64,000 nucleotides of DNA. Origin: Bryoerythrophyllum caledonicum. Lineage: Eukaryota; Streptophyta; Bryopsida; Pottiales; Pottiaceae. The position numbers were made by a program, and so were the translations under genes. The stretch lies in the NCBI GenBank assembly GCA_963971425.1, contig OZ020525.1:8167560-8231559 (forward strand). Reading direction: 5' to 3'. Of this stretch, positions 1 to 64,000 are shown one piece after another. The notes beneath the pieces are model-generated. The model was not told the origin of the DNA and searched no databases. It saw nothing but the letters and a program-made list of their open reading frames with translations. How positions within the stretch are numbered: position 1 is the stretch's first letter; each line of letters begins with the position of its first letter.

Positions 1-1
1 A

Positions 2-331
2 CTCATTTTTGTTTATGGACGAAATAAGCGTTCCTTGCCGGAGAGGTATCCTTCATGCATGAAGGATCTAGTGAGGCTAACTCATGACAAGGCAACAAAG
101 GAGTTTTGCATAAAGGACCAGGTATTGATGGTTGACGATTTCACATGGCGGAATTTGATGAATGGAAACATGGCATGCTACTTTCCAAAGCCATGGCATG
201 GAGAGATGACCTTACCCAATGCAAGGAAAATTATACCTCACATTGCAACAGAATTGCTTCGATTTATCTTGCCACTGCGATCTTCAGCGTCTGTAAAGGA
301 GTATCTTCAGTTACATGATATGGATGGTTAG
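2..331 (+). CDS. unidentified open frame, cut by left window edge
   Basis: The frame is open from the first bases of the window to a TAG at 329-331, about 109 codons. The first ATG inside it is at 59, so the real start is probably outside the window. The product is basic and polar, with a Phe/Tyr/Pro-Trp-rich middle, and has no motif I recognise. It could be the last exon of a host gene or a fragment of a transposon protein. A splice-donor-like GTAAAC follows directly after the stop, so the stop may lie in an intron. No function is assigned. Confidence 0.3.
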   Translation, partial: LIFVYGRNKRSLPERYPSCMKDLVRLTHDKATKEFCIKDQVLMVDDFTWRNLMNGNMACYFPKPWHGEMTLPNARKIIPHIATELLRFILPLRSSASVKEYLQLHDMDG

Positions 332-865
332 GTAAACGAAGACTATGTCAGCAATGGCAATATGACAAACTATTTAAGAATAGGTAGAGGTGATGCAATC
401 TCAGCCTCCGAGTTCGTAAGAGCACTCGATTGGGGACTGCAAGAATAGAGGTGAACGCGATCAGGACTGTGGAATTGGGAGAGCCCCCAATCGAGACTGT
501 TTTGGAAGATCTTGAGAGTGTAGGATATTTTCTGTGAGCGTTATTTTGAATACGTAGAGGTAACCTAATATAGATGGGTACTCTCTCCGTTTTTTGTTCT
601 CACTGTTGTATGTTCCAACATTATGTGAATAAATTTTCAATTCCTTATTGGTCTTCAAATCATTGCATACATGAATGTCTATTTACTCCCTTTTATATTT
701 TCAATTCTTTAAAGGTCTTCAATTTGATGCAACACATGAACATTGTCTACTTTCTTTGGTCGATCTAGGATGTAACATGGAAGTACAAAATTTTAAGAGA
801 TGTTGTTTTGTTAGCTGGTCAGCTGTTAGCAGGTCAGCTGTTTTGATGAGATTCCCCTAAAAAAA
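332..865. other. spacer without recognisable gene
   Basis: AT-rich sequence with only short, low-quality open frames on either strand. No RNA gene, repeat or conserved protein motif is visible. Confidence 0.5.
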
Positions 866-1190
866 ATCTGAGATCAGGAGCTCGCCCTGGTCTAGATGTA
901 TACTAGATGAGGACCTTCCCGGATCACGACATAACATGGATCGGGAGCTCGCCCGGTTAGACTTAACCTGGATGAGGACCTTCCCGAGTCTCAACGTAAC
1001 CTGGATTGGGAGCTTGCCCGGTTTCAGCGTCACGTGGATGAGACCTCCCCGGGTCACGCGGTAACTTTGATCAGGAGCTCGCCCGGTCTGGACATAACAT
1101 GGTTCGGGACCTCCCTTTTTTGTTTATGAAAATTTTATCTCCAGCTCTCCATGTAACCTACATCGGGAGCTCTCTGGGTCTCGTAGTAAA
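866..1190. repeat. degenerate tandem array, period about 33 bp (66-bp higher order)
   Basis: Units begin GATCGGGAGCTCGCCCGG or GATGAGGACCTTCCCGG and alternate. Each unit is 32-34 bp and ends in a stretch like ACATAACATG. At least seven units are readable between about 870 and 1105, with a decayed tail to about 1190. The alternation of a GAGCTCGCC type and a GGACCTTCC type gives a 66-bp higher-order repeat. Confidence 0.8.
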
Positions 1191-1212
1191 GTCCGGATTT
1201 CAAAGTCTACAT

Positions 1213-4200
1213 TTCATTCTAAAGTCCATTTTTACTTAAATATCGCATAAAGTTATACATTGTTGATCAAATTTTGATTCTCCAGCCTTGGGCGCAAGAT
1301 ATGATCTCCTCAATAATGCATTGGATAGTCCTTGTTGCTTCCCCGGTCAATAGGTGATGACAAAGTCAAATCGTGATAGTAACATATTCCATTGAGCTTG
1401 ACGCCAATTCAAAACCCGAGATGACATGAAATACTCCAAGTTCTTGTGATATGTATATACAGTCACCGGATGGGCGGCTCTTTCAAGGAAGTGACGCCAC
1501 TCTTGAAAAGAATCCACGATAGCTAGAAGTTCCTTGTCGTGGATCTCATAATTAATCTCCGCAGCAAAAAACTTCTGAGAGTAGAACGCAATTGGATGGA
1601 GCTTTCTGTCTTCGCCCATTTGCGAAAGTACAACTCCCAAAGCAAAATCCGAGGCATCAGTTTCCAAATAGAATGCCTTCATAAAATCCGGATGAATAAA
1701 GATTGGCACGTTAGTAAACACCGTCTTAAGATCTTCAAATTCCTTTTATGCTAAAAGGCCCCATTCAAGCTTGTCCTTTCATGTTAACTAAGTGAGCGCA
1801 GTAGCCACTTGTGAATAATTCTTAATGAAGATCCGATAGAAGTTAACAAAGCCAAGAAAACATTGTACGTCTCTAACCGTCTTTGGAACTTCCCACGACA
1901 CGATAGCTTCCACCTTCTATGGGTCCATCTTCAAACCTTCTGTAGATGCGATGAATTCTAAAAACTTCATCTCAGTTTTATGAAATAAACACTTCTCCGG
2001 TTCAACATAGAGTCGTTGTTCTTGCAACTTTGAAGGACCAGTCAAATGTGCTTCTCATGATCTTTTTGTTCTTGGAAAATATTAAATATCATCTAAGTAG
2101 ATAATAACAAAGTCGTCAAGGTGCTCCCGAAAGATGTCATTCATCATGTGCTAAAAGACTGTTGGAGTATTCGTAAGGCCAAAAGGCATAACATTGTACT
2201 CAAAATGGCCATATCTTGTATGAAAAGTTGTCTTCCATTCTCTCCTTCCTTGATTTGAAGTTCAAACAAGGTTGTAAGCTCCGCATAGGTCGATTTAGAA
2301 AAAGACCTTTGCACTCCTAAGTTGTTTTAAAAGTCCAAAGATTAAAGGCAATGGATAGCAATTCTTCTTTGTCACCTTGTTGAGACCTCAATAATCCTTG
2401 CACATTTGTAATAAGCCATCTTTCTTTTTGACAAATATAATGGGCGCTCCAGCTAGTGACTTGGAGTGACAAATGAAGTTTTGGCTAGACTCTTGTCAAT
2501 ATACTTCCACAATTCCACCAACTCCGTTTGCAATGGCTTGTAGATTGGGCCAAAGAGAGGTCGCGCTCTTTCTTCCAAGTCAATAGCACAATCGTATGGA
2601 CGGTGCTCTGGTAGTATGTCGGCATTCTTTTTCAATAACACATCTTCAAAATCCTTATATTGTTCCAAAATACTGGTTGCTAAGTTCTCCTCTTTGCTAG
2701 TTGGCGCCGCATAGATGACAAATGGTGTGCCATCCTTGGACGATCTTACAAACGCCCTTGCTCCAATGAAGAGGGATTTCTTCACTTTTAGTAGTCTAAC
2801 TCATTTGCTAACATGTTTTTAAACCGGTTTATTGTCTAAATGTTCTAAGGGGAAAGTCATCTTTTGCAACTTCCAGTCTACATGTGGGTTGTATTTTTCT
2901 AACCAAGAAAGACCAAGAATAAGAGGGTTTGATGGGGTTCTAATGACATTGAAGATCATTTTGCTACTATAGCCTTCAAATGTCACTTCTAAAGGTTTAA
3001 CGCTGCTTTAGGACAAAGGTTGTCCATCTATCACTTCTACATTGACGGGCTGAGGTTTCTAAACTAAAGGAAATTTGTGACTCTTGGCAAATTTTTCATC
3101 TAGAACACAAGCAGATGCTCTTGAATCTAGTAGAGCGGCGATTCTCAGTTTCTGAGGACCAAAAAATAAAGGAATCGTATAACAAGGTGCAAGTTGAGCG
3201 GAAAGGGAGGAACCTAAATGTTGTTGTGAAACTAAACTGTCCAACCACATGGTTCTTGTTGTGGCTGGGCATCTTTGTTTTCCTAAACTATGGCAGCTTT
3301 GGTCTTGATGATACGTTGATTCGGCTTCTTCGGATAGTTGGGGACAATGTGACCTCCTTCGCCGCAATACAAGCATAGTCCTTCCTCCATCCAACGCTTC
3401 TTCTCTTTTGAAGTAAGATGTTTGACACGTATTGTGTCGATTTGCATATCTACAAGCTCTAAATAAGAACTCAAACTGCTCGATGACATAGATGAGGTCC
3501 GTCAGATTGTCTGCTCTATGATAGAATCCAGGAGCTCTGGTCTTGGCAACGCCGGAAGAGTCGGTTGTCCCACTTGACTGCTTGACTAATTGCCTCATTG
3601 AGCGTTTGTGGGTGAGGGAGTGACAACAATAAATCCTTCAGAGTATCCGTCAAGCCCAATAGAATTGATTCATAAGTGCTGCTTCATCCCAAATGATGTC
3701 GCACACAAGTTGTCTAAAGTCTGAGGCGTAAACTAATGCAGAACGTGTCCGTTGCCTTAGGGACCAAATCTTTGTTGTTGCCCAACGAGCCTTGTCATGT
3801 TCTCCAAATGCTTTGACAAAGGCCTCCCAAAAAATGTCGAAGTTGTTCAAGATGGATGAACCTTTCTCAAACAAGGGAACAAAACCATGATAAAGCTTGT
3901 CCCGTAAACAACGTCCCAATCAATCCAACTCAGGATTCTTTTTGTTGGGTAGCGCTCCGACTGTAAGGCAATTATCAATAAAATTTGATCAACAAATCCT
4001 CGAAACTTGGTGCGCATGCCATCCAATTTCTCAGGGAGGCTTACACGAGGTTCCTTCCGTTGTGGTGGTGGATCTTGTTGAATCACAAGCAGAGCTCTTC
4101 CCTCCAGGATGGCGGGAGATTGATGTTGTTGAAGGCCACCAATGATTCTTTCAATTGTTGTGGCTTGGACCGATAACGTGTTGGTAGCATTAACGATAGC

Positions 4201-4254
4201 CTCTAACTTAGCCTCGGCGGATTCAGGCATAATAAAGTGTTGAGTCTCATCCAT
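1213..4254 (-). pseudogene. degenerate Ty3-type gag-pol (gag, protease, RT, RNase H)
   Basis: Minus-strand remains of a retrotransposon polyprotein in the normal order. Gag starts at an ATG at 4252-4254 and includes a region of the type DGxRTKFRGFVxQ and DHDKARWATTK. A CCHC-like knuckle (CLYCGEGGH) lies near 3340-3380. A protease-like LLDSxAS motif at about 3100 has Arg where the catalytic motif normally has Gly. RT remnants include FVKKKDG near 2430. RNase H runs 1721-1347 with DASDFALG and the motif KELLAIV. The frame is broken by several stops and shifts. Two stops look like CGA to TGA changes, in DYxGLNKV and in ITYxPGKQ. No integrase is present, so the element is truncated at about 1213. 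It is much older than the elements at 27-51 kb and differs from them in having a tRNA primer site. Confidence 0.85.
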
Positions 4255-4440
4255 AACTAAGAAACGAGAATAATTGAAAATATAATCTTGGCTCTATAGA
4301 GGACGAATTGCAAATATTAAGCCTTCAAACCTTCAGAGATGAGTGGTTATCTGCTCCTCTCACAAGAAGAAAAAGACTCAAATGTTGTGACATAATGAGA
4401 TATCATATTAGAGGGGGTAAACCGCAACCTCAAGAAAGGC

Positions 4441-4458
4441 CCTAACTCTGATACTCAA
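4441..4458 (-). promoter_or_regulatory. primer-binding site resembling initiator tRNA-Met complement
   Basis: On the minus strand the sequence reads TGAGTATCAGAGTTAGGG, close to the usual TGGTATCAGAGC complement of the 3' end of initiator methionine tRNA. It lies about 190 bp upstream of the gag start, where a primer-binding site is expected. It marks the inner border of what should be the 5' LTR. Confidence 0.6.
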
Positions 4459-4870
4459 GTGAGGTCAGTCTTGACAAACTGTCAGTGACACATGATACAA
4501 GAATACTTGACAAGAACTAGAACCCTGAAGAACTAGAAGAGGGAAAACTGATATGAACTTGAATTGATATGAACTTGGATTAACAAGTTGAGTATATAAA
4601 AACAACAAGAGGGGTGAACGATGGCTCACGAGATGCGTTGTCGAGACTAAAGAACTCTTCAGTCTCAACCTCTATATGTACCCTAACCTAAAGTAAAAGG
4701 AAAGCAAATCAAATAATAAAGTAAAAGAAGTTCTAAAGTAAAAGTAATCTGGAAGGTTTAGAGGTTTTGTTCCTGATACAAGCTTTCAATTGGATCAATC
4801 CCTTTCTCAAAAGGCAGCATGGTATCATAACCATAGGTCTACTTGTATATCCTTGACACAACTGCATTAC
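4459..4870 (-). repeat. probable 5' LTR remnant of the old Ty3 element
   Basis: Non-coding segment directly upstream of the primer-binding site in element orientation. It holds a TATA-like stretch at about 4591-4600. The partner LTR is missing because the element is truncated, so the outer limit is a guess. Confidence 0.4.
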
Positions 4871-4879
4871 GGTTGAGTG

Positions 4880-5953
4880 CTACAACGGCAATTCTTTGGC
4901 AAATGGCGCTTCTTGGTTGGGCGGACATATGATGATATGTGTCGTTGCCCCAAATGCCTCTCTCATTCTACAAAGCAGGTATGGCGACTTTGAGAACCCT
5001 CCGACCATCGCCATCACTCGGACCTTGCCTCCTACTTCCACCACCTGCCATTGGATCAAGTCCACATTCTCCTGTACAACAAGGTCGAAGATAGGCTGCA
5101 TCTCTTTGGAGTTGATCACCAGCTTGTCGTACTCTCGGCTTCGTAGTACTTTCAGCTTCCAGGGTGACCACTCTCCACGTTAGACCTCTCCCATTCCGCC
5201 GCTAGTTTACTGGGCACATTCATGATGGTGATGCCCTAGCCCAGTCAAAGATGGACTTGGTGCACTCCCATTCCTTCATCAGCTGCCCATACACGTTGCG
5301 GTGCTTCAAGATGCATTTAGAAACGCAAGCCTCGTCCATACTACTCTTCAGAAACTCCATGATCCAAAAATCCTCGTATGTGCCGCCGCACAACCCTCCC
5401 GAGCTCACGGTCACCTCCTTCACCCAGCATCCGAGCTCCACAACCTCCTGCACCACGATGTTTGAAGTTCCCCCACCCATGTCAACAACCAAGAGCTTGT
5501 TGCCGAGTTCTAGGACAACCTCGCTCATGACCCTCTAACAGTAAAACGAGGCCGCCTCGGGCTCTAGTACGGTGGTCACCGGATGATGGATGCTCACCAG
5601 GCCGGCGGCCGCCATGCACGTCTGCATGGTAGCCTTGGCGGAGTTGTCATAGATGGATGGAACCATGATGCATCACTAGACCATTTTGTTGCTGAAATGT
5701 GCGCCGTATTTGCTCTGCAGGTGCTTGAGGATAGCCCTCCCTGCTAGTGGAGGTAGTCTGTAATGACCTGCGCTACAGTTAGGCCTGGTGGGAGCGGCGT
5801 GGCAGATAATGCTTCACTGCTCCTACTTGCAAGATGGAGCCTGAACCTAAAGAGGAGCACTCCTGCACTTGGTGCTTGTGGAATTAGAGGAACAACGCCA
5901 TCCCTTGCACCATGTTGTGAGGTGTCCCGGGAACTAAGAATATGTGGTCCCAA
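4880..5953 (-). pseudogene. HSP70-like ATPase pseudogene (HSPA12-like type)
   Basis: Minus-strand fragments follow the order of an actin-fold HSP70-like ATPase. First comes LPPGLTVAQVITDYLHPL with a VPSIYDNSAKATMQ stretch (about 5800-5600). Next is the phosphate-2 loop VVDMGGGTSNIVV followed by VSSGGLCGGTYEDF (about 5490-5370). The last is the adenosine-motif-like region MAMVGGFSKSPYL (about 5030-4980). Proteins of this divergent group often carry GSGGLCGGTFVD in the same place, which supports the assignment. Frame changes and stops at about 5535 and 5220 break it, so it is almost certainly non-functional. No introns are evident, which would fit a retrocopy, but that is inference. Confidence 0.7.
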
Positions 5954-6325
5954 AATCCAGTCCCACCACTACTCTAGGCTTTGTAGGAAGCGCCGCCTTG
6001 CCACTCTTGCCCTCTGTCATCGTTATTTCAATCGAAAAATACTATCCAAGGAGAAGAAACAAAATTATATTGCAACAATATATACACAAGTTTTTTGTAT
6101 AGCAAGAGCCCTGGATGGGAGGGCCTCCCGGCAGGGAGATACCCGACGCGGAGGGCAAGGGCGGGACCCTAAACTAAACCGAACTAACGCCATCTACGAA
6201 TCCACGCCAATTAAATTGTACCAAGAATTTAGATTAGTCAAATTCTAACCCCAACCCTATGCTATCTAGACCCTGAGCACATCTACTCCTCGAATCCATA
6301 TCATCAGTAGATTCCAATTTCCACG
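5954..6325. other. spacer upstream of TMCO1
   Basis: No gene or conserved motif is visible. Confidence 0.4.
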
Positions 6326-6500
6326 TCGGGACCGAATGGTACAAAAAGTAAAAGCATGTCAGAAGTAAAAGTTGTTGCATGCTCTAAAAGTAAACGTTGC
6401 GATAGTGTTGTTCCGACAGTATAGATTATACAAAAAGTAATAGTGTGTACTAAAGTAAAAGTTGTTGCATGTACTAAACGTAAAAGTTTCGGGACCGAAG
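6326..6500. repeat. two diverged promoter-proximal repeats of about 75-80 bp
   Basis: Both copies contain ACAAAAAGTAA and the phrase AAAGTAAAAGTTGTTGCATG, and the pair is bracketed by CGGGACCGAA (6327-6336 and 6490-6499). They lie 70-240 bp upstream of the TMCO1 start and so may be part of its promoter. Confidence 0.6.
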
Positions 6501-6569
6501 GTGTTTTTGAGCCACAACGACGCATTTCTGCAGAGATCAGAGAGGGACTAGGGTTTCGCGGAGGGAGCG

Positions 6570-7118
6570 ATGGCGAGGTACGGCGACGCGCTGCTGATCG
6601 TGGCGATCTCGTTCGTGTCCGCGATTGTGTGCGAGGGTATCAGCTGGATCCTGATCTACCGCACCACGAACTACAAGTCGCTGCGCTCCACGATCGATCG
6701 CACGCAGAAAAAGATCGACCAGATGAAGGTGCTGCAGACGACGAGCAGCGCGGCGAAGGCGAAGACGAAGAAGATGGACCGGTTCGAGCTTTCGCTGAAA
6801 GAGAGCTCGCGCGACCTCTCGCTCTCCAAGTTTAAGTCTGGCGCGGTCGTGGCCGTGGTGCTCATCGTCGTGTTCGGTTTGCTGTCGAGTTTGTTCGAGG
6901 GGAAAGCCGTCGCCAAGCTGCCGTTCGCGCCAATCCCGCTCGTGCAGAAGATGTCGCACCGCGGGCTGCCCGGCGACGACGCCACGGACTGCTCCATGGT
7001 GTTCCTGTACTTTCTGTGCTCCGTGAGTATTCGGTCCAACCTGCAGAAGATGCTAGGGTTTGCGCCTCCGCGAGGCGCGCCCGGCATGTTCGCTATCCCT
7101 GAACAGAAGATGAAGTGA
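6570..7118 (+). CDS. TMCO1: TMCO1-like ER membrane protein (calcium load-activated channel / translocon factor)
   Basis: A single-exon 182-residue protein, close to the length of its animal counterpart (about 188). TMCO1 is an ER membrane protein of the Oxa1/EMC3 superfamily. It has been described as a channel that releases calcium on ER overload and as a component of a multipass translocon. Visible here are an N-terminal membrane segment (about residues 6-29) followed by the family signature EGISWILIYRT, a charged coiled-coil (about 38-84) ending in RDLSLSKFKS, a second hydrophobic segment (about 91-112), the conserved stretch VAKLPFAPI and LPGDDATDCSMVFLYFLCS, and a last segment leading into IRSNLQKMLGFAP. 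The ATG in GCGATGGCG fits the family N-terminus. The gene is strongly GC-rich against its AT-rich flanks. It converges on LDH. Confidence 0.97.
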   Translation: MARYGDALLIVAISFVSAIVCEGISWILIYRTTNYKSLRSTIDRTQKKIDQMKVLQTTSSAAKAKTKKMDRFELSLKESSRDLSLSKFKSGAVVAVVLIVVFGLLSSLFEGKAVAKLPFAPIPLVQKMSHRGLPGDDATDCSMVFLYFLCSVSIRSNLQKMLGFAPPRGAPGMFAIPEQKMK

Positions 7119-7545
7119 GGGATTGATAGGAAAAGGTCGCAACAGAATTGAATTAGAATACCGGTCAAATGTTCTGTGTATTAATTGAGATTGTGAATCG
7201 AATATAGGTTGAGCTTTCTTTCATGCCTCTCATTTGATTGTTGGTCTTGCATAAACCTATGAAGTGAGGAATTGATAGAAAAGAGCTTAAAAAGGATTGG
7301 ATCAGAATAGTGGTCAAGTGTTTTGTGTATTTATTGAGTTTGTTAATCAATCATAGGTTGAGCATCTGCTCACTTTCTATTTGATTGTGTTAGGGTTTTG
7401 AAGTGAGGAATAGATAGAAAAAGCAAAGAGATTTGAATTAGAGCACCAATCATCATTCAGGCCAAAAGTTTTATGTATTTGTCGAGGTTGTGGATCGATC
7501 ACAGGTTGAGCTTTCATTTGATTGTCACAGTTTGGTCCAAACCTC
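7111..7545. repeat. three tandem copies of the TMCO1 3' end / 3' UTR
   Basis: Units of about 149, 139 and 145 bp start at 7111, 7260 and 7399 with TGAAGTGAGG, then GATAGAAAA, TTTTGTGTATTTATTGAG and AGGTTGAGC. The first unit begins in the last codons of TMCO1 and contains its TGA stop, so the duplicated block is the gene end plus its 3' UTR. Confidence 0.85.
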
Positions 7546-8440
7546 GGAGTTGGAGATTCTTTGAATTGAATTTGGTCAATGATCATCTCAATTGTTTTGT
7601 AGATATCCAAATCTGACACTGACCGTACTTTTCGGCATGCACGTGTGGTTGTCAAGTTCTCTCAGAAAGTAATCTTGTGAGGAGCCACCACAAGCATCTG
7701 TCACTGAGCTTGTGAAAATTCTCCTCAAAAGGTGAGCATCTTGAAGACAATCCCCTCAGGCCAAGTGTTTTATCTACGTAGTCACTTAGGTCTTCAAATC
7801 CTGCAAGTGATGACACTCTTGGGATTTTACACTCGAGATTCTTGATGAGCATCTTCATCACGTGAACTTAAAGCCTTGGAACGAAATACATGTTTGGCGG
7901 ATGCTTACACAAGCAGACTCGACTACGGCACGTTGAATGTTCCTTAGAATAAGTATCGAAAAAACTAGACGAATCTTCACCATCAATGAGACATGTTTGG
8001 ATGTAATTTACAGGAAGGTTGCAAAAAACCTGATCTGCACAGGTTGCCAACGGATCCCCATCACTAGGCGAAGAGCACACTTCGCCGCAAGCAATGTTGT
8101 AATCCTCGGAGCATCCAGCAACTCGGTCTAAGGTTTAAGGTTTAAAATTTAGAGAAAAGAATGCAAAACCTGACCTACATAGATTGCCAACAGATCTACA
8201 CAGCTCCATCACTGTGCAAACCACACTGCGCCACGAGCAATCTTGTAACCCTCTGGGCATTCAACGACTCAGTTCAGGATTCTCAGGGGTTGGGTTTAGG
8301 ATTCAAGGTCCTGGCCAGGTTTTAGCATTCAGGAGATTACTGTCACTAGAAACACATCAGATGTCCTGCTTCTTCGGCTATATTTCGCTCTAAGTCCCTG
8401 GCCAGGTTTTGGAGAGGTTTAGGGTTTAGGGTTTAACACC
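7546..8440. other. spacer between TMCO1 and LDH with a direct duplication
   Basis: Two copies of about 113 bp (8021-8132 and 8163-8276) share GCAAAA-CCTGA, TTGCCAAC, CTTGTAACCCTC and similar blocks at roughly 80 percent identity. A plant-telomere-like stretch of (TTTAGGG) type lies at about 8418-8436, just beyond the LDH stop. No coding region is supported. Confidence 0.6.
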
Positions 8441-9588
8441 TCAAATGTCGAGCTTCTGCTGAATGTCGCCCAACGTCCGCGCCGACTTCTGGAGCTGCTC
8501 CCTCTCTTCCTCCGTCAAGGGACTGTCCATGACCCCGATGATCCCGGCGCGGCCGATCTCCGCGGGCAAGCTGAGGAACACCTCGTCCTGGATGCCGTGA
8601 AAGCCCTTCGCGCACACGGACACCGGGTGGATGCGGCGCTGGTCGCGCAGCAGGCTCTTCACCAGGCTCGCCACGGAGTAGCCGATCGCCCACGAGGTAT
8701 AGCCCTTCAGCTTGATCACCTCGTACGCCCCGTCCACCACCATCCTAAAAACGAACACACCAACAATATGATCTGTGATGCGGAATTACGATTCGGGTTA
8801 GAGTCTGAAGCACACTAGAAACATCAGATAATCGGATCCAACCTGTGCAGCTCCTGGAGCGTGTCGGTGCTGAACGCGATCCCCTTCTGCTCGAGATACG
8901 CGATGAGCGGCACGCCGCCGATGCTCACGCTCGACCACAGCGGCACGGAGCTGTCGCCGTGCTCCCCGACAATGTACCCGTGCACATTCTGCGCGTTCAC
9001 GTCCAGATTGTCCGCGAGCAGCCAGCGGAACCGCGACGAGTCCAGGTTCGTCCCGCTCCCGATCACGCGGTTCGGCGGCAGCCCGGAGACCTTCCATGCG
9101 ACATAGGTGAGCGCGTCGACGGGGTTGGAGATCACGAGCAGCGTAGTCTCGGGGCTGAACTTCACCAGCTGCGGGATTATCGTCTTGAAGAGCGCCACGT
9201 TCTTCTCCACGAGCGCAAGCCGCGACTCGCCCTCGCGCTGCCGCGCGCCCGCCGTCACGATGCAGATGTCGGAGTTCGCGGTCGCCGCGTAGTCTGTGGA
9301 GGCCACGATGCGCGCGCGCGGCAGGAACGCCGCCGCGTGCTGCAGGTCCAGCATCTCCCCGCGCAGCTTCGCCTCCACCACGTCCACGAGCGCGATCTCG
9401 TCGCAGAGGTCCTGCGTCAGGATCGTCTGCGCGCACGCCATCCCAACGTTCCCGACGCCGACGACCGTCACCTTGTAGATGCGCTTCACCAAATCCGGCG
9501 CGCTGGAGCCCGGAATCGCCTTGAAGAGCGTGCTCTTCACGGCTTCCGCGACGTCGAAGGCCGACCCGGGCGCGTGCTCGCCCGCCAT
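8441..9588 (-). CDS. LDH: L-lactate dehydrogenase, plant type (two exons)
   Basis: NAD-dependent L-lactate dehydrogenase, interconverting pyruvate and lactate in the cytosol during oxygen shortage. Exon 1 is 9588-8843 and exon 2 is 8744-8441; the 98-bp intron has GT and AG borders, and joining them gives ...[11 protein letters not shown].... The product is 349 residues, the usual plant length of about 350. Motifs: NAD-binding GVGNVG (44-49), the specificity/mobile-loop region ARQREGESR (115-123), NPVD (155-158), [10 protein letters not shown] (177-186) with the substrate arginine, and GEHGDSS (208-214) with the catalytic histidine at 210. All catalytic residues are intact. I chose the ATG at 9586-9588 because the length fits the family and an acceptor-like TTACAG lies upstream. 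An in-frame ATG at 9721-9723 would add 45 residues and cannot be excluded. Exons are very GC-rich. Confidence 0.96.
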
Positions 9589-10231
9589 CGCCGTGCAATT
9601 TACCACGGCGCGCAACGTCAGCTTCTTGGCTCCTCGCACCTGTAAGACATCGATCCTCAGATCCACTCTCGTTTGTGGCGATCGGAGCGTGCTTAAGCTT
9701 GTCGATACACCTAAAGCATTCATGGCGCCCGTCTCAATCTGCAGCTCAATCCAGGACAAATCCGTTGAGTCTTCTTTTCCTGAGGTCCGAAACCCTCTCG
9801 AAACCCTCGCTCTGTCTCTCTATCTCCTGTCAACCTAAAATTTTACACTCCTCGTAAAACTGATCCGTAATCCTCAAGGAACTCTTTGTTTGCAAACTAA
9901 GACTACAAACCAGTAGCGATGTGAGTTTTCAAGCGTCAACGATCTCACTCTGTCCCTCGCTCTGAAACCCTCTGCAAACCCTCGCTCTGTCCATCACGAA
10001 GCTGCTCTGGAGCTCTTCATTGTTTGCAATCAGAGTTCTGATACGATGACGGAGCTATGTCGATTCGTGAGTGGCAGAGGATTAGTGAGTAGCAGCGGAT
10101 TAGTGAGTTGATCAGAACAGCAGAGAGTACACGTGGGAGCAGCAACAGCGTGATTAGTGAGAATTGGTAGCAGATTAGTGTAGTCGGGGTTCTTCGACAA
10201 GTGATGGAGAGTCACAGCGTAACTACTAGTA
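9589..10231. other. LDH upstream region
   Basis: Probable 5' UTR and promoter of LDH. It contains a diverged direct repeat of the type GAAACCCTCGCTCTGTC (about 9790-9830 and 9950-9995). An acceptor-like CTTACAG at about 9640 on the minus strand suggests a possible 5' UTR intron. Confidence 0.4.
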
Positions 10232-11755
10232 CAGTCAGACCTCGATAAGTGTTACCTCGATAAGTGTATGAACAGTGTATGTGTTATGGAGATTTCCGCT
10301 CCCTTAAAATTAAGACTAGTAAGTGTTATGTGTTAAGTGTTATGCAATGTCGTGCTCCCGACTTTGTTAATTTTACCTTGGTAAGTGATAAGTTTCCAAA
10401 AAAAGACTTTTTGTTAGAGCCATCGCTTAGGGGGAGATAATTTTGAGGTAAAGTAATAGTTTCTAGTTGCAAAGTGACTCTAGATGTTTACCCTACGCTA
10501 TGGTCAGTTTCGTACATAATTAATTCAAAATGGGGACTTGTCCAAAATTTTGGAAATTTCAAGAGATTTGGCTAGGCGATACCTATGTAATACCAAGGTG
10601 ACACCCGTGCAAGATCTAGGTGATACTCGTGCAATACCTATGTGATATCCATTGTGTCAAATCAATCTGACAAAAATAAATAAATGCTTCGGCACTTGCC
10701 TGCCGAAATTGACCGTAGCGTACGGTATTCTAGAAACAAACTGATAGGTAGATGTATTTTTAAGTTCATAAACTAATACAGGTTTAGGGTTTATAAATTT
10801 TAAAGTACACTTATCTTTGAAGCCTAATGTAGGTTCAAGATTGAGGGTGAAGCGATTAGAGTTTTTGCCTCCAAATACAACTAGTTGTTTCCAGCCTATG
10901 GATGCAGGGATCATTGCATCATTCAAAGCTCAATATAGGAAGTTATTAACTTAACATCAAATAGATTGTATTTCAACTGGCAAGAGTTTTGCGATTGATG
11001 TGTACCAAGCTGTGACCATGCTTGAGAAGGCTTGGTATAACGGAGTGACTTCAACAACAATTCAAAATTGTTGGAGACACATAGGAATTCTTTCAGTTCT
11101 TGTAGAAAATGAAGTCTTTCAAGAGCAACAAAAGAAAGAGGTAGAGGAGGTTGCTACTGTATTGGAACAACTAAGTTTGATATCCTCTGAGATTGAGACC
11201 TCTAACATGAATGTTCAAGAGTATTTAAATTATGAGCTCGAGTTTGATTTGAATAACCCTTATTAGCCTACTGATGAAGAAGTTATTGAAATGCTTTCAT
11301 CTCAACAACAAGGTAGTGAACACAAAGATAGTGATCCTAATGAAGCTAATCCTCACGATATAGTAGAAGAAGTTGTAGGCTTTAAAGATGTAGGTAGTGC
11401 TTTTCAAACTTTGAAGAAGTTTTTGGAGCAAAGACCTAATGACACCATGTTATCTATTAGGAATATTGCAGCACTAGAAAAGGAAATAGAATCTTGGAGT
11501 GTAGCAGAAACTCGCCAAAGTACTATTCATTCATTCTTTCGACGGACTTAGATGAATAATGAATCAATATTTTGTAATTTCATCCATTTTTTTCTGAAAA
11601 TGTTATGTATTTACCTTTTTAATTCTTCTAAGTGTTATTTTTTATAAGTGTTACTAATCATCGGCATCACCCTCTGTAAGTGTTATGTGTTACTAGTGTC
11701 TAAGTGTTAACTAAAAGTATGCTCCCAACCCCTAACACTTATTGAGGTCTGACTG
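10232..11755 (+). mobile_element. pogo/Tigger (Tc1-mariner) DNA transposon, internally deleted
   Basis: A complete 1524-bp insertion. Terminal inverted repeats of 23 bp start CAGTCAGACCTCGATAAG on the left and match the right end at 22 of 23 positions. TA duplications flank it (10230-10231 and 11756-11757). Sub-terminal AAGTGTTA/TAACACTT motifs recur near both ends. The terminal sequence and the TA target are those of the Tigger branch of the pogo group. The interior holds only the C-terminal part of a transposase, so this is a non-autonomous deletion derivative. Confidence 0.93.
10955..11551 (+). pseudogene. C-terminal fragment of pogo/Tigger transposase
   Basis: The frame reads ...AIDVYQAVTMLEKAW...VTSTTIQNCWRHIGIL, the conserved C-terminal helix region of Tigger/jerky-type transposases, where an Ala-Trp pair is followed by TIxNCxxxxG. 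It continues through one in-frame TAG (11264-11266), which may have been CAG, into an acidic, Gln-rich tail (DEEVIEML, 11267-11551). The DNA-binding domains and the DDE catalytic core are absent. It starts abruptly after a TAA at 10952. Confidence 0.75.
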
Positions 11756-13141
11756 TAGTGAGTTCGTAATGTGGTGCATGGAACGGAAGATCTTCTACAG
11801 TGCAGTACTGTAGTGTGCCAAATGGCTTTTGTGTTAACAAACGATAGACATGCGCACATGAGTACCTGACATACGGTGTTGTCAGGTACCAAATGTGGCT
11901 CCTACGTGGCTGGATTTGGTGCCTGACATCTATATGGGGCTGAGGTAAAAAACTCGTTTGGTTACAGTCACCAAACCATTTGTTTACCTGCCGAGGGCGA
12001 ATTGACTCCCTCGTTCGGGCAAGCCCGGACGAAGGAGCTAGCCTGTCCTCGCACCTTGTTCGTCCATCGGCCTATTGGCCTGATGGCCTAGCCCGGGCCC
12101 AGCCCTGGCTCTTTCCCGCCTGTGGAATGCCAAAAGGGCCATAGATTGACATCGATTGGTACCCTGGGGAAGACTTTCTACACCTCGGGTAATATTCCCA
12201 ATACCCGGGGGAAAATGCTCTCTATTTGGGTACGATTCCTAATACCTCAAGAAGATGTTATGCACCCCGGAAACAATTCCATATCCCTAGAAAGATTCTA
12301 CTCATCAAGAGGATATCAACAGCCATGTATTCTACAACAATGTATGACCTTGAATTTACATGGATATGGTTGAAATTTCTACCGAAATATTATTCAAGCT
12401 GCCCAAAAATCCAACCAAACCGTCCATAAAACTTCATCGTGAAAGTCCGTATGTTTCATGTGAGTAGCTAGGCAGCACCCCAAACCCTAAGTTTTGGGCA
12501 ACACATATATCCATCATGACCGTTCAAGCAAGTTCATCCTATCCGTTGATCTATTTGAATTTAAGCAGTTCCCCAAATCCTAAGCTCTGTTGTGCTGCAC
12601 CCTCATTCTCGCAAGTCGCACCACTTTCGCGGCTTCCACTCGCGGTTAAACGCTAGACTTACACTCGTTTTGTGAGGTTGTGTCTATGTGTCGCTGTTGT
12701 CCTTGGTGGATTGCAACGCGCTGAACCCGAACAAGACGTGCCTGTTGCTACAGCTCAACTTTGGTAAGAACGGGTTCGTAAAGTACAACCATCCTCCTCC
12801 TCAAGTTCAGATGTTCTGGTGGAACTCCAACCAAAGGTACAATTGTGCAGAGTGCAGAGTGTCTTTGAGGTTAAGATTCCAATTATGAAGATTATGTTCA
12901 TGAGAATTTTAGTTGTTCAACTCTTCCAACCTTCTGAATGTGTGTTTTATCCCCTAGAGATGAACCTAGAAACTTGTGGATCAATGCCATAAGGTTAATG
13001 TTTGTCTTTCACTTAGTGTATGAATTGTCCCTCGGAGGTTTTTTAGGAGCTATGGTACTAAAAATCCAAAATGTGCACTTTTGGATTTTTGACTGGTCCT
13101 TTTTATTTCATTTTGATTTAAAAGGCTATAAATTTGTTCAG
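11756..13141. other. spacer with one 21-bp-period array
   Basis: No intact gene is seen. The array at 12163-12310 is listed separately. Short frames around 12700-12890 may be degenerate exon sequence but match nothing I recognise. Confidence 0.4.
12163..12310. repeat. degenerate tandem array, period 20-21 bp
   Basis: Seven successive units of 20-21 bp follow the pattern GGGGAAGATTCYCTATACCY (for example ggggaagactttctacacctc, then gggtaatattcccaatacccg). The same unit recurs at 17.2, 19.0, 27.4/50.8 and 52.6 kb. Confidence 0.7.
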
Positions 13142-13626
13142 GTGGATCCGGAGATGGCGAAAGTGGAGGCTGACGAAGTGGAGGATAATGAGGAACTGAG
13201 GAAGAAGCTCGGGTTTATTGTAGCTAGGCATGTCATTCAGCAAGGAAAAGCCACAAAGGGCAGGAACATACGGAAAGCCATCAAATTATTGAAAGAGAGA
13301 TGGATTATTGAAGATCGAATACATCTTATCATTTTCCCCGGACTTTTCACTCATTGACGATTTCAAGGTAAATTTCATGAGATTAAATTTAAGTTGGTTG
13401 AATTATCCTGTCAACTAATGTGTATTTTTAATGGACTCAGGAAGCAATTTGTGATTCGTTGGAGGATTACAACGGTCAAATTGAGGAGCTGAAACGGGAC
13501 ATGAATGATGCCACTCACGGAGCTGAAAACATGAGAAGTGATAACACTGCTCTCTCACGGCGCTACGTCGTGGTGAAGTGCGATGAAACGTGCAAGGTTT
13601 GTAAGATGCCCCTTTTATTATTTTAA
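13142..13626 (+). pseudogene. VPS18: VPS18 C-terminal fragment (HOPS/CORVET subunit), frameshifted
   Basis: Two adjacent exon-like blocks match the end of the vacuolar sorting protein VPS18, a core subunit of the HOPS and CORVET tethering complexes. Block 1 (13142-13367) reads VDPEMAKVEADEVEDNEELRKK and ARHVIQQGK; a frame change near 13298 is needed to reach the expected PDFSLIDDFK. A GTAAAT donor at 13368 and a CAG acceptor at 13438-13440 follow. Block 2 (13441-13626) reads EAICDSLEDYN, QIEELKRDMNDATHGAENM and RRYVVV. It enters the RING region as CKVCK but stops at a TAA before the remaining zinc ligands. A donor-like GTAAGA at 13602 could carry on to a missing exon. It is most likely a truncated pseudogene; a real gene with an assembly error is the alternative. 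Confidence 0.75.
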
Positions 13627-14626
13627 ATAGTAACACTTAAAGATTAGTCAGAACCGTACATATGAACATGTATTTTACTGTGTAGAATATAGAAAATGTA
13701 TTAAAGCTTAACAAGACTTAGACCATTTGGATTAAAGATTCTTCAACTAACATCTTTCATTTGGAGTTTTCATTCAATCTGAGCCATATCAGGTTCAAAT
13801 ACGAAACCGATCATGTAGAATACTATGATCACCAATGGATTGTTACGATGTTTAAGGGTTAACACTTATAAGTTTGTAGGTGCCACTGGTGGCCACAACA
13901 TTCTACATCTGTAGTGTCATATCTTGACATAATAAGTTCAGATTGATTGAAATGACCTTCAAATCAAAGATTTTAGTTGAAGAATCTTCAATCGTAGGCT
14001 CTACGATGCTTACTAAACTTCAATACATGTACAGAGTAAAATATATGTCTGTATCTTTGGTTGATGGTTAAATAGTTTTTAGATGATCTAAAATCAGCCA
14101 AAGGAAGAGATTATACATGATATCTTATGCAGAGATTTTCCTCATCCTCACTAAGAACTACTTTGACTTGAGTTGGAGAGCACCAAGCTCTTCTATTGAT
14201 AACGGTTCAATATGTAATGTGAAGGCTCTCTAATATACCTTCGAGTATTTTTTGGACACAAGATGAGGCAATCCTACTTGTAATATTCAAGAAGTATCAC
14301 ACCTTTACAAAGTTCTGATAATTTTGTCTATTCTAGTTGTTTCCTTTGTTTTCATTTTCTAACTTTGACAGCCTAATTTTGACATTGCCTGGGACATCAC
14401 AAAAGATTTTCTGGACTCCAAATGAAAGATGTTAGTTGAAGAATCTTCCCTAGGGTCCCAGCAAACACTTGCATTGAGGCAAGGATCATCTGCTCGGTCA
14501 AGTAACGTAATGGTAATTTTGGATCCACCAAAGAATTCTAATCCTGTGTTGAAAACTATCAATTCTCCTCAGTAATTGTCCAGCCAAGTTCCTCGTTAAT
14601 TTCTTCACTTTTCATTGTGATACTAA
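13627..14626. other. AT-rich spacer holding an inverted repeat
   Basis: No coding sequence is supported apart from the inverted repeat listed separately. Confidence 0.4.
13697..14029. repeat. foldback inverted repeat, arms about 90-100 bp
   Basis: The left arm (13697-13787) and the right arm (13931-14029) are imperfect reverse complements and start TGTATTRAAGYTTA. The core block AAGATTCTTCAACTAA matches well on both sides, with a loop of about 145 bp. A 30-bp piece of the left arm (13735-13764) is found again, inverted and identical, at 14418-14447. It may be a MITE-type element; no target duplication was found. Confidence 0.65.
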
Positions 14627-15240
14627 GGGGCGGTTTACACTATAGACCAAGAGCCATGACCAAGGAAAATGGATTAATTCCATGGTCACACTTCATGGTC
14701 ACACTTCCATGGTCACACTTCATAAAAATGTCATTTTTAAAGCGCTTGGGCCTCTCACTAAGTGTAAACCGAACTTGGACCGGGAGGAATGACCATGTAC
14801 TAAAAAGTGGGCATGCTGATTTTTTTAATGAATGCCTAAAAAGGGCAGTATTTCCTAAATTAACAAAGAAAATAAAACAAGCCAAAAAGACAAAAAGGGT
14901 GGCCACCATTGTATCTACAGTAACGTTGGGCCCCCTTCCCAATAAGGGGAAAAAAAAAAAAAAAGATTAAAAAAATAATAAAATTGCATTTCAGGCCCAT
15001 GGTCCCCTCGTTTCAGCAACGAGAGAACCCATTTAGCCTCTCTCGCCGCAAAATCCGGGGGACCCTCCAACATTATCCATTAGACCTATTTCTAGGCCTT
15101 TTGAGGACCTCAACTCCTTTGGTCACTTTTTTTTTTCCTCCTAGTGTAAACCCAAGTCATCCCGGGACAAGTTGATGGAGCCAATCACAGATTTAAGAGG
15201 GTCATGGGACGAGTTCTTGGTCCGTAGTGTAAACCGCCCC
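14627..15240. mobile_element. PIF/Harbinger-like MITE
   Basis: A 614-bp element. Terminal inverted repeats of 28 bp start GGGGCGGTTTACACTA and have three mismatches. Three-base TAA target duplications flank it (14624-14626 and 15241-15243). The interior is non-coding, with a short repeated phrase CCATGGTCACACTTC near the left end and an A-rich tract at 14949-14964. The TWA target and the G-rich repeat start are typical of PIF/Harbinger. Confidence 0.9.
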
Positions 15241-17220
15241 TAATTGGCTTCCATGTGGAGAAATTAACGATAGACACAGTTGCTGGAGGATGTTCCACTT
15301 GGTTGGAAAACATAGTATACAATCCTTCTCCAAACAGCCTATTAATTGTTGGTCAACGCCTTCATGTAAGTCTTCAGACCTTCAAACTTGATCCGACAAC
15401 ATTAAAAGAGTCGAGTATGTGAATGGCCGATTCTCTTCTAAATTCCGTGAAGCGATGGTCCATATTACGTGTCCAATCATACGAGCCTATTTAGAAACAT
15501 TAGAAAATCATTTAGAATCTATAAATATAAACTGAACATTAAAATATGTAATGGCTTAGTTTAAGAGCTTATAGTCTCTAATTGTGTGTCAGGCAGCATA
15601 ACGTCTCTGTCTTGTAGAGGATGAAGATTGAGCCTTCTTTGTTGTTAGTGTATTCCATTATTGTGTTGTAAACCTGAAATTGAATAAAGATAATGCAGTA
15701 TTAGTAATTGGCACAAAAAAAACTTTGACTCCATTAAAAATCTATACCCTTGACTGTAGGGAAGATTCCCTGATCCCAAAAATGATTTTTAGATAGTTAG
15801 ATTAAAATAAAAATGGTTTGTTAATCTGGATGACGATGTGAGCTACATTGAAAATTTACAATGTGAACTGAATAAAAGATTAACTTACCCATGGCATGTT
15901 CACAAATTGCTTCAAGATATTCGTAAGCTTGGAATTCGTCAACCCATTTGTATTGTGAGTATAATCTTCTACTATCCCTGATTTGTGTACAAATGTGACA
16001 TTGAATTTCTTGCATGCTTATCCAGTTAGACTTACTTCTCTCCAATATTCACTAAAAGCTTGATATTCCCTACCTTGGTAAACCTTCACATTTATTGTAT
16101 CCACGCTTGTTGTAGGTTCAATGTATGAGGTGTAGTTGAAGAAGACCTTATTATGAAGGAAATAGGACTCAAATTCAAATAAGGATTCTTCCACCTATTT
16201 CTTCCTATAAAAGAGCTCCTCTTCCCCAATCTCCTTAGGGTGGTTAAAGTCCTCACACATAAGTTTTAGAAGACTTAGGAATAGTTTACTTTTAGGGTTT
16301 TCCTTGAAGAAGTCTTTTATCTCTCTTAGGTTTTCCAAACCTTCTCTTTCATATGTGGACAGGATCATCTTGGCTTGGTCAAGGTATGCTGCACCTGGAG
16401 AAGCAATCTTCAAAAGGTTATCTAAGCAATCCCATTCTCTCCAAAATGGGATTGCTCTTGGCTCGAATTCCAGTCAAACATGTGCTGGAGTGAAGATCTT
16501 CATTGTTGTGTGTATTGTCATTTTGTTTAGACCTGCCTCACTACATGTCAAGCCTTTGTGCAGATTCTTCCTTCTAACCATATCTGTTATAATCTTCTTG
16601 ATTTCCAAAACCAAGATTGCTATAATGTTTTTTGTTCAAGTAGAACTTCTCTCTCCAATTCTTCAAATGAGTGCCATAAAGAAATGGTTCTTTGTATGTC
16701 TTCGGTGTCTTGAGAGTTCTTCATTTTCTATTCTTTTAATTGTAATGCGGAGAAGTAAGCTTCGTGGTAACAAATCCATTTCTCAAACAATAGTCTTGGT
16801 AATTTTCATCTGCCTCCGTATGGCTCCTAGCTTGTGGCATGGTTAAGTCTACAATTGGATGACTTGATGTAGTAATTTGGATCGGTGGCTCCTTGGTTGC
16901 AAAGCTTGATGTAGCTAAATTAGAAATCAATGCAACCCTACCAAGAGTATGTGAATTTGAGTATCTTTCAATTGTGTTAATCTTGTGTTAGCTGTAAGTA
17001 ATCATCAATTAAAATACATCACACTAACCTTGGATGTTGTATTGTTGCACGTGGGCTTTCTAAACGGGATGGGTGTTCTTCTGGAGCTGGTGCTGGAGGA
17101 AGAGTAAGACGTGGAGCACATATTGTTGCAATTGATCCATATTTGTAAGCAATATTTGATAAATTAGCATAGTTGTCCTGAATTCTATCCTATTCATATC
17201 AGTTTGTCTACATAAAAAAT
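15241..17220. other. spacer with degenerate, unassigned coding-like sequence
   Basis: On the minus strand, 16930-16195 contains coding-like pieces (for example the 72-codon frame 16413-16195, rich in Lys/Glu/Leu, and a frame at 16930-16736). They are separated by stops and I do not recognise them. A decayed gene or transposon is possible. Nothing else is supportable. Confidence 0.25.
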
Positions 17221-17310
17221 TTAGAGCCCGGGAAGATTCTCTAGAACGTGGAAAATATTCCTTGAAGCCCAGGGAAGACTCCTTGGAGCCTGGAGAAGAT
17301 TCCATATTGA
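17221..17310. repeat. degenerate tandem array, period 21 bp
   Basis: Four units, such as tggaaaatattccttgaagc, cagggaagactccttggagc and tggagaagattccatattga, recur every 21 bp. Confidence 0.65.
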
Positions 17311-18984
17311 AATCATATATGTTGTAGAGAAACATTTGTCTTTTGAATCAAAATAAAACTAGTGCTGAAAATAAGAAATGTTTTACCTTGATTGTGTAGC
17401 AGGGGCTGAAGCTTTAATTAATAGAATTAATGGTGTGGTAATCGGCGGACGCGGTCCTGCTTCTATTCTCCTATGGTAAGTATCCACTCCAGCTTTTGGG
17501 GGTAGAGTAGCATTTGGGCAATAGACTATATTTGTTTATACTGGTAGTAAACCGAAGGAGGCTCCCATGAGTCTGAACTAGGGCTCTAAGGAAATCCACT
17601 TTCATTCCCGCATTTTGCTCATTTCTTTGTTCTTTTGTAGAAAAATTCTATGTAGTTTGATGTACTTGTTGGAAGGGCTCTTGCAAATGCTCGTGCAACA
17701 CCATGTTCCACTGAATCTGTTGAAAATGGATGAACCAAACCTCCCCACTTTGTTGTACTTGGCAGGATTACAAGCACACTTGGAGTATCTGAAGGCCAAG
17801 ACTCCAGAAACGGAATCGCATCACTTGCCTAGTCAATCCACAAGGTATTAACTGGTAGAAAGTAGACGGTCCTTGTGAGTGTATTTAGAGGCCTTTCACT
17901 AATTGTGTCTTCAGTTGGTCCTCCACGTTGTACTGCTCTTCCTTGTCCTACTCCCTTTCTCCGCCCTTCTACTCCTCTCCATGTTATTCCTAGATGCCCT
18001 ATTGCTCCTCCTCGTCCTGGTGCTCCTCTTCACGCTACTCTTCTCTTCTTTGATGCTCCTCCTTGTGTTGCCTCAAATCTTGGATTGTATGAAAAGTCTT
18101 GAGCCATGTTGATTGTAGGCATGGGAAATATTGTGGTTTGAATGCTTGGTTGTATGGATGCTTGTTGTGTGCCTGCTCAGTTCTCCAAAAACTCATCTTC
18201 ATCCATTCTGTAATGATTGCACAATCGCTAATACATTTAGTTTCACGGCATTGATCATATTCATGTTTTTTTAACTTCAAAATTAGATATAAAAATCTAT
18301 GTTCATCCTCTTTGTGGCTTGTGAATTAGGATTTTGAGAATGTTCATTATTTTCTTTTGTGGATTTTTTACAGAAATACCTGGTGGTGGTTGTCGATGTT
18401 GAGGAGTGGTGTATCAAATGCAAGTCGATGAAGCAATTGCTGTTAGGATCCCACAAAGCGCACTATGAGAAGTACTCAAATATATAATGTTTTATTAACA
18501 AAGAAGAGTAGTCCAAAGAGGATAAAGTTGAAAGGACCCATAAAAAATCCTAACTGGAGTATGAGCAATTAGGCACCTAAGCTTGAAAGGAAGCAATATT
18601 GAATCTAATAAATACCCCTTCTTGAATCCTAAGTTGAATGGAGCTCAATGTAGATCAGATCTCCCTTGGCGTTCTAGAAACATTCACATATTTAGTTCCC
18701 AACAACAAAAGCGCACTTGGATCTTCAATAGGTCATATTGAAGTAGAAACAAAAGTTATAGAAGGCGAACCTCACCACCAAGATAATCTGCGTAATCTTT
18801 GCAGTAAAAAACATTTGATGTTACGGCCTTCCCCTTGAAAGCAGTGGCCCTCACTCCCTTAAAATGAACAGATATACTCCTACAACATTGAAAGATACAA
18901 CAAAGTCTAAAAATGCTCAACCTAGTGTGTGGAGTTTACACCTCTTTTAAAACATTGATTATGATGTTTTCTAGTCAAATCAAG
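17311..18984. other. spacer with low-complexity tract
   Basis: A strongly CT-biased stretch (about 17920-18075, CTCCTCCT type) would encode Gly/Arg-rich sequence on the minus strand, but no continuous gene is visible. The remainder is AT-rich without recognisable features. Confidence 0.3.
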
Positions 18985-19165
18985 TCAAGTCAAGGGAGAT
19001 TTTTAATCCTTGGAATTTTTAATGATCTTGGAGAAAGATTTGATTTATCATGAAAAAGATTTGATAATCCTTGAAAAATACTCGATACATGCTTTAAAAG
19101 ATTCTCTGGACCTAAGAAAATATTCTATGGACCAAAATAAATATTGTTTATTTTTTGGAAAAGAT
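18985..19165. repeat. degenerate tandem array, period 21 bp
   Basis: Seven or more units of the type TTGGAGAAAGATTTGATTTA, TGAAAAAGATTTGATAATCC and TTTAAAAGATTCTCTGGACC, each 21 bp. This is the same family as the arrays at 12.2 and 17.2 kb. Confidence 0.65.
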
Positions 19166-20166
19166 TCTTATATATAGAATTTTTTTGTAACAAAGTCTAA
19201 AAATGCTTAATCTTCTGTGTAGCAAAATTTTAACTAAAATGGCGTAGATTTTAACACAAGATAGAAGCTAAGTGTACCACAAGGCTACATCATATTCTGC
19301 CAAATCTATTCAAAATGTAGGTCCTACATTGTCCATCCGCTAGTCTGAAGTGGGACAAAACGGCACCAAAAACCGCCATTTTACACAAAATCGGCAACCC
19401 GGGGGGAGCACTATTCATGAGGTTCAATGATCACGTGCGTTCAAGGCTTCATTGGATGAGGCTATGTAGGTAAATTCTTGCAATTTACCTAGGGCTTTAT
19501 TAACCTAAATTTCAAAAGCGAGGCAATTATAGATACCCTATCTTTCATTTTAAACAAAAACATAGTACAAATAAATCTAGGCTACATTAATTATAAATAC
19601 TAAAACCTACGGAAGTAGACATAGTTTAGGGTTGGCAAAGATGATGTTGAGAACTCATTCAGACTCATTGACAAGGGTTTAGGGTTTAGATTACTAGTAT
19701 GTATAAGAGGTTCAGAAATGTGTTTAGAAACACATTACAAAAGTTAGTCTCAGACAAACACCAAGTAAAGTAGGAATTCAGGGTCTATTGTTTTGCCCCA
19801 GAAAACTTTGACTCCTATTTACAATCTAGCAATTGCACAAACCCTGCGAACAAATTGTGCTCCTGAACATGGTCCAAGGTTCAGTTCTGTAGTTTGATAA
19901 AAATGTCAGCATGACCATGAATAATCTCGTCATTGCCTAAACTACTCTTGAATTCCTGAACTTCAACAAAACTTTAGCACCCCCTCCATGCTCACACATT
20001 GCCTTGACAATCTGCAGAAAACATACAGGACGTAACACAATTAGTCGTACAGCAAAGGAACCCATGCAAATCTTCACCTACGAATCTTGTGCACTTGAAA
20101 ACTAACAAGCACTGGAATTGAGAAATGTTTAAAATGGGGACTGGATATGTGCACTTGTTTCGTACC

Positions 20167-20532
20167 TTAGCTGCGCTTTGCTGGGGTCACCCAGATGTGG
20201 GAGTTTGAAGATAGACCTTCGCCGCAACACACCTCCAGCTCGTGATGCCATCTTCTACGAAGCAAAGTGCGAAGGATGGCCAAATCCTTCACACCAAGGT
20301 CGTCTAGCGCATTCGTGCGCAAGTACTCCGGTAGGACGCATTGCACCTTCCAGGATCGGCGTAAGAGGTCGACGTTGTCATCGAAGTGCTTCAGGATATA
20401 CCTGTTCTTCCTCTGCCTTGACCACTGAGCTGCTGTCGGCGTCAAGTTGAAGTTGTGAGAGGCCAGGCGTAGCGCAACCCACAGAACGGTGTCGCCCAGC
20501 ACGAGCTTTGTCATCTTGCTTGTGGCCGCCAT
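20167..20532 (-). CDS. small GC-rich accessory gene inside the 7.1-kb transposon
   Basis: A 121-residue basic protein from the ATG at 20532 to a TAA at 20167-20169. It is Arg/Leu/Trp-rich, with no membrane segment. The middle (RQRKNRYILKHFDDNVDLLRRSW) and the following LRTNALDDLGVKDLAILRTLLRRRW look like packed helices, possibly nucleic-acid binding. An upstream exon may exist: an ATG at about 20681 opens MECAGLADDAWELTEVFVSFV, and an acceptor-like TTTGCAG precedes the ATG region. Base composition is clearly richer in GC than the transposase next door, so it may be a captured host gene. Function is unknown. Confidence 0.5.
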   Translation of the reverse strand: MAATSKMTKLVLGDTVLWVALRLASHNFNLTPTAAQWSRQRKNRYILKHFDDNVDLLRRSWKVQCVLPEYLRTNALDDLGVKDLAILRTLLRRRWHHELEVCCGEGLSSNSHIWVTPAKRS

Positions 20533-21250
20533 CGCAGTAAGTATCTGCAAAAACACAGTCCGATCTAGATCGTTGCGCTCGAATCGCGACTAAGGATCGG
20601 CAGACAAACAACACCCATTGAGGACGAAGCTGACGAATACTTCCGTGAGCTCCCAGGCATCGTCGGCAAGCCCTGCGCATTCCATCTCGAATACAATCAA
20701 AGCAAGGGTAAGATCAAGCTCTGCGCTCTTCCACCCCACAACGACGAAGCTCCCTGAAATCAGATCTAAGCAGCCGCAATGACAGCAAACAAGGAGAGCG
20801 GTTTAGCAAAAAACAAACTATGGATTTCAAAATGGGAATGGCGGAAATCTTACCATACGCGCAGTTATTTAGGAGAAGAAGAAAGCTCCGCCCCCATGCT
20901 GAAGTTCAAGTTTGAACCCGAATTGATGCACAAGCGCAATCATTCTAAGGCGTGGCAAAGAGGCATATTTCAAGTCGCCTAGATCCTGCAAATCCTAGAC
21001 GTGACCCCACAAGCTCGGACTACTTTGACACGTGATCCGAAATTCTGCACTGAGGTAAGTGTCACATCCCTTGCTTTTGTTATGTGGTTTAAAATATTTT
21101 CAAGGTAGTTTAGCATGGACACCTAATTCGAGTTGTCGACAGTCAGTGTTGTTTCTGAATGTTGAGAGAATTTTCAAGTCGAAAAGCTGCAAGAATGGGT
21201 TAATACATGCCTCGAACATGTGAGTATAGATTAGTAGCCAATTTACAATA

Positions 21251-24200
21251 CTATACAAGATTGTTCGACACGTACTCATTAAGGTTTTCTACGTCACCCA
21301 CATCTAAAGTGTATATTTGACTATCAGGGTTGAACGTCAAGGTCACATTGGTGATTATAGAATCAAGGCCAATCCATTTGGAATCGGTTAGGTCATACCT
21401 GAATTTGTATTGTCCTGGTGCACGAGTGAAATAATGCAACATTACTTGAATGTTACAAACTGGGTTAGGACTCTTTGCAGACGGCATGTCACGGTTCGCC
21501 AAATCAACTGGATGCTTCAAACACCCCCATGACGTTCCACCTACCCACCTTTGCATTTTTTGAATGCGACCCACCCACCACGTTTCCTCGTCCACACCCT
21601 GTAAAACTGAAGCAGTGGTACCAGAATTTGAAGCTCGTGATCTGCCCCTCTTCTTCGTTGCAATAACTGTCGAGGGCCTTGTGATAGTAGACCGCTGTAT
21701 AAAAAAAACACCAACATCCGACCCAATTCCCACAAAACAGGTATTCGAACATTGCGCAGCACTGAGGTATGCATCACTGTTCTTAAAGTACAACGAGTTC
21801 TTGACACGAGTTAAGCGATCTTTCGACAAGAAGGGATTTCCATTCAGTTGCCCAACAAGCGTAGACTTGTAGATTTTATGCCCATCAAACTCAACAAATG
21901 GTTCTACTTTAATTGGCACCAAGACGTCTGCAATCTGATTTTCATGGGCGCTTAACATTTCAGAAATGACATCACGAGCCTCATTCTCCACAACAGATAG
22001 AGGTGGCACTCCATTGTCTACTACATCACTTTCACCTTGGTCAAGATCTAACTCACCTGCTTCACCACGCATCTGCAATTCGAGCTCTTTGGCATGCAAA
22101 TCTTCACGCAAAATCTCCATGTCCCCGTCCTCGCCACGCACTGGTTTGGCAGAGGATGCGAATGCAAAACAATGCTTGTCTGCCAGCTCACTAATCCAAG
22201 GTTTTTCAAACCACTGTTTGTTCTTTGCACTAGCTTGAGCACTTGGTGCCATGTTTAGACTATTTAGCAACCTCTGTGCCGATTTCAGTCCCTCCTTCAA
22301 GGCCTCGATGATAAGATTGTTGGTTGCTACATTGGTGTAGTCTCCAAAATCAGGTTCGGGTTCATTCTCTTATAATCCATGCAGCTTAGCCCAAATGTTA
22401 TTCATCTTGTTATGTGCCCTACCAAACTTGATGCCATTCCCACCATACTCTATCTAGGACAACTGATTCACAGTGTTCGCACATGACACAAGTTCGTGAA
22501 AATCATATGCTCTCTCCATGCCAACCATCCCCCCTACTTTACTGAAAAAGATTTTGCAGGAATTGCTGCCGGTTAAATGGAATGGAACAGTCAGGTGAGG
22601 GTACTTATCTCGGAAATGACACACAAGTAGAACAATGAAATGACATGACAATTGTATGTCTATGAAGCATTGCTGACTAATAAAATTCACTTTTGGATTA
22701 ATAGGTTCAGTGTTTCCCATTACCGCGTGATTACCATGCTTCATCCACAGTTTCCAAATCCTGAAAAAAAAGAAACCTTCGCAGCTTTTATAATTCGTTC
22801 ACGTAAGTCATGCCTGGGAGAGAGGAATATATCTATGTAATCTGCACATATCTCCAAATAAACCTCAGTACCAAAAGTGCGTTTACGATGCACATCTTTT
22901 GACAATCTAAGAGACCGCAAGCAATCTCGTACCTTCTGAGAACAGAGGCGCTGCGCGCCAGCCCAATTTTGGCCGTCTTTTCTATCGAAATCCTCTTGAA
23001 GTAGCCCATGCTCATCAACCGTGAAGCGATTGAAAACTTGACAAATATGTTGGTGGAGGGCTAGATCCCCCCCTAACCTCAAAGTCCGAACATTGCTGTC
23101 AATAGGATTCAGTAGTTTCTTACCATTGTGGATGTAGTCTTGATCGTGTAGACCTGTAGCTTCACCTTGCACATTCAAAGCAGAACTGAATATCCAACCC
23201 TCCCAATCAATTGTTAGTCTTGGTCCATCTGACCCTCTGAAATCTTGTAACATCAGTTGCCTCCTCCGAGAGTCACCATCGCTAGCATGGCCAATAATTG
23301 GTCCCACATCAGCATAGCAATGACTCATCCATAACGCATCAATTCTCTCCCATTGTTGTCTAACCCATTCAGAATTGAAGCATCCACACGTACAACATGC
23401 AACAAGCACTAATCGAGGCAGTTTCTCATGCAAGGGATTCACCATAATTACTCTAGCAAAGCCCCCTACCTTATCAGACTTGAAAGATTCAACCATTTTG
23501 TTGTACCCCACATCTCCAATATCTACAACGGGTTTATAATGCGGGATGCAGATGTGGTTCTCCCTTGGGCCACAGAACCCAATCATAGTATCCGATCGGG
23601 CCTCCCAGGAGGCTCGATCCCTGACTTTGGTCTCGTCCTCGGCCAATATAATCGGGACAGGGCCAGTAATCCCATGTGCAGCCTTGGCATCAGAATAAAT
23701 CAAAGCTATGGACTTAAAAATATCGGCATGTTCACCCGCTATGAATTGCACCCCTTTCCTACATTCTCTGCAAATTGTATCGTAACTTGGCCCTGCAAAG
23801 TTTAAGGCAAACAGATCACAGAGACGGCGTCCCCCATAGATGCGCATAGCTTGAGCAAAACATTTAGTATTCTCGCTATAACGATTCCCATGGTCATCCC
23901 TATTTAAATTCGCTGCCACGTCTTTCATGAAGTCCCACAGTCTAGGTTTGCCCCCGAATGCACCTGTCATGTCGGCACAAATAATGTCATTACAGAATTT
24001 GATTACATTGTTATCAGCTGTGGCATTTCTAGCACTCTTACGCAAAGTAGGCCTTTTAACCTTTAGTTGTACAATCCTTACTTTAGCATGCCAATAGTGT
24101 AATTTTTCTAGCCGGTACTTCCTATTCAATTCCCTTGCAAATTTCGATAGCTCGTGTATAGATAAATAGCCTAAGCCGATCCCTCCAGCAGTGCTTCTAT

Positions 24201-25746
24201 GGTCTCTCTTGACCACTACGTGGTCTTCTCTCCGAATTCTCATTCTGAAATCGTTCTGACGAGGAATCTGGGCACAAAGATGGCATGTCAGATTTGGGAA
24301 CGGCTTTGAAGACAAAGATAGACGTGCGCATTCTCTATGCCAAAACGTTCCATTCACCTGAACAACACCATCCTGCACTTCAACTATGGTAGAAAGATGT
24401 GGCTCAGGGTACCATTGACTCCCAGAATGAGGATCATTTAGTAACGTGGAAACTAAATATGAGTTCCCCCCGTATTCAACAGCTGGACCCCTAAAGCCAT
24501 AACACATCAATCGAGCACCAATTTCCTTACCCATGGATTGGGACATACCTTCCACATTATTTGATGCACCCCGCAACAACCATGTATGGAGATCACCTTG
24601 ATTGGAGTGACAACTCGTGGTGCTGGATCTACTTGGTCGACCTGGACGCCCATATCTGGCTGGCTCCCTGTGAAGTTTCTGAGCGTCTTGAAGAGCCTTC
24701 TTATGCTTTGGAGCCGTAACATGGTTCGTCAAGTTCACTTCGAGGTTCAGCTTCAGTGGGCACAACACGATCAAATCTCAACAGTATTGGCACTTCACCC
24801 TAAACCAGTAACACCTCGTATCTTCTGCTTTAAGATTTCCGAGGATTGTGAAATGTTTGTGTCCGCTTGGAAGAGTGGCATTCACTGATCAGACAATGTC
24901 AACACCTTCGGCAATCAACCGCTTGTGATCCTCCGGCGTCACTATGGCAGACCTCCCATTTTTGGACTCAAACAACGGATGATTATCGAAGTCCACGTTT
25001 CTGGCTGCACAAAAATTCCTCACATGCCCGGCACTAACAATGTGAGATCTGCGGAAGTTGTTGAACAAATTGTCGATATGCGCCTTTGTGTGATCCTTGC
25101 TACCACCACCACAATCTTTTTTGCATTCTCCGCACTATAATTTGACCACTCCATTGCCATTGGGGTCGAAGGTCTTCAGCCACCAGTCATGGTCAAACAT
25201 GGCAACCTTCTTTAACTCTGCTCGCAGTTTCTTGGCTCGCTCCAGATATCGGTCCATGACCTCTTTGGGCAAGAGAACTGACTTGAGAGGGATGTCGTCA
25301 ACTTTGCTACAATCTTCGCTGCTGCTCACCCTAGATGAACCAATAGCCAGAAGTGTAGGATCTTCGATTGGAAATTCAACAACGGTGACAACTTTAACAA
25401 CTGGAACCACATTCTTGGCGGTTTTAGTGGAAGAACCATCTTGCAGCCGGCGTCTCTTGCGAGACTCAATCTCTCTTTCATTGACCCGAATCACATGAAC
25501 CTCCGCAGAGATGGTAGTAAGACGCTCCAATTTCTTCCGAATGCGTCAGTGGACTTCAAGGTCCCAAAAGTCAAATGGCCACTCCAAAATGTCGTTGATT
25601 TCTAGAGTAATCCGCAGGGTCTCCAATGTAGAAGCCTCTTCAATGTCGACTTTTCCGAAGTACTCTGGGTCTTCCCCCAACGTCCATAGTTTGATTCTAT
25701 TCGGAGGTATGACAGCCATACCTAAAAAGTCTGAAACTACAACCAC
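21251..25746 (-). pseudogene. large transposase-like protein, multiply disrupted
   Basis: One reading frame of about 1500 codons can be followed from 25746 to 21251. It is interrupted by six in-frame stops: TGA 25546, TAG 25135, TGA 24889, TGA 24778, TAG 22454 and TAA 22370. A one-base shift lies in an eight-base A run (22764-22771). In order: an N-terminal region; a Cys-rich zinc-finger-like segment (CGECKKDC...HIDNLF); a second Cys/His segment (CPLKLNLEVNLTNH); CHLCAQIP; a central catalytic-type region with ADMTGAF, AEDETKV and GHASDGDSRRRQLML, whose acidic residues could form a DDE triad; then FHLTGSNSCKIFFSKVGGM; and a C-terminal domain ending at 21251. This is presumed to be the transposase of the surrounding element. 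All six stops could come from single C-to-T changes. Confidence 0.75.
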
Positions 25747-26516
25747 AACCCGAGGTTCAAGAAATGCAGTCCTTGCAAAATCCTAAGAAACTTGCTAAGG
25801 CATTGCAAAACCCTAACGGACTTCGAAATGCTTGCATCGCTGTTTCATAGAACGATTAGGTTAGCCCAAAAAACAGACACATCGCCTCTAGCAAGAAATC
25901 CAACAACTTGATTTCTGCAAATATTACAACAACCTAAACCTGTCAAACCAGAATCGTAGCTACAAAATCTTCCAAGCTTTGAGAATGTCGAGGAAAACCC
26001 AAAATCGCAGCAATGACACACATCACAGATCTGATCCAGAAATTGTGCACGCCACAAAAACTTCAAACCCTAAGCTCAGAGCGACTTGACCTGTAACGAA
26101 TGTTGCCGAAGCTCCGAAGTTCATCCATAGATATTCATCTGTGACCGATACAACCATACAAGTCATCATACCATTGAGTTTTTCTACAATTAATACGCTT
26201 CAAGAATAGAAAAAGGTGTTTGGGTCTCTAAATACACTTAGGATCCTTCATCTGTACACATACAGCCTATAATCCTACTGCTCCATTTATTACTCTTGTT
26301 GAGCTTTTTTATTTTCAGCAATGCTATATTATATTTAAAAAATCTACAAATTTGAGTATTTTTCTATAGCCTTCATTCATTATACTTTTTTTTCCGTATT
26401 CTAGTGAAGCTATTTTATTTCAAATTCTTTTATAAATTTAAGGTGCAAGGTAATAAAAATAACCCTTCATTTGATTCCACCTAAACACTAAAAAAAATGG
26501 GAGTGCTCCCCCCGGG

Positions 26517-27431
26517 ATCGGCAAACTCTACACACTAGGTTTTGGAGATGAAACTCACCCATGTAGTCTCTCAAATTGACGGAAATAATGTGTTGGGACG
26601 TGCAAAGGGCAATATCTACCATTTTCATTGATCTAGCAAACTAGATGGGAGTTCCATACACTAACATACTCATCAACCACTTCCTGCAGAATTGAAACAA
26701 AAACAGCTACAAATGATGCCCTCTGATAAGGCTCATCTAGAATGATGAATCCTACAATGACCATTTCTTTTATAGTATTCTTGAAGTACCATATAACTTT
26801 CTCCCATAGATGACGCCACCAATGTTCAATTCTCTGTACATAGTGCTCAGTAGAAACCTTGAATCAAGTTATGACACAAAATTTACAAACATGAAATGTA
26901 CTAACTCGTAGCGGGTACCAAACCGCTATACAGCTGCTTTGAAAGGCTCAAAATTATTTCTTGAGTTTTTTCTGCACCAACTTTTGCTCAGAGTACGTAA
27001 TGTAATGCACCATCAATACATCTATGAATGCGCAAGCCATACATGGCAATCATTTTTTTGTCGTATGTTGCACATAATCTTATCATTTGGAATAGTAACA
27101 GACAAAAAAAGAAAGACAATTGGCTACATATCATATGGTGAAAAAAATTTATGTAAACAAAAACCTGAAAATGTCAATTGAACTCACAATCAATATGCCA
27201 CAATGCTATAGGCATTCAGACATCATATTGCCGCCGAGTTGATGGCAGCCCTAAATGCATCCTTTGATAATGAGTTCCTTTGAAATCCAACCCCGTTGTT
27301 AATTTTTTCAATACTTGTAACAATGATAGATATGAGAAATGCATAATTGTAGACAGTTTACCAAATGGAATTAACCAAGACTAATACTAAGTGACAATAA
27401 TAAGACAATACAATTGATATGATATGATTGA
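26517..27431. other. spacer between the 7.1-kb transposon and the retroelement nest
   Basis: AT-rich. Only short frames are present and no known motif is visible. Confidence 0.4.
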
Positions 27432-27520
27432 CATTTATAGAACTCCAGGTAAGATTTTCTATACCCTGGCTAAGGTTTCCTTTATCTTGGGTAAAATTCA
27501 ATATACCCTAGATTAGATTC
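27432..27520. repeat. left half of a 21-bp-period array, split by element A
   Basis: Units such as ggtaagattttctataccct and gggtaaaattcaatataccc run up to the insertion point. The array resumes at 50795. The last four bases, ATTC (27517-27520), are the target duplication of element A. Confidence 0.75.
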
Positions 27521-28264
27521 CATCAGGTTCGACGTGTTGGACGGTTTGTGGAGGTTGGTTTACGCGTTGTAAACCAACTAGGAGGTTAAACGGCCCAAGG
27601 AAACCCTAGATGCTAGCTCAAGTTAGTAATTAGAATTAGTATTAGAGTCTTTTGACTTTTAAGGCATTGGTGGTAGCTTTTGACACCTCATTTGGGACTT
27701 GGAGTCCAAATGACCTCCACGTGTAGTGTGGAGAGACTCATCTTTTTCAAGTTGAGTCTCCCACGTGATGGAGTGAGAGAGTGCGTGCGTGCGTGCACTT
27801 CTTAAACTTCATTGTTATTATGCGACCATTCTTCAAGAATGGCATTCGCTTGACTATGAGTAGTTTATGAGTATTTTCTACTTGTTTATTACTTGAGAAA
27901 GATCATCACTAAGATATGAGTGTATTCCAAGTGATTTTGTGACACTTAAAACCCTCAAAATGTTGTGTATAGGGTGCTTTTGAGCAATGTTTTAGTGCTG
28001 AAATTTTGTTGCAAAACCTCAAGTGTGCTTAGCTAAGGGGATGAAATCCATCGGATAAGGGTGAGAATGAGTGGCCGATGTCAACTCTAAGCCAATCCAA
28101 GTGGATGATAGTCCGTTGACCTTAGACTTCATCCATACCTTCTGTGAGGAGTTGTAGATCCGCTACGTGTGGGAGTGCACGCAGCAGAGGCAGTCGCGGA
28201 CTCTGGAGTCGACAGAGAGCGGCGAGCGTGTTCGCGTGTGCATGTAGTGCAGGTCGCAAGGGCT

Positions 28265-29317
28265 TAAGCGGCAGGCTGCATCGGTGAAGCACAAGGCGAC
28301 ATATGTCTTGGAGAAAGAGGGGTACGAAGATTTTCGGGTGCCACGGGCACCATTGAAGTCGATGACTTCAAGAGGGAGTTCACCATGTGGTGTGAACTCC
28401 AGAAGTCACGTAACCCCAACTTCAATCCGTACATGGTGTGGAAAGCTTTATTTGGGTGTCTAGAGGGAGCGCCACTGGTGGACAACGGAGAGTTCGAGGC
28501 GGCTCATTTCACCAGAATCATGGCCTGGAGAGACTTCTACGCACCGAGCTACGGGGACGTGTTCGGTGGAGCACTGAGAGTGACACCCCCACTCTTGTCT
28601 AAGGGAAAGATGGAGGAAGGTACGAGCACAATGGAGGATGTAGAGCAGCCAGAGGTCTTGGTAAATCATCCACCTCCATTCAATCCCACCGTGGGATTTT
28701 TCGTGCAACTCCATAGAGACTACCAAGGATAGAGGGCGGATAAGATCAAGGCCCTTCGTTCCTTCACACGTGGAGGTGACGAGTCTTTGAGAGAGGCTCA
28801 TGCGAGATTAAGGAGACTAATCTCAGCCACTCACGGAGTTACAGAACAACAGACAGTGCAACATTGGTATAGTATCCTGGATAAGGAGTTGAAGACCTTG
28901 GTTCGCAATGAGGCGTTGCGATTGGGAGTACCCACGACACTACGGTTTGTTTTTGAGATTTCGGAGCGGATTGAGATACATTTACTAGAAGAGAAGGCAA
29001 CCATGGGCTTTTTCAAACGTGAAGAGAAGGTCCCAGAGAAGGTTAAGGTGGCCAAGGTGGCCATTCCTTCGTATATTGTAGAGTCTGGTGCCTTGTGCTT
29101 CAAATGTGGGAAGCCAGGACATCAGAGAAAGGATTGCAAGGAAAGTAAGACTTCCACACCTCAGACTGGAGGTTTTTGCTCGGGTTGTGGTGCCAAAGGG
29201 CATGCAGAGGCGAGCGACTGGAAGCTTCATCCAGAGTTGAAGCCCACGGGAAGCAAGGGAGCTAAAGGAGGCAAGGACAAGGAGTCCAAGACCAGTGGAG
29301 GAAAGAAGAAGAGCTAG
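28265..29317 (+). pseudogene. element A gag-like region with CCHC knuckle
   Basis: Gag-type structural region in one frame with the downstream pol. It holds a helical segment (EFTMWCELQKSRNPNFNPYM, then WRDFYAPSYGDVF), a TAG at 28730-28732, a second helical part (ADKIKALRSF...LREAHARLRRL) and the zinc knuckle CFKCGKPGHQRKDC (about 29095-29137). A second Cys-rich motif, CSGCGAKGH, lacks its last Cys. It ends at a TAG at 29315-29317 after a Lys-rich tail. About 290 codons of N-terminal gag present in element B are missing here. Confidence 0.75.
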
Positions 29318-29785
29318 AAGGCCAAATTCGCGGAGTTGGAGGCCAAAATAGAAGCTATGAGTGCCAATACTAATGTGGTAGGTGGCAATCCTCAGGTTAC
29401 TCCCAGTTTTCATACTGGGGGCGGTTTTAGCTCCGTGGATGATGAATTTGGAGACTTTATGTTGAGTGGCATGGCACTTGCCATCAGAGATGGCACATAG
29501 GAGGCCTATGCTCTCACACGGAGCCATACTCCAGTTTCTAAGGATATTCCACGTGGAGCTACTCCAACTCTCAATCCTCACCATGGAAAGGATAACCGAC
29601 AAGCCAGGTTGCCACAATCCTTCACGTTAGAAGAGATGGTGCCCACCTCGTCCATGGTGCCTCCACCACGACCAGTGGCGACATCCACACGAGCCTCACC
29701 ACGAGCTGGAGGACTCACAGGAGGTTCGGGAGCACTTATGGAGGCAACTACTTCCGTGTAGGAAGCCTCGTTATTTTCTGCTAAG

Positions 29786-31579
29786 ATGTTGTCACAAGAT
29801 GGCTTCAGTGTGGTAGAAGTTTTCAAGAATGTAGCCTCAATGTGTGAGTTGGACAACTCCACGGGGGCTAATGTGTTGAAGACGGAGATAATCAATGCAG
29901 AGGAGAGCCAGAGTGACAACGTGGAGGGGCTGCTTTCAGCAGCCATGCGTGTGAAGACAATGGCCGCTAGACCTGCAATTGAGAGATCATCCATTACCCC
30001 TGGTGTGGTAGTGGTTGATAATTCCCAAGGTATTTTCCAACTCGTTGGGCCTAAGGGGAAGATATTTGTACCTCGACGTGTGCTTCTGGATTCGAGAGTT
30101 CAACCTTTGATGCTGGGAGCGTCTGCTATGGAAGGGTTGGGATTAACTGGGGATACTTTGGAGAAGTGTCCCTGGACCATTAGCACATCCATGGGGGGTA
30201 CAGAGCACGCTACATGGATCACAAGGGCTGAATTGGTGTTACAACTCAACCAAAGTGATGTGGCAGATGCTAGTTCCATGAAGGTGAAGACAATAGTTAC
30301 GGAGGCCAAGTCATATGATGTCTTGTTGGGCTCGGCGGTGCTATATCCAATGGGATTCACCTTGGATTTCTGGGAGGAGTCAGCAAGCTATAGACCAGGA
30401 TGGGAAGCAGGAGATGGGCGGAAGGCTCAGCTGCGAGCTCGATTTGTTCGAGTTCTTACTGGTAATTTTGCTGACGTGTTTGCCTTCTCTGGAAATATGA
30501 ATATGAAACCTTCATGGTTTTGGCTAGGTTTTGAGGATCCTTCTATGGTTGACCACATTTCAGAGAAAGTGGATGTCTACATGGGCAACACGAGTGGTGA
30601 AGAGAAAGAAGGATACAGACCTGGGATTGAGGCGGCGCGGAGTAACACCATCCAGTTGAGGGAGGCCGTGGAGTTAGCAGTGGAAGAGGCATGGCAACAT
30701 TCTATGCTACCACAGATGCAACAGGAGCCTGGAGTTGACCAAGACCTAGGACCTCCATTAGACACTGCCACCATCCATTGGAAGGCACTAACAGTTGGCA
30801 TCGTATTGTTGGAACTATTTGGAGGCATTGGCATAGGATTAGCAGCTGTTTTACAAGTTGGGATCAAGGTTAAGCGCTACATTTACGTGGATGTGGATGA
30901 AGTAGCAAGGCATGTGGCCAAACGTCACATACGGAGATTGAGGACTCAATTTCCAGAATTGTTGGCCACTAGTGCCATCAAAACCTCCTTCTCTACACTT
31001 GTGGGTGATATTTCCTTGTTGTCAGACGATGACATTCACCGTGTGGGTCCTGTGGACCTTGTCATTGCAGGATGGCCTTGCCAATGCATGTCTATGGCAG
31101 GCAATGAGAATGGATTAAAGGATTTCCGTGCTTCCAGGTTCATTGACATGATTCGAGTGCTTCGGTTGCTTCAGACTTCTCAGAGGCAACCGCCTGGTTA
31201 TATTGTAGAGAACGTGCCCGTGGTGAGCAGTTCGAGGTCTAAGACACTCGAGAGTATGGATAGGATCCATCAGACTTTGGGATTGCCAGTGTTAATTGAT
31301 GCGGCTGCAGTAGGATCCAGGGCACATAGACCACGCTTGTGGTGGACAAACCTGGCACCAACAGAGTTGCTACAGTCCGCGGTGGGTCGCATTAAGCGCC
31401 CAGATGTGTATGTGAGTGACATTTTGGATCCTCACAGGATCCCACGGCGCGTGTATCACGATGACCAGACACCATTAGCGGTGGTTAACCGCAAGGGGGA
31501 ACCACGTAGGGCCTTGCCCACGTTGGTTAGTTTTGCACGGTCTTATGCTTTCAAGGATAATGGCCCTGGGCTAGTTTGA
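29786..31579 (+). CDS. element A protease-like region fused to DNMT3-like cytosine-C5 methyltransferase
   Basis: 597 codons from an ATG at 29786 to a TGA at 31577-31579. Residues about 75-200 look like a retropepsin; the active-site Gly is replaced (LLDSR, 102-104). Residues about 335-597 are a C5-methyltransferase: motif I LLELFGGIGIG (341-351), motif IV GWPCQC with the catalytic Cys at 432, motif VI ENVPV (475-479) and RAHRPRLWWTNL (512-523), which has the AHRxRxxWxNL pattern of DNMT3-type enzymes. The last motifs (MGFPTGTTDV...RRFLFGQAMD) follow only after the TGA, so the domain is complete only if that stop is read through. The presumed role is de novo cytosine methylation. The copy in element B encodes the same 597 residues. 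Confidence 0.88.
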   Translation: MLSQDGFSVVEVFKNVASMCELDNSTGANVLKTEIINAEESQSDNVEGLLSAAMRVKTMAARPAIERSSITPGVVVVDNSQGIFQLVGPKGKIFVPRRVLLDSRVQPLMLGASAMEGLGLTGDTLEKCPWTISTSMGGTEHATWITRAELVLQLNQSDVADASSMKVKTIVTEAKSYDVLLGSAVLYPMGFTLDFWEESASYRPGWEAGDGRKAQLRARFVRVLTGNFADVFAFSGNMNMKPSWFWLGFEDPSMVDHISEKVDVYMGNTSGEEKEGYRPGIEAARSNTIQLREAVELAVEEAWQHSMLPQMQQEPGVDQDLGPPLDTATIHWKALTVGIVLLELFGGIGIGLAAVLQVGIKVKRYIYVDVDEVARHVAKRHIRRLRTQFPELLATSAIKTSFSTLVGDISLLSDDDIHRVGPVDLVIAGWPCQCMSMAGNENGLKDFRASRFIDMIRVLRLLQTSQRQPPGYIVENVPVVSSSRSKTLESMDRIHQTLGLPVLIDAAAVGSRAHRPRLWWTNLAPTELLQSAVGRIKRPDVYVSDILDPHRIPRRVYHDDQTPLAVVNRKGEPRRALPTLVSFARSYAFKDNGPGLV

Positions 31580-32128
31580 GATTCATTGTCTCAAGAGATG
31601 GTAGAGCCCAATGCAGATGAGAGGGAGGGAGCCATGGGCTTTCCCACTGGCACCACCGATGTGCCTGGGATTTCAGAACCACAGAGACGGTTTCTATTTG
31701 GTCAGGCAATGGATTTAAATTGCCTGACTTGGATTGTTTCATTAGTGGTTGTTGAACAGAAGCGTTTAGCTTCTAGTTTGACGAGTTACATGGGATATTA
31801 CAAGTTGCGGGCGGCAGGAGAACCAGTTGCCTCTATCAGGGTGACAAGCAAGGTGGTTGGGGGCGAGAGGGCCTTTGCACCTCATCCATGGAACATGTGG
31901 GATATTGCAAATAATTTTGCGACTACGACAACAACAGATCTTCACTATGGAGGGGAGAACTGGAGTGAAGGGAGCAGATTGGATTTGGAGGATGTTGTGG
32001 AGAAGATCTTCTCGGAAGAACACACAGCTCTTCACATGGAAGAAATTGACAAACTGGGTCAATTGGAAGGACTTGGGAGTGTTATTGAGGAGGAAGGAGG
32101 GGAGTCTCCTTCACTGGGGATTCAATAG
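31580..32128 (+). pseudogene. element A: methyltransferase motifs IX-X and linker to RT
   Basis: In frame with the region above. It begins DSLSQEMVEPN, then GAMGFPTGTTDVPGISEPQ and RRFLFGQAMDLN, which correspond to the C-terminal motifs of DNMT3-type enzymes. An acidic linker follows to a TAG at 32126-32128. The upstream TGA and this TAG bracket it in both copies. Confidence 0.7.
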
Positions 32129-32733
32129 CAACCAAAGGTGGAAAACCCTGCTCCAAAGGAACCGAAGGAAATGGTGACTAAGGACACTTGGAAACCAAGA
32201 GTATCCCTCGCGGATGGAGCAGTGGAGGTGGAGGAATATGAGTTTATGAAGGAGTATTTAGATTGTTTTGCTTTCAGTTTATATGATTTGGGAGTGTTGA
32301 AGGGGCAAGAAGTACGTATTAACTTAACCGACGAAGCACCAATTTATCGAAAGCCATACAAGTACAGCGACATGGAGCGAAAGATGATTCGTACTCGCAC
32401 TGAAAAATTGATGGCTGCAGGGTTGGTGGACTTGGCTCCTCCAGATTGTGAGTATGCATCAGCAACGGTTATACCATCCAAGAAGGACATTTATGGTAAT
32501 TGGACGGAAAAAAAGATGTGTGGTGACCATAGGAGAATAAATAAATTCACTAAATCAGACCGTTATGCAATGCCAACTCCGGAGGAGAACTTTGAGGCCA
32601 TTAGCCATGCCAAGGTGTTTAGTACGTTGGATTTATGCTCTGGATACCACCAGATTGGATTGAGAGATGAAGACAAGGAGAAAACCACGTTCTGGGGCAT
32701 TGACAAAGATGGGAAGGACCCGTTGTTTCAATG
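32129..32733 (+). pseudogene. element A reverse transcriptase, N-terminal half (interrupted by element B)
   Basis: Ty3-type RT: LTDEAPIYRKPYKYS, EYASATVIPSKKD, CGDHRRINKFT and FSTLDLCSGYHQIGL, with the first catalytic Asp in TLDL. It stops at AATG (32730-32733), where element B inserted. The second half resumes at 47809. Confidence 0.88.
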
Positions 32734-33160
32734 TGTCGTGTACAACCGCATCGTGCCAAGATAACATCAAGCTTATCAGGTGAGAACGCACAGTCAGAGA
32801 CAACTCGAGAGTAACGGTGACATAACCACGACCGTTAGCTCTATAAAACAATAATACAGTGCACATTTACACACTTTCAGCAATCCAGACTTGGAGAAAA
32901 GAAATAAATGACCCATGACCTCGTACACCAAAAAGTAGTAAGCGGTCTCCAGGTACCCCTTTACTCGCCCTCTTCGCCCGCGCTGAAGCCCCTTTGACAC
33001 CGGCGAACCACACAGTTTACATGTAAACTGAATGATAACCGTGAATGAAAACCTCTCAAAACCATAGAACCAATGTCATCTACATGAAAAGACGCTAAAA
33101 GACTTAACAAACAAAGGGTAGGCCGGGTGCAAGTAGAGCCCCATCGTTAATCGCCTCTAA
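32734..33160 (-). repeat. element B 3' terminal tail
   Basis: About 430 bp of non-coding sequence from the conserved box to the terminus, matching the A tail at 50370-50794. It holds a TATA-like TTTTATAGAG about 100-115 bp before the terminus in element orientation. Nothing similar occurs at the 5' end of B. Confidence 0.7.
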
Positions 33161-33196
33161 CATATTTTTAATGCTAGAATTTTTCCACTCAGACCC

Positions 33197-34156
33197 TCAA
33201 TGTGCTAAACACTCAGGACAAGACCATTGATCTACTGGTACTTCCAACAGAGGTGGAGTTAAGCATTCTAAATGCCACCCTGTAGAATATAAGTCACAAA
33301 TAACCATAGTGGCTGCCCTTTTGGCACTACCACACAACCGACAACGTAATTCAGCAGAGATGTGAGAGAGATCAAGGTAACCTGTCCCATCAATGTGTGG
33401 CAAGTGGCAAGGTGCACAATTACGTGTGTGATCCTTCCACTTCTTGCCATCACGACCCTCAAACACTAACACTCCTGAGTCCTTCACCTCACGAACTCTT
33501 AAGATTACCTTTCCTGCTGTCTCATCCAAGGTGGTCGGTGCTGCTTGCTGCAAATACATATAGTCTCCAAGTGTGTAACGCCGCACCTTCAGTCGATAAC
33601 CACCTCCCGGTATTGTAGCATAGCGCAACGTATCCCGATGCTGAGCAATGGAGAGGTTCTCCAATGCCATAGGCATGACCCTTTTGAACAGCTCTGCACG
33701 TTGCTCACACACTTGAGCCCACGTGTCTGGATTGTCTATGTTAGCCAACACGGTGTCAGAATCTGCTTATATGGCCTTCGGTAAAACCGGGTGCCTTCCA
33801 AACAATAGATAGCAAGGTGAAAAAGACGCCAAGGATGCCTATTTGCTGAACCGATAGCCTATTGCTATCCATGGTAGCTGTAAATCCCAATCTTGGTGAT
33901 GTCCTTTCTTCAAGCTGTACTTCCGGAGCCCCCTCTTGACGGTTTGCACCATGCGTTCCGCCAATCCATCTGCTTCGAGATGATCCCTCGAAGTAGTGCG
34001 ATGATCAATCATCGCTTGCTCACACAACGTTTGAAACTCACCCAAGAATTCTCTACCTTGGTCTGTGAGTACCTCTGCTGGAGCTCCAAAGCGACTCAAA
34101 ACACGGTCAAGAAATAAATAAACGGCCCCCTCACTGAATTTATCAGACAATGCCAC
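33197..34156 (-). pseudogene. element B integrase catalytic core, C-terminal part and PHD finger
   Basis: Integrase core with VLTDQGREFLGEF (second Asp) and DHLEADGLAERMVQT (catalytic Glu), then a TAG (33839-33841), ASLASFSPYYLLFGR, a TAA (33767-33769) and a C-terminal region with RRYTLGDYMYLQQ. The last 60 residues form a PHD finger: CRLCGSAK, then VICDLYSTGWHLECL, then WSCPEC, a Cys4-His-Cys3 ligand order. PHD fingers read histone tails. In this position other Ty3 elements may carry a chromodomain, so a targeting role is likely but not shown. Confidence 0.85.
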
Positions 34157-34165
34157 TAATTCTAT

Positions 34166-35218
34166 TCATTTCGAGAAATGCTCGATGATTACCAACACAT
34201 ACTTGTTGTGTCGAGGTGTCACTGGCAGTGGATCTACAAAATCCAAGCTCCATCTATATCCTAAGCCCATAATTGGCAAAGGTTGTAACTGAGGCATTGG
34301 AGCGTTAAAAGACGCTCGTACCCGGTCACACACACCATACACCGGGCCACCATAGCCTGCACTTCGGATTGCATTCCACGCCACCAATAGTGAATCTGAA
34401 GTAGACTATAAGTCCTCCGCACTCCAAAGTGTCCAGAGTCCTCATGTGTGTCCTTAATCAGTTTCACTCTTTCTATTGGAGCTGGTACTACCTTCTTAGT
34501 ACCATCTGGCCACAATCTCACAAGATGAGTTCTCTCCCACACAAACCTCTTAGCTCGTTGTAGAACCCTATCTCTTTCTTTATAAGACCATGAAGCCACT
34601 ACTTCTCCATCCTTCAAAAACTGCATCACATTCGTGTCTTCGTGGATATCTCTGGCGCCCCCGGACTCTTCACCTCCATCCTCATTTACTGTCGCCACAG
34701 TAGCTTCCCCGGTGGTGTCTCCATGCATTGCCAATATCCCCAGAAAACCCGAACAATGCCACCCTAGCAACGGGTCGGTTTCACCCTCAGTATGCCACCT
34801 AGCATCTGTAGCATCCTCTTGGTTTGGAATTGGATTGCGGCTAAGGCCATCTGCATCCATATTAACCAAACCTGCCCTATGAACCACCTTGAAGTCATAC
34901 TCCATCAACATCAAGGCCCACCGTGCCAATTTTCCTGTCAATTAATCAGACTCCATCAACGATTTCAACGGCTGATGATCTGAAACTAACAGAAATTCGT
35001 TACCATAAAGGTAACACCAAAAATGAGCAATTGTCCATATCGCAGCCAAGCATTCCCCTTCATACGAGCTATACTGAGCCTCAGCATTGTTGTTGGACCG
35101 GCTGGCATACGCAATCACAAATTCCTTACCATCATCATCCATTTGAGTCAATACTGCACTTATCCCCAACGAGCTCCAATCTGTGTGTAGCTGGTATGTC
35201 CTTCGTGCTATAGGCCTC
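34166..35218 (-). pseudogene. element B RNase H C-terminal part, integrase zinc-binding domain and first Asp
   Basis: RNase H sequence RRTYQLHTDWSSLGISAVLTQ, YEGECLAAIW and DHQPLKSLMESD, then a TAA (34939-34941), then LTGKLARWALMLMEYDF. The HHCC zinc-binding part has HEDSGHFG and ARCMVC. A GT insertion in a GTGTGTG run then shifts the frame, and the catalytic core resumes as WSLDFVDPLPVTP before a TGA (34166-34168) at an expected Trp. The same lesions occur in element A. Element C interrupts it at 35218. Confidence 0.82.
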
Positions 35219-36429
35219 TGTTGTAGTTCGTAGAGACAGTATTCCTCCGGAATGCCCCTAATTGTCACTAAGAGCTTCCTAAAGTAACCGCTCCGGTTTC
35301 GTTCTCACAGAGACCTAAATATCTTCTTATCAGTACTCCGGATTATTAAGCTTACCAAAGCAAATCGGATACGAGTTAGCTATAGTCCTTCCTTACTTAG
35401 GTTAGATCCGGATCCGTCAGGATCCGGATTTTATACAATGGTTTCCGGAGAATAGGTTCCGGAAATCAGGGGGGGTAGTTTGATTAGTCTTTGTTCGTCC
35501 TCAGAGATTCTCCTGGAGTTTTTAAACGAGTGGCCGAAGTCCACTAACCTTGTTTTGTGTAAGTGGCTGGGTTTCCCACTGCCGTGTGACTTAAAGTGGC
35601 TAGGCACCCACTGTCCGGAGCTTATAGTGACCGAACAACACTCTCCCTACTATGCTAACTGGTAATTCGATTGCTGCTGCCGGACTATGGCTCTCACGAC
35701 ATCCGGAAGGCCTTCCGACGGTCAGACAGAGACTAACCCGGCTACAACGGCATTCCGGGGGGGTATGATTGTAAATCTCCGGGATAGAGACTCACGGTTT
35801 GCTATGGTTATTTTATCTAGGTATTGGTATCAGGCTTTTCCCTATCTCAGGGGAGAACTCCGGTATTGACCGGAATCCAGTTTAACACGGTTTCCTCCGC
35901 AAACTAGAGATTACCAGGAACACCTTTGCAGTTCATCTCTTCCCCTCCTGGCTACTTCCGGACCCTGGGGACTACCAGGAACACCTCTGCAATAGTTCTC
36001 CCCAGCTCTCTCGAGCGTTCTCCTGACACTACCTTTAATAACTTCCCCCTCCGGCACAACAAGTGAGTTACCCTAGTCCGGAAGAATTCCTCACACAACC
36101 ATACCCTCAAGAATGGATCCGTCACTCACAGGATTAACACGTCCCACAATAACACAAGGTAGCAAATCTAGTGAAAAAGGTAACGTATATTTCCGAGTGA
36201 GATGAATAAGATGAAGGTTTTTCCCAAAACCTCCTACTAAGTACTCTCTGAATTTCCAAATTCAGATTTCCTTCTACCTATGACTACGGGAAATCTGCTA
36301 GATCATATCTAAAAGATCCGAGAAATCCGGAAAAGTCCCAGATCGGATCTCAGATCCTGAAATCTCGGAATAGTTCCTGGACTCCGGACTTCCTTCTCTA
36401 ACAAAACCTGGCTAGTAATTCCGGTAGCA

Positions 36430-36462
36430 GCCGGGTGTACTTGGGGCCCCATCGTTAGTCGT
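36430..36462 (-). promoter_or_regulatory. conserved 3' box of element C
   Basis: In element orientation it contains CGACTAACGATGGGGCCCC followed by AAGTACACCCGGC. It lies about 70 bp after the gag stop and matches the boxes in A and B. The G run resembles a polypurine tract. Confidence 0.6.
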
Positions 36463-36529
36463 TGCTGATCCGAACTCTAACCCTGAGAAAAAGAAACAAA
36501 CAAAAAAGAACCTACAACCTAGTTTAACC

Positions 36530-38593
36530 CTAAGTAGGAGCACCGGGACCCCGATTTCTCCCACTCCGGCGGGAAGGGGAAATCTTCACCGGAATGCGTG
36601 CCTCGCCCTTCGCCCTCTTCGACGTTGCAGATGAAAGATTGGTCGTCCGGGTTGATGGTCCTATTGTTGGAGGGGCGGCCACCACCGGAGTACTGGCGTC
36701 CGGCGGTGGAGGGGGCTGTTCCGGTGATCCTTCCGAGACCGGGGGTGCTGGTGTTTCCGTCGCGGAAGCTGACCTGGTCTCTTCGACCAAGTCCCTGTAG
36801 CTTCTGGAAGGACTCCTTGGTCCGGATGCCAACCTCTGGGAGACGGACCTTGGTGGGACAGGGATGTCGTTTTCCGCCGGAGGGACTGGCAGGCGCATGT
36901 TGTGAGGCGACAGGAGCTCCGGAAGGGTCTTCAGGATCTCGCTCGTATTCGGGTTGGGAAGTACGATGCCCTCCGCTGGAGTTCGGGGTGACGGAGTGTC
37001 CAGCGACTCCGGATTGGCTGACGTGCCTAGAGCTGGGGTGGAGTTTGCCGGAGGTCCTGGAGAGGTTGTGGACCGTACTGGCGTCGTGGTGCTGTCCGGT
37101 CCAGGGGCCGTTGGGTCTTCCGGTGGCTCCACGGTGATGTTGTCCACCAACATCTTCATCTGGTCCCAGGTCCGGCCCATCTTCTCCGCTTGGTCTAGGA
37201 GAAACCGGATGATGTTGGCCCTGGTGACCTTCTCCTTTTTCTCCACCAATTCGGTGAAGAGCCGACTCCGGTTGACTACGTCGGCCGAAATTTGCAAGGC
37301 CGCCCGGACCTCTGTCAGGGCCGCTACGGAGGCAAGGGCTTTCGCCTCGGCCTCCTTCCGGGCCGTCACCACCAGGGCTGCTTCGGCCAGGTACAACTTC
37401 ATCTTCTTCTCCATTTTTGTACTGGCCTTATATACGGAGGAGAGTTGGGTATGGAGCGCCTTCACATCCGTCTCCCGGTTTTGGAGCTCCTCCACCCTGG
37501 TGATAGCGTCCTCCAGCCGGTCGACGTCCAGGCTTCGGAACATTTGCTCCACGCTGGTGGTGATGATGTAGTTGGTCTCCTTAAGGAACCCAACTCTCCA
37601 GCCAATATCCGGGGTGAGCTCATCCATTAGTTTGAGCTGGCCCTTGGAGTCGCTCTTGTCGACCTTCCTCATCTTCCGGCTGGTCCCCTCCGACGGTCCA
37701 AACTCGTCTTCTCCGGATGATGCCGAGGAGCTGCATATTTCCGGACTCTCCGCCTCGGGCTCCTTCCCCCGAGGTCTCTTGGGAGCCTTCCGGCCCTCCG
37801 GAGTCCCCGTGGTTGTTGCTTCCGGCACCGTCTCCTTCTCTCCGGACTCCTCTTCCTCCGACTCATCCCTTCCATACCTCTGGAAGTTGAGCACCTCATC
37901 GTAGTGCCGGATTTCCGCCGGGGTGAGTTGCTAGTGGTGCGCATAAAGGTGCACCACGTACGAGGCCAGCGGTGTTGCCGATTTCTTCACCTTCTGGAGA
38001 TTGGCGACCAACCGGTTGATTAGGTCGGTCATCAATGTTCCCGAGTCGACGACGATCTTTCCCCGGAGTGCTCCAAGGAAAGTGCAGGCCCACTTCGCCA
38101 CCACCCGTTTCGGCTTTTCCGGATAGAATATAGGGTTTTAAAACCCTAGCACGAGCAGGGCATCCTGGTGCCGAAGGTCTTGGAGGTTGAAGCCATCCTT
38201 CGAGTCTGCCGGTTCTCTGAACTCCTCTGCCAAGAACTCGTCCCGCCGTTCTACCACCTTGGTGCGGCCAGCCCAGAAGTCGTAGGCCTGAGACCACTCC
38301 GGGACTCCCCAGATCTCCGGATGGGCTCTCATCAGCCCCTTGTACTTCTCGTCCGGCGTCCCGACAAGCTCCCGGACGTAGACTTCCTCTTGGATGCCCC
38401 ACGGAACCTCGAGCAAACCTTCACAACCCATATACTTCAGGCTGTTCTTCAGCATACCAAGTTCCTCCGGGTCTTCAGGTATTTCCGGTAGGATGCGAAT
38501 TAAGGGGGGCAGTGCAACTGCCGGCTCCTCGTCTCTCCGGCCGCGCCCGTCTCTGTCCGTCTTCTTCTTCTTGGCCATCGGTACAGACTTCAT
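36530..38593 (-). pseudogene. element C gag-like protein, two in-frame stops
   Basis: A single frame of about 687 codons, free of frameshifts. It is interrupted only by a TAA (38138-38140, LVLGF|NPIFYPEKPKR) and a TAG (37931-37933, YAHH|QLTPAEIRHY). The N-terminal region has Lys-rich KKKKTDRDGRGRR and then a Trp/Tyr-rich domain (EIWGVPEWSQAYDFW, KWACTFLGALRGKIVVDSG). A long acidic, coiled-coil-prone middle follows (about 37640-37180) and a Pro/Ser/Thr-rich, basic tail ending RRSGRNRGPGAPT. No zinc knuckle is present. The layout is that of a structural protein, but I do not recognise the family. Both stops could derive from CAA or CAG. Confidence 0.6.
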
Positions 38594-39190
38594 GGAGTCA
38601 GATTATTACCTCACTATCTCTCGAGGTTGTCCCTGCACGCACCGTCCTCACACAAACCCTCCCTAACGGACACACGTCCGTTCTAACTGTCCGATTCTCC
38701 AAACCCTAACGGCAAGCGATTTGAAAAATCATAAGAGCGAAAGGAAGAGCGATAGCAAAAAAATGAACAAGCCGAGACGCATGAAGACACAGTGAGAAGA
38801 AAGAGTATCCGTCCAAACCCCAACCTTAAATAGTCTGGCCGTTAATACGGCATCATGATGGCGGTTGATGGGGACAGTTCCGGTTGACGGTTGCGGATAA
38901 CTGACTGCCCCGGAATCCTAGTAACTGCTCCGGTTCCGCTTTTAACATCTTTAGGCTTAATTAGGGTTGGCGGTCAGGTTGATCCAACTTTATTCCTACC
39001 AAAAGACTATTGCTTCTATCCTGGCACAATCTATCATAAAATATTACTAAATTTTTGTGTTTTGGCCGGAACTTAAGGTAATCTTCCGGCACCATGTGGG
39101 AACGGAATCCCACAGCCTCCGCAGTATTGGTGCTCATGCCAAACGGCCTTTCAATTGTTGAAAGGCCGCCTCTTGCCTATCTACCCAGAT

Positions 39191-40216
39191 CTAAGGTTGA
39201 TCATTTCTTGTCAACATGGTTAATGGCTTGGCAATAGCACTGAAAGTTTTGACAAACTTTCTATAATAGTTACACAACCCTAGCAATGCTCTCAACCTAC
39301 TAACATCTCGTGGTCTAGGAATAGACATCACTACTTCCACTTTGCTAGCTACCACACCTAATCCACTTGGATAAATCATGTGGCCTAAATACTCAATGCG
39401 ATCAAAGTAGAATTTGCACTTACCAAGGTGCAACTTTAATCCATGGAGCCTCAATCTTGCAAAAACCTCCATCTAGTGTAGTCTATATTGCTTTCAATCC
39501 CTGCTAAAGACAATGATGTCATCGATATAGCATCTCACGAAATCCAACCCCGAGAATACTCTGTCCATAACCCTTTGAAATTCTGCTAAAGCATTCTTTA
39601 TTCCAAATGGTCGAAACTTCAATTGAAACAACGGGTCCTTCCCATCTTTGTCAATGCCCCAGAACGTGGTTTTCTCCTTGTCTTCATCTCTCAATCCAAT
39701 CTGGTGGTATCCAGAGCATAAATCCAACGTACTAAACACCTTGGCATGGCTAATGGCCTCAAAGTTCTCCTCCGGAGTTGGCATTGCATAACGGTCTGAT
39801 TTAGTGAATTTATTTATTCTCCTATGGTCACCACACATCTTTTTTTCCGTCCAATTACCATAAATGTCCTTCTTGGATGGTATAACCGTTGCTGATGCAT
39901 ACTCACAATCTGGAGGAGCCAAGTCCACCAACCCTGCAGCCATCAATTTTTCAGTGCGAGTACGAATCATCTTTCGCTCCATGTCGCTGTACTTGTATGG
40001 CTTTCGATAAATTGGTGCTTCGTCGGTTAAGTTAATACGTACTTCTTGCCCCTTCAACACTCCCAAATCATATAAACTGAAAGCAAAACAATCTAAATAC
40101 TCCTTCATAAACTCATATTCCTCCACCTCCACTGCTCCATCCGCGAGGGATACTCTTGGTTTCCAAGTGTCCTTAGTCACCATTTCCTTCGGTTCCTTTG
40201 GAGCAGGGTTTTCCAC
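39191..40216 (-). pseudogene. element B reverse transcriptase
   Basis: Ty3-type RT with FSTLDLCSGYHQIGL and the catalytic box YIDDIIVFSRD (about 39529-39497), then RLHGLKLHLGKCKFYF and EYLGHMIYPSG, and the connection region RALLGLCNYYRKFVKTF. One stop (at about 39492-39494) splits it. It continues into RNase H across element C. Confidence 0.9.
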
Positions 40217-40225
40217 CTTTGGTTG

Positions 40226-40774
40226 CTATTGAATCCCCAGTGAAGGAGACTCCCCTCCTTCCTCCTCAATAACACTCCCAAGTCCTTCCAATTGACCCAG
40301 TTTGTCAATTTCTTCCATGTGAAGAGCTGTGTGTTCTTCCGAGAAGATCTTCTCCACAACATCCTCCAAATCCAATCTGCTCCCTTCACTCCAGTTCTCC
40401 CCTCCATAGTGAAGATCTGTTGTTGTCGTAGTCGCAAAATTATTTGCAATATCCCACATGTTCCATGGATGAGGTGCAAAGGCCCTCTCGCCCCCAACCA
40501 CCTTGCTTGTCACCCTGATAGAGGCAACTGGTTCTCCTGCCGCCCGCAACTTGTAATATCCCATGTAACTCGTCAAACTAGAAGCTAAACGCTTCTGTTC
40601 AACAACCACTAATGAAACAATCCAAGTCAGGCAATTTAAATCCATTGCCTGACCAAATAGAAACCGTCTCTGTGGTTCTGAAATCCCAGGCACATCGGTG
40701 GTGCCAGTGGGAAAGCCCATGGCTCCCTCCCTCTCATCTGCATTGGGCTCTACCATCTCTTGAGACAATGAATC
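40226..40774 (-). pseudogene. element B: methyltransferase motifs IX-X and linker
   Basis: Same sequence as 31580-32128 in element A, bracketed by the same TGA and TAG. Confidence 0.7.
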
Positions 40775-42568
40775 TCAAACTAGCCCAGGGCCATTATCCT
40801 TGAAAGCATAAGACCGTGCAAAACTAACCAACGTGGGCAAGGCCCTACGTGGTTCCCCCTTGCGGTTAACCACCGCTAATGGTGTCTGGTCATCGTGATA
40901 CACGCGCCGTGGGATCCTGTGAGGATCCAAAATGTCACTCACATACACATCTGGGCGCTTAATGCGACCCACCGCGGACTGTAGCAACTCTGTTGGTGCC
41001 AGGTTTGTCCACCACAAGCGTGGTCTATGTGCCCTGGATCCTACTGCAGCCGCATCAATTAACACTGGCAATCCCAAAGTCTGATGGATCCTATCCATAC
41101 TCTCGAGTGTCTTAGACCTCGAACTGCTCACCACGGGCACGTTCTCTACAATATAACCAGGCGGTTGCCTCTGAGAAGTCTGAAGCAACCGAAGCACTCG
41201 AATCATGTCAATGAACCTGGAAGCACGGAAATCCTTTAATCCATTCTCATTGCCTGCCATAGACATGCATTGGCAAGGCCATCCTGCAATGACAAGGTCC
41301 ACAGGACCCACACGGTGAATGTCATCGTCTGACAACAAGGAAATATCACCCACAAGTGTAGAGAAGGAGGTTTTGATGGCACTAGTGGCCAACAATTCTG
41401 GAAATTGAGTCCTCAATCTCCGTATGTGACGTTTGGCCACATGCCTTGCTACTTCATCCACATCCACGTAAATGTAGCGCTTAACCTTGATCCCAACTTG
41501 TAAAACAGCTGCTAATCCTATGCCAATGCCTCCAAATAGTTCCAACAACACGATGCCAACTGTTAGTGCCTTCCAATGGATGGTGGCAGTGTCTAATGGA
41601 GGTCCTAGGTCTTGGTCAACTCCAGGCTCCTGTTGCATCTGTGGTAGCATAGAATGTTGCCATGCCTCTTCCACTGCTAACTCCACGGCCTCCCTCAACT
41701 GGATGGTGTTACTCCGCGCCGCCTCAATCCCAGGTCTGTATCCTTCTTTCTCTTCACCACTCGTGTTGCCCATGTAGACATCCACTTTCTCTGAAATGTG
41801 GTCAACCATAGAAGGATCCTCAAAACCTAGCCAAAACCATGAAGGTTTCATATTCATATTTCCAGAGAAGGCAAACACGTCAGCAAAATTACCAGTAAGA
41901 ACTCGAACAAATCGAGCTCGCAGCTGAGCCTTCCGCCCATCTCCTGCTTCCCATCCTGGTCTATAGCTTGCTGACTCCTCCCAGAAATCCAAGGTGAATC
42001 CCATTGGATATAGCACCGCCGAGCCCAACAAGACATCATATGACTTGGCCTCCGTAACTATTGTCTTCACCTTCATGGAACTAGCATCTGCCACATCACT
42101 TTGGTTGAGTTGTAACACCAATTCAGCCCTTGTGATCCATGTAGCGTGCTCTGTACCCCCCATGGATGTGCTAATGGTCCAGGGACACTTCTCCAAAGTA
42201 TCCCCAGTTAATCCCAACCCTTCCATAGCAGACGCTCCCAGCATCAAAGGTTGAACTCTCGAATCCAGAAGCACACGTCGAGGTACAAATATCTTCCCCT
42301 TAGGCCCAACGAGTTGGAAAATACCTTGGGAATTATCAACCACTACCACACCAGGGGTAATGGATGATCTCTCAATTGCAGGTCTAGCGGCCATTGTCTT
42401 CACACGCATGGCTGCTGAAAGCAGCCCCTCCACGTTGTCACTCTGGCTCTCCTCTGCATTGATTATCTCCGTCTTCAACACATTAGCCCCCGTGGAGTTG
42501 TCCAACTCACACATTGAGGCTACATTCTTGAAAACTTCTACCACACTGAAGCCATCTTGTGACAACAT
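40775..42568 (-). CDS. element B protease-like region fused to DNMT3-like cytosine-C5 methyltransferase
   Basis: 597 residues, identical in sequence to the element A copy: altered protease motif LLDSR, methyltransferase motif I FGGIGIG, catalytic PCQ in GWPCQC, ENVPV, and the DNMT3-type AHRPRLWWTNL. It ends at the same TGA before motifs IX and X. The enzyme would methylate DNA cytosines, using S-adenosylmethionine. Its place inside gag-pol suggests that it travels in the particle with the reverse transcriptase and could mark new cDNA or the insertion site; that is inference. Complete identity with A over this span contrasts with about 10 percent divergence elsewhere. Confidence 0.88.
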   Translation of the reverse strand: MLSQDGFSVVEVFKNVASMCELDNSTGANVLKTEIINAEESQSDNVEGLLSAAMRVKTMAARPAIERSSITPGVVVVDNSQGIFQLVGPKGKIFVPRRVLLDSRVQPLMLGASAMEGLGLTGDTLEKCPWTISTSMGGTEHATWITRAELVLQLNQSDVADASSMKVKTIVTEAKSYDVLLGSAVLYPMGFTLDFWEESASYRPGWEAGDGRKAQLRARFVRVLTGNFADVFAFSGNMNMKPSWFWLGFEDPSMVDHISEKVDVYMGNTSGEEKEGYRPGIEAARSNTIQLREAVELAVEEAWQHSMLPQMQQEPGVDQDLGPPLDTATIHWKALTVGIVLLELFGGIGIGLAAVLQVGIKVKRYIYVDVDEVARHVAKRHIRRLRTQFPELLATSAIKTSFSTLVGDISLLSDDDIHRVGPVDLVIAGWPCQCMSMAGNENGLKDFRASRFIDMIRVLRLLQTSQRQPPGYIVENVPVVSSSRSKTLESMDRIHQTLGLPVLIDAAAVGSRAHRPRLWWTNLAPTELLQSAVGRIKRPDVYVSDILDPHRIPRRVYHDDQTPLAVVNRKGEPRRALPTLVSFARSYAFKDNGPGLV

Positions 42569-43036
42569 CTTAGCAGAAAATAACGAGGCTTCCTACACGG
42601 AAGTAGTTGCCTCCATAAGTGCTCCCGAACCTCCTGTGAGTCCTCCAGCTCGTGGTGAGGCTCGTGTGGATGTCGCCACTGGTCGTGGTGGAGGCACCAT
42701 GGACGAGGTGGGCACCATCTCTTCTAACGTGAAGGATTGTGGCAACCTGGCTTGTCGGTTATCCTTTCCATGGTGAGGATTGAGAGTTGGAGTAGCTCCA
42801 CGTGGAATATCCTTAGAAACTGGAGTATGGCTCCGTGTGAGAGCATAGGCCTCCTATGTGCCATCTCTGATGGCAAGTGCCATGCCACTCAACATAAAGT
42901 CTCCAAATTCATCATCCACGGAGCTAAAACCGCCCCCAGTATGAAAACTGGGAGTAACCTGAGGATTGCCACCTACCACATTAGTATTGGCACTCATAGC
43001 TTCTATTTTGGCCTCCAACTCCGCGAATTTGGCCTT

Positions 43037-44946
43037 CTAGCTCTTCTTCTTTCCTCCACTGGTCTTGGACTCCTTGTCCTTGCCTCCTTTAGCTCCCTTG
43101 CTTCCCGTGGGCTTCAACTCTGGATGAAGCTTCCAGTCGCTCGCCTCTGCATGCCCTTTGGCACCACAACCCGAGCAAAAACCTCCAGTCTGAGGTGTGG
43201 AAGTCTTACTTTCCTTGCAATCCTTTCTCTGATGTCCTGGCTTCCCACATTTGAAGCACAAGGCACCAGACTCTACAATATACGAAGGAATGGCCACCTT
43301 GGCCACCTTAACCTTCTCTGGGACCTTCTCTTCACGTTTGAAAAAGCCCATGGTTGCCTTCTCTTCTAGTAAATGTATCTCAATCCGCTCCGAAATCTCA
43401 AAAACAAACCGTAGTGTCGTGGGTACTCCCAATCGCAACGCCTCATTGCGAACCAAGGTCTTCAACTCCTTATCCAGGATACTATACCAATGTTGCACTG
43501 TCTGTTGTTCTGTAACTCCGTGAGTGGCTGAGATTAGTCTCCTTAATCTCGCATGAGCCTCTCTCAAAGACTCGTCACCTCCACGTGTGAAGGAACGAAG
43601 GGCCTTGATCTTATCCGCCCTCTATCCTTGGTAGTCTCTATGGAGTTGCACGAAAAATCCCACGGTGGGATTGAATGGAGGTGGATGATTTACCAAGACC
43701 TCTGGCTGCTCTACATCCTCCATTGTGCTCGTACCTTCCTCCATCTTTTCCTTGGACAAGAGTGGGGGTGTCACTCTCAGTGCTCCACCGAACACGTCCC
43801 CGTAGCTCGGTGCGTAGAAGTCTCTCCAGGCCATGATTCTGGTGAAATGAGCCGCCTCGAACTCTCCGTTGTCCACCAGTGGCGCTCCCTCTAGACACCC
43901 AAATAAAGCTTTCCACACCATGTACGGATTGAAGTTGGGGTTACGTGACTTCTGGAGTTCACACCACATGGTGAACTCCCTCTTGAAGCCATCGACTTCG
44001 ATGGTGCCCGTGGCACCCGAAAACCTTCGTATCCCTCTTTCTTCACCTCCATATGGTGAAGCCATTCCTTCCCAATGAAAATATGATTGGTAGGGCTTTG
44101 TGGGTAAAACTGGGATCTGAACACTCACTTGCGGGCTTTCAAGAAATTCTTCCTCTTCCACCTGTGGCAAAGCACTCTCCTCTGTCACTTCTAGTGGACC
44201 ACGATTTTCTGTCAACACCCTCTCACTAGCATCTACTGAAAAAGAGGTGTTTCTCCGTGTAAACCCGGGACTCTTCCAATTACCCAGATTGCTACTTGGG
44301 TGGTGTACTCGAACAATCGCTAGGCTTCATGGATTCCTCTCATCTCTGGAGCATAAATCGTAGGTGTGACTTCCCAGTCCAATAACTCTAAGGTAAGAGT
44401 ATCCCACACACTTGAGGCACGCTCTTGCCACGTATTAAGCTCCCACTGCCAGGTAGTGTGGAATAAAAATCCTTCGCTCTCGAACTCGGTGAAAATGAGG
44501 GAGAAGGTAGGTAACTATATGCCTAAAGAGAAGTCCTCGACCTCTACACCATATTTGGATCCAAAATTTTGAAGAACCGCGGCCTTACCTCCAGTTACCA
44601 AGTCTTCAACCCTCACTTGCCCACGAGCGCGGTACAGAGGTGCTGGAATTCCCTCCTTCATCCGAAGTGAGCGGATCTTCTGCACCCCACCTAGTGAAGT
44701 CCAATACTTTATTGATTCCGCACTCAACACCTTCGTGCCTGGTTTACGCAAATTCTGGGGCCCTGTGCGAGATTTGGCTGTGGATGAAAGCTCAAAGTCT
44801 CCGTGGCTACCACTTGCTGTGGCTGGGGAACCTTTCACTCGTAGGCTTTGCAAACAATCGATCAAGGTGTCCAACACTTGGCCATCAATTTCCACCTTCG
44901 GCCCACTAGTCCTCTGAGGTTTCTTAGACTTACCTCTTCCCTCCAT
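43037..44946 (-). pseudogene. element B gag-like region
   Basis: Starts at an ATG at 44944-44946 (MEGRGKSKKPQRTSGPK). It runs through a TAG at 44515-44517, a TAG after HEA at about 44320 and one frame change near 44240. It then continues as the gag sequence seen in A, with a TAG at 43622-43624 and the knuckle CFKCGKPGHQRKDC (about 43260-43218). It ends in KKKS at a TAG (43037-43039). It is longer than A at the N-terminus by about 290 codons. Confidence 0.75.
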
Positions 44947-47804
44947 GGTCCATAACTCAAGTCTTAAATATCCTTGAAATTCTCAAACCATATTCATAGA
45001 GTTCCCGCAAGCTTCCAAGCGTCCACTTTGCTCCCTATCAGGCGCTGTGTATGCAATCACCCCACATAATAAACCTTGATCCTCACATGACCTCACATGC
45101 AAGCCCTTCCTAATTTCATACGAGTATGGCAACCATACATACGGTCCCAGTGCGGGTGTCGTGCGCAAATCTGAGCATATACCATAAAACCATGTACATG
45201 CAACCAGGCGGGTGTTATTACTGGTTATCAATCCCAATCTCGGTTACCAACCTCCATAGCCGGTCATCAACCCGACTGCCGATTTTCAATCCGACTGCAG
45301 GTCATCAACCCCACAGCCGGTCAACAATCAAGGGGCCGGGTATATCCAAAAATAGGATCTCCAACCATCACTTGGGTATCACTGACCAGCTCGGGTATCG
45401 TACAATTCAGGAATTCTAGTACCAACACCGAATATCAATCACAAGCGAGGAGTACCACTTGTACTCAGGGTATCAACTGCTAACCAATGCATCAACAGAA
45501 CCGGGTAAAACCTCACAACCGGGTATAAACCTCACGGCCCGGATATGCACCAACTACCGGATATAAATCCCATGTCCCGGTTATCAACCCTCAAGACCAG
45601 ATACCCCTAGAATCGTCCGGGTATTAGTAGCATTGTCGGGTATCAGTAGTACATCCAGGTATCAGTAATGCATCCGGGTTCCAGTAGTCTATCCGGGTAT
45701 CAACGGGCAGAGCGGGTATAAGGCAAAAAGCGGGTATCAGCCTCACTGGCGATTCTTGGTCACACTCCCGGATGTCACTCGCACTACCGGATACCCTCTC
45801 ACTGCCGGGTACTAGTATAAGTACCGGGTACGGGTATAAGAACCGGGTACCAATCAAGTATGAGGGTCTCAAACCAGTTGTACGGGTATAAGCTCGCTAA
45901 AGCCGGGTATGAGTAGTACTGCAGGGTATCATGGATCAGCGGATATCAGGACCAGGCGGATATCAACTACTACGAGGGTATGAGTCCAGCCGGGATGCAG
46001 TAAGCAGCAGCCGGGCGTATGCAACAGGGTCCGGGTAGGGTTACTTCGCAGGCAGTCTGTATCGTGTCTGTGTGCACACCGCACCTTCGATCCTCCGAAC
46101 AGACACGAAGTGTACTCTGAACCTCTCTCCACACCACACAGTCCTGACACAACTCCTCAATGTCCCACGTTAAACCGTCTCAACTCTCTGCGTACTGTCT
46201 GTGCACACTCCAGCGTTCTGTCCGTGCACACTCCCATGGCTGTCTGTGCACAGGAATCACCACAAATTCCGCAGGAACACAATCTCCACCACAACTCCCG
46301 CCCTCAAGGCTACTACACCAGATCCCATCATGACTCTGAAGTTAAGCGCCTTTGTATGACCGCATCACTTTGAGGCTAAAGCAGCCGTCTTGCAGTTGCG
46401 TTTGTGCAACAGCACCAGCACCGCCGCGAACGCCCCACAAACTCAGTCCCCTTCACCACAACTCAAACGTGCGTCGTCAATGGTACCCAGTTGATTGGAC
46501 TCCAAAGCAGGCCCCTATCGCCACCCCCCACGCTCACGGCATTCGGTACCCACGCCTCGCCCCACGTTCTCGAGCTGATCTGGTCCACCTCACACCAAAG
46601 AAAGACGTGGTCCCCAGGATCAAGTTCAGACCACGAGCGAAAGCACCCACTCTATTGAACTAATTTCAGAACGCTTCTGCAAACGCTATACACTCCGGTG
46701 CAACTCTAGACGCCGATCACGATGAGCAAGCTAGCGCATCAGTTGGACGTGCTAACTGCTGCCCGAGAAGAAAAGACCACACGCTGCTACTACCTGTACG
46801 ACTGAAGAGAAAATCCTTTTCACAAACACCCAATTACTCCACCAACTCTGGTCTTGTAAACGGGGCACCAGCGCCACAGCATGTTCCCTGGCCGATCTGG
46901 AGTCACCGGGCCATGATGTACCAGACCCCGCGCGCGCGTCCACGAGACACGGAGTGTATCCCATAAACTCGCTCAACAACCTGCTCTAAACTCCCGTCTA
47001 CGGCCTGTTCAAACACAAAGGGCGCGCTGTTGCTGCTCCCATCGCTACGTCCTTCGCTGTGAGCTCCCAGCTCTCGACCTCACGACCTCCAACCTTCACA
47101 GTCAACGTCCAGAGCCCTCAGCACGCAGCCTTCGCAGCTCCAACGTCAACAGTCCGCCCAAAGCGGATCTTGTTTCATCCACCAACTACGGATGAATCTC
47201 CAAGTCAACGGGGTTTCATCTATGCTGGTTGGCACATGGCCATCCTCCGCCACTCCTTTCTAACCTTATCCAATGGATTTCATCCACTTAGCTAAGCACA
47301 CTTGAGGTTTTGCAACAAAAATTCAGCACTAAAACATTGCTCAAAAACACCCTAAACACAACATTTTGACGGTTCTGAGTGTCACAAAATCACTAGGAAT
47401 ACACTCATATCACTAGTGATGATCTTTCTCAAGTAATAAACAAGTAGAAAATACTCATAAACTACACATAGTCAAGCCAATGCCATTCTTAAAGAATGGT
47501 TGCATAATAACAATGAAGTTTAAGAAGTGCACCCAAGCACACACTCTCTCACTCCATCACGTGGGAGACTCAACTTGAGAAAGATGAGTCTCCCCACACT
47601 ACACGTGGAGGTCATTTGGACTCCAAGTCCCAAATGAGGTGTCAAAAGACACCACCAAGGCCCTAAAAGTCAAATAACACTAATACTAACTCTAATTAAC
47701 AACTAAAGCTAGCATCTAGGGTTTCCTTGGGCCATTTAACCTCCTAGTTGGTTCACAACGCGTAAACCAACCTCCACAAACCCTCCAATGCATCGAACCT
47801 AACA
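44947..47804 (-). other. element B 5' leader (2.9 kb, non-coding)
   Basis: From the 5' terminus to the gag ATG. The outer 550 bp (47804-47250) align with 27521-28070 of A. The inner part includes the minisatellite at 45222-46030 and GC-richer sequence with repeats of TGTGCACA type (46195-46255). No primer-binding site is recognisable. Confidence 0.6.
45222..46030. repeat. minisatellite, period about 20 bp, in the element B leader
   Basis: About 35-40 degenerate units carry CCGGGTATCAAC or CCGGGTATAAG cores spaced 18-22 bp. Element A lacks this region entirely. The unit differs from the 21-bp AGATTC family elsewhere in the window. Confidence 0.75.
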
Positions 47805-47808
47805 AATG

Positions 47809-49268
47809 GAAGTTTCTACCGTTTGGATTGAAGAATGCTCTAGCAGAATTTCAGAGGGTTATGGACAGAGTATTCTCGGGGTTGGATTTCGTGAGATGCT
47901 ATATCGATGATATCATTGTCTTTAGCAGGAATCGAAAACAACATAGACTACACTTGATAGAGGTTTTTGCAAGATTGAGGCTTCATGGATTAAAGTTGCA
48001 CCCTGGTAAGTGCAAATTCTACTTTGATCGCATTGAGTATTTAGGCCACATGGTTTATCCAAGTGGATTAGGTGTGGTAGCTAGCAAAGTGGAAGTAGTG
48101 ATGTCTATTCCTAGACCACGAGATGTTAGTAGGTTGAGAGCATTTCTGAGGTCATGTAACTATTATAGAAAGTTTGTCAAAACTTTCAGTGCTATTGCCA
48201 AGCCATTAACCATGTTGACAAGGAATGATCAACCTTGGATCTCGGGAGATGATCAAGAGGCGGCCTTTCAACAATTGAAAGACCGTTTGGTATCAGCACC
48301 AATACTTCGGAGGCCTATAGCAGGAAGGACGTACCAGTTACATACATATTGGAGCTCGTTGGGGATTGGTGCAGTATTGACGCAAATGGATGATGATGGC
48401 AAGGAATTTGTGATTGCGTATGCCAGCCGGTCCAACAACAATTTTGAGACTTAGTATATCTCGTATGAGGGGGAATGTTTGGCTGCGATATGGGCAAATT
48501 GCTCATTTCTGGTGTTATCTTTATGGTAACGAACTCCTAATAGTTACAGATCATCAACCGTTGAAATCGTTGATGGAGTCTGATTAATTGACAGGAAAAT
48601 TGGCACGGTGGGCCTTGATGTTGATGGAGTATGACTTCAAGGTGGTTCATAGGGCAGGTTTGGTTAATATGGATGCAGATGGCCTTAGCCGCAATCCAAT
48701 TCCAAACCAAGAGGATGCTACAGATGCTAGGTGGCATACTGAGGGTGAAACCGACCCGTTGCTAGGGTGGCATTGTTCGGGTTTTCTGGGGATATTGGCA
48801 ATGCATGGAGACACCACCGGGGAAGCTACTGTGGCGACAGTAAATGAGGATGGAGGTGAAGAGTCCGGGGGCGCCAGAGATATCCACGAAGACACGAATG
48901 TGATGCAGTTTTTGAAGGATGGAGAAGTAGTGGCTTCATGGTCTTATAAAGAAAGAGATAGGGTTCTACAACGAGCTAAGAGGTTTGTGTGGGAGAGAAC
49001 TCATCTTGTGAGATTGTGGCCAGATGGTACTAAGAAGGTAGTACCAGCTCCAATAGAAAGAGTGAAACTGATTAAGGACACACATGAGGACTCTGGACAC
49101 TTTGGAGTGCGGAGGACTTATAGTCTACTTCAGATTCACTATTGGTGGCGTGGAATGCAATCCGAAGTGCAGGCTATGGTGGCCCGGTGTATGGTGTGTG
49201 TGACCGGGTACGAGCGTCTTTTAACGCTCCAATGCCTCAGTTACAACCTTTGCCAATTATGGGCTTAG
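47809..49268 (+). pseudogene. element A RT C-terminal half, RNase H and integrase zinc-binding domain
   Basis: Resumes after element B. RT reads FLPFGLKNALAEFQRVMDRVF with catalytic YIDD at 47900-47911. RNase H follows (RRPIAGRTYQLHTYWSSLGIGAVLTQ). An A-only TAG (48452-48454) lies where B has Gln, and an A-only single-base insertion sits near 48495. A TAA shared with B lies at 48585-48587. The HHCC domain follows with ARCMVC and the same GT insertion at about 49193-49201. Confidence 0.85.
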
Positions 49269-49269
49269 G

Positions 49270-50332
49270 ATATAGATGGAGCTTGGATTTTGTAGATCCA
49301 CTGCCAGTGACACCTCGACACAACAAGTATGTGTTGGTAATCATCGAGCATTTCTCGAAATGAATAGAATTAGTGGCATTGTCTGATAAATTCAGTGAGG
49401 GGGCCGTTTATTTATTTCTTGACCGTGTTTTGAGTCGCTTTGGAGCTCCAGCAGAGGTACTCACAGACCAAGGTAGAGAATTCTTGGGTGAGTTTCAAAC
49501 GTTGTGTGAGCAAGCGATGATTGATCATCGCACTACTTCGAGGGATCATCCCGAAGCAGATGGATTGGCGGAACGCATGGTGCAAACCGTCAAGAGGGGG
49601 CTCCGGAAGTACAGCTTGAAGAAAGGACATCACCAAGATTGGGATTTACAGCTACCATGGATAGCAATAGGCTATCGGTTCAGCAAATAGGCATCCTTGG
49701 CGTCTTTTTCACCTTACTATCTATTGTTTGGAAGGCACCCGGTTTTACCGAAGGCCATATAAGCAGATGCTGACACCGTGTTGGCTAACATGGACAATCC
49801 AGACACGTGGGCTCAAGTGTGTGAGCAACGTGCAGAGCTGTTCAAAAGGGTCATGCCTATGGCATTGGAGAACCTCTCCATTGCTCAACATCGAGATACA
49901 TTGCGCTATGCTACAATACGGGAAGGTGGTTATCGACCGCAGGTGCGGCGTTTTACGCCTGGAGATTATGTGTATTTGTAGCAAGCAACGTCCACCACCT
50001 TGGATGTGACAGCTGGAAAGGTAATCTTGAGAGTTCGTGAGGTGAAGGACTCAGGAGTGTTAGTGTTTGAGGGTCGTGATGGCAAGAAGTGGAAGGATCA
50101 CACACGTAATTGTGCACCTTGCCACTTACCACACATTGATGGGACAGGTTACCTTGGTCTCTCTCACATCTCTGCTGGATTACGTTGTCGGTTGTGTGGT
50201 AGTGCCAAAAGGGCAGCCACTATGGTTATTTGTGATTTATATTCTACGGGGTGGCATTTAGAATGCTTAACTCCACCTCTATTGGAAGTATCAGTGGATC
50301 AATGGTCTTGTCCTGAGTATTTAGCACGTTGA
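49270..50332 (+). pseudogene. element A integrase core and PHD finger
   Basis: WSLDFVDPLP, VLTDQGREF and DHPEADGLAE supply a DDE triad. Stops: TGA 49361-49363 (expected Trp), TAG 49688-49690, TAA 49759-49761, and an A-only TAG 49979-49981. The PHD finger (about 50175-50325) keeps CRLC, ICDLYSTGWHLEC and WSCPEY. In the last motif the final Cys has become Tyr, so this copy has lost one zinc ligand while B keeps it. Confidence 0.85.
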
Positions 50333-50374
50333 GGGTCTGAGTGGACAAAGTCTAGCATTAAAAATATGTTAGAG

Positions 50375-50407
50375 GCGACTAATGATGGGGCTCTACTTGC
50401 ACCCGGC
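50375..50407 (+). promoter_or_regulatory. conserved 3' box of element A
   Basis: Reads CGACTAATGATGGGGCTC followed by TACTTGCACCCGG, 43 bp after the polyprotein stop. The B copy is at 33122-33154 and the C copy at 36430-36462. It may act as a polypurine tract plus a terminal signal. Confidence 0.6.
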
Positions 50408-50794
50408 CTACCCTTTGTTTGTTAAGTCTTTTAGCGTCTTTTCATGTGGATTACAGTGGTTCTATGGTTCTGAGAGGTTTTCATTCACAGTTATCATTCA
50501 GTTTACATATAAACTGTGTGGTTCGCCGGTGTAAAAGGGGCTTCAGCACGGGCGAAGGGGGCGAGTAAAGGGGTACCTGGAGACCGCTTACTACTTCTTG
50601 GTGTACGAGGTTATGGGTCAATTATTTTTTTTCCCCAAGTCTGGATTGCTGATAGTGTGTAGTGTGTATTGTTTTGTTGTTTTATAGAGGTAACAGTGGT
50701 GGTTATGTCACCGTTACTCTCGAGTTGTCTCTGACTGTGCGTTCTCACCTGATTAGCACGATGTTATCTTGGCACGATGCGGTTGTGCACGACA

Positions 50795-50960
50795 ATTCAT
50801 TATATCCTATGTAAGATTCAATATACCATGGATATGATTCTCTATATCCTCGATAAAAATTTCCTAGACCTTGGATAAGATTTTCTACATCTTGAATAAA
50901 ATTTCCTATACCCTACATAAGATGCTATGCACGTCAAGCAAGATTCTTACCAAGTAGGGT
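50795..50960. repeat. right half of the 21-bp-period array split by element A
   Basis: Begins with the duplicated ATTC. Units such as atgtaagattcaatatacca, ggatatgattctctatatcc and tggataagattttctacatc recur at exactly 21 bp for seven or eight units. Confidence 0.78.
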
Positions 50961-52594
50961 ATACTAGCAGGTAAGTTTTTATACTTGACACAAGGATAGA
51001 TGTGAAGAATAAATAAATGTAACCAATATCAACTTGAATTCAACTAACAATAGTAGTAAAGCAAAAACATACCTGATAGTACTTGCAATGCTTTTGCAAT
51101 GTTCCTTCTCAAAGGCCTCACATGTAAACGTGCTAAGGATGCTTTCACATGGAGAATACCCCAATTGCTCCATACTCGTGAAAGGGAAGGAGAGCTTGAA
51201 TTTTGTTGGAGAGCTCTTCGATTGTGAACTAATCAAACACTCTAAAATCCCTATCTAATGCTTTCTTCATGAGCCTCTTCAACCTCCTTGGATCTATCAT
51301 ATTCAAGGCCGTAGCAATGCTTTTAAGTAGAACTCTTTTGCTTAACATACTCTGAACATAAATCACTAAATCTACTGGCTGCTCCATGTGGTTGATAATT
51401 GCAAATACTATGTAAACCTAAGCAAGAAAGTAGAATGTAATTTAAGATTTACAAGTAACATGAACCATAAGTGAAAAATACAACAGGTATTAGCACAGTA
51501 GGACTACTGAAGTAGACATGCCTGATGATCAACAAATTATTCACATATCCAATAAATCATCAACTTATCCAAGAAATTAGTCACTTGACTTACCTCCAGG
51601 AGGATCGACCTGAAAGCAACATCAGCAATTTAGCAGCAGCAAGCAATTATCTAAGTCAATGTTGCATAGCAAAACTGTAGCAATACATACAACTACCCAA
51701 CAACTATAGAAGTTCAGAACCTCCAATGCACCTGCATCAAATCCTCCACTTCTAAAAATGTATCTGCTTTTGAAATCTATTTTCTCAATTCCTCTACCAG
51801 TTTCTTGGCTTGCTCAAGCATAAGTTGCTACCATTGAATATCCACAACAAACTAAACAAATATATTGCACCAAATTAAAAAGAAAGCCTAAGCAATAAAA
51901 AATTGACGTTAAGAATGTGTATGCGATTTTTTGCACCTTACAACAATGTTTAGCTCGGCAATCCAATTGGCATTGAGAATAAAACAAGAGTTATGAGAAG
52001 ACTCACCTTCCCTTTCTTTTGAGCATTTCCTGTGAACTTTGCTGCTTCCTCTCCATTTCATTAGAAGGTGTGCAACAAAGTGGAAATGGACGACTCCAAT
52101 TTTACAAGCTCCAAATCAAACCCTAGCAACTCCAATTTACACCTACAAGCTGTAAATGAACAACACACAAAATAGGACAAACACGATGAGACAGCACAAA
52201 TGTTTGCCCCTTACAACAATGTTCGGCTCAACAATCCAATATTCATCGAGAATAAAACAACAGTTATGAGAAGATTCACCTCCTCTTCTTTTGAGCATTT
52301 CCTATGACTTGGCCGTTCTTCTCCAATTCTTCAGAAGATGTGCAATACAACGGAAATGGACGACTTCAATTTTCGAAGCTCCATATCAAACCCTAGCAAC
52401 CCCAATGCACACAAAATCCAACAGACACAATGAAGCAGCAGAAGCGGTCAAGATGGATCATCGCGTAGGAAGAAAAAAATTGGTCCAAAAGACTACCATT
52501 CTTGTATATATACATGATGATACCCGGTCAAAAAAACTACCTTTCTGGTGTGCCCCGGGTAGGGAATCTTTGCGGGGTACCTAACATCCTCCTT
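50961..52594. other. AT-rich spacer with a tandem duplication
   Basis: Two units of about 240-270 bp (51930-52201 and 52202-52440) share TTACAACAATGTT, GAGAATAAAACAA, CTTTTGAGCATTTCCT and ATCAAACCCTAGCAA at about 80 percent identity. No gene is supported; an open frame at 52291-52584 crosses the second unit and is probably chance. Confidence 0.5.
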
Positions 52595-52726
52595 AGGGTA
52601 TAGGGAATATTATATCAGGGTATAGGAAATATTATATCAGGGTATAGGAAATATTATATCAGGGTATAGGAAATATTATATCAGGGTATAGGAAATATTA
52701 TATCAGGGTATAGGAAATATTATCCG
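52595..52726. repeat. 22-bp tandem array, six near-identical copies
   Basis: Units start at 52595, 52617, 52639, 52661, 52683 and 52705 with AGGGTATAGGAAATATTATA. Only the first (one base) and the last (its 3' end) differ. The reverse complement (TATAATATTTCCTATACCCT) fits the 21-bp array family, so this is a young, homogeneous member. Confidence 0.95.
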
Positions 52727-55700
52727 AGGTTTAAAGAACTTCCCCAGGGTACCAATTAATGTCAATCTATGGTCCTTTTGGCATTCCGTATAACTTATGG
52801 GCTAGTTGAATTACAGTGACTATCAAAATTGATCAAACATTTGCAAACACTTCATTTAATCCTTTTTGGACAAAAAATAAACACATGAAATTGGAATTGG
52901 TTATTTTAATCAACATATTGTGCAATATATAGTACATATTAGAGGAAAAACGTCTTCAAATTAGAATTCTAGAAAGACTGAGAAAAATCCAAAGTACACC
53001 TAGGCATTTGATCAATTTTGCCAACATATAAAAGATGATCTCTCAATTCTTTGTCCACCTCTTTTTTGTTGCTTTTACAACTTTCGAGGTCTACCTCCAC
53101 ACAACCAGTCTCATGGGAAACATGTACCTAAAGAAGGTTATGGACACTTCCTACACTCACATGCAAAGTATTTGCTATCTTCTTGCGTGAACATCCTCTG
53201 CAGAGCATCAAAACTACTTTATCTTGAGTCTGTCAAGATACTGCTTTGGGCATCTTAAAACACTAAAGAAGAAGGCCTATACAGTTGCGATAATTGTGGA
53301 CACAACTATCAAAGATTAGAAAAATCAAAGTTCTACAAGTGCTAGTGGAAGCTTTCTCACAAATTTGTGCACATCAATTCATAAGTTTTTGCATTTTATG
53401 GGTTGTCGAAAGTGATCCAATAAGAGAGATGACCACTAGCCATCTATTTGTCCACACAAATGCATTGCCATATGTACAATTAGATATTAAGAATCTCAGC
53501 TTGAAATAGAAGGTGCTAGCTTTTGAACTAGAGCATGCCACTTGTCAATATGCAATTAATGACAATAAAAGTTGTGATTACCCAATAATTGATTGGTTTT
53601 GTCAGTCACTGTATATACTTAATCATCTAAGAGACTAAATGCCTGCACGTCACCATGCAGACACGTTAACCCTGGCGACAAAAAGACAACAGTTTCATTA
53701 ACAAGTATCTTAGATATTTGCAAGCAGACAGAAAACATAGACTCATTGGAATAATCATCACATATTTTAGCAAGCGTGTGTCAACATCTATTAACCCCTG
53801 AAGGATCAAGTGTCAAAAATGGGCTTTTTGAAAGTTCGGTCAGATTCCTATGCTGTCAATTTCCAACATTCCACTTTGGAATTTTTACTATAGAAGGACA
53901 TTACTAAGACCTCAGTGGGAGAACAATTTTTTTTTCTAAATCCGACATTTATTGAAAAGTTATAGGGTTTTGAATTTAAAATGAAGAAATTGGGAAGTTT
54001 AGGCACCTCCAAAAACTTTTGCTAGGACACTCTATTGCATGTGAGATTTTCAATACTTGCAAGTAATATTTTTTCCCTCCATATTGTCAAAAAAAAATCT
54101 TGTCTTTAGTGAAAAATAGCATATTAACCCAAGTCAAATATTTTCACACATTGTCACACATTGTCAGGCAAGGTACCAAAAAAACTTCTTCTTTCCACAT
54201 AAAACTAAGAGATCATCATATTTTTTACTTTTTATTTTTTCCACAACAAGATGTAGTGTAAATCTTCTTATTGACCATTCAGACTATCAGTCTAAAACAT
54301 ATTAAGTTCACAAAATATTAAAACGTGAATTGGCAAATTTTGAACCTCCACTCTTACACACTTGTTTTGAATATGCTACACCCCTCCTCTGCCTCTAAAA
54401 ATGACGTATAAGACACTAACATCATGATTAACAAGATGGAAATGGATTTAGACCTTGTGTAGTGCAAAATTTGACACCAAGTGCAGTCAAAGTCTGCTCA
54501 TCCACTAAACGCAACGAAGAAAATGACCCATTTGCTGGCCTTCAAACACTATAATCTTTCAATCCGTGCGGTCAAAGTTAACAAAAGTTTGTGAGTATGT
54601 TACTTAATAAGTCTTATTTGAGATCCTACAGTCAAAACTAGAAATAAAAGTTCTTGTATCCTTTTTCATTCATTGCACTAGGATCCAACAATTTTGAAGT
54701 GTTTTTGGTGTGAAACTATCATGGTACCTTAGAGGTTAATATAGTTCATAGATATCAATATTGTTATCAGGTGTGTAAGCAAGATATCTAACCTTGAATC
54801 TAATCTGTTAGCAAGTATTATCACGTTGGCATGGCTTGGTTTAATGCTTGTTCATCCAAGGTTACTAGATTATGAGAAGGCGATTCATGTTGACAGTTTT
54901 TGGTGGGTTAGTTCTAATGAAAATTTTCCTAATGATTTTTATCTTTGGCTAGCAAGTGTACAGCTCAACAACTATGATAAACTGACTCAACAACCATGAT
55001 AACCTGTGACCATTGGCATTCGGCCCTATGTCGCATCTCTCGCGAGTGCTTAGGGTTAGCAATATACTCATTAATACTGCTTCATTAATAGTGCTTGAAA
55101 CGGATTCCAAACAAATAAAAAATCTTGATTAAACAAAAAAAAATTGGCGGCACATGGTCGTTTGGTAGGACAAACGTTCACTGAGGGGAGGAGTACTTCC
55201 ACGTTTCGGGACAAATGGGGCGGAGACGGGGTACTCATGGGGCGGGTTGCAGTACGGCACGGGTGGCGGGGAAGAGCCGGAGTTGAGTCGAGGCTGGACC
55301 AACAGGCCGACGGATGAACATGGTGCAAGGGCAGGTTGGCTCCTTCATTCTGGCTTGCCCCAACGAGGAGGTTAGTTCGCCCTGAGCTGGTTAACCCTCC
55401 TTCAGCTTTACTATTTTTACCACATGTATAACTTATCCGTTTGTAGTGAGTTCCTACATTGTCCTTATGTATTCCTAGGTGCGTTTCCAAGTGTGTTCTC
55501 AAGTGGTCATGGTCGTTCCCTAATGTTCCCAAGGTATAACTTAAAAATGACAGAAAATAAAAATTTGTGTAAGGTGGGGCCACCATTGATGTTGGGGTCC
55601 AAATGGAAGCTTTGTCTGGTTGCATGTGCGTGTGCTTGAAGTCTCACTTTTTGCCAACCACATTCCAAAATTCTCCTTAAATTCTTGACTAGTGGCCTTC

Positions 55701-56873
55701 TCCACTACAATGCAAAGCGACCTTTAGAGCTTGTTTCTATGAAAGGTTGTCCCTATTATATTTTTGGAAGATGGATCTTTCCTATGTAGTAAATAAAAAA
55801 TCCTTGTCGTCATTATTGTGTGGATATTTCCAAAAAGCTTGCCAAGAGGAGATTGCAAGCACTTTATCCCTTTAGTGCCGAGCATGACAAAGGAGACCGA
55901 GGAGATTCTATGACTGTGATAGAATAAGCAAAACATCATATACACATTGGATATATATCACCGCAACACTATTTCATGGAAATGACTTTTGTGGGAGCTG
56001 TAGTGGTGAGATTTGACATTTGAGAGTTGCATGTGATCCTAAATTTTGAGACGCACCTCCGTTTTGAAATAGCCAGAGTCCAAAAGTGGATCGATTCACA
56101 TATATTCTCCCAAAATAATGCTTGGAGACCCTGATTGGGCCTCCTTGGCACTAAAGAATTATATTGCTCGCATATCTCTTCATTCCTTTATTTCAATATT
56201 GGAAGTGTGTCAAAATATAAATTACTTAAAATTTCAATGAAAACCTTATTAATGTGCATGATTTCATTAGGAACCGTATGGAATGCCACTCTCTCTTCTC
56301 TTTTTATTTATTTATTTATTTACATTACTTTTAAAACTTTGGTCTTGAAGAGGGGGCTAGTGTGAACAGCGTGTCTATTGGTTACTTTGCTTCTTCATAC
56401 ATAAAGTGTATAAAAACTAAGGTGCTTTGAAGGTTGTTTGAGAAGCATTGTTTCATTGCTAACTAACGGTTTATTTGGACCTTTGGACTTTTGGAGTATA
56501 TTAAACTTTTATTAGAATTGTAGACTAGTGCTTTACATTTATTTTGGAGCTCAATCATTTTATTGGAGCATATTATTTTGGAGCTTCTTTGAACTCCTTT
56601 ACTTCTAAGGCAAGCATACATATATTCCATAGCACATGTATGTATTATGATATTTTTGGCACCGTTTCTCTTTATTAACCTACTACTAGTTTGTCGGAAT
56701 TTTATTAGCTTCATTAATTTAGTAAATTCGTTCAATTATCCTTGGTTTTCTGAAGTCTATTGATTTATTCAAAATTATTGTAGCTTGTTGAAGGTAACTA
56801 ACAAACTATCATCATTCAACCAAAGATGGTGGCATAGCCTTGCAAATTCTAAGGGTCCTACACAATCACCTCA
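52727..56873. other. AT-rich spacer, few features
   Basis: Contains the mariner-like trace listed at 53000-53260 and a (TTTA)n tract at about 56306-56323. A minus-strand frame at 55625-55071 is His/Thr/Pro-rich and unrecognised, with no supporting context. Nothing else is visible. Confidence 0.4.
53000..53260 (-). pseudogene. Tc1/mariner-like helix-turn-helix remnant
   Basis: The minus strand reads KMPKAVS, then QTQDKVVLMLCRGCSRKKIANTLHVSVGSVHNLL, a helix-turn-helix of the kind at the N-terminus of Tc1/mariner transposases, with stops before and after. No catalytic region and no ends are visible. Confidence 0.45.
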
Positions 56874-58690
56874 GGGTCTGTTTGCACCTAGAGGTGTAAA
56901 TTGTTGTTTAGGTCGATGGGATGGAGGTAGGAATTGATGCATTCGCACCAGAAATAGTCGTAAGGAAATACATGACATGGCATCCTACGTGGTGAATGAA
57001 ATCATGACAAGGATTGTGGAGGTAGTTTGGAGGTAAGGAGATACATGACATGGCATCCTACGTGGTGGATGAAATCATGACAAGGATTGTGGAGGTAGTT
57101 TGGAGGTAGATTGGAGGTAGGAAACATTTGTGCAATTGCTTAGTACTTCACAATTCTTTTAAAATTGAACATGTGTACCTTTAATATCTACAAGTCATTG
57201 CAATAATGACAAAGGTATGGAAAGTATGCATAAAGTGGCACTGTAGCTATTTGTAAAGTGGCTTGGTGCGTAAACACGGTTTTCTATTGTTGTAAACCTT
57301 GACTACACTAAACATCGCATTTAGTGTCGTCTACACTAAATACGAACTCTTACACTAAAAGGAAGAATTACAATTAGTGTAACGACACAACATTATACTA
57401 AATGTGAAACATTACACTACATGTAGATTGCAGTAAAAATGGGTGCTTTTGTTTTTACTTGTGCACAATTAGTGTATGAAAAATCTTGCCGCAGTGAATA
57501 AAATCAGCACTATTCAAAGTAGCATAAGTCACTCAAAAAGGATCGGAATTACAGTCATGAGATGTTTTTTGTCATTTGCATTTTCTGTAGATTTCAAAAA
57601 ACATGTCATATGTTTAATTTGAAGAAAATATGAGTAAGTTATGGGCATTTCTAGATTTTGGTGATGTAAATTCAATAAGAATAGTCACCATAGAGAAAAC
57701 AAGAATAGTCAACATAGAGAATAAATACTTGACGGCTAGTAGGCGGTTGGTGGAGGCATCATTAATGATGTTGGCCGCTAACACTATACTAAAGATGATA
57801 TTTAGTGTTCGCAACACTAATTACGAACTTGAACGCTAAATGTCAATTACCCTACTAATGTAACAACATTAAATGTCAATTTAAACACTAATTGTCAATT
57901 TCTGTAACTTTTGCCCTTATTACATTTTAACATATTGACATTTAGTGTTGGTTATGTAACAATGTCATATGCCACATTTCATTGCAAGTCACCCAAATCT
58001 CGCCACATGTCAAAAGCAAACCTTCCATGTTGGGCTGAGTTTTTTAAGGTTGGATTTTCAAATGATGATTTCGGGGGCAGTTTTTGTCCAATTTGAGAGT
58101 TTCCGGTGCCTATCTAAACTGATTTGAAAAAACGCTTCCAATGGCATCTTACCCATCTTCAAATTCGTCTTCAATAAAAAGTTATAGTGAATATTTTTGG
58201 GCAGATTTCTTGAGTTTTGGTTGAAAGTTTGAGGAGGCATATCTTTATCAATTTCGCACCAATTCTATCGAGTGAGGTAACCAGCTTATGTGTTTTTTCA
58301 AGGAGATTCCATCGGTATACGGTACATCTTCTAATTCGTCGTGATGCAAAAGTTATGAGCAATTTTGTTAGACTGATTTTTTGACATTAAACACTAAATG
58401 TAAACAAATTGACATTTAGTGAAAGTCAGGTCATAGGGGTAACTACACTAATAGTCCCTAAACACTAAATATCATCTTTAGTGTAGTTGTGAACAAGTTC
58501 GCAAACAGTGTGGTAGGGTAATTACACTATTTGTGTGACTACACTAAATGCGATGTTTAGTGTACTTGTCAATGGATGGAACTATTTTCTATTCTCTAGT
58601 GTGAAATCAATTCATTTTATCTGGTTTCTCTAGATACAGGGAGTTTGCATGGATGTATAAACCTCCAAACCTCCAAGTGCAAACAGACCC
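56874..58690. mobile_element. PIF/Harbinger-like non-autonomous element (1.8 kb)
   Basis: Terminal inverted repeats begin GGGTCTGTTTGCAC on both sides, perfect for 14 bp and weaker beyond. Flanks are TCA (56871-56873) and TTA (58691-58693), a 3-bp duplication with one change. There is no transposase. Inside are a 73-bp tandem duplication (56961-57033 and 57034-57106) and many ACACTAAA/TTTAGTGT motifs arranged as inverted repeats (57300-57420, 57780-57960 and 58390-58570). Confidence 0.75.
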
Positions 58691-58962
58691 TTAGCTTTCT
58701 TTTATTTGAATTTGGATTCTCAAATGAAAGACAAACTGCAAGATTCACGAATGGAAGTAAAACTGGTGGAGAGGAAGTAGTAGAAAAACATATTGTTGTT
58801 GAGGAAGAAACACAAGTTGCAAATGTGGTACGTGAGATTATCGAGCAAACACGGGTATACAAGAAGACTGGAGCATGTTATTTATGCTAAGATGTGACGA
58901 TCAGCTCCGTCTAATCAAAGACTGAGTTCCATAGAATGTTGGGAATAGATGTCTGATTGATT
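58691..58962 (+). other. short coding-like stretch downstream of the HNH gene
   Basis: A frame running to a TAA at about 58888-58890 reads EEVVEKHIVVEEETQVANVVREIIEQ, helical and acidic, and ends in a Cys-containing tail. It may be a decayed exon cut by the neighbouring transposon. No family is recognised. Confidence 0.2.
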
Positions 58963-60062
58963 TCATGAGGTTTTGTAAGGGAGCTCACATGACATGGCCT
59001 CCGGTCCTTTCTGCTTGTACAGAACAACTCCCAGCGTTTCCGCCACGCTCTTGCATTTGCATTGCAATCCTGGTCTGATCACGTTCCCATACACCCCCAT
59101 TTCGATCACATCCAGCTCCTTATCTGCCACCAAACCACAATTTCCACCAGGGCAAATGATGAATAGGAGAGAACAAGAAAGAAACCCTAAACCTAGACGA
59201 CCCGTCACATCCAGCTCCTTGTCTGCCACCAAAAGACTCAATGCAACATTACCAGGGCAAACAATGAACGAAAAAGAAACCCTAAACCCTCAACCTAGTT
59301 AGTTAGGTGCCTACATTGGAGCATTTGTTTGGTAGCAAATGCCACATATATATTGCGTCGGTCAAGGGTTTAGGATTGTTGACCTAAGCTCCGACATCCA
59401 TTTTTTCTTCCAGAACCAGAATCCATAACTCCACTCACACATGACAACAAAGCTAGAATGAGTGGAACTTGAAGAAGGTGGGATGTAAAAGGGGTTAATG
59501 AAGGCAGGTCAGCTTTTGATTTAACTCACCAGTGAACTGGAGGTTGCAGGAGAATTGTTTGAGGTCGTCGCTGGCCAAGTCACTTCGGTTGCTCTTCAAT
59601 CTGTTGACGCGAGACTGCAAGATTTGGCAATTACTCACCTCCGTCTTCCCACCTAAAATCACACACATAAATTTTTCTCATGACAAGAGCAAAACCCTTT
59701 AACCCTATCCCTTAACCCTGCTTAACCTTAAACCCTAAACACTGGCGCGACACATGAGAGAATTGGGGATTGAGAGGCACCAGAGGAGGGGCATTGGAGA
59801 GACCTTTGGAGAAGGGGCGGATGTGGTCGTACTCGTAGCACATGCAGCCCTCGCAGCGCGTGAGGCGGCGGCACACGACGTTCCCCGCGACGTCCTTGCG
59901 CCAGCGCTCCGGGTGGCGCCCCGGCACCACGTCCGCCTTCTGCCAGCACTGATTGCGCATCTTGTCGTCGAAGATGCGGTGCTTCTTGGACGGGGTGGTG
60001 GCGCTCCCAGGCTCACCTTTGATGCGCAGCCCGTCCTCCTCGTACACCAACGAATCCTCCAT
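58963..60062 (-). CDS. HNH-domain protein, plant nuclear family (three exons)
   Basis: Exons 60062-59804, 59652-59530 and 59123-58963, all with GT-AG borders and in phase, give 180 residues. The core is MRNQCWQKADVVPGRHPERWR, then CEGCMCYEYDHIRPFSKGG, then SNCQILQSRVNRLKSN. The zinc Cys pairs plus DHI, Asn and the late Asn/Lys make up an HNH nuclease fold, like the small single-HNH proteins found in plants. The C-terminal exon has KELDVIEMGVYGNV, also conserved in that group. The biological role of the family is not well known; nuclease activity is inferred from the fold. Part of exon 3 with its acceptor is duplicated in intron 2. The gene is divergent from mS35. Confidence 0.87.
59107..59300. 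repeat. tandem duplication of about 100 bp covering the exon 3 acceptor of the HNH gene
   Basis: Copies at 59107-59206 and 59207-59300 share CACATCCAGCTCCTTRTCTG, CCACCA, CCAGGGCAAA and GAAACCCTAAACC. The upstream copy (in gene direction) contains a second AG and an exon-like start. Confidence 0.8.
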
Positions 60063-60778
60063 TTTGGCCCTAAACCCTAAACATCAAATTTAACCCTAAA
60101 ACCTGAACCGAGAGCTTGAATTCGTAGCTCCTGAATCTGCACGACGATAGAAATTCCGCTTCCCAATGAAGATGCTCTATGTCCACTCACAAACACTGGT
60201 ACCCTAAACCCTAAAACCTGAAAACCTGAACCCTAAATCTTATACCAAAACTGAGAGCCTCAGTTGTAAGCTCGTGAACATGATCTCCACATTTGCACAA
60301 GGAAAGGAAATTCCGTGGTTAGGGAGTCGGTAAGAACTATGCCCAGTTGGTCCACGTCTCACAAACTCTGTAGCTCTGTAACCGAAATCACGAAGGGTCA
60401 ATGAGACCTACTTTTCCTAACTACCTCACTGGCCTCCAACACACACACAACAAACATCAAACATCACGAACTCACGAGGCATAGACCTAGGTTTAGGGTT
60501 TAGCGCACTAAATCAACCATCTCCGCATGTCAGCCTCAAATACCATTTGGGTATCACAAATTACAGACTCAAACTCCAAATCAGTTTCGATTAGGGTTAG
60601 ACTATTCTAAGGTTCTCAAACGAAGATCTCTACCGCTTTTTTTGGTGTGGGATTATGTGCGTGTAGCACTCCCGAATGGTTTTGATGGCCAGATGGTTGG
60701 CCTTGCTGATGAGATCTATGATACAGGAGTGATCGGTGGTTTTTGAGGGCTGAGTGTGTTGGGGAGGCCAAGGGAACC
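60063..60778. promoter_or_regulatory. divergent promoter region between HNH and mS35 genes
   Basis: 716 bp between two start codons pointing apart. It contains several telo-box motifs (AAACCCTAA type, at about 60068-60080, 60193-60210 and 60489-60502). In plants these are common near genes for ribosomal and translation proteins. Confidence 0.5.
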
Positions 60779-63240
60779 ATGCAAAGGGTGTGGTGGGCTT
60801 GTGCCTGGAGCAAGCAGGTGGAGCAAGCTGTTGTGGGTCGGAGAGCACCGTCCTGTTTCCGTGCTCTCAACTTCAGCACCTCCTCGGAAGGTGGGTTTCA
60901 CGATCAAACCTTGGATTTTCTCCTCATGTTTTGAAGTTCTTCTAGGGTTTAAGGATTCAGCCATTTAGTGGCTGAATTCTTTCTTCCCAGTTTAGGGTTT
61001 CAAGATTGATCCATTTCCTGGCTGAGTTGAGGGTTTAAGGGTTGTGCCGGTTAATGTCTGAGTTTAGGGTGTAATTTCAGCACCTCCTCTGAGGGTGCGT
61101 GGTAGAAAGATGCTGGATCTCTCCCTCTTTTGCTCAAATTGTTTGTTTTCTTCCCGCTTTAGGGTTCCGGGGTTAACCCATGCGGAGGATTGGATACTAC
61201 TGGATTGCTGTGAATTGTTGTCGAGGGTTCGGATCTAAGGGGTCTACCATTCAATAGCTGAATTCCGGGTTCAAGGGTTAAGGCATTTAATGGCTGGGAA
61301 TCCTGATACTTTGTGAGGTGGTTTCAAAGTTGTTTCTTCCTCGTTCAGGGTTCGAGGGGTCAGGGTCAAGTCGTTCAAGGGCTGAGTATGGGTTTATCCC
61401 GAGCAATGTGGGATTTACGGAATTTCACCAGATTGTCATGTGACTGAAGACTCTGTTTTTTTCTGTTTTGACAGGCGAGCCGGCGAAGGATGGCGAGAAG
61501 GCGCCGCGGCCGAAAAAGATGAGGCGCCGGGAGCGCTTCGGAACGTACGACAAAACGTTCGAGGACGAGCTGGACATGGTGCCGCTGGAGCAAGGCATCT
61601 CGCACCTGTACAACACGCGTGGAATCGTCGACAAGTGGTTGGGCCACCCCACCCTCGACTCTATCTTCCCAGGTCAATTCTTGGAAGCTCCACACTTCAG
61701 TTCAGGATTTGCAAGATCTTCTCATGAAAGTATTAGCATTCTTAGGAGACCAGGGGTTGGCTCCATCTTCTCAAGTTCATTTTGAAGCTCTACAGTCCAG
61801 TCTAGGATTTGCAAAATTCCCTCATAGAAGCGTTAGGGTTCTCAGCAGACCAGGGTCTTACGTCACTCGTTCTTCAAGGCGGTCACAAGACTAGGGGTTT
61901 AGGGTTTAGGGTTTAGCCTCCATCTTCGCAGGTTTATCACTCAGTCTAGAATTTGCAAAGTCTCTCATGAAAGTATTAGGATTCTCAGCAGACCATGGTC
62001 TCACATTACTCATTCTCCAGGGTTGGGTTTAGGGTTTATGTATGATATTGCACCTGTTTAGTGCCTGACTGTACCCTTCCTTACAGCTGAGTGTGCTCTG
62101 GTTTTTCTACTTTGTTTGCAGTTAAGGATTTGTATGCGAAGGGGGCGTCGCCGAACATCGATCCGCCCGGCGAAGGGCCCGTGCTTCGGTGGACGACGCG
62201 CGTGGTGCTGGGTCCCGGCGGTGATGCGTGGCATCCGGCCAACCGCAAGGTGAAGCTGGCGGTGTATTTGAAGGAGCTGCAACTCACGCGCCACGCCAGG
62301 GGGCGCCTGCTGCTCATCGTGGGCAAGCGCTACAACCCCAACAAGGACGAGCTCACCATCACCAGTGAAAGGTAAAGGTTACTGCTTTCTAGGTTTTGGG
62401 GCTTGATGAGTGAAAGGGAAAGCTTTGCTGCCTCCTAGGGTTTGGGGTTGGATTAGTGAAAGGCAAAGGTTACTGCCTTCTAGGGTTGGTCGTTGGACCA
62501 GTGAAAGGTAAAGTTTGCTGCCTTCTAGGTTTGGTAGTGGCTGTGAGCCTTGAGAATTGGAAGCCAGATTATCTTCACAGATTACAAACTGATGTTCTCC
62601 ACCTTTATTGATGTTCGGTAGTGCCACAATTTGACGTGGATTTAGGGTTTCGGGTTTAGGTTGTTTTGGAAGGCTGTGTGAACATTGATTACATCCACTT
62701 CTCAATGTTCACAGGTACTTCCAAAACAACCTAAACCCTATGATATATCATGTCACACAAATGTCACATGTTACAAATAGATATTCTTTACCTGTGTAGG
62801 TATTAGCAGGTTACAAATATGGGGTAACTCACTATGATGTCAAGTTTCATAGGTTACAAATCAGCTCCAAAGTGTCTGTTGCCATAGCTCATCAAACCTC
62901 AAACGAGTCACTACAAAACTTGTAGGAAGAGGTCAAATTGTACACCAATAGAAAGCAGGCATTTCCCTTGCAAGCCATGGAGTAGTTAGGATGCATATAA
63001 GACGTTTCTACTTGCCCTTTTTAAATATTAGCTGGAGTTAACATTCTCTATCTTTGTAGGTTTAGGATTTGATTTGGATTCACTGTTCGGTTTTGCAGGT
63101 TTGATTTGAGAGAAGAGAACAGAAAGGACGCGCTGAGGACTTTGTTCGCGCTCATCGACGAGGCAAACACTGCCAACGTGAATGTGCCCCCAAACGCCAT
63201 GGCAAGTTTAAAAATAATCCCTTCTCTTTTTAGCGCTTGA
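60779..63240 (+). CDS. MRPS35: mitochondrial ribosomal protein mS35 (four exons)
   Basis: Small-subunit protein of the mitochondrial ribosome. Exons: 60779-60890, 61475-61672, 62122-62371 and 63099-63240, joined at GT-AG introns that keep the frame; 233 residues. Exon 1 ends in an Arg/Ser/Phe-rich stretch (RRAPSCFRALNFSTSS) typical of a mitochondrial presequence. The middle has FGTYDKTFEDELDMV and NTRGIVDKWLGHP. The conserved C-terminal domain is WHPANRKVKLAVYLKEL, HARGRLLLIVGKRYNPNKDELTI, then REENRKDALRTLFALI. It is shorter than the land-plant proteins I know, so an extra exon at either end is possible; the last 12 residues before the TGA may be intron sequence (GT at 63206). Confidence 0.87.
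61891..61916. repeat. interstitial plant-type telomere-like repeat
   Basis: Three uninterrupted TTTAGGG-type units in intron 2 of mS35. A similar stretch lies at about 8418-8436 beyond LDH. Confidence 0.8.
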
Positions 63241-63573
63241 GAGCTTCATTGTAGCGCTTGTCAGCGGCAAAATTTCCTCTTTTAAACATGAAATTGACTA
63301 GAATTTTCACCTCCTCTCTACGTCCACATCCCTGACTTCCATCTCTGCATCTCTGACTTCCATGTTTCCATGCACATCTCTGCATCTCTGACTTTTCTTT
63401 CCTGTTGCCTTCTTTCCTCAGTAATGGTTTTTAATGAAACCTAGCAAAACTTTAAGAGCTGGATTATCTTGGACATGAATTTGACTAGAGTTTCACTTCA
63501 TCTCTATCTGAATATCAAACATACCTGTGCCTTCCATTTTTCATGTTTTCCATGACTTTCCTTTCCTCTCACC

Positions 63574-64000
63574 TCACTCCACCTCATACTCATCAATGTT
63601 TCTGATTGCTTTTTGGAGATCCTCCGTAGTCCACCTCTTCAGCTTCATTTCCGTGGCGGTCTTCATGGCATGCCCCTGTTCCATGTAAAGTTTGGCATTG
63701 TCTAGAGTTTCTGATGGTTTTGGAGATCTTCTACACTTAGGCCCTACTCCGCAGGTGCCCAGGTGCCAGTTGTTGACTACTTTTTGAGGGCTTCTGCACC
63801 TGAAGTCTGGGCAGTGGCGGCATATGAGGCTCTCCATGGCGGCCTCTAGAGTGGCCTGCGCTTTGCAGGGCTTGGTTGGGAGGGGCCGCTTGAGTAGCTT
63901 GGATTTTAGTGGGGATTGTTGTCTGCACTCCAGTTTAGCTCTTGTGTAGCGTTCTACAAGAGGTGGTGGTGGGCACAGTGGGGGAGTTTCTGGTTGTGAG
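63574..64000 (-). CDS. unidentified open frame running off the right edge
   Basis: The minus-strand frame is open from the window edge to a TAG-free end at 63574, 141 codons, with the first internal ATG at 63837. It is basic with several Cys (ICRHCPDFRC, CGVGPKC) and ends KLKRWTTEDLQKAIRNIDEY, which resembles the start of a Psq-type helix-turn-helix of pogo transposases, but the motif is cut short. It could be a transposon fragment or an exon of a gene outside the window. Confidence 0.3.
   Translation of the reverse strand, partial: SQPETPPLCPPPPLVERYTRAKLECRQQSPLKSKLLKRPLPTKPCKAQATLEAAMESLICRHCPDFRCRSPQKVVNNWHLGTCGVGPKCRRSPKPSETLDNAKLYMEQGHAMKTATEMKLKRWTTEDLQKAIRNIDEYEVE

What the first reader, a model, noticed from the sequence alone, without database searches (positions are those of the whole stretch)
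27521..50794. Retroelements that carry a DNMT3-like DNA methyltransferase inside gag-pol
Both copies encode a C5-methyltransferase between protease and RT, with motif I FGGIG, PCQ, ENV and a DNMT3-type AHRxRxxWxNL. The gene is part of one long gag-pol frame, not a chance neighbour, and two independent insertions carry it. Methyltransferase capture by retrotransposons has been described in dinoflagellates and charophytes, so the principle is known. The combination here with a PHD finger and LTR-less ends looks new. Such an element could methylate its own cDNA or its target.
Basis: partly seen in the sequence, partly recalled or inferred. Interest (0 to 1): 0.9.

Follow-up and report, generated by a model that had tools for sequence, protein, structure and literature searches.

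The report
Moss retrotransposon carrying a DNA methyltransferase
A moss genome carries a large family of jumping elements that encode their own DNA-methylating enzyme, and the shape of their copies suggests that they insert from DNA circles rather than in the way textbook retrotransposons do.

Summary
The window carries two copies of a Ty3/gypsy-type element with a C5-methyltransferase (MT) between protease and RT and a PHD finger after integrase; one is inserted inside the other. The MT is DNMT3-like by profile and fold. The host is a moss. Both window copies are dead (protease DSG to DSR, TGA inside the MT), and their MT genes are one near-identical tract, so not independent evidence. The family is large (73 scored matches). 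Its ends are not simply LTR-less: at the 3' end, 24 of 36 other copies read B-GC-A-B, giving A-coding-B-GC-A-B (A 371 nt, B about 232 nt), the DIRS-like layout de Mendoza 2018 reported for KnitGypsy-Dnmt3; the window copies are the short form A-coding-B. A ends at a 12-nt self-complementary primer site, B starts at a purine-rich tract, and 13 of 13 checked copies have 4-bp target duplications. This fits reverse transcription of an LTR-like unit B-GC-A, then integration of a circle opened at the palindrome GACA-GC-TGTC. Pol lies behind a conserved UAG-CARYYA stop. MT capture is known; I found no report of the PHD, self-priming, readthrough or circle reading in the papers searched.

The parts
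27521..32733 (+). outer copy, 5' half: A repeat, leader, gag-PR-MT, start of RT
   Evidence: target duplication ATTC at 27517-27520 and 50795-50798
47805..50794 (+). outer copy, 3' half: rest of RT, RNase H, integrase, PHD, B repeat
32734..47804 (-). inner copy, whole, nested in the RT of the outer copy; ends TGTTAGG...CGACA
   Evidence: target duplication AATG at 32730-32733 and 47805-47808
29786..31579 (+). outer protease-MT ORF (597 aa); MT from about residue 335; stops at a TGA
40775..42568 (-). inner protease-MT ORF, same 597-aa sequence
31586..32128 (+). outer MT C-terminal part after the TGA, ending at the conserved TAG 32126-32128
   Evidence: no Pfam match by itself
40226..40768 (-). 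inner MT C-terminal part, ending at the conserved TAG
32126..32134 (+). TAG-CAACCA (UAG-CARYYA readthrough motif) between MT and RT, outer copy
28787..29317 (+). outer gag part with CCHC knuckle
43622..44218 (-). inner gag N-terminal part
   Evidence: no Pfam match
39494..40216 (-). inner RT part
47828..48454 (+). outer RT end and RNase H
34261..34941 (-). inner integrase zinc-binding domain
48588..49268 (+). outer integrase zinc-binding domain
   Evidence: same translation as 34261-34941
33197..33751 (-). inner PHD-finger ORF (integrase C-terminus and PHD)
47434..47804 (-). A repeat, inner copy (371 nt), holds a hairpin with the primer loop at 47574-47585
47422..47433 (-). presumed primer-binding site CTTGAGAAAGAT, directly after A
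27521..27891 (+). A repeat, outer copy (371 nt)
32734..32965 (-). B repeat, inner copy (232 nt), preceded by the purine-rich tract GGGCGAAGAGGGCG
50564..50794 (+). B repeat, outer copy
35219..39114 (-). separate 3.9-kb TG...CA element with target duplication GCCTC, inserted in the RNase H of the inner copy
28606..32732 (.). near-identity tract with 39622-43748 (1 mismatch in 4127 nt)

Best explanation
This is a moss family of Ty3/gypsy-type retroelements whose ORF1 is gag-protease-DNMT3-like methyltransferase and whose ORF2 (RT, RNase H, integrase, PHD) lies in the same frame behind a UAG-CARYYA stop that some ribosomes probably read through. Shown from sequence: this architecture; the A-coding-B-GC-A-B layout; 4-bp target duplications; a 12-nt site abutting A that is complementary to a hairpin loop in A; the purine-rich tract before B; and A and B pairs within a copy that are more alike than between copies. 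Inferred: RNA primes itself with the loop in A. Reverse transcription makes an LTR-like unit B-GC-A at both ends. The ends join into a two-unit circle, which creates the A|B joint. Integrase nicks the joined-end palindrome GACA-GC-TGTC after each CA and inserts the opened circle as A-coding-B-GC-A-B. Short copies (A-coding-B), such as those in the window, come from one-unit circles or from later B x B recombination. The MT, made at Gag level, most likely methylates the element's own DNA before or at integration. The PHD most likely helps choose the insertion site. The two window copies are decayed short forms, one inside the other.
Against: No circle, cDNA, transcript or methylation was observed. 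One near-constant joint (23 of 24) could also be copied from a template rather than made anew each time. The tract before B is purine-rich but holds C. The primer match is lost in the outer window copy (6 nt only), and 3 of 13 further A2 loops differ from the 12-mer. The L099 primer site was placed by similarity, not independently. Short forms are commoner in the second sample (7 of 17 resolved against 2 of 16, Fisher p 0.12), which would favour later recombination over one-unit circles, but not significantly. The 14 copies for dN/dS were chosen for lack of stops. 5 of 14 of these differ from AGWPCQ around the catalytic Cys, two by Q to L. Across the wider family 8 of 52 domains miss the motif-IV pattern.
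Confidence: 0.62

Rival explanations
1. Ordinary linear integration with DIRS-like split repeats: A2-B2 is inherited through the RNA, the cDNA is linear with A and B at its ends, and integrase acts on those ends as in any Ty3 element. No circle is needed.
For: 13 of 13 copies have 4-bp duplications and A/B ends as for linear substrates; the A2-B2 joint is the same in 23 of 24.
Against: A2-B2 falls exactly at the primer-site edge of A and the purine-tract edge of B, where LTR ends are expected, and a linear route then needs other primers at A start and B end, which I did not find but did not search for systematically. A and B pairs within a copy are closer than between copies, so A2 and B2 seem to be remade each round.
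Confidence: 0.2
2. The window-type short copies are truly LTR-less elements with their own replication route.
For: Outer and inner copies have no LTR-like direct repeats, a third, older copy nearby has no second A or B, and 9 of 36 sampled copies end at B; two with both ends seen have intact 4-bp duplications.
Against: 24 of 36 have A2-B2, and the short form is just what a B x B deletion or a one-unit circle would leave; the shared termini and coding region show that it is the same family.
Confidence: 0.08
3. The methyltransferase is a passenger: captured, drifting, with no role in the element's cycle.
For: MT of the window copies is broken; 5 of 14 stop-free copies differ next to the catalytic Cys.
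Against: dN/dS 0.22 in the MT part, as low as in the protease part, 0.285 (copies chosen for lack of stops); motif IV intact in 44 of 52 and EN in 50 of 52 sequences covering the domain.
Confidence: 0.1
4. The two identical MT genes in the window are an assembly artefact (one copy's reads used twice).
For: 1 mismatch in 4127 nt beside 92-96% in the neighbouring segments, ending at the insertion junction.
Against: Gene conversion between inverted repeats gives the same pattern and ends at the same place; reads were not available.
Confidence: 0.3

Closest known systems
KnitGypsy-Dnmt3 of Klebsormidium nitens (de Mendoza et al. 2018, PMC5890265; abstract, sections 9 and 11 and passages read)
   Same: DNMT3-type MT inside the coding region of a Gypsy element; repeat layout stated to be that of a DIRS element; purifying selection on the MT
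   Different: Here in a moss, in large number, with MT in ORF1 before a readthrough-type stop, a PHD finger ('PHD' does not occur in that paper's main text), a self-complementary primer site and a joined-end palindrome; their supplement was not read and no K. nitens sequence was compared
MT-bearing gag-pol proteins of Marchantia, Calypogeia, Sphagnum, Closterium and metagenomes
   Same: order gag-PR-MT-RT where seen; up to 74% local identity; Marchantia P0107 carries PHD
   Different: unnamed or hypothetical records; their repeats could not be seen
Second architecture RT-RNase H-MT-integrase-PHD (P0123, P0124, P0129, P0132; partial P0119, P0120)
   Same: same domains, related MT and RT
   Different: MT lies after RNase H; separate group in both trees
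SymbioDIRS-Dnmt3 / DIRS elements
   Same: A-coding-B-A-B repeats, DNMT3 in pol (SymbioDIRS)
   Different: they use a tyrosine recombinase; here H2C2-rve integrase and 4-bp duplications
Tf1/sushi self-priming Ty3 elements (passages of PMC7175516)
   Same: RNA complementary to its own primer site
   Different: [quoted passage not shown] here a 12-nt hairpin loop about 220 nt into A

Membership tests
KnitGypsy-Dnmt3 type | DNMT3-type MT in the coding region of a Ty3/gypsy element | tested here: met
   RT of the related type-2 profile best Ty3 3.5e-124
KnitGypsy-Dnmt3 type | A-coding-B-A-B repeats | tested here: met
   24 of 36 family copies by their 3' ends, 11 of them with A1 also seen; the window copies themselves lack A2-B2
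KnitGypsy-Dnmt3 type | MT sequence groups with the K. nitens element MTs | not tested
   no listed hit was named as K. nitens
Ty3/gypsy LTR retrotransposon | PR, RT, RNase H, rve integrase in that order | tested here: met
   L099 ORF1 and ORF2 in order; window pieces (rve core itself not matched in the window pieces); in this family MT sits between PR and RT
Ty3/gypsy LTR retrotransposon | two direct long terminal repeats at the ends | tested here: not met
   none in the window copies; permuted repeats in the family
DIRS order | tyrosine recombinase | tested here: not met
   Pfam finds rve and H2C2 and no phage integrase in the L099 ORFs
DIRS order | no target duplication (recalled) | tested here: not met
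   13 of 13 with 4-bp duplications
DNMT3 | closest to DNMT3 among solved C5-methylases, motifs unrearranged | tested here: met
DNMT3 | tree placement among DNMT1, CMT, DRM, DNMT3 | not tested
   reference sequences of those families were not fetched; only profile and fold comparison done
DRM | rearranged motif order | tested here: not met
   motif I precedes IV, VI and VIII
self-priming (Tf1-like) | primer site complementary to the element's own RNA | tested here: met
   use in priming not testable here
type I stop readthrough | UAG-CARYYA before an in-frame ORF | tested here: met
   16 of 16 copies, L099; motif as in passages of PMC5382211; readthrough itself not testable here

The most novel reading that the evidence does not exclude
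A Ty3-type integrase in this family uses circular DNA as its normal substrate: it opens two-unit circles at an internal joined-end site (GACA-GC-TGTC), so every full insertion is a circular permutation of an LTR element, and one-unit circles give the short copies. The element-borne DNMT3-like enzyme methylates these circles.
Probability: 0.45. Interest if true: 0.88.

Novelty: new variant of a known kind. Interest (0 to 1): 0.76.

Why it matters
It shows that methyltransferase-carrying gypsy elements occur across bryophytes and streptophyte algae and are abundant in a moss, not a curiosity of one alga. It gives exact sites (primer loop, purine-rich tract, joined-end palindrome, readthrough stop) that make two open questions testable: why retroelements keep a DNA methyltransferase, and whether a DDE integrase can integrate from a circle junction.

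Tried and rejected
LTRs or LTR remnants in the window copies: none by window self-BLAST (matches of 60 nt or more listed) or by a word-4 comparison of the two ends, where the best matches looked like chance. Twin-priming inversion or a palindromic duplication: rejected once the four segments resolved into one copy nested in another. Cytosine-deamination signature between copies: no clear excess. tRNA primer sites recalled from memory (iMet, Lys, Asp/Arg, Trp): a few 12-mers with two mismatches, none convincing. Rfam: no family at gathering score in window or L099. Relatives in viral contigs: three scans gave none; two gave only distant methylases over short stretches (best rows 32% and 32% identity), not examined further. 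Genome contigs: one clear relative, L099; the other 78 of 79 loci match at E 2e-17 or weaker and were not examined. Papers: ten searches. The eight on the element listed, by title and start of abstract, no other report of this architecture in bryophytes or of PHD in such elements; the other two looked up known motifs. Subscription papers and preprints are not held. A DNMT tree with DNMT1/CMT/DRM was not built for want of reference sequences. VIA-align listed no DRM or DNMT1 row among 50; that is inconclusive.
Full report
WHAT IS IN THE WINDOW. Self-comparison gives four inverted pairs: 28312-32732 with 39622-44042 (99.84%), 32730-35218 with 48310-50797 (96.2%), 27525-28078 with 47246-47800 (92.3%) and 39115-39624 with 47805-48314 (93.5%). 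They resolve into an outer element on the + strand (27521-32733 plus 47805-50794) and an inner element on the - strand (32734-47804) inserted in the outer RT. The inner flanks are the interrupted RT and carry AATG twice; the outer flanks look by eye like the same satellite-like DNA and carry ATTC twice. A 4-bp match within one base of random ends has a chance of 0.034. In the inner copy a third element (35219-39114, TG...CA, duplication GCCTC) interrupts RNase H. Of 7 mismatches in the first pair, 6 lie in its first 294 nt; the other 4127 nt have one.

DOMAINS. Pfam finds CCHC, C5 methylase, RT/RNase H, integrase H2C2 and PHD in the window pieces. The protease motif reads DSR in the window where 14 of 14 stop-free family copies read DSG. 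The MT stops at a TGA where 10 of 15 aligned relatives have W. I take the window copies as dead.

HOST. The lactate dehydrogenase at 8824-9759 has moss proteins as its best named hits (Ceratodon purpureus 77-81%, Physcomitrium 78%). The window is contig C14, 8167560-8231559, of a 437-Mb assembly.

TWO ARCHITECTURES. One has PR-MT-RT (window, L099, Marchantia, Closterium); the other has RT-RNase H-MT-integrase-PHD. In the MT tree (49 rows) the ten rows set as second type plus P0116, which carries MT and H2C2, form one side of a 100/99 branch; long branches (P0134, P0130) are unsure. The RT tree (11 rows) separates the types at 100/99. Whether this is one capture and a move or two captures is open, because no MT-free outgroup was included.

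THE FAMILY IN THE GENOME. The MT ORF has 73 scored matches, the window's two included (2495 first-look candidates; a lower bound), at 85-100% identity, most over the whole query; 22 of 73 have no stop in the matched stretch, and an open frame of 1371 aa recurs. Over 14 stop-free copies dN/dS is 0.22 in the MT part (90 pairs) and 0.285 in the protease part (91 pairs). All 14 keep PC and ENV; 5 of 14 differ from AGWPCQ.

ENDS. One-kb windows at the predicted 3' end of 16 copies: in all 16 the last codons of the PHD ORF and B lie where expected, so MT is linked to pol. In 14 of 16, B is followed by a dinucleotide (GC in 12; GT and AC once each), then 371 nt of A (368 and 370 in two copies), then B again; in 2 of 16 foreign DNA follows B. 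In 20 further copies, 10 show A2 followed by B2, 7 show a perfect B end followed by other DNA, and 3 show neither (recounted by BLAST). Together: 24 of 36 long, 9 of 36 short, 3 of 36 unresolved. Of the first 16 copies, 13 had A1 in the fetched stretch; 13 of 13 have perfect 4-bp duplications, 11 long and 2 short. A third copy near the window, about 79% identical, is also short: no second A or B, and only 3 of 4 bases of a possible duplication match. So the layout is A-coding-B-GC-A-B, and the window copies are the short form.

SIGNALS AT THE EDGES. A ends at TTTATTA (12 of 13; one TTCATTA), directly before CTTGAGAAAGAT (13 of 13). That 12-mer is the exact complement of ATCTTTCTCAAG, in a hairpin loop inside A (1 of 5000 shuffles as long). 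The loop, where visible, fits in 12 of those 13 copies (none visible in one); in 13 further A2 it is identical in 10. L099, a 46% relative, has CTTGACAAAGAT and ATCTTTGTCAAG, also in a hairpin, a compensating change (0 of 5000); its site was placed by similarity. The outer window copy has lost the match. B1 is preceded by GGGCGAAGGGGGCG or near. The A2|B2 joint is TTTATTA|GTAAAGG in 23 of 24, two with one substitution; one copy has extra bases there. A1 and own A2 differ by 0.58% (others 3.11%; 10 copies), B1 and own B2 by 0.87% (others 2.46%; 14 copies, own closest in 13). So A and B pairs seem to be remade in each round, as LTR pairs are.

A CIRCLE-LIKE CONTIG. L099 (CADCWO010000201.1, filed under a cyanobacterial MAG, by content eukaryote DNA) is 9285 bp with its first 127 nt repeated at its end. 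It holds gag-PR-MT and RT-RNase H-integrase-PHD ORFs, and B-like then A-like DNA joined by GACAGCTGTC. Such a contig can be a real circle or a short-read collapse of the split repeats.

TRANSLATION. MT and RT are in one frame with a TAG between. In 16 of 16 copies it reads TAG-CAACCA and in L099 TAG-CAATCA, the type I readthrough motif UAG-CARYYA (passages of PMC5382211). MT would then be made with Gag and pol at a lower level; this is inferred.

MECHANISM. If the primer site bounds A and the purine-rich tract bounds B, the LTR-equivalent is B-GC-A and its linear cDNA would end at the edges of A and B. The genomic A|B joint is those two edges joined, as in a two-LTR circle. The insertion ends are at B|GC|A, with GC missing from the ends, as if integrase removed it after CA on each strand of the palindrome. 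Opening a two-unit circle there gives A-coding-B-GC-A-B; a one-unit circle gives A-coding-B. This is inference from anatomy. B x B recombination explains short copies as well.

KNOWN AND NEW. MT capture in Gypsy with DIRS-like repeats was reported for Klebsormidium (PMC5890265; outline, abstract, sections 9 and 11 and passages read; supplement not read). Its discussion proposes cDNA methylation for the DIRS elements; its main text does not hold the word PHD. Termini TGTNR are usual for Gypsy (passages of PMC2836005). New here, as far as the listed searches go: the bryophyte family and its abundance, the PHD combination, the primer hairpin, the readthrough stop, and the circle reading.

Noticed in passing
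35219-39114: A 3.9-kb TG...CA element with 5-bp duplication GCCTC and long ORFs without Pfam match, no LTRs seen; a 78% relative lies about 69-72 kb right of the window's end. It carries the same conserved motif as the MT elements near 36453.
   Followed up: partly
33145 (-), 50384 (+), L099:6761: A 52-nt noncoding motif after the PHD stop (GGCGATTAACGATGGGGCTC...CACCCGGCCTACC) is 85-87% conserved between the moss and L099, unlike most of the noncoding DNA around it; function unknown.
   Followed up: partly
44043-47246: The inner copy has a leader about 3 kb longer than the outer copy, with degenerate tandem motifs and a 143-aa ORF (44515-44946, -) without Pfam match.
   Followed up: partly
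L099: Eukaryote-type retroelement contig filed in a Synechococcales MAG (CADCWO010000201.1): apparent contamination of a genome record.
   Followed up: partly
22741-24774 and 21251-22300: Two long ORFs on the - strand (677 and 349 aa) without Pfam match, possibly another transposon.
   Followed up: no
27401-27520 and 50799-50990: By eye both flanks of the outer copy are the same kind of satellite-like repeat, so it may sit in a repeat array.
   Followed up: no
P0119, P0120, P0123, P0124, P0129, P0132: Database elements with the methyltransferase between RNase H and integrase, a second architecture of the same domains.
   Followed up: partly
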